A stretch of DNA of 64,000 nucleotides from Symbiodinium natans (lineage: Eukaryota; Sar; Dinophyceae; Suessiales; Symbiodiniaceae). The notes below the pieces were generated by a model that had not been told where the DNA came from, made no database searches, and was given only the letters and a program-made list of their open reading frames with translations. The stretch spans positions 325,420 to 389,419 of the forward strand of contig CAJNDS010002499.1 of assembly GCA_905221605.1 (NCBI GenBank), given 5' to 3'. Numbering within the stretch: the first letter of the stretch is position 1; every line of letters starts with the position of its first letter. The position numbers and the translations under genes are program-made. Positions 1 through 64,000 of this stretch are shown piece by piece.

Positions 1-639
1 AACAGGTTAAAGCTTCCCGAACCGTTTCAGTTTCAATGGGCATCAACCATTCGTGGTATTGGAAGCTGCTATGTTTTGGTTTGCGCCTCTCTCTGGAAGT
101 GGAGATTGTCGATTTCTTCGCTGCACCTTTGTTGGGGCGATGGTCTCTATTTGACTCGATTTTGTTTCTGAAGAATATTCCATAAACAACAAACGTTCCA
201 CCTGTATCAGTGCAGATGCAATCGCGTGCTCGTTTTCTACCTGTTTCTACGTCCAATTATAATTCTATTTATCTTTACAGGATTTAATATTTATTGTTGG
301 ACTGGAATTCCCTTCTTATAAATTATTTTCTTGTATTTCATCATGTTTCATTTGGATCAATTTATGGTTTTCATACTTGGTCTACAGATTCATTAAGAGA
401 ATTCACTAAAAAATATGAAGTCTTATTATCCTTCTTTTGGACATCTTTTCACTTCTTATATTGTCCAACTTTAGGGATGTGGCCTGGAAAAGTTTTCTAT
501 CTTCCAAATCCTTGAGAATTAACTTTTGCTAAGACACTTCGTTTCGAAGGGCGCTCCGAAGGGCCCTCCGAAGCCGCCGTCAAGCTTGAGCCTGGGCTGT
601 CGCGCTGACGTGGTGTTAAAAACGGCCGTGCAAGACTGT
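1..639. other. No gene recognised
   Basis: Relatively AT-rich DNA (about 200-480) passing into GC-rich DNA. Only short open frames without family signatures are present. I see no RNA gene. Confidence 0.5.
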
Positions 640-1197
640 GAGGACATGGCGGCCGTCCATGGAAGGGGTGAAGCGTTTCGGCTGAAAATGCATGATTCAA
701 GGTTTTGCTTATCGGGGGGCGGTGTGCTTGGAAGGAATGAGGCGCTTCGACTGAAAATGCATGATTCCATCGGGGGGAGGGGGGGGGGTGTGGATGTGCT
801 TGGGAAGGGGTGAGGCGTTTCGACTGAAATGCATGATTCCAGGTCTTGCTTATCGGGGGGTGATGTGCTTGGAAGGGAGAAGCGTTTCGACTGAAAATGC
901 ATGATTCCAGGTCTTGCTTATCGAGGGGTGATGTGCTTGGAAGGGGTGAGGCGTTTCGACTGAGAATGCATGATTCCAAGGTTTGCTTATCGGGGGGGCG
1001 ATGTCCTTGGAAGGGGTGAGGCGTTTCGGCTGAAAATGCATGATTCCAGGTCTTGCTTATCGAGGGGTGATGTGCTTGGAAGGGGTGAGGCGTTTCGACT
1101 GAGAATGCATGATTCCAGGTTTTGCTTCTCGGGGGGGTGATGCGCTTGGAAGGGGTGAGGCGTTTCGACTGAAAATGCATGATTCCAGGTCTTGCTC
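640..1197. repeat. 68-70 bp tandem repeat, about 8 copies
   Basis: The phrases GATGTGCTTGGAAGGGGTGA, GGCGTTTCGACTGAAAATGC and ATGATTCCAGGTCTTGCTTA recur every 68-70 bp from about 655 to 1195, with point changes and small G-run length changes. Open frames on the minus strand here come from the repeat and are not supported as genes. Confidence 0.9.
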
Positions 1198-3599
1198 AAC
1201 GAAAAACACAAAACTGTCAAAGCGCAGGTTTGCCAACGATCTCATGTTATTTTTGTTGAAGAGGAGGACATTCATCGAACTGCATTCTTGCACGGTCTTT
1301 TGGATTTTGAAGAAACCGCCTTTACAAACCCTGAACCTACTCGGGAACACAGGGTACCCATCACTCCAACACACGGAGAAACAGGTGTGAGGTGCCCTGT
1401 TACATCGGGAGGACGACAACGTGCGAAGTGGGGAAAGGCGAGGCTGCCCCCGCTGGCAACAGTCCTACGAAGCAGGCGAAAGGCTAGGGACGAGGCCCGA
1501 CAGTCCTAAACCTTCTATCCCACCCCGCACCCCACCATCCGCACCCCACCAGCCACACCCCACACTGCCCCACACTGCCCCACACTCACACCCACCCCGC
1601 ACTCCCAGCCCCCAAACTCACACCCACCTCCCATCCCGACACTCACACTCGCACCCACCTCCCATTGGACCCGCAACAGACACAACAAAACTTGGCCTCT
1701 TTCGTTGAGGTGTCTGACAACCTCGAGTGCCACAGTGGCCCAAGCAGGAAACTGTCCATGGCCCGCGCGTCGGCTTCGGCGCTGCAGGGCTATGTCACAC
1801 GCAAACCAAACGCCTGACCCATACAACAAGAGAGCCATGCTTTGTTCAAAGCGCGTTTTGTCAAAGCTGTGTCGTTCAACGTGCCCCAGCCATCCTCGAT
1901 TCAGAGTCGTTTCGAGCTTGCTCAAAATGCAGAGGTTTGGGCCAAGCAAGCATCGGCAAAATTAATGTGTGCACATGGAAAACACAACATACAAGTCAAA
2001 GGAAAACGTAGGCAAGAACTCATCAACTTTGCGGTCTGAGACCGTGCAGCACATGTGCTGGTCGACGATAATTCCAACAATCTCACAGCAATAGAAACGT
2101 CCCCTGACTGAACGGTAGCTAGTCAATTTGTTCGTGAAGGGAAAAACCGGATTAGAAAAGGAACCTCAACTCAGATAGTCGCAGATAGACTCATAGCCAG
2201 ACCGGTTCCCCACAAGATTTCGCAAGCGCTCCACTTCTGGGTAGCTTGGGCTAGTAGACTGCTCTCCAACTGCATGGGGCTGCCTAACAGCCCGTGATGG
2301 CCCTAATGTCAATGAACATCACGAGCTGGAAACGCCGGTTTTATCGATTGTGCTTCGCGACGCAGATCCGCAACAACGACCTTGTAGAATTTATACAGCT
2401 GTCTGCTGCGCCTGAAAGCAAGCCTTCTTGTGGCGAGATCCACTGTCCGCTCTCATGAACAATACTTGTCCACGCCTTGATTGATGGCTGTATCAGAGCG
2501 GTCCATGTTCAGACTGTCCCTCTCTAGTTCCTCCTTGATGTGCTGAATCACGGGACTCCGCACACGAGGGTTGTTCATGCACCGACAGATCTTGGACTCA
2601 CTGTAGTCTGTCCAACACATAAGCCCTTCTTGCCGAAGCCCGAAACCACCAGCACCATCCGTGCTGCACACTGCTCCACCTCTGCTGCATTGCTTGCGCT
2701 TCATGATACCCATGTCGCCACTGGAAGCCACGTACGTCCCCGACAGGCCCAAACACCCGTCCTCATGCGACCTGCAGCCGTGGTCCCCAAGAAAACTCTT
2801 TACTATTGAGGAGTAAGAGTGCATTCTCCAGAACTGAATAATTTCCCGGAAACTTTTCATTAAGGGAATATCTTACCAACCATGATTCCACATTAAACCT
2901 CTGCCGGCCCTTCGCACGCAACCTCCTAGAGACCACACGGCTCCCGCCTGCGAACCTGAGAGGCGATCAACGATGTACACAGCCTGTTCTCTGAGTGCTC
3001 CTGCCGCGCGAAATGGCTCCAGGACTGTTCGCGCTTGCGGGTGTCGAATTCCAGCAAAAGACATGCCACTGCGCTCTACGTTTGATAGCAAACTCAGGGC
3101 GCCTGCGCCAGGACCTACTCAGTCCTTGGCGCCTGAAGTTTTCTCCGGAAGCCTCGGCCACAGATGTTTGCACGCAAGCGATCGATATGGGATGTCTAAG
3201 GCCTTTGGGGCGGTAGGAAAGGTCCACACGGCTTGGTGAGCATGAGCCCAACAACAAACATATTCCCCAGGTAGGAACAGAAACCAGGAAGGAAGTTCAA
3301 AGCTTCACCTGGCTGATTGACATTTTGTCTGCATACCTTGCCTTGTTCTTTGGGCGGTTTACCAGGCTGAGCTAAGGCATGTTGGCTCGAGATCCACAGT
3401 GGCATTGGGAGAAGCCGCACGCTGCGCTGCAATGGCTTTCTAGTGACTTGCGGATATTGCAGACACGTCGGCCTGCCCCTGCTGGCGATTGGAAAGGATT
3501 TGCAGTGTGTGGCTCATTTTCAGCTAGCAGCGGGCAGCCGAAGCACATTTAGGGGTCAGCGAGGTTCCGCATGGATCTGGCTCAAAGGCTGCGGAACTT
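1198..3599. other. No gene recognised; C/A-rich low complexity at 1510-1680
   Basis: The stretch 1510-1680 is a degenerate CACCCCACAC-type simple repeat. A 135-codon minus-strand frame at 2453-2860 shows no recognisable domain. Nothing else can be supported. Confidence 0.5.
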
Positions 3600-3690
3600 G
3601 TGCCCTAAACCCCAAATCCTAAACCTTGAGCCTAAACCCTCAACCTCAAATGCTGAAGCCTAAGCCCAAAATCATAAACCCACAACACTG
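3600..3690. repeat. Degenerate telomere-like CCCTAAA tract
   Basis: A run of imperfect CCCTAAA-type heptamers (CCCTAAACCCC, CCTAAACC, CCTAAACCCTC). TTTAGGG is the telomere repeat used by dinoflagellates, so this is probably interstitial telomere-derived DNA. Confidence 0.55.
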
Positions 3691-3919
3691 TATCTTAAAC
3701 TACCAACCCTTCTGTTTCGTAGAGTCCTTGCATAAACCCTGATTTTCACGTTGTAGGGTCCTTACGGAAGAACCAAATCTATAGAACACAGTAGATTTTG
3801 TAAGGTCTTTATACAAAACTAACTGCAAAATCCGCCGACCCCCTGGGTCGGCGAATTCACCGACAGCTCCTTGTACCTTGTGCCTTCTTTGTCGGACCTT
3901 TCCTCCACCGCTGCCACCC

Positions 3920-4380
3920 ACCGCTGCCATCAGGGCTCACCCTGGCCCAAATTTTCAAAACAGCCACTCTCGTCCGGTCCGAGGCCCTCATCCCCACCGC
4001 TGCCATCAGCTACCATCAGGGCTCTCCTTGACCAAAAGCCTCAAATCAGTAGGAAATTTATTCGCCACTCTCATCCGACCCGAGCCCCTCATCTCCCCCA
4101 CCGCTGCCATCAGGGCTCACCCTGACCCAAAAGCTTCCAATCAGTAGGAAATTTATTCGTTTTCAAAACAGCCACTCGGCTCATCCAGGCCCGCTGCCAT
4201 CAGGGCTCACCCTGGACCACGTTTTCAAAACAGCCACTCGGCTCATCCAGGCCCGAGGCCCTCATCGCCCCCACCGCTGCCATCAGGGCTCACCCTGGAC
4301 CAAAAGCCTCAAATCAGTAGGAAATTTATTCGTTTTCAAAACAATCACCCGGCTCATCCAGGCCCGAGGCCCTCATCCGA
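3920..4380. repeat. About 90-110 bp tandem repeat, about 5 copies
   Basis: The phrase GCTGCCATCAGGGCTCACCC recurs, followed by variants of CTGGACCAAAAGCCTCAAAT, CAGTAGGAAATTTATTCG and TTCAAAACAGCCACTCGGCT. Copies differ by internal deletions. Confidence 0.85.
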
Positions 4381-5589
4381 AAGACTCGTCAAATGTAGGT
4401 TTGGAAATGCTGGACTGCAATGCTGGACTGAATCTGGAAATACTTCAAAACAGCAGACAAATGAACATGCTTTAGCTTTAGTGATAACATACATTTACTG
4501 ACTTCTGCCTACCCCTGCCAGCGCTTGAATTTTGCGCGGTACCCTTGCCAAAGTAATTAACCCTGCGAACTTAAGGCTCATAGGATCAGAACTGCCCGAC
4601 GGTCCCGAATCGAGGACCTGGCTGGCTTAAACGCGGCGACCCGGCGGTGCTGGTCGTCCTGGGAGCGAGCCGGCTGGAGGAGTGAGCAGGCAAGGGCTCC
4701 GGAACTGCAAAGAAAATTCTCCAATCATGTTAAAGACGGGCTCAAAACCTTGTTTACCTCAGCCCTTAGAAAATCATGAGCGCCTCCAGGGCGTACACGC
4801 CAGTTTGGTCGCTGTGAATCTCTACGGCTTTGAGACCGACCTGATTGTGCGCGAGCTTCGTCTGCACTTGGGGCCCCCTGCAATGCAGCAAGGTTGGGGA
4901 GGGGGGGAAGCAGCGGGCCTTGCAGGTTCTCCAGAAAATGAGTGTCACTCTCTCAGTCACCGACCAAGTCTTGCTTGAGAGCCGCTCTCCTCGGTGGAGA
5001 GCCTTCCTCCCAGCGAGCACATCACTAAACGATACCTCATACAGGCTTAGAAGCCTGAGATTGAAGGCCCAGATGCAACAGCCTAACCTCGCAACCGCGC
5101 CCAGACCTCTCAATCCGAAAGCACGACCTTGAAGCTCGAGGCCAGAAGGAGCGAAAACAGTTTCAGCTGCACTGAATTCGAAACTGCAGGCCCAGCGGCC
5201 AACAACTGAAACAAGAAAGACCGCCTGCAATGGTGCCCCTTCAAAGCCAGCAGTCCACCTTCCTAGAGCCTACCGAGGCGTATCAAAATGCTGCAGTCCA
5301 CCCCGACAAGGCCAGCATGATGAGCATCAATTGCTCGATTAGGGAAGGAACTTGTTCCTACTTACCACAAGCGTCGTCTGTCCAGCCCCAAGTGAGCCGT
5401 GTTCTAAATTGTCGGCTTAGGCTTACGGTTTGCTTTCGCGGACCCTTCCGCGAAGATTTTTCCCTTATCGCTTCCACGAGGCTTCCGCAAGAGGGGATGT
5501 AAGAGGAAAGGGCGTCCAATCCGGACTGGAGTCTGTTGTTGAGGGTTCACGGTTTATCAATGGGGAACCTCTACGAGCTGAAACGGATA
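4381..5589. other. No gene recognised
   Basis: Several overlapping short open frames on both strands, none with recognisable motifs. Confidence 0.45.
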
Positions 5590-6190
5590 GACATGGGCTT
5601 GGGCAAAACATACCCAAATCACGATTCCCAACCCCCCCATCGGGGCTCGAAAACGGGGGGTTAGGATCACCTTTTCCAGCCAATCGGGTTAGGATCACCT
5701 TTTCCAGCCAATCACATTCCCGGGCTCGAAAGGGGGGATCAGCGTTTCCAGCCCAAACATACCCCAAGGGGGGGTTGGGGTCAGCGTTTCCAGCTCGAGA
5801 CACCCAACGTGGGGAGATCCGAAACCCAAGCGGCTCTGACACCACAGTCGGAGAAGGCCCCAAATGGCCGAAAACACCACAAGTCCCATCTCTGGGCTCG
5901 AAATCCTGGACATATGCTGGATTTGAGCCTGAAGTGCCCCAAACCCTCTTTTTCGGCGCGAAAACCTCTGACATGCCCCAAACTCCCTAAAACCCTGAGT
6001 TTGGGCTTGATCTGGCAATGAAATGCCCCAAGACCCCTTGTTCGGTGTTCATCTCTCTTTTGTTGGCCCTGTTCTGCCATGCGGTTCAGTAAAACATACC
6101 CAAATCACGATTCCCAACCCCCCTTCAGTGCTCGAAGCGTTTCCAGCCCAAAACATACCCCAAGCACGATTCCCAACCCTTCAACTAGGG
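5590..6190. repeat. Degenerate short repeats around CCCAAATCACGATTCCCAAC
   Basis: AACATACCCAAATCACGATT followed by C-runs recurs at about 5610, 6095 and 6155. A 28-bp unit beginning GGTTAGGATCACCTTTTCC is directly duplicated at about 5660-5712. TTTCCAGC plus CAAACATACCCC variants fill the rest. Confidence 0.75.
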
Positions 6191-9100
6191 GGCTTAGGCT
6201 AGCCACATGAATGCACCTTCAAGCCCTATCCGGAGCCTGTACACCTTGTTCGCAGGGTGGTTGACACGATGCTACATGACATAAAGCACAAGATACTTCC
6301 GCAAGAGCTTCCGCGAGCGAATTGCTTCCGCAAGGCTTCCGCGAGCTTCCGCGCGCTAGGTTTGGAGCACGTTTCGCCAGCGACCACACGGCAGATTTCC
6401 GTACCAAGCACAGATTCCATTAGCGCTATTTTTGAACGCTGCTCAAGTAGCTTTGAGGCTGCGTAACACAAAGCTCAAGTCAACGACATCGACATAGCAA
6501 GCTTGCGGCGAAGCGGGTTTATTCAAACCAGGAAAATGAAACGGGGGACGCTGTATAATCTCATTGACTTCATACGCGGCCTGGAGTTTGGCGGGGCCTG
6601 ATTGAATTCCGTCTACCCTGCACAAAAAGAAGCCTCCGTTGCCGCCGGCAGCTCGCTCTCCTGCAAAACATCTTGTGGCTGCGACTGCTGGAGTTAAGGT
6701 TCGACCAGCTGGAGCGCTTGAACCTAAACCTCTACGCGTCTAAAGCTTCAAGCTTGGGATGTAATTAGTGTGTGGGGTTGTTGTTTGGGCTTCATGTGTA
6801 GGGTTTTAAATCAGTTTTTTGGTCTGGGAGCATGTCTACACCTTCATTGCGTGAAGCGCGCATACTTCCCAGGCAAATCAATGTCTGCAAGAAGTTCACG
6901 CGCAAGATGTAAGCTCGGGCGACCTTCCTGCGCCGCACCATGGTCCATGTACATGCACCTAGTAGTTTGCACTTCCGCCCATGGCCCATAGCACTTATTA
7001 CAAGTGGGCCCGGCTGGCTTCGCGCCGTTAAACAGAAACCACACCTATGGCCTTTAACCCCAGCGCCAGACTTGCAATTCCCAACCGCCCGAAGCCGAAA
7101 GTCGGACCTCTCCCGTTTCTGCGGACGGCTCGGAGTCAGCTGCCTGTGTTTGGGGTGGAGATTGCGCTTGAATTCCCAATACACCGCGGCCAAACATACA
7201 GGTGCAAAGACAAAGACAAGCCCTTATTCAGGTATTCAGGTTGTGCCTGCTGGCCACAAGTCCCGCCAGCTTCAGCTACGAGGCGTACTACCCATGAAAA
7301 TCAATAGTTGCTCGAGGATAGCGTTTTTGTCGACAGCTGCCTGTGTTTGCACAGATCCTGCCTGCAGGATAACGTTTGTTCTGCAGCGGGCCCAGTAGGA
7401 TCAGGTCTCACTTCACACCGCTGAAAATCAATAGTTTGCAACTCGGACCCCCAAATACTTAACCCTAAACGTGTCAACCGCAAGAACTGGCGAGCACTAT
7501 ACTTAACAAACAGAAAGCGATGCCAATTTGTGGTTCTTTTGTGGTTCGTCGCCGCACTTCGGCTTCACACCCCATGCAGCCCCGAACCCGTATGGCAGAA
7601 AACTATCGACTCACCTGCCGTAAACCCTGGAAGCCAACCAAAAGCCTGGACAACTCGTTGCAAAAAGATCGCTTCTGTGACCACGGCTCCTGGGTTCAAT
7701 GTGTGGAACGTTACCAGATGCTCAAGCTATGAGCTGAGGCTTAAGTAGCTTTTGGTGTTTGCAGACGTTTGGTCTTAATTGCTATGTTCGCCCGATCCAG
7801 TCCAAGCGCTGACTCTTGGGTTAGGAGCACACCCTACACTCTACTCGAACGCCCTAAAGGCGGAATAATGAACCCAGAACGCCAACAACCTCTTTTGCCG
7901 TGGATGGAGGGTGGATGGAGGATTCTACAGGGTTGGCCTGCAACAGTTCAACAGTTGCGAGGGCCTGACCGCGAAAGAACCAGGCCGATGCCACCTTGAG
8001 GCAGGGAGGTTCAATCTCCGGGTTCTGGATGGCTCCAAGTTCCAATCGAGTTCAAATGTTTTCTCGGGCTGAAAGATACAGACCCTGAACCCGTCGAGAC
8101 GAAAAAACCTACTTAAGCGTTTGAAAAACATTCCGATCCTCAGTACTTCGTTTGACAATACGTGGCTAACTCTATCACATAGACTCCTACAATATGTCGA
8201 GGTCGCAACACACCGAGAGCACCCTGTGGTCCTAGATCCAACTGCAGGGCGCACGGTGCCTCTGACGCCGGCCACACGGCCCTAGTACACCTTGTTGCTA
8301 TCCGCTTTCATGGGAGCTTATAAGCTGCATTTGAGCGGGGGATGCAGGCTTCATACTTGACGCTCCATCCTCGAATCCTGACCTCCCTGCCCCAAGGGTT
8401 CGTAGCCTTCTCCTTCAGCCGGCCGGTGCTGACGCAGCAGTGAACGAGGCAGACTGGCAATTGAGATCGGCATTCTTGCACCAATGACAAATCTGGAGCA
8501 TGCTGTAATGCAACGCTGGAGGCCTGACAGGAGAAGAATGACAAGTGCCGCGTACCACTCAAAGGACAGCTCGCTTATGCGCCCGGTCCTGAAGAGAAAT
8601 AATGCTGTGGAGCATGGTCGCTTCGTAAAAGAGCAACTGCGCATGAACGTGAAGCTATTCCTATCAAGTTGAGAGCACAGTGCCGAGGCCGGGGCTGGAT
8701 ACACAGGAGGTGTAGCTGCATGGCTGCGGCTTGGCATCAAAATCGGTGCAGGTGGCAGCAATATATCTGGGTTTTGATTGTAAGGTTTGACTGGCTGAAG
8801 CGACTTTTTAGCACAACTGCTGCAAAGTGTGAGGCAAACCGTCTTTGCATCTGATGTGCAAGGGTTTGGGAGGGTTTAGGAGGGTTTGGGGTTGAACCAG
8901 GGTTCCTGGCTTCACGGACAGGGTACACGGGCCACCAGAGACTCTACACAGCGGTTGGGGGGGTGACAGGCATCCTTGCCCACAGGGCCTATACATGAAC
9001 TCTGCCTCAAAAGCTCGACGGGCTTCTGCCAACCACTTCTTTGACCCAAGATCGATCGACCAGTGTGAAGGCATTTGCAAGTCAGAGTGTGTAGGAACTT

Positions 9101-9712
9101 GTGAGGCTCCAAACTTTGTCATACCCCAAGCTGAACCCATACTTTCCCGGCTACGATCAGTATCAACAAGAAAAGTCACTGCCCACTCGAGGAACAGTTC
9201 GACGCGGAGAAGCTCCGCGAAAAAGAGGCCCGTGGCGACAGGTTGAGATCTTTAGCGCTATGTGACTTCGTTTTACAGTTGCTTTGGGGTCTGATTCGGC
9301 GATATTTTACCACTTTTGGATGTTTGTTGCCAAGCCATCCAAACGGGCAACAGTTAACACACTTAGAATGCTCAGGATGGCTGATAGGTAATAAGGCCGG
9401 GCGTCCTCGAGGATGATCCAAAAGACCTGCAAGTACGGTCTAGAGACGTCTAGAGTTCAGAGTGGGGTTAGGGCAAAATGGGTAAGCAGTTTGGGCGACA
9501 TTTTGCATAGAGTTTCAAGGTTGATGTTTTCTTGGAAGGGTCAACACATGTCAACACTACGAGTGGCACCAAAAATCTGTGCAAGGCGTTATGTGCTCAT
9601 GATAGTATGATTGCCCAACATGATCGCAATGGTCCACCCTGACCAGGGGTCTTCTTCAGATCAAGTGCAGCTCTCATAGCGAGAGTTGTTTTTGACGCCA
9701 GTTTCGTTTTGC
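6191..9712. other. No gene recognised
   Basis: Mixed-composition DNA with a small CTTCCGCGAG repeat near 6295-6355 and degenerate GGGTTTAGGAG tracts near 8865-8895. Open frames are short and show no domain signature. Exons of a split host gene could be missed here. Confidence 0.4.
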
Positions 9713-9731
9713 TTTTGGCTCAAGGCTCAAG
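9713..9731 (+). other. Relic spliced-leader 3' end, partly duplicated
   Basis: TTTTGGCTCAAG at 9713-9724 equals the last 12 bases of the dinoflagellate trans-spliced leader. It is followed at once by GCTCAAG, a second truncated leader end. Leader relics in genomic DNA are known in dinoflagellates as scars of retroposed trans-spliced mRNA. It lies 156 bp upstream of the copia-like gag frame. The match is short, so chance is possible. Confidence 0.5.
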
Positions 9732-9886
9732 AGCGTGTGCAAAGAACAAAGAAGCTCAGACAAGAAGCTGTGAAGCTTTAGGCACCTCTGTCGTTGCTTG
9801 CGTGGAGCAAAAGTGACAGTCAATCAGTCCAGGTTCATAGTTAGGAGTTTTTACATGGTAGCGAAGCTTGGCTCCCTATCTCCGCC

Positions 9887-11217
9887 TTGGCCAGCGTGCA
9901 ACCAAGCCCTTTAGAGTCTTCGCCGGGAGCGTTGGAAAGAGGGGATGCTCGTGATGCTAGGCAGGGGAGTGCGGGAGTGAGCGCTGGACAGCTGGATGCT
10001 TGCGCAGAGTACCTCCGAAAACAGAGAGGAAGCAATGCGCACCAGGTGCCTGTGAGTGATATCTCGTCGCTTAGTGACATGGGAAGGCCTGCGCAGAACC
10101 CAGTGCAGCAGCAGACAAATGGGCAAATGCACGGCATGCAGAGTGCTGTGTTTCAGCAACAGCTACCACAGAATGCCTTGCCGGGAGGTTCCATGCCCCC
10201 CCATGCCCTGTCGGGAGGTTGTCATGCCTCCACAGTATGTGCCGCAAGTGCAAGGGCAGAATGTGGTGGATGCGACAGTGCGTCAGTTGCAGGAGGTCAT
10301 CGGAAAGTTGACCCCTCTTCAGGCCCAAGCTGTGCAAACGGCACTATGGGAGCAGGTGAATCGACAGGTGCGTGGAGTACCTGAGTCTTTTGGTCAGACG
10401 CCTGACCTGGGAACGAACACGTTCATCCCAAGTGTGCCAAGTGGTTTGCCCCTTCCTGCTCAGGATGTGCCACAAGGTGCTTGTAGACCGCCTTTCACGC
10501 CCTATGAAAGTAGGGATGTGTTCTCCCGAGCAGACAAGTTAGGGCAACCTCCAGTGCCGGAGGTAAGCAAATGGGTCTCAAAAGAGCTTGCAGACTATGT
10601 GGTGAGCTTGCAAGCTTGGGCAGCCATGGGAAGCTTAGAGTTCTCTGAAGAGATTGGCATGTCTGTGCGATGGCCTGAAACTATCTTGCAGCATACGTTG
10701 AATAGTGACCAGAAGATTCGTTCTGTGCGCCTGTTGGGAATTCTCAAAGCGGCTTTTCTGGAGCACCCGAGGGTCAGTTTGATGATCCAGGCGTTCTGTG
10801 AGGGATTGTCCTTGGATGGCGCGGAAGGTGTGAGCATTCGTATGATGTCGAACACGACTTGTGGGCTTTGAGCCGCTGCGGCAGCTTGCTCAGCAGTTCT
10901 CTCTTCGGTCTCGTGCAGAGGCCCTGTCAATGCGATCTGAACTGCTGAACCGTATTTTTGCCATGCGGAGTGCAGAGTCCACGCCTGCGATGCGTGTTGG
11001 GGATATTATCCGGAAAGCAGACCTTGAAGTTGCACGGTACACGAAACTGTTAAGAACCCTTCCATCCCATTTGGATCGGCATGGTCTCGCGATAGGAGAT
11101 GGGGACATGATGGTCATTTTGCTCAGAAGCCTGCCTGAAGAGGCAAAACAGTATGTACTTCATCACAGTTCTGGTGAGTCGTATGGCGCGTGTAGGCTAG
11201 CAGTTTTGAAGTTTTGA
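9887..11217 (+). pseudogene. Copia-like gag, frameshifted
   Basis: The reading passes from a frame at 9887-10230 to one running to 10871 and then to one at 10861-11217, so at least two frameshifts have broken it. The first part is Gln/Pro-rich. The middle and last parts are helical, with an Arg/Leu-rich stretch (LSMRSELLNR) followed by LLRSLPEEAK and HHSSGESY, phrases I recognise from gag regions of dinoflagellate copia-like elements. Gag would form the particle that packages element RNA. The breaks make it very unlikely to be functional. Confidence 0.65.
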
Positions 11218-11242
11218 AAGACAGCAGAGACTGTTTCTGGAT

Positions 11243-12483
11243 TTGAACCTAGGCGGTAAAGCGAAACCAGTGCATGAGTTGTACGCTGCGAGTTCTGTTG
11301 CGGGTTCTCCTGATGTGTTTTCTATGGCATGCACGGACCAAGATGGAGAGTTTGTCACGCCATGGTATGAGGTCAATGCAGTAAACAACAAAGAGCGATG
11401 CAACAGGTGTGGAAGAAAAGGACACACACACATGAAGAGTGCACAACTGATTTGGCCAAAGTCAAGTGTTTTGCATACGGGGAACATGGACACATTAGTG
11501 CGCGATGCCCAAAATCCTCAAGTAAAGGTCCCTCAAAAGGTTCCCCTAAAGGTTCCTCCTCAAAAGGATCAAAAGGCGAAAAGGGAGCAAAAGGCCCTGG
11601 GAGCAAGGGAAAGACCACATCAAAAGGAAAAGGCAAAGGAAAGAAAGGCAAGAAAGGAAAGATGTTTGAGGGCTCTGCCGAGGGTCAACAGGAGTTTTCG
11701 CCAGGGATTGAGGAATGGGGAGGAGAAGACTGGTGGGGAGCTGAAGGCTGGGGGGAGACCTGGGAACAAGGATGGGGTTCTGGAGAGTGGTCCCAGACGG
11801 GGGCGACTCAGGAGACAGAGAATCTTCAGCTGAGCGCCTTACTGCTGGATGAAGACAGCCATGTTTTTGCGTGTGAGTGTACTGAAAGCAGTCCTGCTCT
11901 TGCGCGTGAATGCCACAACAGTGAAGACAGTCATGTTTCTGGGTGTGAGCTGTGTCTTGGCAGTCATGTGAAACCCTTGTTTGTGCATGGCATACACGAC
12001 GGGGAGCATGCAGAGTGGTGGTTGTTGGACAATTGTGCAAGTGTCACTGTTTTGAGTGAGCAACATGCAGAGTATTTTGGTGTGAACATGGAACAAACGA
12101 ACGCCACGTTTGCTGAGCAGCAGTTTTCCTCGGCAAATGGCACGCCAGTTGTCATGCACAGAGCTTGCAAACTTGACGTGCTGATAGAGCTTGAAGATCC
12201 GCTTGGCGAGTGTCGCTACTCGAAGGCCACCATGCCAGTGCTAGTCGGGAACATGAAGCATAACATATTGTCTACCACGTCGCTGTGTTGCAAGGGCTGG
12301 CATTTTCAGCAGGGTCCTGAAAAAATCCATTTGTGGACAGAGAAAGGCCAGAGTGCTACTGACTTGACCTTGTTTGCGAATGTGCCTTGCTTGCGTCTGA
12401 AGCCTGTGCAGGGATCTAAAGTGCTGTGTGAAGTGAAGGGGGAAGTTCCCCAGGAGGCAGCATTTCTGTTGTTGCACCCTTAA
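11243..12483 (+). pseudogene. Copia-like zinc knuckles plus aspartic protease, degraded
   Basis: The frame at 11243 holds the start of a first knuckle (CNRCGRKGHTH). The frame at 11398 continues with HEEC and a second knuckle, CFAYGEHGHISARC, in which the second Cys is replaced by Tyr. A Lys/Gly/Ser-rich linker follows (about 11515-11670), then an acidic Trp/Gly-rich stretch. The protease core reads WWLLDNCASVTVL: the catalytic D-[ST]-G-A triad has become D-N-C-A (Asp codon at 12028), so activity is not expected. Three related Cys/His/Ser-rich segments at about 11850-11970 look like an internal duplication. Confidence 0.7.
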
Positions 12484-12507
12484 AACAAACGGTCCACTGA
12501 GGGAGAG

Positions 12508-13363
12508 TTGGCCACAGGGCCACGTTCCGTACCCTCATGTCGGCACTGCCAGGTGTCGCGTTCGGCGAGCACAGAAGACGAAAGCAAGGTTGGAAGCAGG
12601 GGTCTTTGCAGATTCTTCATGTCAGCTGCGGGAGAGAACGTGAGATCTGTGAGAGCAGATAACATTCGAGTGCTTGTCTTGTCAGAACGCATGTCGTCCA
12701 TGGTGGGTGCGATTGTGGCGGGGCCTAATGTAGCTCAGACCAGAACAGACATAGTGAGATGGCTGAGGGAAGTTGGGCTCGAATCTGGTTGCACGTCGAT
12801 TGTTCTTGTGACAGACGCTGAAGAGTCTGTTTCCGATCTGGTGGCTGGAGCATCAGGCGAATTTGTGTTCCAGGTGCGAAAGGCCGCGCCGCAAGATCAT
12901 GAAGCGAATGGGGTGGTTGAACGAGCTGTGCGAAAGCTGAGAGAAGCCCTCCAAACTTTACGGTCCGACTGCCTTTGATGTCTGTTTTAACGGTGTCGGC
13001 TTGGCGTTGGTCCTGTTGTACATATGTGGGAGCTTGAATAGGTTCTCGAAGGCCCATGGGAGTGACCTTGCACCCTGTGATGTCGCTTTGGGCCGTCAGA
13101 GCCAGAAGGGGCCATTCACCTTGTTCGGAGCGACAGTGCTGGCCAAACTACCGCAATCAGTGAGAGAACTGTCCCCGAACGTTGCGCGTTTCGTAGAGGC
13201 AGCTTTCCTCCATCCAGTGTTGAGCTCCCAAGCTGTGAAGGTTGTGGCGCTTGTTCGTGTGGATGGGCGTATGGAGCTGAAAACCTTCACTGCGCAGTCT
13301 GTGAAGGGAATCTTACCGGCGAACAACGAAAAAGTCATCATGACAACGAAAGACAAAATGTGA
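12508..13363 (+). pseudogene. Copia-like integrase fragment
   Basis: The frame 12508-12978 carries VLVTDAEESV followed about 35 residues later by HEANGVVERAVRKLREAL, which matches the second Asp and the Glu of the D,D-35-E integrase core. The first Asp and the N-terminal HHCC zinc domain are not evident. A frameshift near 12975 moves the reading to 13001-13363 (GPFTLFGATVLAKLP and a Val-rich segment), resembling the integrase C-terminal part. The protein would have joined element cDNA to chromosomal DNA. The frame break and missing Asp argue for a dead copy. Confidence 0.65.
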
Positions 13364-13504
13364 CCTATGGATGTTCGCCGGTTCCCGTTCGATGTCCGCC
13401 AACTAGTTTTCGATGTCCACCGACGGGACGGGAGTTCGGGGATGGACGGGACGGGAGTTCGGCAATAACGTATAGGCCCCTCGCTCCCGCCCCGGTATAA
13501 AGAT
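13364..13504. repeat. GATGTCC/GGACGGGAGTTCGG short repeats
   Basis: GTTCGATGTCCGCC, TTCGATGTCCACC and twice GGACGGGAGTTCGG occur just after the end of the integrase frame. They could mark the truncation boundary of the copia-like element. Confidence 0.45.
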
Positions 13505-14760
13505 TATAAAGAGGTTTAGTTTAGTCCGTACTGAAGAGGCCGTTAGGAAGTTCAGGCCTTGACGTTGGGACTTGCTGGACCCCAGGTAACACTCATCTCT
13601 AAGAAACCTCGAGCCCAACAAGCACCAAAGAAAACACCATCCCAACAGCATTTTTTCAACGTCCCATGTAGACGATGACTCTTTATTCTTGTCTTTTTTT
13701 CTTGGGGGGGGGGGGGGTTGTGGGGGTCAAGCGGTTCTGTATATTTCCATATTTTCCATAGGAAAAAATTACATCTTGTCAATATTTCCGTAGGGAAACA
13801 CTTATTTTCGCTATTTTCACATAGAAAAAAACCATGCTTTTCTCTATATTTACATAGGTCTATTTGGTGTATATTTACATGGGACAACAAACCTCCAGTT
13901 TCTCTTCATGTCCATAGCACGACTTTATTTTGTCTATATGCAACAAAAGACTCATATGATTTGAAACGCATGCACGGCTTTAAAAGAGCGGGGGGGGAGC
14001 GCGGCGGCGCGATCCTCAACCCTAAACCCGAAACCAGGGAGTGTAGGGGCCGTCTTTGGTGTATCCAAGGGGCTTTGGGGGTAGCGTCGAAGGTTTTAGA
14101 CTTATTTAGAGTTGAGGGTTTTAGGCTCTGGGGTTGAGGGTTCGAGTTTGGGGAGTTAGGGTCTCTCGAATTGAGGTTTACGGCCGAGTCTTCTCAATTT
14201 CGGTTCTAACTCCGCCACCCCCCTGTCATTTCGGTTCTAACATCGGCCCCCACCCCCCTTGTCAGGGTTGCAGCCAGAACTTTTGAATTGCAGCCGAGTC
14301 TTGTCAGTTCGGTTTTAACAAAGGCCCCCCCCCCCCCCCCCCCGCCCCTCAACCATCCCCCCCCCCCCCAGGCCCTCCCCCAAAGCCCCCCGCCCCGGCC
14401 CTCCGAGCCCCCCCGCCCCCCCCCCCCTCACCCCCTCCATGTCAGGGTCACAGCCACAGCCGAATGTTTTCAGCCCGAATCTTGTCAGTTTCGGTTCTAC
14501 CACATGCCCCCCTCACCCCCTCCCCCTGTTCCAGCCGAATCTTTTCAGGAACATAGCCACCCCCTCAGCCCCTCCCCCCCTGTCAGGATAGAGAGGCTTA
14601 GTCCGTACTGAAGAGGCTGTTAAGAAGTTCACTTGCTTAACCCTCATCTCTAAAAAACCTCGAGTCCAACAAACACTAAAGCAACACCATCCCAACAGCA
14701 TTCTTTGACAACGTCCCATGTAGACGATGACCTGGGGCTGTCGTTTTGTTTGCATTTTTT
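13505..14760. repeat. Pair of about 190-bp direct repeats, 1.1 kb apart
   Basis: The segments 13512-13700 and 14595-14760 share TTAGTCCGTACTGAAGAGGC, CTCATCTCTAA, AACCTCGAG, ACACCATCCCAACAGCATT and ACGTCCCATGTAGACGATGA, then both run into T/G tracts. A TATAAA lies at about 13495 next to the first copy only. They could be solo LTRs, a SINE-like family or a segmental duplication. Between them lie degenerate TTTACATAGG repeats (13740-13890) and C-rich repeats. Confidence 0.75.
14160..14590. repeat. C-rich repeat with CAGCCGAGTCTTGTCAG core
   Basis: Variants of GCCGAGTCTTCTCAATTTCG, GTTCTAAC and CCCCCTGTCAGG recur about five times among long C-runs (14320-14440). The preceding 14080-14160 is a degenerate GTTGAGGGTTTTAGG telomere-like stretch. 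Confidence 0.7.
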
Positions 14761-14814
14761 GGGAGGGGGGCTGTGTTGTGTGGGTGGGGGGCTGAAAAAC
14801 GATTCATTATTCTT

Positions 14815-15140
14815 AAAAAAAATTCATATTGGTATGCTTTGACGCAAGCTTGCACGGCTTACAAAAAAAGCGGGGGGGGGGGGGGGCCCAGCACGATGGC
14901 TTAAAAAAATCATCTGATTTGAGGCAAGCTTGCACGGATGAAAAACAAAAAAAAGCGGGAGGGTTTGGGGGGGGGGGGGCGCAGCCCCCTCCCCTCCCCC
15001 CCATTTGCAAACACAATGATCGAATGATGGGCTTAAAAAAAAGATTCATATGCTTTGTTTGAGGCAAGCTTGCACGGCGGGGGGGTTGGGGGGGGGCGCA
15101 GCCCCCCCCATTTGCAAACACAATGATCGCATGATGGGTT
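14815..15140. repeat. Dispersed G/C hairpin repeat family, 3-4 copies
   Basis: Each unit runs TTCATATGCTTTG, then AGGCAAGCTTGCACGGC, then a G-run and GCGCAGCCCCCCC, then CATTTGCAAACACAATGATC and GATGGGTT. The core G7-C-TGC-G-C7 can fold into an 8-bp stem with a 3-nt loop. The same family occurs at 17720-17870, 21275-21320, 22145-22250, 30050-30155 and 35806-36430, in both orientations, suggesting a small non-autonomous mobile repeat. Confidence 0.8.
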
Positions 15141-15419
15141 GAAAACTAGAAGAGGGATGGCCCGAAAGCATCGATTTGCCGTGCGTTGACTCCATGCACT
15201 TGACTCTTTGCAGTCGAACTGTATGCGCTTGCAGAAGTGTATGCACTTATATGGTTGCATATTCACTTGTATACTGCACTTGTATACTGCGCGTGCTATG
15301 CACTGGAACTGCATAGCATTCAAGAGTGTTGACTTGAACGCCATGCACTTGTGGTCAACTGTATACACTTCATCGGCATTGAAGACAACGCCGAGCTCCA
15401 GTGGCTGGTCGCGGCACGC
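15141..15419. repeat. GCACTTGnATACTG-type short repeats
   Basis: Degenerate units such as ATGCACTTG, TGTATGCACTT and TTGTATACTGC recur through this stretch. No gene is recognised. Confidence 0.5.
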
Positions 15420-16395
15420 ACCTGCACAATTCGAGTCCCAACAAAACTGCGAGGGTTTCGTAACCCCGGACGAATTCGAGCTCCACGATATTTTCGAGGA
15501 ATTCGGCCCCGGAATTCGAGTCCCACGATATATACGAGGCTTTCGAGGCGCCGGAATTCGAGTCCCACGATATCTGCGAGGTTTTCGAGGAAGTCGAGTC
15601 CCACGAAATTTGCGACGGTTTCGACATCCCGGAATTCGAGCCCCACGAAATTTGCGATGGTTTCGACATCCCGGAATTCGAGTCCCATTTGCGACGGTTT
15701 CGAGGCCCCGGAATTCGAGTCCCACGAAATTTGCGATGGTTTCGACATCCCGGAATTCGAGTCCCACGATATTTGCGATGGTTTCGACATCCCGGAATTC
15801 GAGCCCCACGAAATTTGCGATGGTTTCGACATCCCGGAATTCGATATTTGCGATGGTTTCGACATCCCGGAATTCGAGTCCCACGAAATTTGCGATGGTT
15901 TCGAGGAATTCGAGTCCCACGATATTTGCGATGGTTTCGACATCCCGGAATTCGAGCCCCACGATATTTGCGAGGGTTTCGAAGCGCCGGAATTCGAGTC
16001 CCACGAAATTTGCGAGGTTTTCGATGAATTCGAGTCCCACGATATTTGCGATGGTTTCGACATCCCGGAATTCGAGTCCCACGATATTTGCGAGGGTTTC
16101 GACATCCCTCCCACGAAATTTGCGATGGTTTCGGGGAATTCGAGTCCCACGATATTTGCGATGGTTTCAACATCGGAATTCGAGTCCCACGATATTTGCG
16201 AGCTCTTCGACATCCCGGAATTCGAGTCCCACGATGTTTGCGAGGGTTTCGACATCCCGGAATTCGAGTCCCACGATATTTGCGAGGTTTTCGCGCACGC
16301 GGAATTCCGCTTCCATGCTGTTTACGAGGTTTTGAAGCATGCGGAATTCCGCTTCCATGCTATTTGCGAGGTTTTCAAGCATGCGGGATTCCGCT
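15420..16395. repeat. 42-bp tandem repeat array, about 22 units
   Basis: The unit reads CCGGAATTCGAGTCCCACGA, then [AT]ATTTGCGATGGTTTCGACAT, then C, and repeats with units deleted or truncated. Because 42 is a multiple of 3 and the unit lacks stops, frames on both strands stay open (for example 15351-17096 plus, encoding FDIPEFESHDICDG repeats). Most units carry GAATTC. I treat the long frames as repeat-derived unless expression is shown. Confidence 0.9.
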
Positions 16396-16429
16396 TCCAT
16401 GCTATTGGCGGCGCACTACGTCTGTGCTA

Positions 16430-16850
16430 CAAAAGGTCACTGAAGCTCCGGGCGTCCGCGGCGTACTACATTTGTATTACAAAATTCGACTTTCCAGCCA
16501 CGGAAGCTCCGGGCTCCGGGTGTCCCCGGCGTACTGCGTCTGCGCAGGTCGACTTTCCAGCCACGAAGCTCCGGGCGTCCGCGGCATACGACTTTCCAGC
16601 CACGGAATTTCCGGCGTACTACGTTTGTACTACAAAAGTCGACTTTCCAGCCACGGAAGCTCCGGGCGTCCGCGCGCGGCGTACTACATTTTTACTAGAA
16701 AAGTCGACTTTCCAACCACGGACTACATCTGAACTACAAAGTCGACTTTCCAGCCACGACGGAAGCTTCCGCGGCATACTACAGTTGTACTACACAAGTC
16801 GAATTTCCGGCCACGGAAGTCCCCGGCGTACTACCTCTGTACTACAGAAA
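16430..16850. repeat. About 60-bp tandem repeat with GTCGACTTTCCAGCCACGG
   Basis: GTCGACTTTCCAGCCACGGA, AGCTCCGGGCGTCCGCGGC and GTACTACATTTGTACTACAA recur about seven times with deletions. Confidence 0.85.
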
Positions 16851-17290
16851 ACGCAAAAACACTACGGTTTCGGTCCTGCGACCACGCGAAAACCCGCAGA
16901 GGGGTTACGTTTGTATGTCAAGAAACGCAAAAACACGACGGTTTTGCGCCGCGCCAACGCCGAAACCCGCAGAGGGGCTACGTTTGTATGTCAGAAAACG
17001 CAAAAACACACGACGGTTTTGGCACCGCGCCAACGCCGAAACCCGCAGAGGGTTGTCGGCGCCCACGGAAAAAAGTACCAAAAACGACGGTTTTAGCACC
17101 GCGACCCGCCGACTACCCGCAGAGGGTTGTCCGCGCACAGAAAGAAACGCAAAAAAAACGACGGTTTTAGCACCGCGACCACGGTGAAACCCGCAGAGGG
17201 TTGTCCCGGGTCCGCGGCCAGAAAGAAACGTAAAAAACGACGGTTTTAGACCGCGACCACGCCGAAACCCGCAGAGGGTTGCAATCCCGA
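16850..17290. repeat. About 60-68 bp tandem repeat with ACGACGGTTTTAGCACCGCG
   Basis: ACGACGGTTTTAGCACCGCG, CCACGCCGAAACCCGCAGAG and GGTTGTC recur seven times. Some units insert a TACGTTTGTATGTCA segment. Confidence 0.85.
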
Positions 17291-17404
17291 TTGGCGATGT
17301 CAACCCAGCCCGCCGCCTTAGAAAGATTATAATTTTACTTAAGAAATCTAGGACTGGGTACGAAGGTCTACGAAATTCTACGTACATCTCGTAATTTCTA
17401 TTTA

Positions 17405-17668
17405 CTTGTACTAAACTCTACGCAGTTCACTCTATGCAATTCACTCTATGCCACTATGCACTTCACACCATGCACTTTGCACTTCACTCTATGCACTACT
17501 CGACGCGCTTCCCTCTTTCACTCTGCACTTCACTCTATGCACTTCACTCTATGCACTTCACTCTATGGCACTTCACTCTATGCACTTCACTCTATGCACT
17601 TGACTCTATGCACTTGACTCTGCGTACTTCACTCTATGCACTTCACTCTATGCACTTCAGTCTATGTT
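17405..17668. repeat. 14-bp tandem repeat TTCACTCTATGCAC
   Basis: About 17 imperfect units, with some GACTCTATGCACTT variants and small interruptions. Confidence 0.9.
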
Positions 17669-17719
17669 GTTGGGTCAGAAGGCTCCGCACGGAAGAACCC
17701 TTCGCGATGCTCTCGGGAA

Positions 17720-17870
17720 AAACTCATATGATTTGAAGCTGGCACGGCTTGAAAAAAGTGGGGGGGCCCCCCCCCATTTGCAAACACAATGATCGCGTGA
17801 TGGGTTTCAAAAGCTTCATATGCTTGAGCAAGCTTGCACGGCTTAAAAAGGTGGGGGGGTTGGGGGGGTC
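17720..17870. repeat. Two copies of the dispersed G/C hairpin repeat
   Basis: Same unit order as at 14815-15140 (CATATG, GCTTGCACGGCTT, G/C run, CATTTGCAAACACAATGATC, GATGGGTT). The copy at 17745 has lost part of the G-run. Confidence 0.75.
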
Positions 17871-19394
17871 CCACCTCGAACCGGGCCGCGCTTGCTCTTC
17901 TATCGATGAGACCGCAAATTGATCCCCTCCTTTCAAAAAAACTACGGTGATTCCTGGGGAAGGTTCGACGTCCTGGAATTCCACACATCGGACTGGGCTG
18001 ATGATTGGGCCACTCGCCAGCCCTGCTCCTCACCGCTGAATCTCTCGGCTGAAATCTCACCCAGTGAACGATCAGAGCTGCAGTAAGGCAGAAATCACTG
18101 CTCAAGCATTGGGCCAAGGGCGTGTGACGCAAAGACAAGATTGGCAACATGGTGGATTCAGTTGATCACAGCTTGAATAAGGGGAAGACAAGCAGCCTCG
18201 AGTACATGACATGGCCAGAAACCTGCAATTTTACACACGAAGCTGACGCTTCCAAACAATAAGCCCTTCCTTGCCAGCGCAGGTCTCATTTGGACATTGT
18301 CACACCAATTTATGGCCTGAAGCAACGTCGCGACAGAAACACTGTATCTCAGTGGATGCCACCAACGCAGCAAAGTAAAATCCTAAATCCACCAGGTGAG
18401 CGCCATGCAACAAGCTGGGAACCTAGGAATGGATTCTCTCGTTGCTTTGGTCTGTCCGTACCGTCACAAACTACCTTGATCCCTTGCAAATTCGGAAGAG
18501 TTGGGTCCAACTGCATTCTCGCCCACACATAGCATGCGCTGGACGCCATGATAGGGGATCACAGGAATCACAGGCAGCCAGCAGGAGGATCTCCAAATCA
18601 CCATTTCGTGACAGAGTTGCTTGAGAAAAAGACTTGTGGCCTCAATGCCATCCCATCGACACTTTACACACCGGCGACCTTGCCGGAGGCCTTGACAAGG
18701 CAAATACAGGGGAGGTCCACACACGTGAAGCCAGAATTGCTTAGATTTTTCGACTCCAGATTTGGAGTCGTGTAAACTGGCAAACATGTGTACAGTACAG
18801 AAACGACTTGGTCTCCTGGGACTTGCTGAAAATCAAGCCCCAAAAAACAATCTCGAAACCAAACAAGTTGGCCAGACGTAGGGTAATGAGGCCAGATCTG
18901 AAGACCGACCAGAATTGTAATCCAGGTTTCTTCCCAAGTCGCACATGGTAATCACGTGGGGCCCCATGGCTTCACTACTCCTCCGCTGCCCGTCACTGCA
19001 TTCTCTCACTCCGTCCTCGCTTCCTCACTCTCTCTCGCTCTCACTCTCACTTTCAAGCTCACTTTCACTCTCACGCACTTGCTGCTCCAAAAAACACACG
19101 TCTGTTTGGCTCTGGCAAAGACCAGGGTCGATGGTGCTAAATTCAAAATGCTGTATAAACAGGTCTGACCCATCAACGGCGCGTTAACTGCCGCAAAAAC
19201 TGAGATAGCGCCAAAATATGACACGTTTGTGGCCTGTTGTGGCCTTGTTGTGGCCTCACGGCGTTTTTTCCCCGGAAAATGCATTTGTGTCATGGAGAGT
19301 CGGGACCCTATGATACTATTATAAGGGTTCCCACGGAAACTCTTTACACACAGGTGAAAAACTCTGCTCCTGCCACGTCTCCACAACCACAAAA
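17871..19394. other. No gene recognised
   Basis: Mixed DNA with a CTCTCACT-rich stretch near 19015-19075. Short open frames on both strands show no recognisable family. Confidence 0.4.
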
Positions 19395-19397
19395 AAC

Positions 19398-19424
19398 AAA
19401 CAACAACAACAACAACAACAACAA
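19398..19424. repeat. AAC trinucleotide microsatellite
   Basis: About nine uninterrupted AAC units. Confidence 0.9.
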
Positions 19425-19819
19425 CACACACAACTCTAAGCCAGCATGCAGAACAACAAAGTTAACATATCTTTCAACAGGAACTTTTCACAGCCGGGCT
19501 TCTCTTTTTCCTGGCCCCGGAATGTCTTTTTTCCGACCCCGCGACCTTTTTCAACCCCGGAAAGTCTTTTTTTTGGCCTCGGTCTTTTTCCAGGCCTCGT
19601 TACGGGGCCCAAAAAAAACAAATGTCTTTTTGACGACCCTGTTCGCAGCCGTCAAAGAAGGAACGACCGTCTTTTTCTCAACCCCGCAGCGTCTTGTGAC
19701 CGACCCCGCTTCTTTTTCCGGACCCCGGAATGTTTTTTTTCAGCCTTTGCCGAACACACAAAGCTTCAAAAAGGAGGTGTAAAATGTTGCTGTAGCATTG
19801 CAAGCGAACAGGTGCAGTT

Positions 19820-19935
19820 CACAACTCTAAACTCTAAACCCTAAATCCCAAAACCCTAAACTCTGAATCCCTAAACCCCAAACTTTAAAACCTTAACCCC
19901 CAAAAGCTCCAAACGCTAAAGTTGAAGTTCGACCT
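19820..19935. repeat. Telomere-like CCCTAAA tract in copy 1
   Basis: Imperfect CCCTAAA/CTCTAAA units. The opposite orientation (TTTAGGG, GGGTTTAGG) appears at about 21395-21435, so the array between them is flanked by inverted telomere-like tracts. The same arrangement is present in copy 2 at 27711-27826 and 29305-29340. Confidence 0.7.
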
Positions 19936-19974
19936 AAACCCGAAATTGAGAACTAGGGGCTGGTTCCCTGGACA

Positions 19975-21222
19975 GGTAGGGGGGGCCGGCTTGTGATACA
20001 AGCACAGTCCCCCCAACCCCTGCTCATCTGCGAAATCTATCATACAAGCAGGGTCCGCCCAACCGCCCTGCTTGTCTGGAAACCTGTCAAACAAGCACAG
20101 CCCCTCTGCCTTTTGCGAAACCCGTCCCCCTACCTGTCACACAAGCACAGCCACCCCAGCCCCGCTGCTTATCTGCAACGCTTGTGAAACCTCTCATACA
20201 AGCACAGCCCCCTCAACACCCAACCTGCCCCTCTGCCTATTTGGAAACCCGTCCCCCTACCTGTCACACAAGCACAGTCCTCTCAATTCCCTCCTGTGAA
20301 ACTTCTCATACAAGCACAGTCCCCTCAACCCCCCTGGTTATCTGGGGATATACAAGCACAGCCCCTCTGCCTTTTGCGAAACCCGTCCCCCTACCTGTCA
20401 CACAAGCACAGTCCCCCCAACCCCCCTGCTTATCTGCAACGCCTGTGCAACCTTTCATACAAGCACAGCCACCTCAACCCCCCTGCTTATCTGCAAAACC
20501 TGCCCCTTTGCGTCCCCCTACCTGTCACACAAGCACAGTCCTCTCAATTCCCTTGCTTATCTGCAACGCCTGTGAAACTTCTCATACAAGCACAGTCCCC
20601 TCAACCCCCCTGCTTATCTGGGGATATACAAGCACAGCCCCTCTGCCTTTTGCGAAACCCGTCCCCCTACCTGTCACACAAGCACAGTCCCCCCAACCCC
20701 CCTGCTTATCTGCAACGCCTGTGAAACCTTTCATACAAGCACCGCCACCTCAACCCCCCTGCTTATCTGCAAAACCTGCCCCTTTGCGTCCCCCTACCTG
20801 TCACACAAGCACAGTCCTCTCAATTCCCTGGCTTATCTGCAACGCCTGTGAAACTTCTCATACAAGCACAGTCCCCTCAACCCCCCTGCTTATCTGCAAA
20901 ACCTGTCGCACTGCTTATCTGCGAAACCCGTCCCCCTACTTGTCACACAAGCACAGTCCTCTCAATTCCCTTGCTCATCTGCAACGCCTGTGAAACCTCT
21001 CATACAAGCACAGCCCCCTCAACCCCCCTGCTTATCTGCAAAACCGGTCGCACTGCTTATCTGCGAAACCCGTCCCCCTACCTGTCACACAAGCACAGTC
21101 CTCTCAATTCCCTTGCTCATCTGCAACGCCTGTGAAACTTCTCATACAAGCACAGTCCCCTCAACCCCCCTGCTTATCTGCAAAACCTGTCGCACTGCTT
21201 ATCTGCGAAACCCGTGAGTTGC
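19975..21222. repeat. Composite tandem array with ACAAGCACAG phrase, copy 1
   Basis: Alternating modules: CCCCCTACCTGTCACACAAG plus CACAGTCCTCTCAATTCCC, CTTATCTGCAACGCCTGTGA plus AACTTCTCATACAAGCACAG, and CCCCTCAACCCCCCTGCTTA. They are organised into higher-order units of about 140 and 250 bp. The long Pro/Ser/Thr-rich open frames across it are repeat-derived. Confidence 0.9.
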
Positions 21223-21439
21223 AACGCCCCTCGCCACATTCACTCACTTTAGAGGCGGCATCTTTTCGCATACTATGTTTGCAAGCGGGGGGGGCTGCGC
21301 GCCCCCCCCAGACCCCCCCCTGGCAAAAGCCTCCCAACAAAAATCTTGAAGGGGGGCTTCAGGCTTCAACAAAGCTTCAAGGGGCTTTTGTGTTTATTTA
21401 GGGTTTGGGGTTCAGGGTTTAGGTTTAAGGTAAATATAA

Positions 21440-21800
21440 CTTCTCCGCTACGACAACAAGAAACAAGGAGTTGAATTTAAAATGATTTTCTTCACTTCTC
21501 TGCCAAGGGGGTGAAATTTAGAACAATTTTCACCTTTTTGCCATGACAACCAGAAACAAGGGTGTGAAATTTACAAAAATTCTTCTCTGCCATGACAACA
21601 AGAAACAAACGGGTAAAATTTAGAATAATTGTCACTTCTCTGCCATGTTCTATAACTCCGATTCTCGAAGACTGAAACACTTAAGCAAAAAGAGGGCGGG
21701 TGGAATTTAGAGGAAACACGGGGAAAAACAAGAAACGAGGGGGGTGGAATTTGGAATAATTCTCTCTACCCCCACTTCTCCGACTTGATTCAGCAGTGTA
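21440..21800. repeat. About 60-bp AATTTAGAA...CTTCTCTGCCA repeats
   Basis: GAAATTTAGAACAATT, CACTTCTCTGCCA and TGACAACAAGAAACAA recur four to five times and grade into the GGTGGAATTT module family. The same repeats occur in copy 2 at 29345-29700. Confidence 0.75.
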
Positions 21801-22249
21801 AGAGGCGTAATACTTCCTGGCCCTTCTGTGGAGGGTTTTAGGCAGCACTTTAAGAGGCAAACACAAGCATTTGAATCCACTCAAACCCATGACGCGAGCA
21901 ACGTGTTTGCCCCAACCCCCGGGCTTTTTTACCCAACCCTCCCGCTTTTTTAAGCCGGGCAAGGTTGCGTGGAAGCATATGAATCATCTCCAAAACCAAA
22001 CAAAACATGGGTTCTCGGCTTAGCCCCGCGCCACGTCACTGCACAAAGGAGTCGTCGGGCACGTGCAGGCCGCAGCCGCTTCCCCTAGCCTCACCTTGAC
22101 CAAAGGCCCTCCTTGTTGTAAGCCGGGCAGGTTTGCTTCAAAGCATAGGAATGCTGGTTAAGCCCATAATGCAAGCATCGTGTTTGCGAATGGGGGGGGC
22201 TGCGCCCCCCCCAACCCCCCCGCTTTTTTAAGCCGGGCAAGATTGAAAT

Positions 22250-22600
22250 GTATGTTTAGAGTTTCACTTCTCTGGTTTCGAATAGTGAAATCCAAAAAAC
22301 AAATACAAAAACATAACAAGATTCGAGGGGGGTGGAATTTAGAATAAATTCCCTTCTCTCTCTTCTTAAAGGGAAGTTCATGTTTAGAGTCTCACTTCTC
22401 TGGTTTCGAAAAAAGAAGTCCAAAAAACAAAACAAGATTCGAGGGGGGTGGAATTTAGAATAAATCCCTCTCTCTCATCTTCAAGATAAATTACTGTTTA
22501 GAGTCTCACTTCTCTGGCCTCGAATAATGAAACCAAAAAACAGCAAGGTTTCAGGGGGGTGGAAGTTAGAATAAATCCCTTCTCTCTTTTCTTAAAGAAT
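22250..22600. repeat. About 105-130 bp module GATTCGAGGGGGGTGGAATTT
   Basis: Three units combining TTTAGAGTCTCACTTCTCTG, GTTTCGAAAAATGAAATCC, AAAACAAAACAAG, GATTCGAGGGGGGTGGAATT and TAGAATAAATCCCTTCTCTC. The same module recurs at 23190-23450 and 24350-24650, in copy 2 (30155-30510, 31100-31360, 32260-32560), and outside both copies at 36440-36930 and 41230-41680. Confidence 0.85.
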
Positions 22601-22639
22601 AAAATTAAACCAAAAGGGCGTCTCAACACCTTCAACACC

Positions 22640-23120
22640 CTTTAAGCTCCTCTCCTGAAGCCCCCCCCCCCCCAAGCCCCCCCCTTAAGGCCCCCTTTAA
22701 GCCCCCCTTTAACCCCCCTTAAGCCCCCCCGTTAAACCCCACCGTTAAGCCCCCCCTTTAAGCCCCCCCTTAAGCCCCCCTTAAGCCCTTAAGCCCCCCT
22801 TAAGCTCCCCCTTAAGCCCCCCTTAAGCCCCCCCCCTTAAGCCCCCCCTTAAGCCCCCCCTGAAGCCCCCCCTGAAGCCCCTTCAGGATAACAAGAAACC
22901 AAGGGGGTGGAATAAAAAATTCTCGACTCTTCTCTTCTTCCAGTAAGCCCTCCTTCACGCTCCCAAAAAAGCAATGACCTTTTTTCGGGGGAGGCAAAGG
23001 GTCAAACCCTTTAAGCCCCCCCCCTCAGCTCCCCCTTAAGCCCCCCTGAAGCCTCCCTTAAGCCCCTTAACTCCCCCTTAGAAGCGCCTTCAAAGGGTCT
23101 GGCTCCAAAGCCACCCCTTA
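22640..23120. repeat. CTTAAGCCCCCC arrays in copy 1
   Basis: Dense, irregular runs of TTTAAGCCCCCC/CTTAAGCCCCCC interrupted by a GGTGGAATAAAAAATTCTCG module and a CGGGGGAGGCAAAGGGTCAA module. More occur at 23505-23610, 24695-24765 and 25090-25425. The G-rich strand has clear potential for four-stranded structures. Confidence 0.85.
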
Positions 23121-23739
23121 AACCCCTTAAGCCTCGCAAGAAAAGAGCCTGCAAACATTGGTAAATTGCAAACACACCTGTGCGCGCCTTGCGGCGCGAG
23201 GGGGGTGGAATTTAAAAAAAAACTCCCTTCTCTCTCTTCTTGAAGGGAAGTTAATGTTTAGCGTCTCACTTTTCTGGTTTCGAAAAATGAAATCCAAAAA
23301 ACAAAACAAGATTCGAGGGGGGGAGTTTAGAAGAAACCCCCTCTCTCATCTTCAAGATAAATTACTGTTTAGAGTCTCACTTCTCTGGCCTTGAAGAATG
23401 AAAAGGTTTCAGAGGGGTGGAATTTAGAATAAATCCCTTCTCTCTTTTCTTAAAGAATATAATTAAACCAAAAGGGCGTCTCAACACCTTCAACACCCTT
23501 TAAGCTCCTCTCCTGAAGCCCCCCCAAAGCCCCCCCCCTTAAGCCCCCCTTTAAGCCCTCAGCTCCCCCTTAAGCCCCCTTCAGCCTTCCTTAAAGCCCT
23601 TAAAAAGCTTTTTTGGTTGCGCCTTCACTCCCAAAGCCTTGAAGCCTGCAAACATGGTAAATTACAACACACCTGTGTGTACCTGGAAATACTTTTCTTC
23701 GAAGTGCAGAAGCTAAAAAAATTTCCAGAGATGTGTCCA

Positions 23740-24295
23740 CTGCGCGGGCACAGAATCGCGAGAATTCTGGAAACTTTCATCAGACTTGATCTGAAGCTGA
23801 AGCGGCACAAGTGCTCGTAAAGAGCGGCACAATGTCGCAGAGCTTCAAAAAAACATAAAACAAAAACATCTCTTTCGAAAGTTTCCAAAACAGAAATTCT
23901 TAGACGACTGAGCGGCAAAATGCTCGCCGACGGCACAAGTGCTCGCTGAAGCGGCACAAGTGCTCGTCAAAGAGCGGCACAATGCTTGCAGAGGAGTTAA
24001 AAAGCACAAAAAAAACCAAAACACTCAACAAAAAACAAAATGCAAAGCGGCATAACAAGCTTAAAGACGGGTGTCTCGCGAAAAAAAACATCTCTTTTGC
24101 AAGTTGCAGAGTGCTCGCCACGGCACAAGTGCTCGCTGAAGCGGCACAATTGCTCGTCAAAGAGCGGCACAATGTCGCAGAGCAAAGTTTTCAACACCGA
24201 AATTCTTGGACTAAGCGGCAAAGTGCTCGCCGACGGCACAAGTGCTCGCTGAAGCGGCACAAGTGCTCAGCAACACAATGCTCGCAAAGCTTTCA
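23740..24295. repeat. GCGGCACAAGTGCTCGCTGA repeats
   Basis: GCGGCACAAGTGCTCG, CTGAAGCGGCACAA, TCGTCAAAGAGCGGCACAAT and GTCGCAGAGC recur at about 23805, 23930, 24110 and 24220, separated by A-rich linkers. Related single units lie at 25690-25760. The copy 2 equivalents are at 31700-32200. Confidence 0.8.
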
Positions 24296-24759
24296 AAAAA
24301 GTAGAAAAAAAACAAAACACGCAACAAAACACAAATGCAAAGCCAAAAAACAAATACAAAAACATAACAAGATTCGAGGGGGGGTGGAATTTAGAATAAA
24401 TTACCTTCTCTCTCTTCTTAAAGGGAAGTTCATGTTTAGAGTCTCACTTCTCTGGTTTCGAAAAATGAAATCCAAAAAACAAAACAAGATTCGAGGGGGG
24501 TGGAATTTAGAACAAATCCTTCTCTCTCATCTTCAAGATAAATTACTGATTAGAGTCTCACTTCTCTGGCCTCGAATAATGAAACCAAAAAACAACAAGG
24601 TTTCAGGGGGGTGGAATTTAGAATAAATCCCTTCTCTCTTTTCTTAAAGAATAAAATTAAACCAAAAGGGCGTCTCAACACCTTCAACACCCTTTAAGCT
24701 TTTTTCCTGAAGCCCCCCCAGGCCCCCTTTACGCCCCCCTTTAAGCCCCCCCCTGAAAC

Positions 24760-25098
24760 CAAACATAAAAATAATGATAATGATATTGATATTGATATTA
24801 ATATAATAAAAAATGATAATAATAATAATAATATTTAAAGAAAAGAAAAAAAGAAAAAATAATAAGAATGTTAATAATGATAATAATGATAATAATGATA
24901 TTAATAATAATCAAAAAAATGAAAAAACAATGAAAAGATTTAATTGCGGTGCAACACATCTTTTATCAAATTGTGATGGTGCAAGCATCAATCAAACATT
25001 ATTAAAATATTGTGATTATATTTCTAATCCAAATAATCCAAATGGTATGTTTAAAAGTGTTACTTTAGTATCAGGCGCAACAGGTCATACCCCTTAAG
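24760..25098. other. AT-rich island in copy 1
   Basis: About 340 bp of very AT-rich DNA sits abruptly between CTTAAGCCCCCC arrays. It starts with AATAATGAT-type simple repeat and continues as non-repetitive sequence to about 25095. A plus-strand frame (24813-25097) ends in a non-repetitive peptide with NCGATHLLSNCDG and VTLVSGATGHTP. I cannot assign it. The composition is unlike anything else here and points to an organellar or foreign origin. The same island is in copy 2 at 32664-33001. Confidence 0.7.
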
Positions 25099-26020
25099 CT
25101 CCCCCTTAAGCCCCCCCTTAAGCCCCCCGCTTAAGTCCCGCCTTAAGCCCCCCCTGAAGCCCCTGAAGCCGCTTCAGGAGAACAAGAAACTGAGGTGGTG
25201 GAATTTAAACATCTCGACCCTTCGCTTCTTCCATTTAGCCCTCCTTCACGCTCCCTTTAAGCAATGACTTTTTTCGGGGGAAGCAAAGGTCAAACCCTTT
25301 AAGCTCCCCTTTAAAGCCCCCCTTAAGCCCCCCCTTAAGCCCCCCATCAAGCCCCTTAACTCCTTAGAAGCGCCTTCAAAGGGTCTGGCTCCAAAGCCCC
25401 CTTAAACCCCTTAAGCCTCGCAAGAAAGGTAAATTGCAAACAGGGAAGTTAATGTTTAGCGTCTCACTTCTCTGGTATCGAAAAATAAAATCCAAAAAAC
25501 AAAACAAGATTCAAGGGAAGGGGGAATTCAAAAGACTCAGAAGAAACCCCCTCTCTCTGACCTTGAAGAATGAAAAGGTTTCAGATGGGTGGAATTTGGA
25601 ATAAATCCCTTCTCTCTTTTCTCCAAAAGTGCGTCTAAAAAGCTGCCCTGGTTGCGGTCTGCTTCCAAAGCCTTGAATGCAAACATGGCAACAAGAGTGC
25701 TCGTCAAAGAGCTCGCCGCGGCACAAGTGCTGCTGCGGCCCAGAATCTCGCAGAGCTTTTTGAAAAGGCAGAAAAAACAAACACGCAACAAAACACAATG
25801 CAAAGCGGCACAACAAGCTTTTAGACGGGTGTCTTGCAGAAGCAGCAATTTCAAGTTTCAACTTGCCTCTTTTCAAAAGCTTGAGGATTTTTTTCTTGGC
25901 CCCACACTGTGGTTGAAAAAAAGACAAAAGTTTTTTTCTTGACCCCAACATTTGCTCCAAACAAAAAAACACGGAAGGGTTCAGAAAAAGACATTCCGGG
26001 GCCAAGAAAAAAACCAGCTC

Positions 26021-27384
26021 GAACCCATTTCATTTTGAGGCGGTTGACATCTGTGGTTTGCAGCTCCCACCAGATGTCACCGTGGGTCTTGCCCGGCTTT
26101 GGGCTGCGGACTCGTTTCGGGACACCAAGGCAGTCTAGTGTCGTGTCAAAGGGCCTTCGGTATAACGGGCCAGCTGCAAAACGGCATACAGCTCCCCCCG
26201 AAAAACCGTCTGTGGTCCAGGGACTTGGCCTACGATTGCTCCTACCTGGACGTATTCTTGGCCCTGTTTCTTGGGAGGCCCCTGGTCCACAGCGATCTCG
26301 GGCCTTGGGCCCTGCCTTCCTGGAACCATGTTGGCAACTCCCAGTTCTGGGCTTCCCACCAAGCACAATCCAAGAGCACATGCTCCCAGTCCGCTTCCTG
26401 GTGGCATCGGGGGCACACTTTGACAGCAGAGTTTTGGTTTGGCTGCACACCAAGGCACCCTGCCAAACACACCTCAGGGCAGCTGCTTTCGTGGTTCGCC
26501 CTTCTTTCTTAAATCCCCCCAGCAGTTTCCTCCCTACCGTCCAGTCGACCCCCTCCTTGAGCTCAGGGGCAGCGAGGCCGGTGGCGATGCGGCGGTCCAC
26601 CTCTTTCTGATAGGTTTGCTGGAGGAGGTCTAGGACACGACACTCCTGCTGTAGGGTGTGCATGGTGTGTCTGGTGCCTTGGGTGTCCAGCCACTCATCA
26701 CTGCCTCTAGGCTGCCAACCCAGGTCAAGCAGGTATGCAACTGTGGCTGCCAAAGGGCCCCTTACCATTTGCCACCTGCTGCCGGCTTCTTCCAGCTTTT
26801 GGACTGTGAGGCCCCAGGTTCTCTCCAGCAGGTCTTCCTTGCCGGCCCACCTCTTCTTGAGCTGGAACCAGGCTTCAACTTGCTGGACCATCATGGTGCG
26901 ACCCGGATCCTGGTACCTGTCTCCTACAGAGGACAGAGCCACCTCTAGGTTGCCCATTTTCTGTCTGCCAGACTGTTCAGCCAGGGCAGTCCGGAGCTTC
27001 TGTCTCCGGGTGGGTGGCATTCCCTGGGCTTGGTGGCCCCAAGTAAGGACGGAGGCAACCCCTCCTCTGAAGAGGCGGACCTTGGCCGGCGCGCCACTCC
27101 TGTGGTTTCAGCCAAGTTCAGGACTTGGGTGAGCTGCTCATAGGCCGGCCCAGGGAGGTTTTTGAGGGCAGCATAGGTGAGCCCATCAAGGCCTCCTGCC
27201 TTGTCGGTGACATTCTTGAGGATGACCTTGAGCACCTCTGCTGTTATCTTGAACAGCGGGGAGGCTTTGGCTGCATCCAGCAGGGTTTGGCCGATTCTAC
27301 CTCTCCCCAAATTGCGACCCACTGCTTCCTCCTGGCCCCTGGGCGCTCTTCGCCTGGGAGGTTCTGGAAGGGCCGATCTAGGAA
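26021..27384 (-). pseudogene. LINE remnant: RT fingers and C-terminal knuckle part, minus strand
   Basis: Reading leftward from 27384, the first frame has DKAGGLDGLTYAALKNLPG, which resembles the finger region of LINE reverse transcriptases. The palm motifs (A, B, YxDD) are missing. Reading then passes to a frame from 27020, with charged helical sequence (GPLAATVAYLLDLGWQP). After a frameshift near 26470 it reaches CPRCHQEADWEHVLLDC, the CCHC knuckle typical of LINE C-termini. It is broken by a palm deletion and frameshifts. Its 5' side abuts the left end of element copy 2 and its 3' side the right end of copy 1. Confidence 0.6.
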
Positions 27385-27865
27385 CCGGGCTTCTCTTTTT
27401 CCTGGCCCCGGAATGTCTTTTTTCCGACCCCGCGACCTTTTTCAACCCCGGAAAGTCTTTTTTTTGGCCTCGGTCTTTTTCCAGGCCTCGTTACGGGGCC
27501 CAAAAAAAACAAATGTCTTTTTGACGACCCTGTTCGCAGCCGTCAAAGAAGGAACGACCGTCTTTTTCTCAACCCCGCAGCGTCTTGTGACCGACCCCGC
27601 TTCTTTTTCCGGACCCCGGAATGTTTTTTTTCAGCCTTTGCCGAACACACAGAGCTTCAAAAAGGAGGTGTAAAATGTTGCTGTAGCATTGCAAGCGAAC
27701 AGGTGCAGTTCACAACTCTAAACTCTAAACCCTAAATCCCAAAACCCTAAACTCTGAATCCCTAAACCCCAAACTTTAAAACCTTAACCCCCAAAAGCTC
27801 CAAACGCTAAAGTTGAAGTTCGACCTAAACCCGAAATTGAGAACTAGGGGCTGGTTCCCTGGACA

Positions 27866-29117
27866 GGTAGGGGGGGCCGGCTTGTGATACAAGCACAGTC
27901 CCCCCAACCCCTGCTCATCTGCGAAATCTATCATACAAGCAGGGTCCGCCCAACCGCCCTGCTTGTCTGGAAACCTGTCAAACAAGCACAGCCCCTCTGC
28001 CTTTTGCGAAACCCGTCCCCCTACCTGTCACACAAGCACAGCCACCCCAGCCCCGCTGCTTATCTGCAACGCTTGTGAAACCTCTCATACAAGCACAGCC
28101 CCCTCAACCCCCAACCTGCCCCTCTGCCTATTTGGAAACCCGTCCCCCTACCTGTCACACAAGCACAGTCCTCTCAATTCCCTTGCTTATCTGCAACGCC
28201 TGTGAAACTTCTCATACAAGCACAGTCCCCTCAACCCCCCTGCTTATCTGGGGATATACAAGCACAGCCCCTCTGCCTTTTGCGAAACCCGTCCCCCTAC
28301 CTGTCACACAAGCACAGTCCCCCCAACCCCCCTACTTATCTGCAACGCCTGTGAAACCTTTCATACAAGCACAGCCACCTCAACCCCCCTGCTTATCTGC
28401 AAAACCTGCCCCTTTGCGTCCCCCTACCTGTCACACAAGCACAGTCCTCTCAATTCCCTTGCTTATCTGCAACGCCTGTGAAACTTCTCATACAAGCACA
28501 GTCCCCTCAACCCCCCTGCTTATCTGGGGATATACAAGCACAGCCCCTCTGCCTTTTGCGAAACCCGTCCCCCTACCTGTCACACAAGCACAGTCCCCCC
28601 AACCCCCCTGCTTATCTGCAACGCCTGTGAAACCTTTCATACAAGCACCGCCACCTCAACCCCCCTGCTTATCTGCAAAACCTGCCCCTTTGCGTCCCCC
28701 TACCTGTCACACAAGCACAGTCCTCTCAATTCCCTGGCTTATCTGCAACGCCTGTGAAACTTCTCATACAAGCACAGTCCCCTCAACCCCCCTGCTTATC
28801 TGCAAAACCTGTCGCACTGCTTATCTGCGAAACCCGTCCCCCTACTTGTCACACAAGCACAGTCCTCTCAATTCCCTTGCTCATCTGCAACGCCTGTGAA
28901 ACCTCTCATACAAGCACAGCCCCCTCAACCCCCCTGCTTATCTGCAAAACCGTCGCACTGCTTATCTGCGAAACCCGTCCCCCTACCTGTCACACAAGCA
29001 CAGTCCTCTCAATTCCCTTGCTCATCTGCAACGCCTGTGAAACTTCTCATACAAGCACAGTCCCCTCAACCCCCCTGCTTATCTGCAAAACCTGTCGCAC
29101 TGCTTATCTGCGAAACC
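27866..29117. repeat. Composite ACAAGCACAG tandem array, copy 2
   Basis: Same module order as 19975-21222. It retains one CTTATCTGCAACG module that copy 1 has lost near 20290, and small differences are visible near 28109 and 28330. Confidence 0.9.
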
Positions 29118-32100
29118 CGTGAGTTGCAACGCCCCTCGCCACATTCACTCACTTTAGAGGCGGCATCTTTTCGCATACTATGTTTGCAAGCGGGGGGGGC
29201 TGCGCGCCCCCCCCAGACCCCCCCCCTGGCAAAAGCCTCCCAACAAAAATCTTGAAGGGGGGCTTCAGGCTTCAACAAAGCTTCAAGGGGCTTTTGTGTT
29301 TATTTAGGGTTTGGGGTTCAGGGTTTAGGTTTAAGGTAAATATAACTTCTCCGCTACGACAACAAGAAACAAGGAGTTGAATTTAAAATGATTTTCTTCA
29401 CTTCTCTGCCAAGGGGGTGAAATTTAGAACAATTTTCACCTTTTTGCCATGACAACCAGAAACAAGGGTGTGAAATTTACAAAAATTCTTCTCTGCCATG
29501 ACAACAAGAAACAAACGGGTAAAATTTAGAATAATTGTCACTTCTCTGCCATGTTCTATAACTCCGATTCTCGAAGACTGAAACACTTAAGCAAAAAGAG
29601 GGCGGGTGGAATTTAGAGGAAACACGGGGAAAAACAAGAAACGAGGGGGGTGGAATTTGGAATAATTCTCTCTACCCCCACTTCTCCGACTTGATTCAGC
29701 AGTGTAAGAGGCGTAATACTTCCTGGCCCTTCTGTGGAGGGTTTTAGGCAGCACTTTAAGAGGCAAACACAAGCATTTGAATCCACTCAAACCCATGACG
29801 CGAGCAACGTGTTTGCCCCAACCCCCGGGCTTTTTTACCCAACCCTCCCGCTTTTTTAAGCCGGGCAAGGTTGCGTGGAAGCATATGAATCATCTCCAAA
29901 ACAAAACAAAACATGGGTTCTCGGCTTAGCCCCGCGCCACGTCACTGCACAAAGGAGTCGTCGGGCACGTGCAGGCCGCAGCCGCTTCCCCTAGCCTCAC
30001 CTTGACCAAAGGCCCTCCTTGTTGTAAGCCGGGCAGGTTTGCTTCAAAGCATAGGAATGCTGGTTAAGCCCATAATGCAAGCATCGTGTTTGCGAATGGG
30101 GGGGGCTGCGCCCCCCCCAACCCCCCCGCTTTTTTAAGCCGGGCAAGATTGAAATGTATGTTTAGAGTTTCACTTCTCTGGTTTCGAATAGTGAAATCCA
30201 AAAAACAAATACAAAAACATAACAAGATTCGAGGGGGGTGGAATTTAGAATAAATTCCCTTCTCTCTCTTCTTAAAGGGAAGTTCATGTTTAGAGTCTCA
30301 CTTCTCTGGTTTCGAAAAAAGAAGTCCAAAAAACAAAACAAGATTCGAGGGGGGTGGAATTTAGAATAAATCCCTCTCTCTCATCTTCAAGATAAATTAC
30401 TGTTTAGAGTCTCACTTCTCTGGCCTCGAATAATGAAACCAAAAAACAGCAAGGTTTCAGGGGGGTGGAAGTTAGAATAAATCCCTTCTCTCTTTTCTTA
30501 AAGAATAAAATTAAACCAAAAGGGCGTCTCAACACCTTCAACACCCTTTAAGCTCCTCTCCTGAAGCCCCCCCCCCCCAAGCCCCCCCCTTAAGGCCCCC
30601 TTTAAGCCCCCCTTTAACCCCCCTTAAGCCCCCCCGTTAAACCCCACCGTTAAGCCCCCCCTTTAAGCCCCCCCTTAAGCCCCCCTTAAGCCCTTAAGCC
30701 CCCCTTAAGCTCCCCCTTAAGCCCCCCTTAAGCCCCCCCCCTTAAGCCCCCCCTTAAGCCCCCCCTGAAGCCCCCCCTGAAGCCCCTTCAGGATAACAAG
30801 AAACCAAGGGGGTGGAATAAAAAATTCTCGACTCTTCTCTTCTTCCAATAAGCCCTCCTTCACGCTCCCAAAAAAGCAATGACCTTTTTTCGGGGGAGGC
30901 AAAGGGTCAAACCCTTTAAGCCCCCCCCCTCAGCTCCCCCTTAAGCCCCCCTGAAGCCTCCCTTAAGCCCCTTAACTCCCCCTTAGAAGCGCCTTCAAAG
31001 GGTCTGGCTCCAAAGCCACCCCTTAAACCCCTTAAGCCTCGCAAGAAAAGAGCCTGCAAACATTGGTAAATTGCAAACACACCTGTGCGCGCCTTGCGGC
31101 GCGAGGGGGGTGGAATTTAAAAAAAAACTCCCTTCTCTCTCTTCTTGAAGGGAAGTTAATGTTTAGCGTCTCACTTTTCTGGTTTCGAAAAATGAAATCC
31201 AAAAAACAAAACAAGATTCGAGGGGGGGAGTTTAGAAGAAACCCCCTCTCTCATCTTCAAGATAAATTACTGTTTAGAGTCTCACTTCTCTGGCCTTGAA
31301 GAATGAAAAGGTTTCAGAGGGGTGGAATTTAGAATAAATCCCTTCTCTCTTTTCTTAAAGAATATAATTAAACCAAAAGGGCGTCTCAACACCTTCAACA
31401 CCCTTTAAGCTCCTCTCCTGAAGCCCCCCCAAAGCCCCCCCCCTTAAGCCCCCCTTTAAGCCCTCAGCTCCCCCTTAAGCCCCCTTCAGCCTTCCTTAAA
31501 GCCCTTAAAAAGTTTTTTTGGTTGCGCCTTCACTCCCAAAGCCTTGAAGCCTGCAAACATGGTAAATTACAACACACCTGTGTGTACCTGGAAATACTTT
31601 TCTTCGAAGTGCAGAAGCTAAAAAAATTTCCAGAGATGTGTCCACTGCGCGGGCACAGAATCGCGAGAATTCTGGAAACTTTCATCAGACTTGATCTGAA
31701 GCTGAAGCGGCACAAGTGCTCGTAAAGAGCGGCACAATGTCGCAGAGCTTCAAAAAAACATAAAACAAAAACATCTCTTTCGAAAGTTTCCAAAACAGAA
31801 ATTCTTAGACGACTGAGCGGCAAAATGCTCGCCGACGGCACAAGTGCTCGCTGAAGCGGCACAGTTGCTCGTCAAAGAGCGGCACAATGCTTGCAGAGGA
31901 GTTAAAAAGCACAAAAAAAAACCAAAACACTCAACAAAAAACAAAATGCAAAGCGGCATAACAAGCTTAAAGACGGGTGTCTCGCGAAAAAAAACATCTC
32001 TTTTGCAAGTTGCAGAGTGCTCGCCACGGCACAAGTGCTCGCTGAAGCGGCACAATTGCTCGTCAAAGAGCGGCACAATGTCGCAGAGCAAAGTTTTCAA

Positions 32101-32663
32101 CACCGAAATTCTTGGACTAAGCGGCAAAGTGCTCGCCGACGGCACAAGTGCTCGCTGAAGCGGCACAAGTGCTCAGCAACACAATGCTCGCAAAGCTTTC
32201 AAAAAAGTAGAAAAAAAACAAAACACGCAACAAAACACAAATGCAAAGCCAAAAAACAAATACAAAAACATAACAAGATTCGAGGGGGGGTGGAATTTAG
32301 AATAAATTACCTTCTCTCTCTTCTTAAAGGGAAGTTCATGTTTAGAGTCTCACTTCTCTGGTTTCGAAAAATGAAATCCAAAAAACAAAACAAGATTCGA
32401 GGGGGGTGGAATTTAGAACAAATCCTTCTCTCTCATCTTCAAGATAAATTACTGATTAGAGTCTCACTTCTCTGGCCTCGAATAATGAAACCAAAAAACA
32501 ACAAGGTTTCAGGGGGGTGGAATTTAGAATAAATCCCTTCTCTCTTTTCTTAAAGAATAAAATTAAACCAAAAGGGCGTCTCAACACCTTCAACACCCTT
32601 TAAGCTTTTTTCCTGAAGCCCCCCCAGGCCCCCTTTACGCCCCCCTTTAAGCCCCCCCCTGAA

Positions 32664-33001
32664 ACCAAACATAAAAATAATGATAATGATATTGATATTG
32701 ATATTAATATAATAAAAAATGATAATAATAATAATATTTAAAGAAAAGAAAAAAAGAAAAAATAATAAGAATGTTAATAATGATAATAATGATAATAATG
32801 ATATTAATAATAATCAAAAAAATGAAAAAAACAATGAAAAGATTTAATTGCGGTGCAACACATCTTTTATCAAATTGTGATGGTGCAAGCATCAATCAAA
32901 CATTATTAAAATATTGTGATTATATTTCTAATCCAAATAATCCAAATGGTATGTTTAAAAGTGTTACTTTAGTATCAGGCGCAACAGGTCATACCCCTTA
33001 A
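32664..33001. other. AT-rich island in copy 2
   Basis: Counterpart of 24760-25098, differing mainly in the length of the AATAAT simple repeat and of an A-run (32818-32832). The non-repetitive part, with NCGATHLLSNCDG, is unchanged as far as I can see. Confidence 0.75.
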
Positions 33002-33924
33002 GCTCCCCCTTAAGCCCCCCCTTAAGCCCCCCGCTTAAGTCCCGCCTTAAGCCCCCCCTGAAGCCCCTGAAGCCGCTTCAGGAGAACAAGAAACTGAGGT
33101 GGTGGAATTTAAAAATCTCGACCCTTCGCTTCTTCCATTTAGCCCTCCTTCACGCTCCCTTTAAGCAATGACTTTTTTCGGGGGAGGCAAAGGTCAAACC
33201 CTTTAAGCTCCCCTTTAAAGCCCCCCTTAAGCCCCCCCTTAAGCCCCCCATCAAGCCCCTTAACTCCTTAGAAGCGCCTTCAAAGGGTCTGGCTCCAAAG
33301 CCCCCTTAAACCCCTTAAGCCTCGCAAGAAAGGTAAATTGCAAACAGGGAAGTTAATGTTTAGCGTCTCACTTCTCTGGTATCGAAAAATAAAATCCAAA
33401 AAACAAAACAAGATTCAAGGGAAGGGGGAATTCAAAAGACTCAGAAGAAACCCCCTCTCTCTGACCTTGAAGAATGAAAAGGTTTCAGATGGGTGGAATT
33501 TGGAATAAATCCCTTCTCTCTTTTCTCCAAAAGTGCGTCTAAAAAGCTCCCCTGGTTGCGGTCTGCTTCCAAAGCCTTGAATGCAAACATGGCAACAAGA
33601 GTGCTCGTCAAAGAGCTCGCCGCGGCACAAGTGCTGCTGCGGCCCAGAATCTCGCAGAGCTTTTTGAAAAGGCAGAAAAAGCAAACACGCAACAAAACAC
33701 AATGCAAAGCGGCACAACAAGCTTTTAGACGGGTGTCTTGCAGAAGCAGCAATTTCAAGTTTCAACTTGCCTCTTTTCAAAAGCTTGAGGATTTTTTTCT
33801 TGGCCCCACACTGTGGTTGAAAAAAAGACAAAAGTTTTTTTCTTGACCCCAACATTTGCTCCAAACAAAAAAACACGGAAGGGTTCAGAAAAAGACATTC
33901 CGGGGCCAAGAAAAAAACCAGCTC

Positions 33925-34650
33925 CCTGCAAGACATGTCCAGTTCATAGCACCTGTCACCACTGCCATCAAAGCTGAACACCACGCTGGCAAGGATTTTA
34001 GGAGCCACCACCCTGGACCAGATACCTCGCTTGGCAGACCATAGACGATTTACTCTGCCGTCACGGCATGTCCTGTCCACCAAATCGTTTTAGCCTTGGG
34101 TTGAGCCAAGACCGAGCTTGTGGTCCCAAACCGCCCGAAACCGACGATGCAAGATGATTAGATGACGCAAGGCTCTTGGACGCCCTCTGCCTTTTTCAAC
34201 AAGCGGGAGCATGTCTTCGTTGCCGCATCTTCTTGGGAGAATCCATATTAGCGGTGTCTCCTAAGCATAAATGCGTGCCACTGCAGTCCAGAGTGGGGTA
34301 TCACTGTACATCTCTCGAAAAGGCTCCACACGTACGCCACGTGCCCGAGCCGCCAAACATTCAAGAGTGCTGCTCTACCCTACTGCTGCTATCAAACTTG
34401 GGGACACTTGTCTCCGAAAGGCCTGATCGTACTTACGATAAGACCCGGAACACGCAAGTCAACAGCCGCCCCGGCGTGGCCGGCTCCCAGACGAGCTTCC
34501 TGTGCGGCGCTGATCGAAGTCGCCCATTGCCAGGGCGACTAGCTCCGGCGTCCCCGACTCAGCCGCGCGCCAGCAGACTTCAGATTCATAAACATCTTGC
34601 AGCATCCGCTGGCACTGGACGCGAACACTGAGAAGCAGGCGCACGGGGTC
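33925..34650 (-). pseudogene. Possible LINE 5' (endonuclease/linker) remnant, minus strand
   Basis: Minus-strand frames hold LVALAMGDFDQ (near 34510-34550), which resembles the GDFN strand of an AP-type endonuclease, and later GRVNRLWSAKRG (34083 down to 33925), of the type found between endonuclease and reverse transcriptase. Stops interrupt the region between. The order on the minus strand fits the LINE whose finger region resumes at 27384 on the other side of element copy 2. The similarity is weak and the join is my inference. Confidence 0.35.
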
Positions 34651-34967
34651 GAAAACTGATCCTCAAGCAAATTTGAATTTGAATGTCTGTAGCGGATGTA
34701 ATGTCATCTTGGCTCCACGCGCGAGCACGCTCTTCCTTTGGTAGTTGCGCGGTAACAACCTGGGCCAGGAATGTAGGCTGCAAGTCCCTCCTCCAGTTTC
34801 TAGAGGGGGGTCCCAGCAACTGATTGTTCAACATTCTTCAATAGCACACCTCGTTTTTGAATGTATTGGACGGGTGGCGAGGGAGGAAGTTAAGAGTTCA
34901 GGAGACCGGCATGTGCTCATGGCTTCCATCTGTGATTTTGGAGCATCGTGGATTTCAGGAGAACGGG
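34651..34967. other. No gene recognised
   Basis: Unique-looking DNA between the LINE remnant and the inverted repeat that starts at about 34968. No motif identified. Confidence 0.4.
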
Positions 34968-35115
34968 CCCCCCCCCCCTTTGGGCAAAGGGGGGCTTAAG
35001 CCCCCCTTTAAGCCCCCCTTTAAGCCCCCCTTGAGCCCCCCTTCAAAGGGGTTCCTGCAAAGGGGGTCCCTTCCGGGGGGGGGGGGGGGGGAAAGGGTCA
35101 AAGCCCTTAAGCCCC

Positions 35116-35385
35116 CCCTTCAGCCCCCCTTAAGCCCCCCTTAAGCCCCCCCCCCCCCTTAAGCCCCCCCTTAAGCCCCCCCTTTAGGCCCCCCTTAAGC
35201 CCCCCCCTTAAGCCCCCCCTTTAAAGCCCCCTTTAAGCCCCCTTGAAGCCCCCCTTTAAGCCCCCTTTAAAGCCCCCCTTTAAGCCCCCCTTTAAGCCCC
35301 CCCCCCCTTTAAGCCCCCCTCTTTTTAAGCCCCCTTAAAACCCCCCCTAAAGCTCCCCCCTGAAGCCGCAACCAAGCCCCCCCCT
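35116..35385. repeat. CTTAAGCCCCCC array
   Basis: Irregular TTTAAGCCCCCC/CTTAAGCCCCCC units with C-run length variation. Related arrays in this block: 36930-37250, 41030-41130, 41680-41850 and, on the opposite strand, 41957-42330. Confidence 0.9.
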
Positions 35386-35800
35386 CTGTGGAGGGTTTAG
35401 GCAGCAGTTTAAGAGGCCTAATACTTGCTGGGCCTTTGGGCAGCAATTTAAGAGGCGTAATACTTGCTGGGCCTTCTGCGGAGGGTTTAGGCAGCAGTTC
35501 AAGAGGCCTAATACTTGCTGGGCCTTTTTTGGAGGGTTTGGGCAGCAGTTTAAAAGGCGTAACACTTGCTGGGCCTTCTGCGGAGGGTTTAGGCAGCAGT
35601 TTAAGAGGCCTGACACTTGCTGGGCCTTTTGTGGAGGGTTTGGGCAGCAGTTTAAACGGCGTAATACTTGCTGGGCCTTCTGTGAATACTCGCTGGGCCT
35701 TTTGTGGAGGGTTCGGGCAGCAGTTTAAGTTTAAGACGTCGAAGAGGCGTAATACCTGCTGGGCCTTCGGTGGAGGATTTAGGCAGCAGTTTAAGAGGCC
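35386..35800. repeat. 51-bp tandem repeat, about 8 units
   Basis: The unit runs GGAGGGTTTAGGCAGCAGTT, TAAGAGGCCTAATACTTGCT and GGGCCTTCTGC, and repeats every 51 bp with some deletions. 51 is a multiple of 3, which keeps frames open. One related unit lies in each TIR element (about 21785-21860). Confidence 0.9.
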
Positions 35801-35805
35801 TAATG

Positions 35806-36440
35806 CGAGCATCGTGTTTGCAAATGGGGGGGGCTGCGCCCCCCCCAACCCCCCCGCTTGTTTAAGCCGGGCAAACTCGCGTGGAAGCATATGAATCATG
35901 TCCAAAACAAAACAAAACATGGGGTTCTCGGCTTAGCCCCGCGCCACGTCACTGCTATGCAAATGGGGGGGGCTGCGCCCCCCCCCAACCCCCCAGCTTG
36001 TTTAAGCCGGGCAAACTCGCGTGGAAGCATATGAATCATGTCCAAAACAAAACAAAACATGGGGTTCTCGGCTTAGCCCCGCGCCACGTCACTGCTATGC
36101 AAATGGGGGGGGCTGCGCCCCCCCCCAACCCCCCAGCTTGTTTAAGCCGGGCAAACTCGCGTGGAAGCATATGAATCATGTCCAAAACAAAACAAAACAT
36201 GGGGTTCTCGGCTTAGCCCCGCGCCACGTCACTGCTATGCAAATGGGGGGGGCTGCGCCCCCCCCCAACCCCCCAGCTTGTTTAAGCCGGGCAAACTCGC
36301 GTGGAAGCATATGAATCATGTCCAAAACAAAACAAAACATGGGGTTCTCGGCTTAGCCCCGCGCCACGTCACTGCTATGCAAATGGGGGGGGCTGCGCCC
36401 CCCCCAACCCCCCAGCTTGTTTAAGCCGGGCAAACTCGCG
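35806..36440. repeat. 140-bp tandem repeat, about 4.5 near-identical units
   Basis: Units start at about 35821, 35961, 36101, 36241 and 36381. Each contains AAATGGGGGGGGCTGCGCCC, TTTAAGCCGGGCAAACTCGC, GTGGAAGCATATGAATCATG and TCGGCTTAGCCCCGCGCCAC. The unit is the dispersed G/C hairpin repeat plus a linker seen once in each TIR element (near 21961-22045). Near identity implies recent amplification. Confidence 0.95.
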
Positions 36441-36930
36441 TGAAAAGAGTCTCACTTCTCTGGTTTCGAAGAATGAAACCCAAAAAACAAAACAAGATTC
36501 GAGGGGGGTGAAATTAGAATACATTCCCTTTTTTCTTTTCGTAAAGGGAAATGAATGTTTAGAGTCTCACTTCTCTGGTTTCGAAGAATGAAATCCAAAA
36601 ACAAACACAAAATGTATAACAAGATTCGAGGGGGGTGGAATTTAGAACACATTCCCTTCTTTCGCTTCGTAAAGGGAAATGTATGTTTAGAGTCTCACTT
36701 CTCTGGCTTCGAATAATGAAATCCCAAAAAAATACAAAAATATAACAAGAGTCGAGGGGGGTGGCATTTAGAATAAATTCCTTTCTCTCTCTTTTCTAAT
36801 GGAAGTTAAAGTCTCACTTCTCTAGTTTCGAAGAACGAAATCCAAAAAACAAAACAAGATTCGAGGGGGGTGGAATTTAGAATAAATCCTCTCTCTCTCA
36901 TATTCAAGATAAAGTAATGTTTAGAGTCGC
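36440..36930. repeat. GATTCGAGGGGGGTGGAATTT modules, about 4 units
   Basis: Same 105-130 bp module as inside the TIR elements, here with AAAGGGAAATGAATGTTTAG linkers. A further set of three to four units lies at 41230-41680. Confidence 0.85.
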
Positions 36931-37317
36931 CCTCAAGCCCCCCTTTTTTCAGCCCCCTTAATCCCTCCCCCTTCAGCCTATCTAGCCCCCTTTTAAGCCC
37001 CCCTTTAAGCCCCCCCCGTTTAAGCCCTTTAAGCCCCCTTCAAAGCCCCCTTGAAGCCCCCCTTTAAGCCCCCCTTTAAGCCCCCTTAAGCCCCCCCTTG
37101 AAGCCCCCCCTTAAGCCCCCCCCTTTAATCCCCCTTTAAGCCCCCTTTAAAGCCCCTTCAAAGGGTCTTCTCCAAAGCCCCCCCCCTTTGCCCCCCCTTA
37201 AGCCCCCCCTTAAACCCCCCCCTCAAGCCCCCCCTTAAGCCCCCCTTTGAGCAAAGGTGATGGGCCCATCAAGGATTTCAGGCTTCCGGGGCGGCGAAGG
37301 CCATAATGTGTTGAACA

Positions 37318-37800
37318 GGGCCCGGAATGCATTCAGAGATGGGTGTGTGTGTGGCGCCAATACACCACGTGTCACACTTCTGCGAGCTGAAGCAGGCCAA
37401 AACAGGCGGAACGCAATTCCAAGCGCAAGATTTGCACGAGACCCGCGGGTGTCTGCCCAGTCCTGGGCTCTTGCGCAGCCTTGCACGAGGAGCAAAAGGA
37501 TTCAGGGCTGTTGCTGAGCAACTGTCACGCATGCATCTCATGGTTACACCCCAAATCAAATCACTCAAATTTACGTTGTACTTCGTGTCTGGCACAGCCC
37601 GCCCGATGCATTCGTCCAACGTCGCGCGTGGCAAACTTACAAGTTCAAAAGTTGACATGCCCCGCATGGCACGTGTGTTTCAGCACATGGTTGTTTGGAA
37701 TATGGGAGCGCCGCTGCCACGAATCCCTGGCAACACCGGCATCTGGCCTTCTTGGGCCTTGCAGCAGGAGTCACAACCTCAGATGTAGGCCAGTGCATAG
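37318..37800. repeat. Diverged low-copy repeat, copy A
   Basis: Shares ATTTGCACGAGACCCGCG, GGCTCTTGCGCAGCCTT, CATGCATCTCAT, CAGCACATGGTTGTTTGGAA and GCCACGAATCCCTGGCAACA with 39318-40270 and 40332-41030. Function unknown; probably remnants of one repeat family. Confidence 0.75.
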
Positions 37801-38519
37801 GGCGATTTTACCGTACGCCCCGAGAACACGAGAACACTGTGAGTAAATATCCTTGGAACCTTCCAACAGGCAGCTAGTACGCGCGTGCACGCAGCACAAG
37901 CGCACACGGGCGCGCACGCACGCACACCCGCGTGCTTCTCTTTCTGGGTACGGGGGTTTTCTGGTTTGGTGTATCTCAATTCCACCCTCCCTCCCTAAGG
38001 GGTAGCGCGAGGGCCACGTGCAGTCTCAAGAAGTCTCCCGGCCGCCACTACGGCCTTCAAGTGAGCCCCACAACCCCCCAATCTCAGGGAGGGAGGGTTT
38101 TCCTTCCCTGGCTCAAAGAAAGGTTTGAGACTGCACGGGTCCAAAATCATGCACAAGCCTCTCATGCTCACAAAAATTCCATGTACATGTTGAGGAAAAT
38201 TTTCCACAAAACACGAGCATCTCATGCATACATAAGCAAAGTACTCTCTGAAGCTCACACTTGAGCACAAATTTGCTTAGTGTCCCACATATGAGGTCCC
38301 TAGGGCGTGGCTTGCCTTCTACTAAATCCCAGTATGCTAAACTGCCTGAAGGCGTCTGAGATGAAACACTTGCAACATCCCAGCCGTGCATTAAAAGGGG
38401 GGCAACCTACCACAAGGCTCCCCGCAGCGACATCATGAGCACCAGAAAACCCGTCCGGCCCCTCCCGGGCTTCCCGCACCCAAGGGAAAGAGAGTCTTGT
38501 CGGCAAGCCGATAACGCCC

Positions 38520-38548
38520 AACCTTGAAACCCTATTGGTTTCAAGGTT
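38520..38548. repeat. Perfect 12-bp inverted repeat, 5-nt loop
   Basis: AACCTTGAAACC at 38520-38531 is followed by CTATT and its exact reverse complement at 38537-38548. No poly-T follows, and no neighbouring gene suggests a role. Confidence 0.8.
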
Positions 38549-39317
38549 GTAGGGTTCAGATTCATCCTAAACCCGAGAGGGTTTCCGGACTTCTCTTTTA
38601 AGCACTCAACCCTTAGCTCTGAAAAGCTCTTAACAAAGAAGGGTTGTTTTTGTTCGGGCGGGTGGTGCGGGCAAGACCCCCCCTCTCTGAATCAAACTAA
38701 ATATGCTTCTAAGCAATTTGTTGTGTGACAACACTATCCATCAAGATTGAGTACGCAGATTACGTACCAACTCAGACATACAAACGAATACACAGTATGA
38801 AATAATGAGATGGTACGCCACCACGCAAGCGCTACAGTCAGGCTTAAAAACGTTTAAACAGAAAACAAACCTAGGCATTTTTTCCCCGAATGCTCCGCAG
38901 CAGGGTTCCTGTTTTTTCGCGAATAACGTTGTTTTCCGCTGCGCACCGACGTCTCGTTTCCATTGCATTCGGGTGCGTGGCTCCTCTCGTCTTGCTTCAT
39001 TTTTGTTCTTTTTTTGGGGGGGTTACCAAATCTTTCCCAAACTCTGGATAAGAAATTCCCACACCCCAGGATCTGATTTCTTGGTAACGATTCTCATTCT
39101 TTGTGTTCCCCGCGTAGTCGAAAAGGCTTACCGTCCTTCCCCCTCCATTACCTGTATTTGACACAATACATATGCCCTATAAGACAGGTCTCTCAGCATG
39201 GTTGTATTTTCTCAAGGAAAAAGTATACGAAACCTGGGCTTTGTTTGTTTTGTTTTCTTTTTTTAAATTTATTCTTTTTTTTTTGGGGGGGGGATGGAGG
39301 GGTAGCAACAATTCAGA
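38549..39317. other. No gene recognised
   Basis: Mixed-composition DNA with a T-run/G-run near 39005-39025 and another near 39270-39300. Only short open frames. Confidence 0.4.
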
Positions 39318-41030
39318 TAATGACTTTCTTTGTCCCTCTCTGCAGCAACCCACGTTAAGTTAGGTCCCCTGCGCCCCAAGTTCAAACGCGCGGTGTTTTG
39401 AAGTTTTTGGAACGGTTTCAAATTGAACCTTGAAGCCTGGCTTGTCCGCCTAAGACACCCAAGTTCACAAGCGCTGCTTTAAAGTTGTGTGAACAGAAGC
39501 GTTCCATATTAGGCTTTTTCAACATATTGAAACGAAACACACCGCTTTTGAACTTTGAGCCCTGGGAAGGCTCTGGAGGCCCTACAAACCCCTGAAGGCG
39601 CATGAAGCCTGGATGGCCCCAACTTCAACGGCACGCCACTTTGAACTTTCTCGAACGATGATTTGAATTCGAAGCGGCACACTTTAGAACTTTGATCTTT
39701 GCGAGGGCGTCAGATTTGTTGGAAGCTCAGGAATCCCAACAGGGTCCCAACATTTCAGAAACTGCCACAGTCTCAACGTATCAACACCAATGCGACGCAT
39801 CTTACTGCACTGACTTGCTGGAGACTCCCTCTCTCTCTTTCTCTCTTGCGAAGCCCGACGCAAGCCAAGAAGGGCGCAACGCAATCCCAAGCAAGAGATT
39901 TGCATGAAACCCGCGCTGATGCCTGCGCAGCCTTGAGCTCTTGCGCGGCCTTTGCATCTGTCACTCATGCATCTCATAGTCATAGTTGCATCCCCAATCA
40001 AATATCTCATGTTTGCACTGGTTCACTTCAATCTGATGCAGCCTGCTCGCCATGATCACTAAAGTCACTAACGTCGGCATGCCCTACATGCACGAAAAGG
40101 CTTACGTACTGGCATGTGCGTCTCAGCACATGGTTGTTTGGAATATGGGAGCGCCGCTACGCGCCGCTGCCACGAATCCCTGGCAACACCTGCATCCCTT
40201 CTTGGGCCTTGGAGCCGGAGTCACCACCTCAGATGTAGGCAACAACATGGGGAACACATAGAACGAGAAATCGTTGGGACTAAGAAATCAGACCCTTGAG
40301 CGTGCGATTTTCTTATCCAGCTAAGTTAGACAATGACTTTGTCCCTCTCGGCAGCAACCCACGTTAGGGTGGTCCGCATCCGCAGGCTGCAGAAGCTTGA
40401 CGAAGCTTGCTATGCTCTAAAGGACCCTGCGCCCCGAGATCAAACGCGCGGAAGCGCTCTTTATTGAGCTCTTTCAATATTGAAACCGGAACAGACCGCT
40501 TTTAAACTTTGAGCCTCGAACGATGATTTGAATTCGAAGCGGCACACTTTAGAACTTTGATCTTTGCGAGGGCGTCAGATTTGTCAGTAGCTCAGGAATC
40601 CTAAGAGGGTCCCAACATTTCAGAAACTCACAGTCTCAACGTATCAACACCAATGCGACGCATCTTACTCCACTGACTTGCTGGAGACTCCCTCTCTCTC
40701 TCTCTGTCTTTCTGTCTGTCTCTCTCTCTCTCTCTCTCTTGCGAAGCCGACGCAAGCCAAGAAGAGCGCAATGCAATCCCAAGCAAGAGATTTGCATGAG
40801 ACCCGCGCTGAAGCTTGCGCAGCCTTGGGCTCTTGCGCAGCCTTCAAATATCTCATGTTTGCGTTGGTTCACTTCAATCTGACGCAGCCTGCTCGCTATC
40901 CCTAAAATCGTCATGCCCTCATGCACGAAGAGGCTTACGTACCAGCATGTGTTTCGGCACATGGTTGTTTGGAACATGGGAGCATTGCTGCCACGAATCC
41001 CTGGCAACACCTGCATCTGGCCTTCTTTCA
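39318..41030. repeat. Tandem duplication of a 0.7-1 kb low-copy repeat (copies B and C)
   Basis: Copy B (39318-40270) and copy C (40332-41030) share GTCCCTCT[CG]GCAGCAACCC, CAAACGCGCGG, CGAACGATGATTTGAATTCG, TTGCGAGGGCGTCAGATTTG and the phrases listed for copy A. Copy C has an expanded TCTCTC run at about 40690-40740. Confidence 0.8.
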
Positions 41031-41956
41031 AGCCCCCTTTAAGCCCCTCTTTAAGCCCCCCTTGAAGCCCCCTTTTAGCCCCCCTTTAAGCCCTTAAGCC
41101 CCCCCTTAAGCCCCCCCTTAAGCCCCCGCTTTTTTTCTGCCGGGCTCGCGTGGAAGCAGATGAATCATCTCTGAAAAAAACATGGGGTTCTCGGCTTAGC
41201 CCCGCGCCACGTCACTGCTATGAACTCTCTGCTCCTTGAAACTCCAATAATGAACACAAAAAACAAAAGAAGAAGCGAGCGGGGTGGGAAATGAATGTTT
41301 AGAGTCTCACTTCTCTGGTTTCGAAGAATGAAATCCAAAAACAAACACAAAATGTAAAACAAGATTCGAGGGGGGTGGAATTTAGAATACATTCCCTTCT
41401 TTCGCTTCGTAAAGGGAAATGTATGTTTAGAGTCTCACTTCTCTGGTTTCGAATAAGGAAATCCCAAAAAAATACAAAAATATAACAAGATTCGAGGGAG
41501 GTGGAATTTAGAATAAATTCCTCTCTCTCTCTCTCTCTTTTCAAATGGAAGTTAGAGTCTCACTTCTCTAGTTTCGAAAAACGAAATCCAAAAAAAACAA
41601 GATTTGAGGGGAGTGGAATTCAGAATAAATTCCTTCTCTCTCATCTTCAAAGATAAAGTAATGTTCAGAGTCGCCCTCAAGCCCCCTTTTTTCAGCCCCT
41701 TTAAGCCCTCCCCCTTAAGCCTCTCCAGCCCCCCCCTTTAAGCCCCCCCTTCACCTTAAGCCCTTCAAAGCCCCCTTTGAAGCTTCCCTTCAAGCCCCCT
41801 GAAGCCTCCCTTCAAGCCCCCTTGAAGCCCTCTTTAAGCCCCTCTTAAAGCGGACCTTGCAAGGAGGCACTCCATGTCCGTCTCCCTCCAGCTGCGTTTC
41901 GTCTGTGTTTCCCCTCCGACCCCCAAGAGACGCAATCAACAACGCCCTCCAATTGG

Positions 41957-42330
41957 GGGAAATAAAGGGGGGCTTAAAGGGGGGCTTAAAGGGGGCTTAA
42001 AGGGGGGCTTAAAGGGGGGCTTCAAGGGGGGCTTAAAGGGGGGCTTAAAGGGGGGGTTGAAGGGGGCTTTAAGGGGGGGCTTAAGGGGGGGCTTAAGGGG
42101 GGGCTTAAGGGGGGGGCTAAGGGGGGGCTAAGGGGGGGCTTAGGGGGGGCTTTAAGGGGGGCTTAAGGGGGGCTTAAGGGGGGGCTTAAGGGGGGTAAGG
42201 GGGGCTTTAGGGGGCTTTGACCCTTTGCCCCCCCCCCCCCCCCCGAAGGGACCCCCTTTGCAGGGACCCCTTTGAAGGGGAGCTTAAGGGGGGCTTAAAG
42301 GGGGGCTTAAAGGGGGGCTTAAGCCCCCCT
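41957..42330. repeat. GGGGGGCTTAA array, inverted orientation
   Basis: About 25 units of GGGGGGCTTAA[AG]/GGGGGGGCTAA. It is the complement of the CTTAAGCCCCCC family and forms the right-hand inner side of the 34968-42345 block. Confidence 0.9.
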
Positions 42331-42345
42331 TTGCCCAAAGGGGGG

Positions 42346-43143
42346 GGCCTCCTGGGTTGGGATCGGGGTTGGACCCCGTTCTTCCCCTCCTCTTCGTCCT
42401 CCTTCCCTTCCGCCCCCTTTCCCCGCTTGCATGACCCCCACTCCGACTCTTCATCCTCCTCGGGTGCGTTCTTGCCCCCCTTGATGTCCTTGCCATAATC
42501 ACGATCTTGCAGTCGGCGACGTCCATGATCCATTGGTTGGGTTCTCTTGGTGGGTGGGTGGGTGTTGGCGAGCGTCCTGGCACCATTGGATGGCAGGAAG
42601 CTACGGTGCGGGTGGTGGTGGTACTTGTGGTGGTGGCTGTGGCGGGTTGCAAGCTGGTGGCCCTTTGGTTTTTCTCAGTCTTCTTCTTCTTCTCCAGTTG
42701 TCCTTGTGAGGGAGAGCTTAGTGATGATCGAGAGCTGCACTCGAGTCCCCACTGGTGGGACATGTGGGTCAACTTGCGAAGAGGGGGAGTATCGAGGGTC
42801 CGTCTAAGGACCAATCCCATGGGTCGTCTGGCCCCTCGCTGCCGTCTGGGTCCAGGTCGCGGTCTGGGTTTGGCCCTCTGGAGCTGGAGCCGTCGTCAGA
42901 GCTGCTCCAGTGCGTCTCGGAGCTATCGTCCGGCACAGTGGGCGTGGGTTTGGGTTTGGCTTTGCTCGAGGTGGTTAATCCACCAGGGACGCCGTAGAAG
43001 GGGTGGGAGTCCGTAGCTAAGGGTCTGGCTTTGCTTGGAACCCTACATACAGGTAGCGGCCCCCTCTGAAACAGCCTGGAGGCGTAGGTGTGCTTGGTGC
43101 TGTGTTTGCTTTGTAGCTGGGCTTCTTAGCATTGCGCAGTTCC
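42346..43143. other. No gene confidently recognised
   Basis: GC-rich DNA with a GGTGGTGGTACTTGTGGTGG stretch (42610-42650). Minus-strand frames give Glu/Lys-rich and Ser/Pro/Asp-rich peptides of retroelement gag-like composition, but without any motif that supports a call. Confidence 0.35.
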
Positions 43144-43163
43144 TTGTGAGCGCCCGCTTGCAA
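43144..43163 (+). promoter_or_regulatory. GCCC-loop hairpin H1
   Basis: TTGTGAGC-GCCC-GCTTGCAA: an 8-bp stem that needs two G-U wobbles, which would suit RNA rather than DNA. First of the leader series. Confidence 0.55.
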
Positions 43164-43266
43164 GAAGAATCCAAAGCTTGGCTTTGGATTTCGCACTGTA
43201 AACACTTTGCAAGCTGCATTGGCTCTCCCTTGAGTCTTTGTGGGTTGAGCGCTCGAAAGTTGGGTC

Positions 43267-43536
43267 AACTGAGCCCTCAGTTGTCCTGCCACCTTTCTCT
43301 AACTAGTCGAGACTGAGAACGCCCGTTCTCTTTCTCTTTGTTTCTCTTTCTTGCTTTACTAGTGAGACTGAGAACGCCCGTTCTCTTTCTCTAACGCTTC
43401 TCTTTCTTGCAACTTGCTGAGATTGAGAACGCCCGTTCTCTTTCTCTTACTTTTTACGTTGTGTTCCCTTTCTTTATTAAAGTTGGGAACGCCCGCTTCC
43501 TTCCTGTTAAGTTGCTGAGTGTGAACGCACGTTCTC
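43267..43536 (+). promoter_or_regulatory. Leader with six more hairpins upstream of ORF1
   Basis: CAACTGA-GCCC-TCAGTTG (43267-43283) is followed by three copies of GAGAAC-GCCC-GTTCTC (43315-43330, 43370-43385, 43425-43440), a degenerate GGGAAC-GCCC-GCTTCC (about 43485-43500) and GTGAAC-GCAC-GTTCTC (43521-43536). TTCTCTTTCT tracts separate them at about 55-bp spacing. The ORF1 ATG is at 43649. Repeated 5' units of this kind serve as promoter monomers in some LINEs; that role here is inference. Confidence 0.65.
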
Positions 43537-43648
43537 TTTCTTGCAAACTTCTTAAGGGTGGGAGCTTCTTTACTTTATTTGCACCTTTTGGCAAATTTGT
43601 CTTGCGCATTGTGCAGTACGGATAGCTTCGGCGTAAGGTATCTGCACC

Positions 43649-46600
43649 ATGTCGCAAGATCGAATCAGCAACATCGATGGAAGCGCATTTCAGTGTCTTG
43701 CCGACTTTATGTTGGGTCATCTCACTGAGTATGATGCTCTCTTTGCCAGAACACCATCAACACATTTGCTGGAGTATCTTAGAGATGGATGCATCGTGTC
43801 TACACAAACTATGCAAGAATTGCGCCAAGTGCAGGGCTCAGAGCTCCAATCTATCTTACTCGTCAACCCTAGTAAGAGTTTCCTTCACAATCTAAGGAAG
43901 GGTCTTACACAACAGACGAGTATAACGATCGTGAGTAATTTGCACAGCTCACTTTCCATATCAGACATCCCCTGTGTACTCTTCAGGAGTTATGATGAAG
44001 ACTTCCTTCGTCAAATCCACAGCCTGACGGTTATTGGTGCCATTGAAGTGCAGGGCAAGCGGGAACTTGTATATTTGGTCACTTACATTCCCAGCAGCTA
44101 CCCTGTCCATCACACTTGCTACTACATTGCCATAACGCCTTCCATGAAGCAAGAAGCCGGCAATACTGAAGTCATTATCGCTGGCACTGTTGGAACATTT
44201 GACGAGGAAGTTAAACACCTCAGTCGAGACTTTGGACTGGCTCACATTAGGAAGCCACAGCAGCCCATCGTTGCGTTAACTGATCAGGAGAATCGATGTG
44301 TTGTTTGCCTCAGAGCGCCTAAGATCAGCATAAGTCAACTTCAAGCTTTAATGCTGAAGGTTGAAGAGATGTATGATAAGGTGCTCAAACAAACTGAAGG
44401 CAAATCACAAATTGAGCTCCAGGTCTGGTATCGCTTTGCGCCTCTTGAAGGGATGCCGGGCAATAGTGTCAACTTCGTTGACCTCCCATATGCTATCAAC
44501 TCTGCCCGAACTAAGGATGAAGCCTTTCAAGTGCATTGCATTCTCAATCAGCACAGGCTTATGAATGCGTTCCACACTGCTCCTGGGAAGTATCTGAGGA
44601 TCTTTGCGGACCCCTATCAGCTGCAGAAGGCTATCTTGGGTCTTCGGCAAAAGCAGCTTACCATCCCTGACAGCCTCGCGTTGCATGCCGCAAGATTTCA
44701 CATTTGCAATGTGAAGAACTCACAGGAAATCTTTGCTTGGAAGGTGACTCAACCTTTCAACTCTACAGAGGTTTCTCTGCAGCTCACCTTTCACAATTGC
44801 ACCGGAGACATGCAAGACATTATTCAGGATCTTGAGTACATCACAATTCCGGTGCAATATAGAGGAATCGTACATGTATTAGCTGGCACTGATGTTGTCA
44901 TACCTGCTGTCCATGTAACTGCTACTGTCGCCGCTGCCGATGCGCTCACTCAATGTCAATATTTCGACCTTCCTTGTGGAAGAACTGAAGTGCAATTGCT
45001 GCAAGAGGTTGTTGATGCCCCAAGATGGAGCAACAAGCCCATTAATCACATTTCCGAGAACCCTAGAGAACATTTCTTGAATTGCCACTCTGGGAGCGAT
45101 AAGATTGGGCAAGGAAGACTGATCCATGTCAGAGCAAGGGATGAGTATCACCCCTTGTCCAAACAACGAATTGCTAGTACAATTTGGCACAAGGATGACC
45201 TTGAAACACATTTCCTGATCATTGACAGACAGGCGCCCTACGTTGTTATGACTGGTAAATGTGAGGATGTTCCCGAACTAGTGAAGCTGCAGAGTGTCCA
45301 GACATTTCTCAGCCAAAATGAAGCCTTTCAAGGTTGGAGATTGCCAGAAAACCTTCCTAAGGCTTCCCAAGAGGATGAAGACTTTACTGCTGAACTGGGA
45401 TCTATCCAGTACCTGCTTGTCCGCATTACTGGTAAGACTGAACTAGAGATCCCGCTAGTTCTCAAGAACGGCCAACATCTCGCTTGTCATCCGGGATCTT
45501 CTGCGAGTAACAATGTTCTCGTCTCCCTACATCAGGGCGCGCTTCTATTCCTGCCACGATGTCACTCATGTGATATCATCAAGTTGATAGGGATTAATAC
45601 TAGCGTCATCTATGCTTTTAACATCCACACTGATGATAGACTTAAGGCTACTGCAGCCAATAAGCCGAACAAAGCCAGATGTGCCAATCATCAGGATGGG
45701 AAGTCAAGCAAGGTTGCCATGGAGCAATCGGATACTGCCCAGTGCCCGACTTTGCTCCATGGAAAGCCTCCTGCTGTTAAAGGTGATGATACGGCTGCCA
45801 ATATGTTACCGGAAAATCCTGCCTCAGCACAGTTGAGTCAAGAAGGTGGGACTGGCAAAAGAAATATTGAGAGTAGCAAGGAAAAGGTTGAGATTGCTAG
45901 AAGACGTAATACTGTCCTAAGGTTCCAGGCGGAAGTCCCGGCCAACGTTCAAGAAGAAGTGCAAAGGCGCATTGCTGGCCTTTATTGCCCTGTTGCTGCT
46001 GCCTATCGGGTCATCTCGTGTGCTCAATGGAACAAAGAGCAATGCCAGCATTACGCCCCCTTTCCTAAACAAGCAGCTCTTGTCCTTGCTGCGGTTGGAT
46101 ATAATATACGTGAGGCTGCTCGAGCCAAGCTTGCACACATACTTGGTCTGACCTATCTTCAATTGGCAAGTGCTACACCGTTGGAGCTTCAAAGCTTTAC
46201 TGAGGTGTATAGTAAGGCCATTTGGGCTATTCCGGCCAAGGAGCAATACACCATGCTTGTGCAGATCCACTGCAAGTGCTCCATGTGCCAGCAGCCACAG
46301 CCCATTCTTGCTCTGCCGTTGCATTCTGAACAGGACTCCTCTGATCAGATCAGTATCCTCGCTGATCTAGGTCAACTTGCTGACCTTGCGATTGCGTGCA
46401 TGCAGCAAAACTTGAGCCCTCGCAATGACACGTGCAAACTTGCCATTCAAAGACTCCCGTCTTTCTTCTGCCTTCTCACACAGAAGACTCAGAAAAGCTC
46501 TTTTGCGCAAGTCTGCAAAAGCGAGGCGGATATCCAAAGCTTTCTTGGCAGTACGGTATCAATCATGCAACAGGCATATATTGTCGTTGCACTCGTTCTG

Positions 46601-47155
46601 CATGATCCTAGTGCTAAGCACTACCTAGTGCTACACCATGCCAAAGAACAAGCAGGAGACTCAATTCTTCTTTATGACTCAATCTACGGAGTCCGTAAAG
46701 AAAATTTGTGGGCACAATTGATTAAGGCTGAGCACTACATTGAAGCCATCTTCATCAGAAGTGTTTGTGCCAATCAGCTTTACCCCGCCACTGCTCTCAT
46801 TAACTCTTTTAATGAGATTATCCGGCATCATGCTGATCCCAGTGAAAACGCAGAACAGTATATCAGTAGTGAAACACTCACTATTGAGCAAGCTAAGATA
46901 ACGAAGGTTGCAAGCTGGGACAGCCCTGTCCCTTCTGCAACCTATATGACCATCACCTCAGAGGATGATTTTGGCTTGCCTAATCCATCCTGTGCCCATC
47001 TTCTGCCACAAGCCGAGGAATGTAAAAGCGGTACTGAATTTACTCTCGCCCAAAAGGGCAAACTCGATGAGGAGTCAGAACACCAAGCCAGTGTTAGTCT
47101 CCAACCCGACCCTAGTACTGCTCTGGCGACACAACTTGATAGTGCATCTTCCTGA
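43649..47155 (+). CDS. ORF1, 1168-residue protein of unknown function
   Basis: An uninterrupted frame from ATG at 43649 to TGA at 47153-47155. I recognise no established family. The first 680 residues have globular, hydrophobic-rich composition. A low-complexity hydrophilic linker follows (about 665-750; Lys, Ser, Gln, Ala). A second globular part holds a Cys-rich HCKCSMCQQP stretch (about 872-881). Near residue 990 a segment AKHYLVLHHA...SILLYDSIYG vaguely recalls His/Asp blocks of papain-fold proteases, but no convincing Cys block follows. The tail after about 1090 is acidic and disordered. By position it takes the place of the LINE ORF1 RNA-binding protein. The frame ends at TCC-TGA, and the methyltransferase frame continues in +1 register, so a fusion product is plausible. 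Confidence 0.8.
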   Translation: MSQDRISNIDGSAFQCLADFMLGHLTEYDALFARTPSTHLLEYLRDGCIVSTQTMQELRQVQGSELQSILLVNPSKSFLHNLRKGLTQQTSITIVSNLHSSLSISDIPCVLFRSYDEDFLRQIHSLTVIGAIEVQGKRELVYLVTYIPSSYPVHHTCYYIAITPSMKQEAGNTEVIIAGTVGTFDEEVKHLSRDFGLAHIRKPQQPIVALTDQENRCVVCLRAPKISISQLQALMLKVEEMYDKVLKQTEGKSQIELQVWYRFAPLEGMPGNSVNFVDLPYAINSARTKDEAFQVHCILNQHRLMNAFHTAPGKYLRIFADPYQLQKAILGLRQKQLTIPDSLALHAARFHICNVKNSQEIFAWKVTQPFNSTEVSLQLTFHNCTGDMQDIIQDLEYITIPVQYRGIVHVLAGTDVVIPAVHVTATVAAADALTQCQYFDLPCGRTEVQLLQEVVDAPRWSNKPINHISENPREHFLNCHSGSDKIGQGRLIHVRARDEYHPLSKQRIASTIWHKDDLETHFLIIDRQAPYVVMTGKCEDVPELVKLQSVQTFLSQNEAFQGWRLPENLPKASQEDEDFTAELGSIQYLLVRITGKTELEIPLVLKNGQHLACHPGSSASNNVLVSLHQGALLFLPRCHSCDIIKLIGINTSVIYAFNIHTDDRLKATAANKPNKARCANHQDGKSSKVAMEQSDTAQCPTLLHGKPPAVKGDDTAANMLPENPASAQLSQEGGTGKRNIESSKEKVEIARRRNTVLRFQAEVPANVQEEVQRRIAGLYCPVAAAYRVISCAQWNKEQCQHYAPFPKQAALVLAAVGYNIREAARAKLAHILGLTYLQLASATPLELQSFTEVYSKAIWAIPAKEQYTMLVQIHCKCSMCQQPQPILALPLHSEQDSSDQISILADLGQLADLAIACMQQNLSPRNDTCKLAIQRLPSFFCLLTQKTQKSSFAQVCKSEADIQSFLGSTVSIMQQAYIVVALVLHDPSAKHYLVLHHAKEQAGDSILLYDSIYGVRKENLWAQLIKAEHYIEAIFIRSVCANQLYPATALINSFNEIIRHHADPSENAEQYISSETLTIEQAKITKVASWDSPVPSATYMTITSEDDFGLPNPSCAHLLPQAEECKSGTEFTLAQKGKLDEESEHQASVSLQPDPSTALATQLDSASS
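46906..46942 (+). promoter_or_regulatory. Two-part GCCC-loop hairpin at the end of ORF1
   Basis: Inner stem GGGACA/TGTCCC closes a GCCC loop (46917-46932). An outer 7-bp stem GGTTGCA/TGCAACC (46906-46912 with 46936-46942) is separated by a small internal loop. This gives 13 perfect pairs within ORF1 coding sequence. It lies 22 nt before an ATG at 46965 in the methyltransferase frame and about 208 nt before the TCC-TGA site. Confidence 0.65.
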
Positions 47156-49445
47156 AGTGCACTCCATTGCTACTGATTCCGATGAGGAACAGAGACCGCA
47201 ACAACATGAAGTTCAAACTGCGCTGAACTCTGAGAAGAATGGCTTTGATAGGGGCAGCCAGCCCCTTAAAGCCAAGCCCGACTTGAGCTCTGATTCTCAG
47301 ATGCGTAGAGTCAAGAAAAGCCTCGATAAGCTTAACAATGCCAAGCCTGTCTCCAAGAGAAAAGATGGTAAAATTGGAAGCAGGAACAATCAAATTAATG
47401 CTGTCTCGTCGGAAGACTGCATACAGGTCGCACTTGGTGTTGAACGTTACATCATCTTATCGCTTTTTGATGGATGCGGAATATCACGTGCTGTCACCGT
47501 TGAATGCCTCAAGCAACAACCTGTTGCGGCTGTGAGTGCAGAAAGTGACAGCGTCCTTCGCGCCCTCATATGCCATAAGTATGACTATGACAAAAGCCAA
47601 AGATGGGCTCTTGACTCGCACCGTGTGCCATCGATCGCAATTGATGACGTTTGGACTCTACTTAAAGAGGATTACCGATTGCTGCGTGAATGTTTGTCCT
47701 TCCTGGGAAGGATTCATCCACAAAAAACAGCCATCATCATTCCCGCCGGTTCCCCCTGCCAAGATCTCACGGTTGCAGGGTCCAGCTCAGGTGGATTAGG
47801 ACTTCTGGGAGACCGCTCGCAACACATGCTTGTCTTATACGCGATTTTGCTTGCATTCCAAAGCATTGAACCCAGTATCCTTCAGTGCGTGCACATCTTC
47901 CTTGAAAATGCTGGGTCTATGAAGCCCATCCACCAGGGCTTCATTCAGCAGATCTTCGGAATACGTGATTGTTGCTGCCATCATATTGCTGGAGCTACAT
48001 TCGGCCATGTTGAAAGGAAAAGAAAATTCTTTACTAGATATGGGCAAATTGGCACCTTCAGCAATCGCCCCACTCCGTGGTTCCAAGGATGGCGTCCTGT
48101 TGCGGAACACATGTGCGGAATAAAACCCCCTGGCGAAAAGCTCAAGCCTTGGCTTCGTCCCAAACGCTTTGATCGCGAGAGGGGGCTTCGATTGGCTGCA
48201 TACTTTTACCACCCCTCTGCCCTTCTTTACCATGTACCCAGCTTCGGCGGAGCTGAAGCCTTCCAGAGGCAATTCTCACAAGCGGCTAATACCTCCAATG
48301 GGGTTCCAAATCTACAATGGGAAAAATTTGTTCCTGATGGACCCATTGGCCTGCGCTTTGTAACAGATGTTCAGAAGCTTTCTCTTCAAGCGGACGTCCC
48401 AAGCCTTGCAGCAATGGATCGCTTTGCTGAAGCTAATTACGAACTTCTCCGTGCAGAAAATGCTTTCCTTATTGGTGATAGTGGCATTCCTCCCTTCAGG
48501 GTTGCTCACTACAAGGAAATGTTGAGAGATGCTGAGCTCGATATCTGGCTTGCAGATGTGGAAGAACACATTAATGATATGTGTATTGCTTCCATTGTTG
48601 GGAACTGCTTCTACCCTGGTGCTCTCAAAGCTGCGATCAAACACGCATCCCTTCGAGAGTTACTGAATGAAAACCCCGACAGTCATTGGAAGCCGCTTCC
48701 CCTCTCACAGTTTCTCCAATACTGGCCTAGCTATGGCCAACAAGTTCTTGCTGCTACTACAGCTGTTAAGCTACAAGACAAGTTTTCGCATAAGTTTCAT
48801 GCGCCTTTTCCATGCGATGAACTTAATGCTGTTGGCTGGCTCAAACAAGGTTTAATTGTCAATAAACCTGTTGTTCTGGAGTATACCCCCGGCCAAGGTA
48901 AATTCCAAGGCATTAGAGAGAGCGCGTCCGGCATTCCTAGAGGAATTTCCTTTGTGACGGAAACTCGATTCCATCAAACGCAAGACTTATTGCAAGAAAA
49001 AGGGATCCCATCGGCCATCCAGCGTGTCTTGCAAATTGTCGACCCTCAATTACAACTTTTGTGTGGATCGAGACGCAATGTCATGGCCAATTTGTGCAGA
49101 GAGACTGTTGCGAATCTCGGTGCCAAGTTTGCCTTACATTTTCTTGACTTCCCTGCACAAGGGTGGTGCCTGATCAGCTTTCTCAAAGCGTTGCATCTTG
49201 AGTTTGTCGCGTATAGAGACGAGTTCATCCCTCAATTCCTCCTTGTAAAGGGACAGCAAAATACTCTCTATGTGCAGCACTTGAAAGATGCCAACGCCCG
49301 CAAGAAGTCTCCGCCAGTCGACTTCTTCCTATATGTCGAACAAGATGATCAATGTGCCTTAGCAATGCTCAATGCTTCCCAGGCTCGTGATACTGTGCAT
49401 GCGCTTACCCAAGCATCGATCATTGAGGTCGTTGACATTGAATGA
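46965..49445 (+). CDS. Cytosine-5 DNA methyltransferase domain protein (retroelement ORF2)
   Basis: C5 methyltransferases move a methyl group from S-adenosylmethionine to cytosine. Numbering from ATG 46965, motif I is ILSLFDGCGISRA (164-176), motif IV is AGSPCQDLTVAG with catalytic Cys265, motif VI is FLENAGSM (Glu314), motif VIII is GHVERKRKFF (347-356) and motif X is IASIVGNCFYPG (541-552). FDG, GSPC and the motif spacing recall DNMT3-type rather than bacterial enzymes. The first about 64 residues look like shadow of ORF1, so translation probably enters by +1 frameshift at 47150. Residues 565-826 are a C-terminal extension I do not recognise. Retroelement-borne methyltransferases of dinoflagellates are described in the literature and could mark new copies. 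Confidence 0.85.
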   Translation: MILACLIHPVPIFCHKPRNVKAVLNLLSPKRANSMRSQNTKPVLVSNPTLVLLWRHNLIVHLPEVHSIATDSDEEQRPQQHEVQTALNSEKNGFDRGSQPLKAKPDLSSDSQMRRVKKSLDKLNNAKPVSKRKDGKIGSRNNQINAVSSEDCIQVALGVERYIILSLFDGCGISRAVTVECLKQQPVAAVSAESDSVLRALICHKYDYDKSQRWALDSHRVPSIAIDDVWTLLKEDYRLLRECLSFLGRIHPQKTAIIIPAGSPCQDLTVAGSSSGGLGLLGDRSQHMLVLYAILLAFQSIEPSILQCVHIFLENAGSMKPIHQGFIQQIFGIRDCCCHHIAGATFGHVERKRKFFTRYGQIGTFSNRPTPWFQGWRPVAEHMCGIKPPGEKLKPWLRPKRFDRERGLRLAAYFYHPSALLYHVPSFGGAEAFQRQFSQAANTSNGVPNLQWEKFVPDGPIGLRFVTDVQKLSLQADVPSLAAMDRFAEANYELLRAENAFLIGDSGIPPFRVAHYKEMLRDAELDIWLADVEEHINDMCIASIVGNCFYPGALKAAIKHASLRELLNENPDSHWKPLPLSQFLQYWPSYGQQVLAATTAVKLQDKFSHKFHAPFPCDELNAVGWLKQGLIVNKPVVLEYTPGQGKFQGIRESASGIPRGISFVTETRFHQTQDLLQEKGIPSAIQRVLQIVDPQLQLLCGSRRNVMANLCRETVANLGAKFALHFLDFPAQGWCLISFLKALHLEFVAYRDEFIPQFLLVKGQQNTLYVQHLKDANARKKSPPVDFFLYVEQDDQCALAMLNASQARDTVHALTQASIIEVVDIE
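47147..47155 (+). promoter_or_regulatory. Candidate +1 frameshift site TCT-TCC-TGA
   Basis: ORF1 terminates at TCC-TGA. Slipping +1 on TCC reads GAA GTG CAC TCC and continues directly into the methyltransferase frame (EVHSIATDSDEEQ). UCC-UGA is the shift site of ornithine decarboxylase antizyme mRNAs. Upstream of this point the methyltransferase frame looks like non-coding shadow sequence, while ORF1 still looks coding, so the true crossover appears to be here. A single-base mutation would look the same. Confidence 0.5.
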
Positions 49446-49448
49446 AGA

Positions 49449-49466
49449 GGAGCCAGCCCTGGCACC
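49449..49466 (+). promoter_or_regulatory. GCCC-loop hairpin after the methyltransferase stop
   Basis: Arms GGAGCCA and TGGCACC around GCCC pair at six of seven positions (one A-A mismatch). It begins 3 nt after the TGA at 49443-49445. Confidence 0.55.
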
Positions 49467-49518
49467 TTCCTTCACAAAGTAATCGAAGAGAACAGCCAGC
49501 TACCTACGCCTTGTCTGA

Positions 49519-49950
49519 TATTTGAGGGTAACGAAGCTGCCTGCCTTGCATTTGCACGGCCATACTATCCTCTGTTCCCCTTACCTTGGGCAAAGGGAAC
49601 TCTTTGCGCTCTTCTTAACCCCATACTTTGCTGAGAATTATACCAGTAAAGCCTTTGCTTCAGATTGCAACTCGAACGAAGCCTGGCTTAGCGAGGTCTT
49701 GCGCGACTTCTCTTGCTTTGCTAAGCTTGCTCTACCGTGTCGACAGGCTGTGTATATTGGTATTGACGCACGAGGCGCACATTACACCACATATAAGCAA
49801 GGTACGGTGCATCAACAGACTGTCACCCACAACAACATCCCCTCCACAATTCCCACCCAAGAAAAGGCACTGCGCATTTATGTCTACGATCGGCAACCTG
49901 CTGTCTACCATTGCTTCTATGGGGTCCATCGGGACCCTTTGCCCCTATGA
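49519..49950 (+). CDS. Small ORF3 between methyltransferase and RT, unknown function
   Basis: An open frame of about 143 codons bounded upstream by TGA at 49516-49518 and containing no Met codon, so it needs a non-ATG start (TTG at 49522 is the earliest candidate) or entry by frameshift or reinitiation. The peptide looks like real protein: aromatic-rich middle (ALFLTPYFAENYTSK), then AVYIGIDARGAHYTTYKQG and RIYVYDRQPAVYHCFYG. IDARGAHYT closely resembles IDMKGAHYT in the C-terminal domain of the RNase H ORF, hinting at a shared or duplicated fold. Its TGA overlaps the ATG of the reverse transcriptase ORF as ATGA, which suggests coupled translation. Confidence 0.55.
   Translation, partial: YLRVTKLPALHLHGHTILCSPYLGQRELFALFLTPYFAENYTSKAFASDCNSNEAWLSEVLRDFSCFAKLALPCRQAVYIGIDARGAHYTTYKQGTVHQQTVTHNNIPSTIPTQEKALRIYVYDRQPAVYHCFYGVHRDPLPL
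49922..49950 (+). promoter_or_regulatory. Hairpin followed by ATGA stop/start overlap
   Basis: GGGTCC-ATCG-GGACCC (49922-49937) is a perfect 6-bp stem ending 9 nt before ATGA at 49947-49950, where ORF3 stops and the reverse transcriptase ORF starts. AUGA overlaps couple ORF2 to ORF1 translation in the insect LINE SART1, with downstream structure helping. Here the structure is upstream. Confidence 0.55.
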
Positions 49951-52900
49951 CGACGATTCGTGACGTGGTGATCAAGGCAAGGTCTACGACCTTCCTTGAT
50001 CACCTCAATGCCTATGTTGCTTGTCGTAGACATCGCGCTGAGCTGAAGCTTGCTCTCATGGCCAATGACAGCCGACCTTTTAACCTAATTGCTGCTATCA
50101 ATCTTCAGCTCGCGACAGAAGAGCTTGAACTTGCACTGAATCTCATAGCTGACAGGCTTGTTCCTTACTTCGACACGATCCCAAAGGAGCCGTGCAAGCT
50201 GCAGGCTGTCGTTAGTTGGAACGTTACCTCGCTGTGTACCTTCGACACTATTGGCCTTGCCAAGCTTCGTACCATTGGTGCGTTGGCTCACCAAACGCCC
50301 GTGCTTTTGCAGGAAACCAAATGGAATGCTGCCTGTTTACACCGATTCAGACAGGCAACAGCCAGAATAAATACGATTGCCTCTCTCGCTATTTGGAAGG
50401 AATCTGGACACTCTGGAGGAGTTGCTGTCTGTTTGCCACAGGACTATAAAGTCGTAGAAACTGTTGACCTTGTGCCTGGTTTTGCCCTTGCCGTGCTGGT
50501 CAGATTTCGGTCTGTCTGCTACTGGCTCCTGTCGGTTTATTGGCACCCTGATCAATGGGGGAAGCTTTTCCCTGCACTTAGTGCTTTTGTCAAGGATGCA
50601 ACTCATGTGGTTGTCCTTGGGGGGGACTTCAATGCTGTTAATCAGCAGAAGGAGGGTGAGTATGCACATCTCCTTGCTCAAGGCGACATGATTGAATGCA
50701 AGTCTGACAGGCCAACTTTCGAGCAAGGCTCTACCTGCAGTCACCTTGACCATTACCTTATTTCCAGTTCGCTGTACTTGTCCGCCAAGATCTGTTCTGT
50801 CTCTTGGAAGCACAAAAAAGTAACTGGAGGACATCACTTGGTAAAGATTCGGTTTCGGCCGAAGCATAAGCTTGACAAAGATGTCCCGGCGATACCTGTT
50901 CGGACAGTTCCTGCTGCGGCTTTTTCTGTTCCACCTGCGACTACTGACTTGCCTGGCATCGAGGCTGCGGAGACTAGCCCTTCGCACCTTCTTCTTCGTA
51001 AACTAATTAATTGCACTAAAGCCCGCTTGATTGAAGAGCAGAACAAAGGTCAAAAACTCTGCCCTTCTGACGCGCTCGTTGCACAAAAAGCCACATGTTT
51101 CTTGTGGCATGCAAACCTACGTGCCCAAGCTGGAAACTCAATTGCTGCATTAATTAGGAAGTTGGTACGCCTTTTGAACAGGAGCACTGGTGCGACTGTC
51201 GGTGTCAACGCAAGCACCGTCACATCTTTAGCCAGGCATATCACCATACCCCCTTTCACGCCGTCAGGTAATGGTTCAGCCGAGCTCCCGAGACATTGGC
51301 TTCAAGAAGCGCTTAATCGGCTACACCTTGGTGCAGAGCTGAAAACTGCCCCCTCACCAAGTCTTCGTTCCCTGGTTGCTCAAAGAGATTTGCAGGTTGA
51401 TAAGTCTAAAATTAAGTGGCAGGCCTTCAGGAAGATCTGCCCTCGAATCATCGATTCGCAACAGGTCAGAAGCGAAAATGGCCAGCTGATCACATCTATG
51501 AGTCAGTTTGATGCTGCACTAAGGGCAACTAGAGCCTTTTGGCACCACTTCCCTTGTCAATACGATAACCAGTGGGACAAACTCCTACAGCCATATGCGC
51601 AAAGGGCCCCCTTCGTGCCGGCTGACTTACCAGATGAAAGCATCATCTTCAAGGCCATTATTACCACCAAGGATTCTTCCCCGGGTCCCGATGGTGTGCC
51701 CTATGCCTTCTATAGGCAAAATCCGAGTTATTTTGCCAACTTACTTGGGGATCATATGTGGGAGATGTGCTTGTCTCAAGCTGATCATCCGCTTCAGGCC
51801 TTAGTCTTCATTCCCAAGGCAGACAAGGGTGCGTACGCGGACAACTACAGGCCACTAGACATGCCCGATACTTGTGATCGAATCATTGACTCCGCAATCT
51901 ACGCTGTCCTTGCTGAGTCTTTCAAAGAATCGCTACATCCTGCCCAGGCTCTTCTTAATCACTTCAAAGAACCACAGGCAAATTATGCCCAAATGCAACA
52001 CTACTTGGAGCTCAAAGATGCCCAGTACACAGTCATGCTTTCCGACTTTGCCAAGGCCTTTGAACGGGTGAATCCCTGGTGGGTACTACAGTGCTTAGCG
52101 GCAAGAGCTGCCCCTGCCTGGATCAAAGCTTACGTCATCCACCTTATGTTTGGGAGGCGCACCCAGCATAAAGTGCAAGGTTTCTTGCTCGAGCCTATCT
52201 CCATCCACCAAGGCCTTGCTATGGGAAGGGCGACTTCTGTTGTCCTTTTCTGTCTCGCCTTAGATCCCTTGATTTGGGCGCTGCACGACATTTCTTCCTT
52301 CATAAGACTAACGGCTTACATGGACGATAACAGCGCTGCCTCCAAAGGCCTGCATTGGGTGGAAAAGGCACAAAGAACTTTCGAACCAGCGCACAGCGCG
52401 GGGTTACAAGTTCTCCGTCACCAATGCTTCCAAGCAGGGTTTATTTCTTTACAGGTTCTCCCTGGGGATGTCAGAGCATGCATAGCCCAATTTGGTGTCG
52501 CTTGGATTGAGTCCAAACAGCTTCCACCGAGCAATACTCTCACCATTGGAGGTCCCTCATTGCATCAAGCCTTGTGCTTACTGCTTCAACAGAACATCTA
52601 CAGCCTCGACCAAGCAATGAGGATGTCCTTGACTAGGCTTGACGTGCGACACGGACTGCTCTTAGTAAGCGGAAGCAAATGCTACGTCCTGTCTAGCGAT
52701 ATGCTGCTTTGCATGTGCACACAACAGCAAAATTTCCAGGCTTTGTTGGCTTGCATTATTGCATCGCCTTGCAAATGCAAATGCAAAACTTCTATTCTTA
52801 CCAACAAGCCCTTCAAAACTGCTGATATCCTTCTCCTCGACATGACGCCTTGGGGGTCTAAGATTATTGCTGAGACTGCAACAATGTTGGGCTTTATCCT

Positions 52901-53003
52901 GCGTGGCCGCATGTCAAAATATGAATGGGAGCAAGCAACGTCTATTGATGAAATCCATTGGGTTGGACAAAGGAAATGTCAGATGTTTCCTTGCGCATGC
53001 TGA
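49947..53003 (+). CDS. LINE AP-endonuclease and reverse transcriptase polyprotein
   Basis: 1018 residues from ATG 49947. The endonuclease, which would nick target DNA, shows SWNVTSL (Asn92), LLQETKW (Glu123), GGDFN (Asp227, Asn229), HLDHYL (Asp268) and GGHHL (His297), the complete exonuclease-endonuclease-phosphatase set. The reverse transcriptase follows with SPGPDGVPYAFY (578-589), SDFAKAF (Asp700), HQGLAMG (Gln755-Gly756) and AYMDD (791-794), all intact. It would copy element RNA at the nick. The start is chosen because this ATG overlaps the ORF3 stop; an upstream TTG at 49911 is less likely. The frame stops at 53001-53003 shortly after the thumb, and the next ORF overlaps it in the -1 register. 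The enzyme looks functional. Confidence 0.93.
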   Translation: MTTIRDVVIKARSTTFLDHLNAYVACRRHRAELKLALMANDSRPFNLIAAINLQLATEELELALNLIADRLVPYFDTIPKEPCKLQAVVSWNVTSLCTFDTIGLAKLRTIGALAHQTPVLLQETKWNAACLHRFRQATARINTIASLAIWKESGHSGGVAVCLPQDYKVVETVDLVPGFALAVLVRFRSVCYWLLSVYWHPDQWGKLFPALSAFVKDATHVVVLGGDFNAVNQQKEGEYAHLLAQGDMIECKSDRPTFEQGSTCSHLDHYLISSSLYLSAKICSVSWKHKKVTGGHHLVKIRFRPKHKLDKDVPAIPVRTVPAAAFSVPPATTDLPGIEAAETSPSHLLLRKLINCTKARLIEEQNKGQKLCPSDALVAQKATCFLWHANLRAQAGNSIAALIRKLVRLLNRSTGATVGVNASTVTSLARHITIPPFTPSGNGSAELPRHWLQEALNRLHLGAELKTAPSPSLRSLVAQRDLQVDKSKIKWQAFRKICPRIIDSQQVRSENGQLITSMSQFDAALRATRAFWHHFPCQYDNQWDKLLQPYAQRAPFVPADLPDESIIFKAIITTKDSSPGPDGVPYAFYRQNPSYFANLLGDHMWEMCLSQADHPLQALVFIPKADKGAYADNYRPLDMPDTCDRIIDSAIYAVLAESFKESLHPAQALLNHFKEPQANYAQMQHYLELKDAQYTVMLSDFAKAFERVNPWWVLQCLAARAAPAWIKAYVIHLMFGRRTQHKVQGFLLEPISIHQGLAMGRATSVVLFCLALDPLIWALHDISSFIRLTAYMDDNSAASKGLHWVEKAQRTFEPAHSAGLQVLRHQCFQAGFISLQVLPGDVRACIAQFGVAWIESKQLPPSNTLTIGGPSLHQALCLLLQQNIYSLDQAMRMSLTRLDVRHGLLLVSGSKCYVLSSDMLLCMCTQQQNFQALLACIIASPCKCKCKTSILTNKPFKTADILLLDMTPWGSKIIAETATMLGFILRGRMSKYEWEQATSIDEIHWVGQRKCQMFPCAC

Positions 53004-56000
53004 TCCTTGATAAGGCCTTGTGCAATATGTTGAGAAGGAATAAACAAGCTCTTTCCCTTACTGCATCAATGCCTGCCAGGATTCAATTCCATACGGCCTT
53101 CATTGCCTCTTGCCCTCTTTTCTGCAATTCCTTGTACGCCTTCACCAAAAGGCATATGCTCAAAGCACTAGCTATTGCCAGCTCAACTATTTTGAGGCGT
53201 CCCTGGATTCAGGCCAAACATATGGCGGGCGTTTTTGATTTTATCAAAGCGCCTAGGGCAATGGATCCTGAGATAGGCGCCATATTATCTAAAGTTGGCC
53301 TACTGCTGCGCTGGAGAGGCAAATGGGCTTTAAACGTTATCCTGCATGACCTTGAAAATGCGCATGCGGCCAACCTTCCCTTCTACCATTCGTTGCTTGT
53401 GCAAGCCAGGCAAGCTATTCAGAAATCAGTCTCCTTAGGAGACTCACCAATCATTGAGCAGTTCAAAAGCAAGTGCCATGATGCCCTATCTGCTGCGCTG
53501 CCTCGAGTGAGCCCTCACTCAGGCGGTCGCAAGCTCAAGCAGGCGCAAATTGCGCTTAGAGCAGTGTTGCGCAATGCTGCTTGTGTTCAGGCGCAAGGAT
53601 ATCTTCGACAAAAAGTTGCGAACCATGCACATGAGAGACAGCTATGTGCCATTTTGCTTGCGCTAAACCTCCCGCCAAAGAACGTGGCTTCGGATGTCAC
53701 TCGTTGCTACGCACTTAGATGGGCCATTGTTGAAGAAGCCGATGCATATTTTGTGTACAGGCAATATGCCTCTAGGGACGAGCAATGTAGAGTCTGCCTA
53801 CGCAAACAAACAGGGAAAGAGCTCTGGTATGACAATGGGTTCGGCAGCATGCCAGTCTGCAAACTCTGTCATCTCAACCAAAGCTGCCCTGATGACCTTG
53901 CCCATGCCATCAGCTGCATGCTGCCTTGCTGTGATGTTAACCAAGCACCACTCCTGCAATGTGCGGCAATGCCTGGTGCTCCGGCTAGAACTATTACTTA
54001 CAGAGCAGCTATACCCAATGAGCACCAGTGTACTTTCATCCAAAGCCACTGCCTGCTCTGTGGGCTGGGAGCAAACACAACAGAGCATTGGCTTACGGCT
54101 TGTGTGGTCACCAAAGCCTCCCTCTTTATTGTCCTAGTCACATTGGGATATGCTGGCACTGCCTCGTTTGACTCCCTGTGTCACACTGCCCTTCCTAAGA
54201 TCAATGTTGAGGGAGGGATTGACAAGAAATTCTGTGCCGTCCTATTAGCATGGATTGCGACCATAAGAAGATATACTATGGAACAGCAATGCACCTGGCA
54301 CCCTGGATGGTGTGAGACACCGCAACGGGCAAAACACATCAGTAACATACCCAAGCTCGCGTCACGTCTTTGGAATACCATCCCGAGGATGTTACTTCCC
54401 AAAGCATTACCGGCATGGTGGGTTGACACGGAACGCTGCAAGCCCTGTTGCAACGACGGAGGACTCCATATTGAGGTCAAGCATCCCCTTTCTGCCTTAA
54501 TTAAAGCAAGCGCCCAAGGTGTTACCGTCTCCCCCAGGAATGCCAATATAGGGGATGTCTTAGCAACATTAGATGCACAGCATTACTTGCTTGCACCTAT
54601 GTATCAACAGACCCTTGGCGTCCCTAATGTTGCTCTATGGCCTAAAATGTGTCATTGCGGCAATCTGCACCTTAAAGTTACGGCATTAAGGCCAATCCCT
54701 GCAGGTACTCCACTTATTGTTGAGTTAAAACCTGTCAAAGATACCCACCTTGTTGCTCAATTTGACGGCAGCTGCCACGTGCAAGAAGGTATCGGTGGTG
54801 CGGGTGGTATCGTATGGTCGCCCGGACCAGTCCCGGTAATTCTTGAAACGATTGCCATCCCACTCCAGCCTTGTCCAGATTCTATGTTTGCGGAAATATG
54901 CGCCGCTGACGCAACGTTAGACAAGGCATTATCTCTAGCTGCTAGCAATCAAATTAGGGAGGTTATCCTTCAGGGCGACTGCATCAACATTGTAAAGCAC
55001 TTTGCTGGTGCCTTGAGACTACATAGGGAAGACCTAGTGCGAAAACTGGACAACATGTGGCAAAAGTTAACGCACACACCCATTACAGTGCATTGGTCAT
55101 ACGTCCCTCGCGTCGGCAACAAAGTCGCTGATCACCTGGCAGGAATCGCTGCTAACAGTCTCCGCTACGAAGCACCCCTTCATGAAGATGTCTTCTTTGA
55201 CTCGGGTGAGGGTCAGCCTCATATGCAAATAAACACTGAGTGCTTTCCGCCTATTCTGTTGCCTTCCAAGCAATGGCACCTGCAAGCTATACAGGATTTG
55301 CATTCCGGAGCTGAAACTATTTCTCTTGAGGCCCCCCCACTTTGGAATCCGGAACTGCTTTTGCGGTTTTGCCTCTACAATCGGATCAAGCCTCCCCCCG
55401 AGCTTGATACAACGTGGCCAGGGCTGGTGCAGTATCGAAGGCCATCTTTGCACCCACAGGGTAGATATTATGCCATACGGCACTGGCAAACGAGTAAAAG
55501 GCTAACACGTTTCTTGGCCATCGGACCGAACGCAATTGAAATCGACATGAAAGGTGCGCATTATACGCTTTTGCGCCTCCTTACATGTCACAGCCCTACT
55601 CACCCACCCCTCCCAACGTTGCTTGAAGCCAGGGAGCTATTTAGTAGTCACCTTGCACGCGCGCCCAAAGCACAAACAGTGCAAACCAAGCACTTGTTGC
55701 AAAGAGCAGTTGGAATGGACAGCAATGCTTTCCTTCGGCATGTTTATGAAGGTAGTATTGCTGCTTATGCCATCCCCCCTGCCTTGGCAAGTTTTCTTGC
55801 ACATTTGGTGCAGGCTAAAGCTACCCTCCAGGTTATGATCCAGCAAGGAATCCCTTTTTACCAACCGGATGCAAGGGTCAACAACAGGAATTGGGCAACT
55901 TTTGCACTTGAAGCTGCGGAAAGCTTCGTAATGCGAAAAGGGCTCGCTGCAATGCTCCCGTACTGCGCAGGCACAGTGCTTTGGGTACATGACGGGGTGT

Positions 56001-56383
56001 ACGTCAAAAATAGAAACGCAGTTTCGCCCTTCATCGAAGGGGCTACTGAAGCGTTGGTTCAGCTCATCCAGGTGGGGCAGCACTGTCATCCACAGGTCAC
56101 ACCTAACCAGGAATTTGCTAACCTACAAGATGTCTTTGCTATTACCACCACGAAGAGTGAATTTAATGCGGCAGTTGATGCGTTAAACGCTGCGGGTATC
56201 GCGTGTCATAGCCCTGCTCTCCCAAAGCGCCCAAAGGCAACCACCAACAGGGTGTCCAAGCGCCTTATCCTGGAAGTTCAGGATATACTAGAGGTCGAGA
56301 GGCAAAGAGACGATAAAAGGAGACGCGTTGATGTTACAGCTGTTCCGCGTAGGGGATTGTGGGTAACACCCCCCTCGTTGTGA
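52976..56383 (+). CDS. CCHC knuckle, RNase H and polymerase-like domain protein
   Basis: 1135 residues from ATG 52976; ATG 52997 is also possible, since ATGcTGA overlaps the RT stop. The frame is open upstream to about 52958, so frameshift entry from the RT ORF could also occur. Residues 1-250 look like the RT C-terminal part. A Cys cluster CRVCLR...CKLC lies at about 272-302, and a LINE-type knuckle CLLCG-x7-H-x4-C at Cys359, Cys362, His371, Cys376. RNase H, which degrades RNA in the hybrid, has Asp597 (FDGS), Glu640, Asp668 (QGDC) and Asp719 (VADHLAG), a full DEDD set. Residues 850-1060 hold EIDMKGAHYTLLR (Asp857), KHLLQRAVG (905-913), NRNWATFALEAAESF (about 970-984) and LWVHDGVYV (His1005-Asp1006), an order like motifs A, B and C of family A polymerases. 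That last call is tentative. Confidence 0.85.
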   Translation: MSDVSLRMLILDKALCNMLRRNKQALSLTASMPARIQFHTAFIASCPLFCNSLYAFTKRHMLKALAIASSTILRRPWIQAKHMAGVFDFIKAPRAMDPEIGAILSKVGLLLRWRGKWALNVILHDLENAHAANLPFYHSLLVQARQAIQKSVSLGDSPIIEQFKSKCHDALSAALPRVSPHSGGRKLKQAQIALRAVLRNAACVQAQGYLRQKVANHAHERQLCAILLALNLPPKNVASDVTRCYALRWAIVEEADAYFVYRQYASRDEQCRVCLRKQTGKELWYDNGFGSMPVCKLCHLNQSCPDDLAHAISCMLPCCDVNQAPLLQCAAMPGAPARTITYRAAIPNEHQCTFIQSHCLLCGLGANTTEHWLTACVVTKASLFIVLVTLGYAGTASFDSLCHTALPKINVEGGIDKKFCAVLLAWIATIRRYTMEQQCTWHPGWCETPQRAKHISNIPKLASRLWNTIPRMLLPKALPAWWVDTERCKPCCNDGGLHIEVKHPLSALIKASAQGVTVSPRNANIGDVLATLDAQHYLLAPMYQQTLGVPNVALWPKMCHCGNLHLKVTALRPIPAGTPLIVELKPVKDTHLVAQFDGSCHVQEGIGGAGGIVWSPGPVPVILETIAIPLQPCPDSMFAEICAADATLDKALSLAASNQIREVILQGDCINIVKHFAGALRLHREDLVRKLDNMWQKLTHTPITVHWSYVPRVGNKVADHLAGIAANSLRYEAPLHEDVFFDSGEGQPHMQINTECFPPILLPSKQWHLQAIQDLHSGAETISLEAPPLWNPELLLRFCLYNRIKPPPELDTTWPGLVQYRRPSLHPQGRYYAIRHWQTSKRLTRFLAIGPNAIEIDMKGAHYTLLRLLTCHSPTHPPLPTLLEARELFSSHLARAPKAQTVQTKHLLQRAVGMDSNAFLRHVYEGSIAAYAIPPALASFLAHLVQAKATLQVMIQQGIPFYQPDARVNNRNWATFALEAAESFVMRKGLAAMLPYCAGTVLWVHDGVYVKNRNAVSPFIEGATEALVQLIQVGQHCHPQVTPNQEFANLQDVFAITTTKSEFNAAVDALNAAGIACHSPALPKRPKATTNRVSKRLILEVQDILEVERQRDDKRRRVDVTAVPRRGLWVTPPSL

Positions 56384-56434
56384 TGCGTGTAGTCCCCATT
56401 TCAACCACCCTCCCTCTTTCGTGATGGCGGCACC

Positions 56435-56470
56435 TTTGGCTCAGACCAGTTGTGAACGCCCGGGCACAAC
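56435..56470 (+). promoter_or_regulatory. Leader-like TTTGGCTCA plus GCCC-loop hairpin
   Basis: TTTGGCTCA (56435-56443) matches part of the spliced-leader 3' end. Six nt later 9-nt arms starting GTTGTG and ending CACAAC enclose GCCC (56450-56471), pairing at seven of nine positions. The ATG at 56476 follows 4 nt after. Confidence 0.5.
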
Positions 56471-56475
56471 CAAAC

Positions 56476-57057
56476 ATGCTGGCCGCCACACGCTGCCTCC
56501 TGGCTTGGCGTTACCATGAAGCCATTGGTAGTCATTCCAGCGCAGCTGACTTCGAACTCACAGTCCTCCCTGCTGCAGCGGGAGCGATCCTCGTGGCTCT
56601 CTTAGAGGAAAGCAAGTCGAACGAAGCCCTTTCCCCGTACCATAAGGATCGTTTATATCGAGGCGTCTCCTTTGGTAATCCACTGATCATTCACGAGATT
56701 GTCGAAGATCTGGATGAGGAAAAACTCCTACTTGCATGGACTCTCATTGAAGTCATTGCAAGGCTGGACGCTGCCACTCAACCTCGCGCTACCGTGTCAA
56801 TGCTATGGAAAATAAGTGCACCAAATCTCCGTGCCATCTCGTGCGTTGGAGAACGTGCGCTTGCCCATTCACTTTCGGAGCACTTTTCTTTGACCCCCAA
56901 GTGGTCTTCACGAGTTGTCGGGGCTTTAATCGGGCACAAAACTGGATGGGGTAGGGTAGAGGCATTGCTCCAGGTCTTAACGCCAAGAGCAACAGTCATT
57001 GCCCGTGAACTGTGTGAGTGTGAACAATTCCCCTATCACTTCTTTTGGCCGTGGTAG
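56476..57057 (+). CDS. Unknown 193-residue helical protein
   Basis: ATG 56476 is chosen because it directly follows the hairpin; an in-frame GTG at 56452 lies inside the hairpin. The product is rich in Ala, Leu and Glu and predicted helical (AAGAILVALLEESKSNEAL, DLDEEKLLLAWTLIEVIARL), with no signal peptide or membrane segment and no recognisable catalytic motif. It is similar in length and style, but not clearly in sequence, to the 61553-62245 product. It lies 92 nt after the RNase H ORF and ends in TAG. GC content rises from here on compared with the five preceding ORFs, so a different origin is possible. Confidence 0.6.
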   Translation: MLAATRCLLAWRYHEAIGSHSSAADFELTVLPAAAGAILVALLEESKSNEALSPYHKDRLYRGVSFGNPLIIHEIVEDLDEEKLLLAWTLIEVIARLDAATQPRATVSMLWKISAPNLRAISCVGERALAHSLSEHFSLTPKWSSRVVGALIGHKTGWGRVEALLQVLTPRATVIARELCECEQFPYHFFWPW

Positions 57058-57404
57058 TCATACCTTGTTTCTTCTCACACAATAGATCCAGAGCCACGTT
57101 ATTGGCTTTAATGCCCCTGGCTGGACCCACCTCACTTTGGCCATCTGTTCGCAGACAGTGGAGCTATGTGCCAATGTGTCCACTGAGTGAGGGTGTGGTT
57201 GCCCCTTGTACTTTGTGCTCGGTGGGCTTTATTGCCGCTTATGGTACTCGTACCTTTACGTGCTCCTCTGTTATTTGCTTCGTTGTTTGATCACTGTTAA
57301 CATTGTGATCACCTACCCCTCCCCATCCGAATATAGTTGGCACATGCGTGACAGTTATTTTGCTCAAGCGCTCGTTATGGGAGCACTGACCCTTAACCCG
57401 CGCA
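57058..57404 (+). other. Intergenic spacer with TGATCAC inverted repeat
   Basis: No GCCC hairpin found. TGATCAC (57288-57294) and GTGATCA (57305-57311) form a 7-bp inverted repeat around TGTTAACATT. A short hydrophobic frame at 57045-57290 is not supported. Confidence 0.5.
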
Positions 57405-58757
57405 ATGGCCTTCTGTCTGGATTTGGCGCCGGATCATCTTAGGAAGATTCTTGGCTCTTCCATCCATACTTCGCCCTGCCTCTTCTCGTATGACAACAAA
57501 TTCTGCACCGTGGAGTCCAGTATCGCCTTTTGCATTATGCAGCTGGCTGGCACGGTCTCCATTCGTGCACACTTGGATGCCGATGTAAAGTCCTCCGAAT
57601 TGGTTGGGGCTGCTCTCCAGCTTATCCACCGCTGTTGGTCCAAGGGACTTGCCCTCCAGTTAAGGGAGATAGATGGATGCGGATGCCTTGAGTGGCAGCA
57701 ATGGGGGTTGCAAACTCTGCGCGCTATGGGTTCGGTGAGTGTGGCGTGGCATAATGTACTTGCTGGCCACATCGGGCAGGCGTATATAATTGCGCTCCCG
57801 GTAACATTGCATGCATCTTGCAGAATTGCCACTACCACCCTGGGCAGCTACGAGGTGTTTTTTCTTCGGTTGAGCTCGCTGTCCTGTCTGCTTGTTTTCC
57901 GTCTTCATGCACCTCTTCTCGCATACCAAAGGTCACCTCCCACCCTGCTTGCTCGTGCCACCCACCATGGTTTTTGGCCTGGCGTTCTTAAACGCCCCTC
58001 TGGGCCCCTCCCAGCCGAGAATGGCACCGGTGCGCCACGAGTGCAAGAGTACCAGTTCACCACCCAAACGGCCTGCGCCTTTCACGAACAGGGTCTTGGT
58101 GCGACCTGTGCTTTCGTTGGCCAAATCGCCACCTTCGTCCTCGTTGAAGTTGGACTCGAGTTTGGATGTATGCTCAAGTACACCATGTGTTGCTCACCCT
58201 ACACGCACGGAGAGTGGTACCTCCTCGACTCTACCCAACTAGGCGCTGAACTTCTTCCGCTCCTCCTGGAAAACATGGCCTTCCGACTTGATCTCAAGCT
58301 GGTGCAAATCCAAGTAGTTGTCCAGGGACTGACTTTTGCTGTCCCTCTAGTCAGCTTTCTTGTTGATTGGCCTGTTGGCACGGTCTTTATTGCTGTTGCC
58401 TTCCCCTCCTTTGAGCACATGGTAGAGGCGCATCCGGTCCTGGTAGGGTCTTACTTTAGTAGGCGCCTCTGTATTGTCAATCCACCTGATGGGATGCTCC
58501 CTCTCAATCTCACAATCGATCCAATGCTGCCGGTCCTAATGCTGCAAATACTAATTGTGCAACACCTGCGGCAACGGAGTGGTTACCTTGAAAGTCGGGC
58601 TTTCGTACTTTGCGATGAACAGGGCTTTGTTGCGGACACATGCACCAAAATCCAAACAGCGTTCCATGAGGATGCGAGGGTGCTTCTTAAGTACAAGTGC
58701 CTCACCTTCGAAGGTCACCTGTTTAGATTGGTCTCCGCCTCCCACAGCCTACTTTGA
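57405..58757 (+). CDS. Unknown 450-residue protein, paralogue of 59004-60320
   Basis: ATG 57405 to TGA 58755. The C-terminal third aligns with the next ORF: FLVDWPVGTVF against ALVDWPVGTPF, then AHPVLVGSY against AHPPVTVGW, RQRSGYLESRAFVLCDEQG against RERSGHLECRSFVLADSQG, and DARVLLKYK against NANILLKMQ. No known domain is recognised. Residues about 165-235 (Pro/Arg-rich, between LRLSSLSCL and AFVGQIATF) read less naturally than the +1 frame over the same bases (57950-58150), so a pair of compensating frameshifts is possible. Moderately hydrophobic, with no clear membrane helix. Confidence 0.65.
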   Translation: MAFCLDLAPDHLRKILGSSIHTSPCLFSYDNKFCTVESSIAFCIMQLAGTVSIRAHLDADVKSSELVGAALQLIHRCWSKGLALQLREIDGCGCLEWQQWGLQTLRAMGSVSVAWHNVLAGHIGQAYIIALPVTLHASCRIATTTLGSYEVFFLRLSSLSCLLVFRLHAPLLAYQRSPPTLLARATHHGFWPGVLKRPSGPLPAENGTGAPRVQEYQFTTQTACAFHEQGLGATCAFVGQIATFVLVEVGLEFGCMLKYTMCCSPYTHGEWYLLDSTQLGAELLPLLLENMAFRLDLKLVQIQVVVQGLTFAVPLVSFLVDWPVGTVFIAVAFPSFEHMVEAHPVLVGSYFSRRLCIVNPPDGMLPLNLTIDPMLPVLMLQILIVQHLRQRSGYLESRAFVLCDEQGFVADTCTKIQTAFHEDARVLLKYKCLTFEGHLFRLVSASHSLL

Positions 58758-58804
58758 TGCTAGGACGGCTGGCTTTGCTGCATTGGTAACGCCTTCTTGC
58801 CGCC

Positions 58805-58982
58805 TTTTGGCTCACACTAGCGTAGTAGTGCTTTGGCTCATGGGAGTCTGAGGCTGCCCCGCGACGTCACTTTCCTGCCGCCACACTATACGACTCGTTG
58901 CCTTGCGGCCCAACTTGAGCATGTCAACAGAGGAAGATTGCCTTGACAGCGACCCAAGGCAGCTTGAGTACGCCCGTACTCT
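58805..58982 (+). promoter_or_regulatory. Two leader-like motifs and a GCCC-loop hairpin
   Basis: TTTTGGCTCA (58805-58814) and TTTGGCTCA (58832-58840) resemble the spliced-leader end. GAGTAC-GCCC-GTACTC (58967-58982) is a perfect 6-bp stem with the GCCC loop, 22 nt before the next long frame. A short ATG frame (58921-59031, 36 codons, MSTEEDCLDSDP) spans the hairpin and may be the true N-terminus if a frameshift joins it. Confidence 0.55.
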
Positions 58983-59003
58983 TGCTCTCCGCAAGCTCTG
59001 TCC

Positions 59004-60320
59004 TTGGATTTGTCCCCGGTGGCCTTGACGCTGGTCCTAGGCAATGACCCTCTAATTCCTCTTTGCGGAGGTGGAGAGGACCCTGTGCAAAGACTGACAT
59101 CGTCAGTCGCGCAACGCCTTCTTGTGGATCTCTGCAACATCAAGGTTGTTCTTGCCCTGCCATTGCAGAGTGTTCATGGCACTGAAAATGCCGCTGATGC
59201 CTTCCAGGCTTGGCTTAGTTGGAGCATAAGACAAGAAATAAAGATCGGCCAGGTCTCGGACGGCTTAGACTTTCATTGGCACATGCTTCATTGGTGCCAA
59301 TTGGCTATCCAGTCTGTGGCCTGTCTTGCATCAGTTAATTCGCACTGGTTCCGACTTCTCTTGGAAGGTCTGAGGGGAATGCCCTTCTTTGCGATTCCCA
59401 CGGGGGAACACGCCGGAGCGTTCTTTGGAGTCACGCCTCTTGACGAATGCACTTACGACGTCCATGCAGTTGGAGACTTCCCACTCGCGAGCCTCCGCTT
59501 CCTCCGACTGCGTTCACCGTTTACAGCTGACTTTGCCAATCAAACTCCTGCAAGGCAGCTCCTGGGCGGGCGACTTGCTCATGAGCATCATTGGCCTGCC
59601 CAAATGGATTCTCCTCACCCGCAGGCAGAGGGCCACTGTGGCAGTCTATGGCCTCGCACACAGTCCACCTTGCAGCGTCACGTGCCTGCCCCTTGGTCAG
59701 TCCGTGAAGCAGCTTCTCGTTGTAGGGTAAGGTATGCTGGCCTTGTTGCCAATCTCACCCTTGTGCGCGTTACTCAACATCAAGGTTGTATGATTCAAAT
59801 CGTTTGGTGCGTTGCCCCCTTTCGACAAGAAGCTCTTGAAGGGGATACTCTCCAACTTACCACTCAACTTTTCCCTGCCTTATGTGCTTTGTGCCCGAAC
59901 CGCCTGCAGCCAGATCTCCTTGGGGTCTTCGCTGTTTCGCAACTTAGTCACCTACCTGTCCCTCCGTGCTGTGCCCTGGTAGATTGGCCGGTGGGCACAC
60001 CGTTCACTGTATATGCCTACAATGATCTCCTGGCTGTAAGGGCTGCGCATCCACCCGTCACTGTTGGCTGGCCGTCCTGGCACCTGCAGCTCCTCAACCC
60101 AAGCGATTGGAATGACCTACCTTGCCCTGTTTTGGCTTCTTGTAGCTGGCCTGTGTTCCTGTTGATGGTCAAATGCGTGCAAGCGATGAGAGAACGCAGT
60201 GGGCACCTCGAGTGTCGATCTTTTGTCCTGGCCGACTCACAAGGGGCAGTTGCGAGTCCTGCGTCGGCAGTACTCCGAGCTTTTGCTCCGAATGCAAACA
60301 TACTTCTGAAAATGCAGTAG
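59004..60320 (+). CDS. Unknown 438-residue protein, paralogue of 57405-58757
   Basis: The frame opens without an ATG (TTG 59004); the first internal Met is about 95 codons in. Either translation starts at a non-ATG codon or it enters from the ATG frame at 58921, which ends at 59029-59031. C-terminal similarity to the preceding ORF (VDWPVGTPF, RERSGHLECRSF, LLKMQ) shows a tandem duplication followed by divergence. Residues about 180-245 are Pro/His-rich and look out of frame; the +1 frame there (SSWAGDLLMSIIGLPKWILL) reads better, as in the paralogue. Function unknown; ends in TAG. Confidence 0.6.
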   Translation: MDLSPVALTLVLGNDPLIPLCGGGEDPVQRLTSSVAQRLLVDLCNIKVVLALPLQSVHGTENAADAFQAWLSWSIRQEIKIGQVSDGLDFHWHMLHWCQLAIQSVACLASVNSHWFRLLLEGLRGMPFFAIPTGEHAGAFFGVTPLDECTYDVHAVGDFPLASLRFLRLRSPFTADFANQTPARQLLGGRLAHEHHWPAQMDSPHPQAEGHCGSLWPRTQSTLQRHVPAPWSVREAASRCRVRYAGLVANLTLVRVTQHQGCMIQIVWCVAPFRQEALEGDTLQLTTQLFPALCALCPNRLQPDLLGVFAVSQLSHLPVPPCCALVDWPVGTPFTVYAYNDLLAVRAAHPPVTVGWPSWHLQLLNPSDWNDLPCPVLASCSWPVFLLMVKCVQAMRERSGHLECRSFVLADSQGAVASPASAVLRAFAPNANILLKMQ

Positions 60321-60485
60321 GGACCCCGCCCCTTCACTAATGCTTGGCCTTGGAAGCATGAGGGTCTCGTTCTCCAGTTTCACACTGCTTTCGCGGTTTT
60401 GCATTCTAGGGAATGTGTTGGCGGGACTTTTTCATGGGTGCTGGTGCTGGCTCAGGTCAACTCTGTAGATCCGAGGTAGTCCACC
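60321..60485. other. Spacer with TGGCTCA
   Basis: Contains TGGCTCA at 60448-60454, another partial match to the spliced-leader end. No ORF supported. Confidence 0.35.
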
Positions 60486-60504
60486 GCCTTCCCCTCAGGA
60501 AGGC
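60486..60504 (+). promoter_or_regulatory. Hairpin 9 nt upstream of ATG 60514
   Basis: GCCTTCC-CCTCA-GGAAGGC: a perfect 7-bp stem with a 5-nt loop. It has the same 9-nt spacing to the start codon as the hairpin before the reverse transcriptase ORF, but the loop is not GCCC. Confidence 0.55.
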
Positions 60505-60513
60505 ATCACTGAC

Positions 60514-61134
60514 ATGGTTGAGGCATCCAGCCCTCAAATCCATATGGAACGTCTTGCTCCGCTGCTTGTGATTGTCTCGCAGTTGAGCCATACGTCGGCC
60601 TACTGTAGGCCCGCCTCCAGGCACAGCGATAGACACCTTCACGACTGCCCATTGGATGCATTGCGTTGTATCCTCTTTGATGCGTGCGCTGTGTGCTTGA
60701 GCCTGTGGTTAATTGTAGAGCCGCGCGAAGGCCTCTCCGAGCCTCCACAAGTGTACCTCTGGCAGCAACAACAGTCGAATTGGGGTTGTTGTTATACTCG
60801 CCTCCCTCACGTCGCTCCTGGAGTCGAGAATTATAGGGTTGCCCTCCCATCCCTGAGGGAAACCGCGAGAGTGGCTGCTGTTTGTCGGCGCTGGGGAGGT
60901 ATCATCGGGGCTTGGGCATCGCGCAGGCGTTTTGTGACATCGACGTCAACCTTCGCCAGTACACAGCGTGTTGTGCCCGTCGTGCGTGTGAACTGCACCC
61001 ATTTCAAATTGCAGCTTCATGTTACGGAATTGATGGACTTGGGTGTCGCGCGAATGCGAAACAATGCTATACTCTTCCCCTCCTCTAGCCAGGCTAGGAC
61101 CCCAGTCACTGGGCAAGTGGAGGAGGACGGTTGA
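60514..61134 (+). CDS. Unknown 206-residue protein
   Basis: ATG 60514 to TGA 61132-61134. It contains LFDACAVCLSLWLIVEPREG, a Gln-rich QVYLWQQQQSNWGCCY and an Arg-rich VAAVCRRWGGIIGAWASRRR, then VVPVVRVNCTHFKLQLHVTE. No family recognised. The start is supported by the hairpin at 60486-60504. Coding status rests on length and position only. Confidence 0.45.
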   Translation: MVEASSPQIHMERLAPLLVIVSQLSHTSAYCRPASRHSDRHLHDCPLDALRCILFDACAVCLSLWLIVEPREGLSEPPQVYLWQQQQSNWGCCYTRLPHVAPGVENYRVALPSLRETARVAAVCRRWGGIIGAWASRRRFVTSTSTFASTQRVVPVVRVNCTHFKLQLHVTELMDLGVARMRNNAILFPSSSQARTPVTGQVEEDG

Positions 61135-61552
61135 GTTGCTCATGCCCTCACACGGCGGTGTAGGAACCTGCATCTCTTCTCAAGGCAGTAGATCCATTTA
61201 CGTTCTCTGTACAAGTTTGACGAGCAGTGACCCCTCACCGCAACTTCCGAGCAGGGGCTCGGTGAAGCGGCTCAGGAGCTCCCGTTCGGGTTGCTCCCTT
61301 GCTCCCGAGTATTACCTGCGGAGAATCTTGTGAGGGTGCGGGAGTGATTTGATGTTGGGTACGTGAGTGCGCCCGCACTCACACGCCCTAGTCCCCCGCA
61401 TGGATTGACAGTTTGTTCCTGTGGCTCATAGCCCTCTCAGCCGCGAACATAAAGGAGTGATGGTATTACCCGCTAACTTGCCCCCTTGTTCTGTGCCGCC
61501 AGGGCTCACAGGAGCAGGCGCCCGCTTGCCCTCCCCGAACTAACTGCCCGGC
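61135..61552 (+). promoter_or_regulatory. Spacer with two GCCC-loop hairpins and TGGCTCA
   Basis: GTGAGTGC-GCCC-GCACTCAC (61363-61382) is a perfect 8-bp stem. GCAGGC-GCCC-GCTTGC (61514-61529) has a 6-bp stem with one G-U wobble, 23 nt before ATG 61553. TGGCTCA is at 61422-61428. Confidence 0.6.
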
Positions 61553-62245
61553 ATGGCTGCTTCGTTGGTCATTGGTGGCAGCCTTTACACTGCTGTCAAT
61601 GGAGATGGCGACAGTGACTGGGAAAGATGCTACCCTGACGAACACCCGGAGATCTTCTCCAGCGAGCCCATCCTCGAAGGCCACGGCCACACTTGTAGTG
61701 CTGGCTGGATATCGCTCACCAAGCTCCTCGTACTGCAAGGAATCCGCGATGCCTCGGCAGCCCAAGGACGTCCTAATCAACGGACCCTCGCCATGGTTGT
61801 TGCGGCCGAACTCGGGCACTCTGTTGGAGGTCATCGTGCCTGGCTTGCACACCACCTTCGAGATCTTTCGCAGGATTTGAGGAACGAGCTTGCCCAGGAG
61901 TACGGGGCGTTACTGGCTATGTTCAGACGTCCGCCTGGACCACAGCAGAATGCCCTTTTAGCCTGGGCCAGGCCAATCATTGTGCATCGCCAGGAAGATT
62001 TGCCAATTTACCTCATAAAAGCGCATTTGGAGCAGCATCTTTTGCTTGCATGGCGTTTCACTGCCGATAAAGTCAATTTGCTTTTGCAAGCGATGTCCGA
62101 TGCTGTCCCCAATGATAATGCCGTCATTCTGGAGTGGGTAGCGTGCTTCCTCGATGAACGTATTGCTACCGACATTCTCGAGCATTTAGATGACGAGACC
62201 ATGCATCTGCTTGAGGACAATCGGCATTCGGATAGTGACATCTAA
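61553..62245 (+). CDS. Unknown 230-residue protein
   Basis: ATG 61553 to TAA 62243-62245. The N-terminal 70 residues are acidic and Ser/Gly-rich (SLYTAVNGDGDSDWERCYPDE). The rest is helical and Leu-rich (QHLLLAWRFTADKVNLLLQA, RIATDILEHLDDETMHLLED), similar in style to the 56476-57057 product. No catalytic motif recognised. The preceding GCCC hairpins support the start. Confidence 0.6.
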   Translation: MAASLVIGGSLYTAVNGDGDSDWERCYPDEHPEIFSSEPILEGHGHTCSAGWISLTKLLVLQGIRDASAAQGRPNQRTLAMVVAAELGHSVGGHRAWLAHHLRDLSQDLRNELAQEYGALLAMFRRPPGPQQNALLAWARPIIVHRQEDLPIYLIKAHLEQHLLLAWRFTADKVNLLLQAMSDAVPNDNAVILEWVACFLDERIATDILEHLDDETMHLLEDNRHSDSDI

Positions 62246-62543
62246 CGCTGACCTTGTGCGAATACGGAACAAACGGCGGCCTAGTACATCGGTCGTTATC
62301 CATGGTCATGCGGCATTCCTGTAATGTCATGCTGTTGTCTTGACCGTTTTGGAAAGTTGTAACCATTGATCATGTTATACTGCTGATGTAGTCTCCAACT
62401 GAAGGGAGCTGAGTCAGGGGAAGTTGGGAGCAAGCTTGTTGTTGTGTGACATTCTTTGCGCTGGACGGCACGGCTCTCAGGCAAGACTGCCCAGTCTTCC
62501 TCTACCTTGCCCCATCAATTGGGTAGGCTGCCCCTTCTTCGCC
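62246..62543 (+). promoter_or_regulatory. Spacer with GCCC-loop hairpin
   Basis: AAGACT-GCCC-AGTCTT (62483-62498) is a perfect 6-bp stem with the GCCC loop, 45 nt before ATG 62544. It lies in an open frame that extends upstream to a TTG at 62424, so the ATG start is a choice. Confidence 0.6.
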
Positions 62544-63413
62544 ATGGCATTGCAAGAGCCCCTTGGCCTGGAGAACCTGCAGCCTCCTCCATTGGTCGCC
62601 CCTCCGCTCGTAGCTGGGCGTGAAAACACCTGGATTTCGGCGAGCCATGGCAGTTCAACCCTCCCCTTTGTTGTATCCCGGCCGAGTGCGGATGCAGGGG
62701 AAGCCAACTCGATAGTGCTTCTCCTCCCTGGTTGTGGACATTTCTATGTGGAGAATATGCACCCACTGCCTTGGCAAGGGGCCATCGAGTATCTGTGGAG
62801 CAACCTGGCTTTCAAAAAGGCCGTCATTGCCTGCGCATGGCCTGTGGCGGGACAAGCAGGCCCACCGCCTGCCTGGATGCTGCCTGACGGTGCTGCCTGG
62901 ACCAAGGCAGTGTATACAATGGAAATTCTACCGCTCCTACTGGCCGTCCAACGTGATGCGAGCCCTCGCATCTCCTTGCCCACATATCTCATGGGCCTTG
63001 GCTCTGGAGGAACCATCACCTACCAGATTGCAATTTCCGAGGCCCATGCGACCTTCCGGGCTTGTGTTTGCATGGGCCCCATTAGGCTGCCTTCTTTGCT
63101 GCCAGCCCCAACGGGCGGGGAGACACGAATTTTAGTCTATGGCGGACGAAAGGACGTAGAGACCTTTCAGCACCACCTTCGGATGTGCTACTCGGTGCGG
63201 GGCAATCATCGCGTGCCTCCTGTCACAGAAGCCCTTTCCGAAGACTCACACTTTACCGCCTTCAAGGGCTACGGACGCACGCAGTACCCCTGGGCCCCCG
63301 GCCTCACAATCCGCCAGGTGGTTATCGGCAAGGACCCGGAGCATGTGGTGTGGCCTGCATTGCTGAGCGATCCTGATTGGCTGCTGGCGGACCATATCGA
63401 GCTCCCGGAGTAG
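62544..63413 (+). CDS. Possible alpha/beta-hydrolase-like protein, 289 residues
   Basis: ATG 62544 to TAG 63411-63413. After a Pro-rich N-terminus comes SIVLLLPGCGHFY, a strand-turn like the oxyanion region, then LPTYLMGLGSGGTITYQIA, which sits where the nucleophile elbow of alpha/beta hydrolases is expected. However, the motif reads G-L-G-S-G-G, with Ser one place off the usual G-x-S-x-G. RILVYGGRKDVETF could supply the acid and GKDPEHVVWPALL the His, as in esterases and polyhydroxybutyrate depolymerases. An inactive or altered hydrolase is therefore possible; the fold call is tentative. Last ORF of the plus-strand series. Confidence 0.5.
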   Translation: MALQEPLGLENLQPPPLVAPPLVAGRENTWISASHGSSTLPFVVSRPSADAGEANSIVLLLPGCGHFYVENMHPLPWQGAIEYLWSNLAFKKAVIACAWPVAGQAGPPPAWMLPDGAAWTKAVYTMEILPLLLAVQRDASPRISLPTYLMGLGSGGTITYQIAISEAHATFRACVCMGPIRLPSLLPAPTGGETRILVYGGRKDVETFQHHLRMCYSVRGNHRVPPVTEALSEDSHFTAFKGYGRTQYPWAPGLTIRQVVIGKDPEHVVWPALLSDPDWLLADHIELPE

Positions 63414-64000
63414 TCGTCGGGGCAGGGTAGAGAGTGTCTTCCTTTTTCCATTTTAATCGATTTATGCGCGCCGGCCCTTGTGTTGCCGCTACAAACAGAC
63501 CAGCAACCGAGGTACGCCTGCATTCTGGTGCTACTACTGTGCACGGACAAAGGTAAAGGATGCCATCGTCTCCAGGTCATTGCTTTGTACATGCAGCACA
63601 TTGCAGCCACAAGTAACAGCCACCTGCGATGACACGCTGCATCCCTTTTCAGGTTGCGCGTTGGATGTGCCCTGGCTCAAGCTAAGGGTGGCTGGCTGAC
63701 TGAACGAGGAACCCATTGTGTAGAGGGTTGTAACGCTCCTGACTGGTTTTTGCTCGCCTTTCTGCTTCTTCTCTCCTGTGTGCTGTGCTTTTTGTTTGGT
63801 CCTCCCTTTCCTGGAGTCCCTCCCTAGTTTTTGTAAGGGCTTTCCAGGGATCTTGGTGTCTGGAGGTTCTCCGCTGCCTGAGTTTGGCCTGCCATGTTCG
63901 GTGAGTGATGCCATGGAGTCGTATGCCTGTCAACCGTACGCGATCCGGGTTGGAGCGCAAGTGCTCCAAGTCCACGTTGTCAGGAGAGGGCAACTCACTG
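63414..64000. other. No gene recognised; TGGCTCAAG at 63673
   Basis: No convincing frame. TGGCTCAAG (63673-63681) equals the last nine bases of the spliced leader. A Lys/Arg-rich minus-strand frame (63534-63914) has no recognisable domain. A next ORF could begin beyond the window. Confidence 0.35.

Follow-up and report, generated by a model that had tools for sequence, protein, structure and literature searches.

Sense-strand hairpins with a constant GCCC loop and variable stems in a giant LINE-type retrotransposon of Symbiodinium natans

Results

Architecture of the element

The window, a 64,000-nucleotide stretch of Symbiodinium natans DNA, carries on its forward strand a giant LINE-type retrotransposon that starts at 42,959 and runs off the window, whose end is also the end of the contig. 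The host genome comprises 759 Mb and looks dinoflagellate in its spliced-leader sequences; element copies are labelled here by contig. The copy on contig C902 was traced end to end, to its A-tail, over ~32.9 kb (~33 kb), and it is colinear with the window element (98-99%). In C902 the order is a spliced leader, a 5' leader with five GCCC hairpins, ORF A, ORF B, a multi-ORF 3' half, a conserved tail and oligo-A, and the ORF order is the same in the window element. The main features are as follows.

42959..64000, + strand: giant LINE-type retrotransposon, 5' part; start at 42,959 common to seven copies
42959..43648, + strand: 5' leader with hairpin cluster, delimited from sequence; leader also in short derivatives
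43649..49950, + strand: ORF A (N-terminal region, DNMT3-like domain, C-terminal region), broken in the window copy
49947..56383, + strand: ORF B (AP endonuclease, reverse transcriptase, RNase H; by Pfam), broken in the window copy
56425..63413, + strand: ORFs 5-10, further element ORFs without Pfam match, colinear in C902

In some other copies ORF A is an open frame of ~2103 codons that spans ORF1 and ORF2 of the window, and ORF B is one of ~2217 codons that spans ORF3 and ORF4. ORF B matched RVT_1 (1.7e-13) and RVT_3 (3.4e-11) in Pfam, and its endonuclease (6.4e-4) and RNase_H (6.1e-4) matches fell under the curated cut-offs. The DNMT3-like assignment of ORF A is a weak match. With a profile of 13 sequences, DNMT3A/3B/3C chains made up 27 of the 28 listed PDB hits (best E 0.021); Pfam DNA_methylase did not match the window ORF A protein and weakly matched one of the eight relatives scanned (P0024, E 0.037). 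Structures predicted from single sequences had low pLDDT for the methyltransferase region (32.5) and for the C-terminus of ORF B (36.0), and they were set aside. ORFs 6 and 7 are paralogues.

A spliced leader precedes 11 of 13 element copies, which indicates that the element RNA is trans-spliced. Oligo-A of 10-12 A follows the tail in C902, C59, C336 and C349. Derivatives down to ~0.9 kb retain three to five leader hairpins; those in C59 (4.4 kb) and C349 (~0.87 kb) have both leader hairpins and tail. Target-site duplications were found in two of the four copies tested, both short derivatives (16 nt in C349, 14 nt in C59); C902, examined with 60 nt of 5' flank, and C336, whose 5' end is unsure, showed none. 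For CG depletion relative to the genome, a trait of SymbioLINE-Dnmt elements, the observed/expected ratio is 0.68 in C902 (0.62 in ORFs A-B), against 0.67-0.75 in five non-element stretches. Protein scans of IMG/VR and GTDB contigs yielded no relatives. Twelve IMG/VR matches to a 16-nt palindrome were rejected as relatives, their number being about that estimated by chance for such a collection. Among the searches made, the element matches no described family.

GCCC hairpins and their excess over chance

The preliminary description of this DNA had listed ten strong GCCC hairpins, three of them a GAGAAC unit, and all were found where it had placed them. Two weaker ones reported near 49,449 and 56,450 also exist, with loops at 49,456 and 56,458 and scores of 16.5 and 12. 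Further hairpins, absent from that description, lie at 45,737, 51,606, 53,511 and 62,962.

43143..43164, + strand: GCCC hairpin in leader, stem CTTGTGAGC/GCTTGCAAG, two G-U pairs; another fold has the minimum energy
43266..43283, + strand: GCCC hairpin in leader, stem CAACTGA/TCAGTTG
43309..43336, + strand: GCCC hairpin in leader, first unit, stem GAGAAC/GTTCTC, 2x2 internal loop and 4-bp outer stem
43364..43391, + strand: GCCC hairpin in leader, second copy of the GAGAAC/GTTCTC unit
43419..43446, + strand: GCCC hairpin in leader, third copy of the GAGAAC/GTTCTC unit
43602..43659, + strand: stable structure around the first ATG, core GTGCAGTACGGATAGCTTCGGCGTAAGGTATCTGCAC, z -4.6
45717..45762, + strand: GCCC hairpin within ORF A, long outer stem, z -6.1; core unaltered in C2170 and C1035
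46905..46942, + strand: GCCC hairpin within ORF A, stem GGGACA/TGTCCC and outer stem, z -4.3
49447..49468, + strand: GCCC hairpin of 4 bp, A-A mismatch and 4 bp, in ORF A where the frame is open
51597..51618, + strand: GCCC hairpin within ORF B; G-U becomes A-U in copies at 82-85%
53505..53520, + strand: GCCC hairpin within ORF B, stem GAGTGA/TCACTC, bulge and outer stem, z -4.2
56449..56470, + strand: weak GCCC hairpin directly after ORF B, score 12, fold z -0.68
58961..58986, + strand: GCCC hairpin, stem GAGTAC/GTACTC, 2x2 internal loop, 3-bp outer stem
61363..61382, + strand: GCCC hairpin, stem GTGAGTGC/GCACTCAC, present twice in C902
61514..61529, + strand: GCCC hairpin, stem GCAGGC/GCTTGC (G-U), fold z -0.52
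62483..62498, + strand: GCCC hairpin, stem AAGACT/AGTCTT
62955..62972, + strand: GCCC hairpin within ORF 10, stem GATGCGA/TCGCATC

The three GAGAAC/GTTCTC units are tandem copies, and most hairpin stems are mutually unrelated in sequence. The loop departs from GCCC in two leader units, being ACCC in one (C336 and C446) and GCAC in the other (near 43,527). C902 has sites akin to 62955..62972 about 10-12 kb downstream, with GATGTGA/TCACATC twice and GATGTGA/TCCCATC once.

Between 43,000 and 64,000, 10 of 116 GCCC have perfect arms of at least 6 nt, against an average of 0.02 and never more than 1 in 200 first-order Markov shuffles; the earlier claim of a number far above chance holds. With a score allowing G-U pairs and mismatches, 16 of the 116 pass (shuffle mean 0.44), and the runner-up among the 256 tetraloops reaches 4. 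No GCCC hairpin reaches the same score on the antisense strand of 42,001-64,000. At a score of at least 13, the sense strand of C902 carries 25 GCCC hairpins and the antisense strand 0, and 200 second-order shuffles averaged 0.97 and never exceeded 4; at a score of at least 15, GCCC counts 19 and the runner-up tetraloop 4. In seven stretches of non-element DNA (121 kb), the two strands had 4 and 9 respectively, and some of these fell in G/C-rich repeats. The GCCC hairpins are confirmed as real and far above chance.

Folding of 17 stretches gave z of -1 or stronger in 14, the weaker ones being 43,491 (+0.84), 56,458 and 61,520. The GCCC hairpin is present in 15 of the 17 minimum-energy folds; a rival fold wins at 43,152, and no GCCC hairpin forms at 43,491. 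Eight body hairpins are spaced almost regularly (CV 0.23, p 0.0006); this was set aside, as the set had been picked post hoc.

Conservation of pairing

Five copies at 82-85% identity retain most of the tested hairpins with few silent changes. Between the window and C2170, hairpin cores in ORFs show third-position changes at 1 of 26 sites against a background of 0.32 (Fisher p 5.6e-4), and the sole change converts a G-U pair to A-U. The 46905..46942 hairpin is altered in its outer stem in C2170 and C1035 and unaltered in its core; the 53505..53520 hairpin is altered in C501 and C1934 only at the bulge. The core of the structure around the first ATG is nearly identical across ten distinct versions. 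Compensatory stem changes occur in the leader and in the 3' half. The leader rows of one alignment of copies, in which some units were wrongly placed, were excluded.

Permuting the 3' arms among 28 hairpins (151/168 paired against a mean of 83) was rejected as partly circular, since the hairpins had been chosen by pairing. A fairer test took every GCCC in 18 leaders, paired or not; over the 28 distinct contexts, 124 of the 168 pairs at the first six positions were formed (74%), compared with 45-58% when slid. Genome-wide, GRGARC-GCCC-GYTCYC has 269 matches, some of them due to chance, as the reversed control has 18; among the first 100, 94 are fully Watson-Crick (78 GAGAAC/GTTCTC, 11 GGGAAC/GTTCCC, 5 GGGAGC/GCTCCC), 1 has G-U and 5 have A-C. 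The first 100 of the 455 matches to GATGYGA-GCCC-TCRCATC comprise 73 T-A, 26 C-G, 1 T-G and 0 C-A; the copies are related by descent and their counts are not independent events.

Pairing in other copies, which the preliminary description had raised, is kept at most tested hairpins, though not at every one. The hairpin at 43,152 was not found in C1035 and C2170, and part of that at 51,606 is lost in C501. The closing pair at 43,273 is altered in C349, and one pair is broken in C902 at the akin 3' site 31,946. The sense-strand restriction, the low silent divergence in cores and the compensatory pair changes support selection on RNA structure, as had been proposed.

Placement relative to ORFs

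In C902 the ORF spans, as set by us, cover 85% of the body and hold 11 of its 20 body hairpins; the other 9 are in the remaining 15%. Body hairpins are enriched between ORFs, which a pure coating role would not predict, yet they are not a border mark. The hairpins at 46,923 and 49,456 fall inside ORF A in copies where the frame is open, and some ORF borders of the window reflect decay of the reading frame in this copy. The long single frames of other copies led us to abandon ORF borders as the defining location, and of the earlier border claim only the enrichment stands. Hairpins lie 18-55 nt upstream of the ATG of ORFs 5, 9 and 10, whereas the 200 nt upstream of the start codons of ORF B, ORF 6 and ORF 8 contain none with a score of at least 9. 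The densest cluster is upstream of the first ATG.

Discussion

The hairpins are almost certainly features of a single giant LINE-type retrotransposon that is A-tailed and tagged by a spliced leader; they lie on the sense strand of its leader, ORFs and 3' half, with their pairing under selection. In our main reading, to which we give a probability of about 0.45, a single RNA-binding protein would use them as multiple sites and so assemble or mark the element RNP. Packaging, one of the roles named in the preliminary description, or RNP assembly is the function that we prefer. The GCCC loop would be offered on an exchangeable stem to this protein, which would most likely be element-encoded. The leader cluster would be the start site, and through the scattered body sites the protein would coat, compact or mark its own RNA of ~33 kb. 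The element enzymes would then act on the marked RNA and not on host mRNAs, and short derivatives with leader and tail could ride along. In the 4.4-kb derivative, however, the body contains a single hairpin (score 14); mobility therefore does not depend on dense sites throughout the RNA.

Several other explanations were weighed. Translation control, in which the hairpins help ribosomes to enter, stop or restart on a many-ORF RNA and the leader cluster with the first-ATG structure is an entry site, is unlikely as the main function. The cluster upstream of ORF A, the conserved structure around the first ATG, the hairpins shortly before ORFs 5, 9 and 10 and the enrichment outside ORF spans would fit it, but most body hairpins lie within ORF spans, ORFs A and B accounting for five, and three ORFs have none of score 9 or more in the 200 nt before their ATG. 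The cistron separation and ribosome re-entry suggested earlier are not supported as the main role at ORF borders, given the many hairpins within long ORFs, the decayed borders and the position of the densest cluster. We consider it rather improbable that the hairpins mark cut, trans-splice or protection sites on a long transcript. The RNA is trans-spliced, and the window element contains three one-mismatch spliced-leader-like sites (45,183, 57,358 and 58,832); however, the C902 insert carries its hairpins uncut across ~33 kb, and the 3' breakpoints of three partial copies (44,181, 45,293 and 59,338) are away from hairpins. Control of the element by a host protein that, like Smaug, reads a loop on a non-specific stem is improbable. 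The constant-loop, variable-stem logic is the same as described for Smaug recognition elements in the available text of PMC4053848, but the loop is GCCC and not CNGG, the sampled non-element DNA lacks enrichment, and an element would be expected to shed host-silencing sites.

The 3' half contains repeats of some related segments, as would suit cruciforms or recombination sites that move ORFs as cassettes. A DNA palindrome is strand-neutral, whereas all 25 C902 hairpins have GCCC on the sense strand; G-U pairs also occur and the ORF order is unchanged in C902. We rejected this very improbable DNA-level reading on the strand bias. Chance, or functionless copying of one palindrome, could account for the tandem leader units but is scarcely credible for the whole array, given the unrelated stems, the low shuffle counts and the low silent divergence. 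A more specific idea is that the GCCC loops are RNA targets of the element's own DNMT3-like ORF A, with 5-methylcytosine in the loops at many sites; such a self-mark would single out the element's RNA for reverse transcription. The authors of PMC5890265, in the part available, raised RNA methylation by such a DNMT as a possibility. We regard this idea as improbable. If true, a DNA methyltransferase would have turned into a self-recognising RNA methyltransferase, and the hairpin array would be its missing substrate.

How LINE-type elements find their own RNA is a long-standing question. If the RNP reading holds, the array would give a testable handle on it, in the setting of a ~33-kb element copied from spliced-leader-tagged RNA. 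In the literature searched, no retrotransposon was described as carrying an array of hairpins with a constant loop and variable stems. The earlier statement that no described element with this signature was known agrees with Rfam and a phrase search of the papers available. No covariance model matched the window at gathering thresholds, and the leader gave just two lncRNA matches at E up to 10, far under thresholds.

Compared by described features and not by sequence, the element resembles SymbioLINE-Dnmt of Symbiodinium, as presented in the main text of PMC5890265, in having a DNMT-domain ORF (here a weak match) upstream of an endonuclease/RT/RNase H ORF, conserved 5' and 3' ends, and target-site duplications (here in short derivatives). 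It differs in its oligo-A tail, where SymbioLINE-Dnmt is described without poly-A, and in its spliced-leader start, ~33 kb length, many extra ORFs and hairpin array. The terms 'hairpin', 'inverted repeat' and 'spliced leader' have zero occurrences in that main text. In the accessible portions of PMC7612645 and PMC7793301, the dispersed packaging signals of HBV and enteroviruses are likewise many stem-loops with one loop motif on a long RNA. The 25 one-loop, sense-only stem-loops of C902 share this feature, on what is probably the genomic RNA, but the loop motif, host and element type differ and the coat or assembly protein here is putative. Smaug recognition elements, as outlined in PMC4053848, have CNGG loops in host mRNAs, whereas GCCC is found here in a mobile element. 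In spliced-leader-tagged dinoflagellate retrogenes, as summarised in PMC12014239, retroposed copies likewise keep a remnant of the spliced leader at their 5' end; in the present case, the tagged RNA is the retrotransposon's own.

GCCC hairpins in the window and in a complete copy

The hairpins listed in the preliminary description, each with the constant loop GCCC on a varying stem, are present in the window sequence. Between window positions 43,000 and 64,000, 10 of the 116 GCCC sites are flanked by fully complementary arms of 6 nt or longer, against 0.02 in shuffles. A score tolerating G-U pairs and mismatches gave 16 GCCC hairpins versus 0.44 in shuffles, and at most four for every other tetraloop. 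The earlier list had missed four of them (loops at 45,737, 51,606, 53,511, and 62,962). Several GCCC hairpins are interrupted by an internal loop or bulge and extended by an outer stem; examples are:

Window 45,737, forward strand: GCCC hairpin with internal loop or bulge and outer stem, fold z −6.1
Window 46,923, forward strand: GCCC hairpin with internal loop or bulge and outer stem, fold z −4.3
Window 53,511, forward strand: GCCC hairpin with internal loop or bulge and outer stem, fold z −4.2

Folding gave weak hairpins at 56,458 and 61,520. The lowest-energy fold at 43,152 differs from the GCCC hairpin, and the fold of the stretch at 43,491 contains none.

In C902, a copy of the element read to its end, 25 GCCC hairpins scoring at least 13 lie on the sense strand and none on the antisense strand; second-order shuffles had a mean of 0.97 and a maximum of 4. 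The proposed abundance beyond shuffled sequence is thus borne out. In 121 kb of non-element DNA from seven stretches, the two strands had 4 and 9, some within G/C-rich repeats. The hairpins had also been placed at ORF borders. With ORF spans set by us and ORFs A (ORF1 and ORF2) and B (ORF3 and ORF4) counted whole, 11 of the 20 hairpins in the C902 body lie inside ORF spans, which occupy 85% of the body, and nine lie outside. DNA between ORFs is therefore favored, yet the hairpins do not mark borders. ORF-10-like sequence accounts for two of the nine, and a 37-nt repeat of that sequence for one more.

Conservation and covariation of the stems

Five copies at 82–85% identity were compared. Third-position changes in ORF hairpin cores numbered 1/26 in C2170 (background 0.32; p = 5.6e-4), 0/12 in C1035 (p = 0.013), 1/21 in C1934 (p = 0.0019), 1/20 in C501 (p = 0.0030), and 1/14 in C80 (p = 0.022), the five tests not being independent because the copies share history. 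The core changes observed were G-U to A-U at 49,456 and 51,606 and one within the 53,511 bulge. The 51,606 hairpin is partly lost in C501, and neither C1035 nor C2170 yielded the 43,152 hairpin. With their outer stems included, whole hairpins do not always stand out in conservation: equally conserved 40-nt windows amounted to 28% for 46,923 and 72% for 49,456.

Among the first 100 of 269 leader-stem matches, 94 were GAGAAC/GTTCTC, GGGAAC/GTTCCC, or GGGAGC/GCTCCC, five had an A-C mismatch, and one had G-U (reversed control, 18 matches). The 62,962 stem is GATGCGA/TCGCATC in the window, GATGTGA/TCACATC at C902 30,406 and 31,070, and GATGTGA/TCCCATC, with one broken pair, at C902 31,946. Neither half of the double change is silent in the C902 31,052 frame (RDASPRIS to RDVSPHIS). 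Of 455 matches of this type, the first 100 comprised 73 T-A, 26 C-G, one T-G, and no C-A pairs (reversed control, 0). Pair classes of both stems (leader and GATGYGA-type) were counted by eye, and their variants are few events seen repeatedly.

Copies and derivatives of the element

The genome searched comprised 759 Mb in 2,543 contigs, the window being the end of contig C2187. The leader unit GAGAACGCCCGTTCTC had 187 exact matches and its reversed control none. Copies on other contigs begin to match at 42,959 or slightly later, vary in length, and are mostly 96–99% identical. In 11 of 13 listed copies, the element is preceded by CCGTA...TTGGCTCAAG, close variants or, in C349, the shorter form CCGTAGCCATTTTG, which we take to be the dinoflagellate spliced leader. 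PMC12014239 agrees with this identity. A clean spliced leader is absent before the C3, C336, and window copies. Three consecutive spliced-leader ends precede the C47 copy (5' flank, L024), and one-mismatch spliced-leader-like sites occur within the element at window 45183, 57358, and 58832.

The C902 copy spans ~32.9 kb, and its tail, ...GATGTAGTAAAGAGGCGTCAGTCC followed by oligo-A, has 166 exact matches genome-wide. On C1079, an ORF1 match and the tail lie ~32 kb apart on the same strand (positions only), which fits a second complete copy. Two short derivatives have target-site duplications:

C59, ~4.4 kb: leader and C902-type tail, 14-nt duplication
C349, ~0.87 kb: leader and C902-type tail, 16-nt duplication

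A search for such a duplication found none at C336 (4-kb form), nor at C902 with 60 nt of 5' flank compared. The spliced leader, the oligo-A tail, and the derivatives with duplications suggest that a trans-spliced RNA with an A-tail was inserted by LINE-type retroposition.

A 4.2–4.4-kb derivative family (C59 1-4430, C336 195-4235, and C446; L025, L036, L039) shares leader and tail around a different body with repeats; C850, C401, C172, and C1815 have leader/tail pairs at similar spacing (positions only). Matches to the C3, C343, and C169 copies (L022, L029, L028) include the 5' end and break off on the 3' side at 45,293, 44,181, and 59,338, respectively, in contrast to the usual 5' truncation of LINEs.

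Genes of the element

ORFs A and B are both broken in the window copy, and in some of the others the frames are open over ~2103 and ~2217 codons, respectively, in a survey that covered 40 of 229 candidates for ORF A and 63 of 179 for ORF B. A 1409-aa protein (cluster of 89) spans from inside ORF1 to the ORF A end. The domains of ORF B are an endonuclease, a reverse transcriptase, and an RNase H. ORF A may contain a DNMT3-like domain by a weak match: DNMT3 chains made up 27 of 28 listed hits of a 13-sequence profile (best E 0.021), and Pfam gave no direct match to this domain. Pfam also gave none for the 3'-half ORFs. A ~1866-codon frame of the 3' half, at C902 ~22647-28247 (L038, L046), has a weak AAA/helicase-like match under the cut-off (E 2.9e-4).

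The ORF B C-terminus (window 55319-56380) contains the motifs IDMKGAHYTLL and VHDGVYV, which by eye recall a polymerase palm; it had no family match, and its predicted fold model was poor. Another GAHYT motif resembling this one occurs near 49,770 (BLAST E 0.003). ORFs 6 and 7 (window 57390-60320) are tandem paralogues with 28% identity and no assigned family, and ORF 6 belongs to a cluster of 41. The first ATG lies within a stable structure (window 43602-43659, z −4.6). The core of this structure is nearly identical across ten distinct versions, even with differing downstream sequence, and its outer-stem arms appear by eye to change together.

Possible function and related systems

Leader hairpins scoring at least 13 persist in the short derivatives (five in C59, four in C349, four in the first leader of C336, and three in the second leader of C446). 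This, together with the multiplicity of the hairpins, their strand, and their presence inside ORFs, suggests that the hairpins may serve the element in recognizing its own RNA. Selection for a constant loop on exchangeable stems would be expected if the bound protein recognizes the loop and requires nothing more than a stem. We tentatively propose, with a probability of about 0.45, that a protein encoded by the element uses the hairpins for RNP assembly or self-marking; this mechanism is inferred at every step, as are the RNA and its binding partner. Control of translation by the hairpins is unlikely, RNA processing through them is less likely still, and binding by a host protein is the least probable of the three.

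Smaug elements and viral packaging signals follow the same logic as the GCCC hairpins with different motifs. No description of such hairpins emerged from papers, mostly from outside subscription sources, on hairpins in dinoflagellates, on giant retrotransposons, or on loops of GCCC. The nearest element found is SymbioLINE-Dnmt (PMC5890265), described as lacking a poly-A tail and as CG-depleted relative to the genome. The CG observed/expected ratio here is 0.68 in C902 (0.62 in ORFs A and B) and 0.67–0.75 in five non-element stretches. Because the present element ends in oligo-A, and because the comparison was one of published features, we do not file it with SymbioLINE-Dnmt. Elsewhere in the window, a 6.5-kb direct duplication with 99.4% identity (19494-26020 and 27385-33924) carries AACCCTA-like and CCCCCTTAAG repeats.
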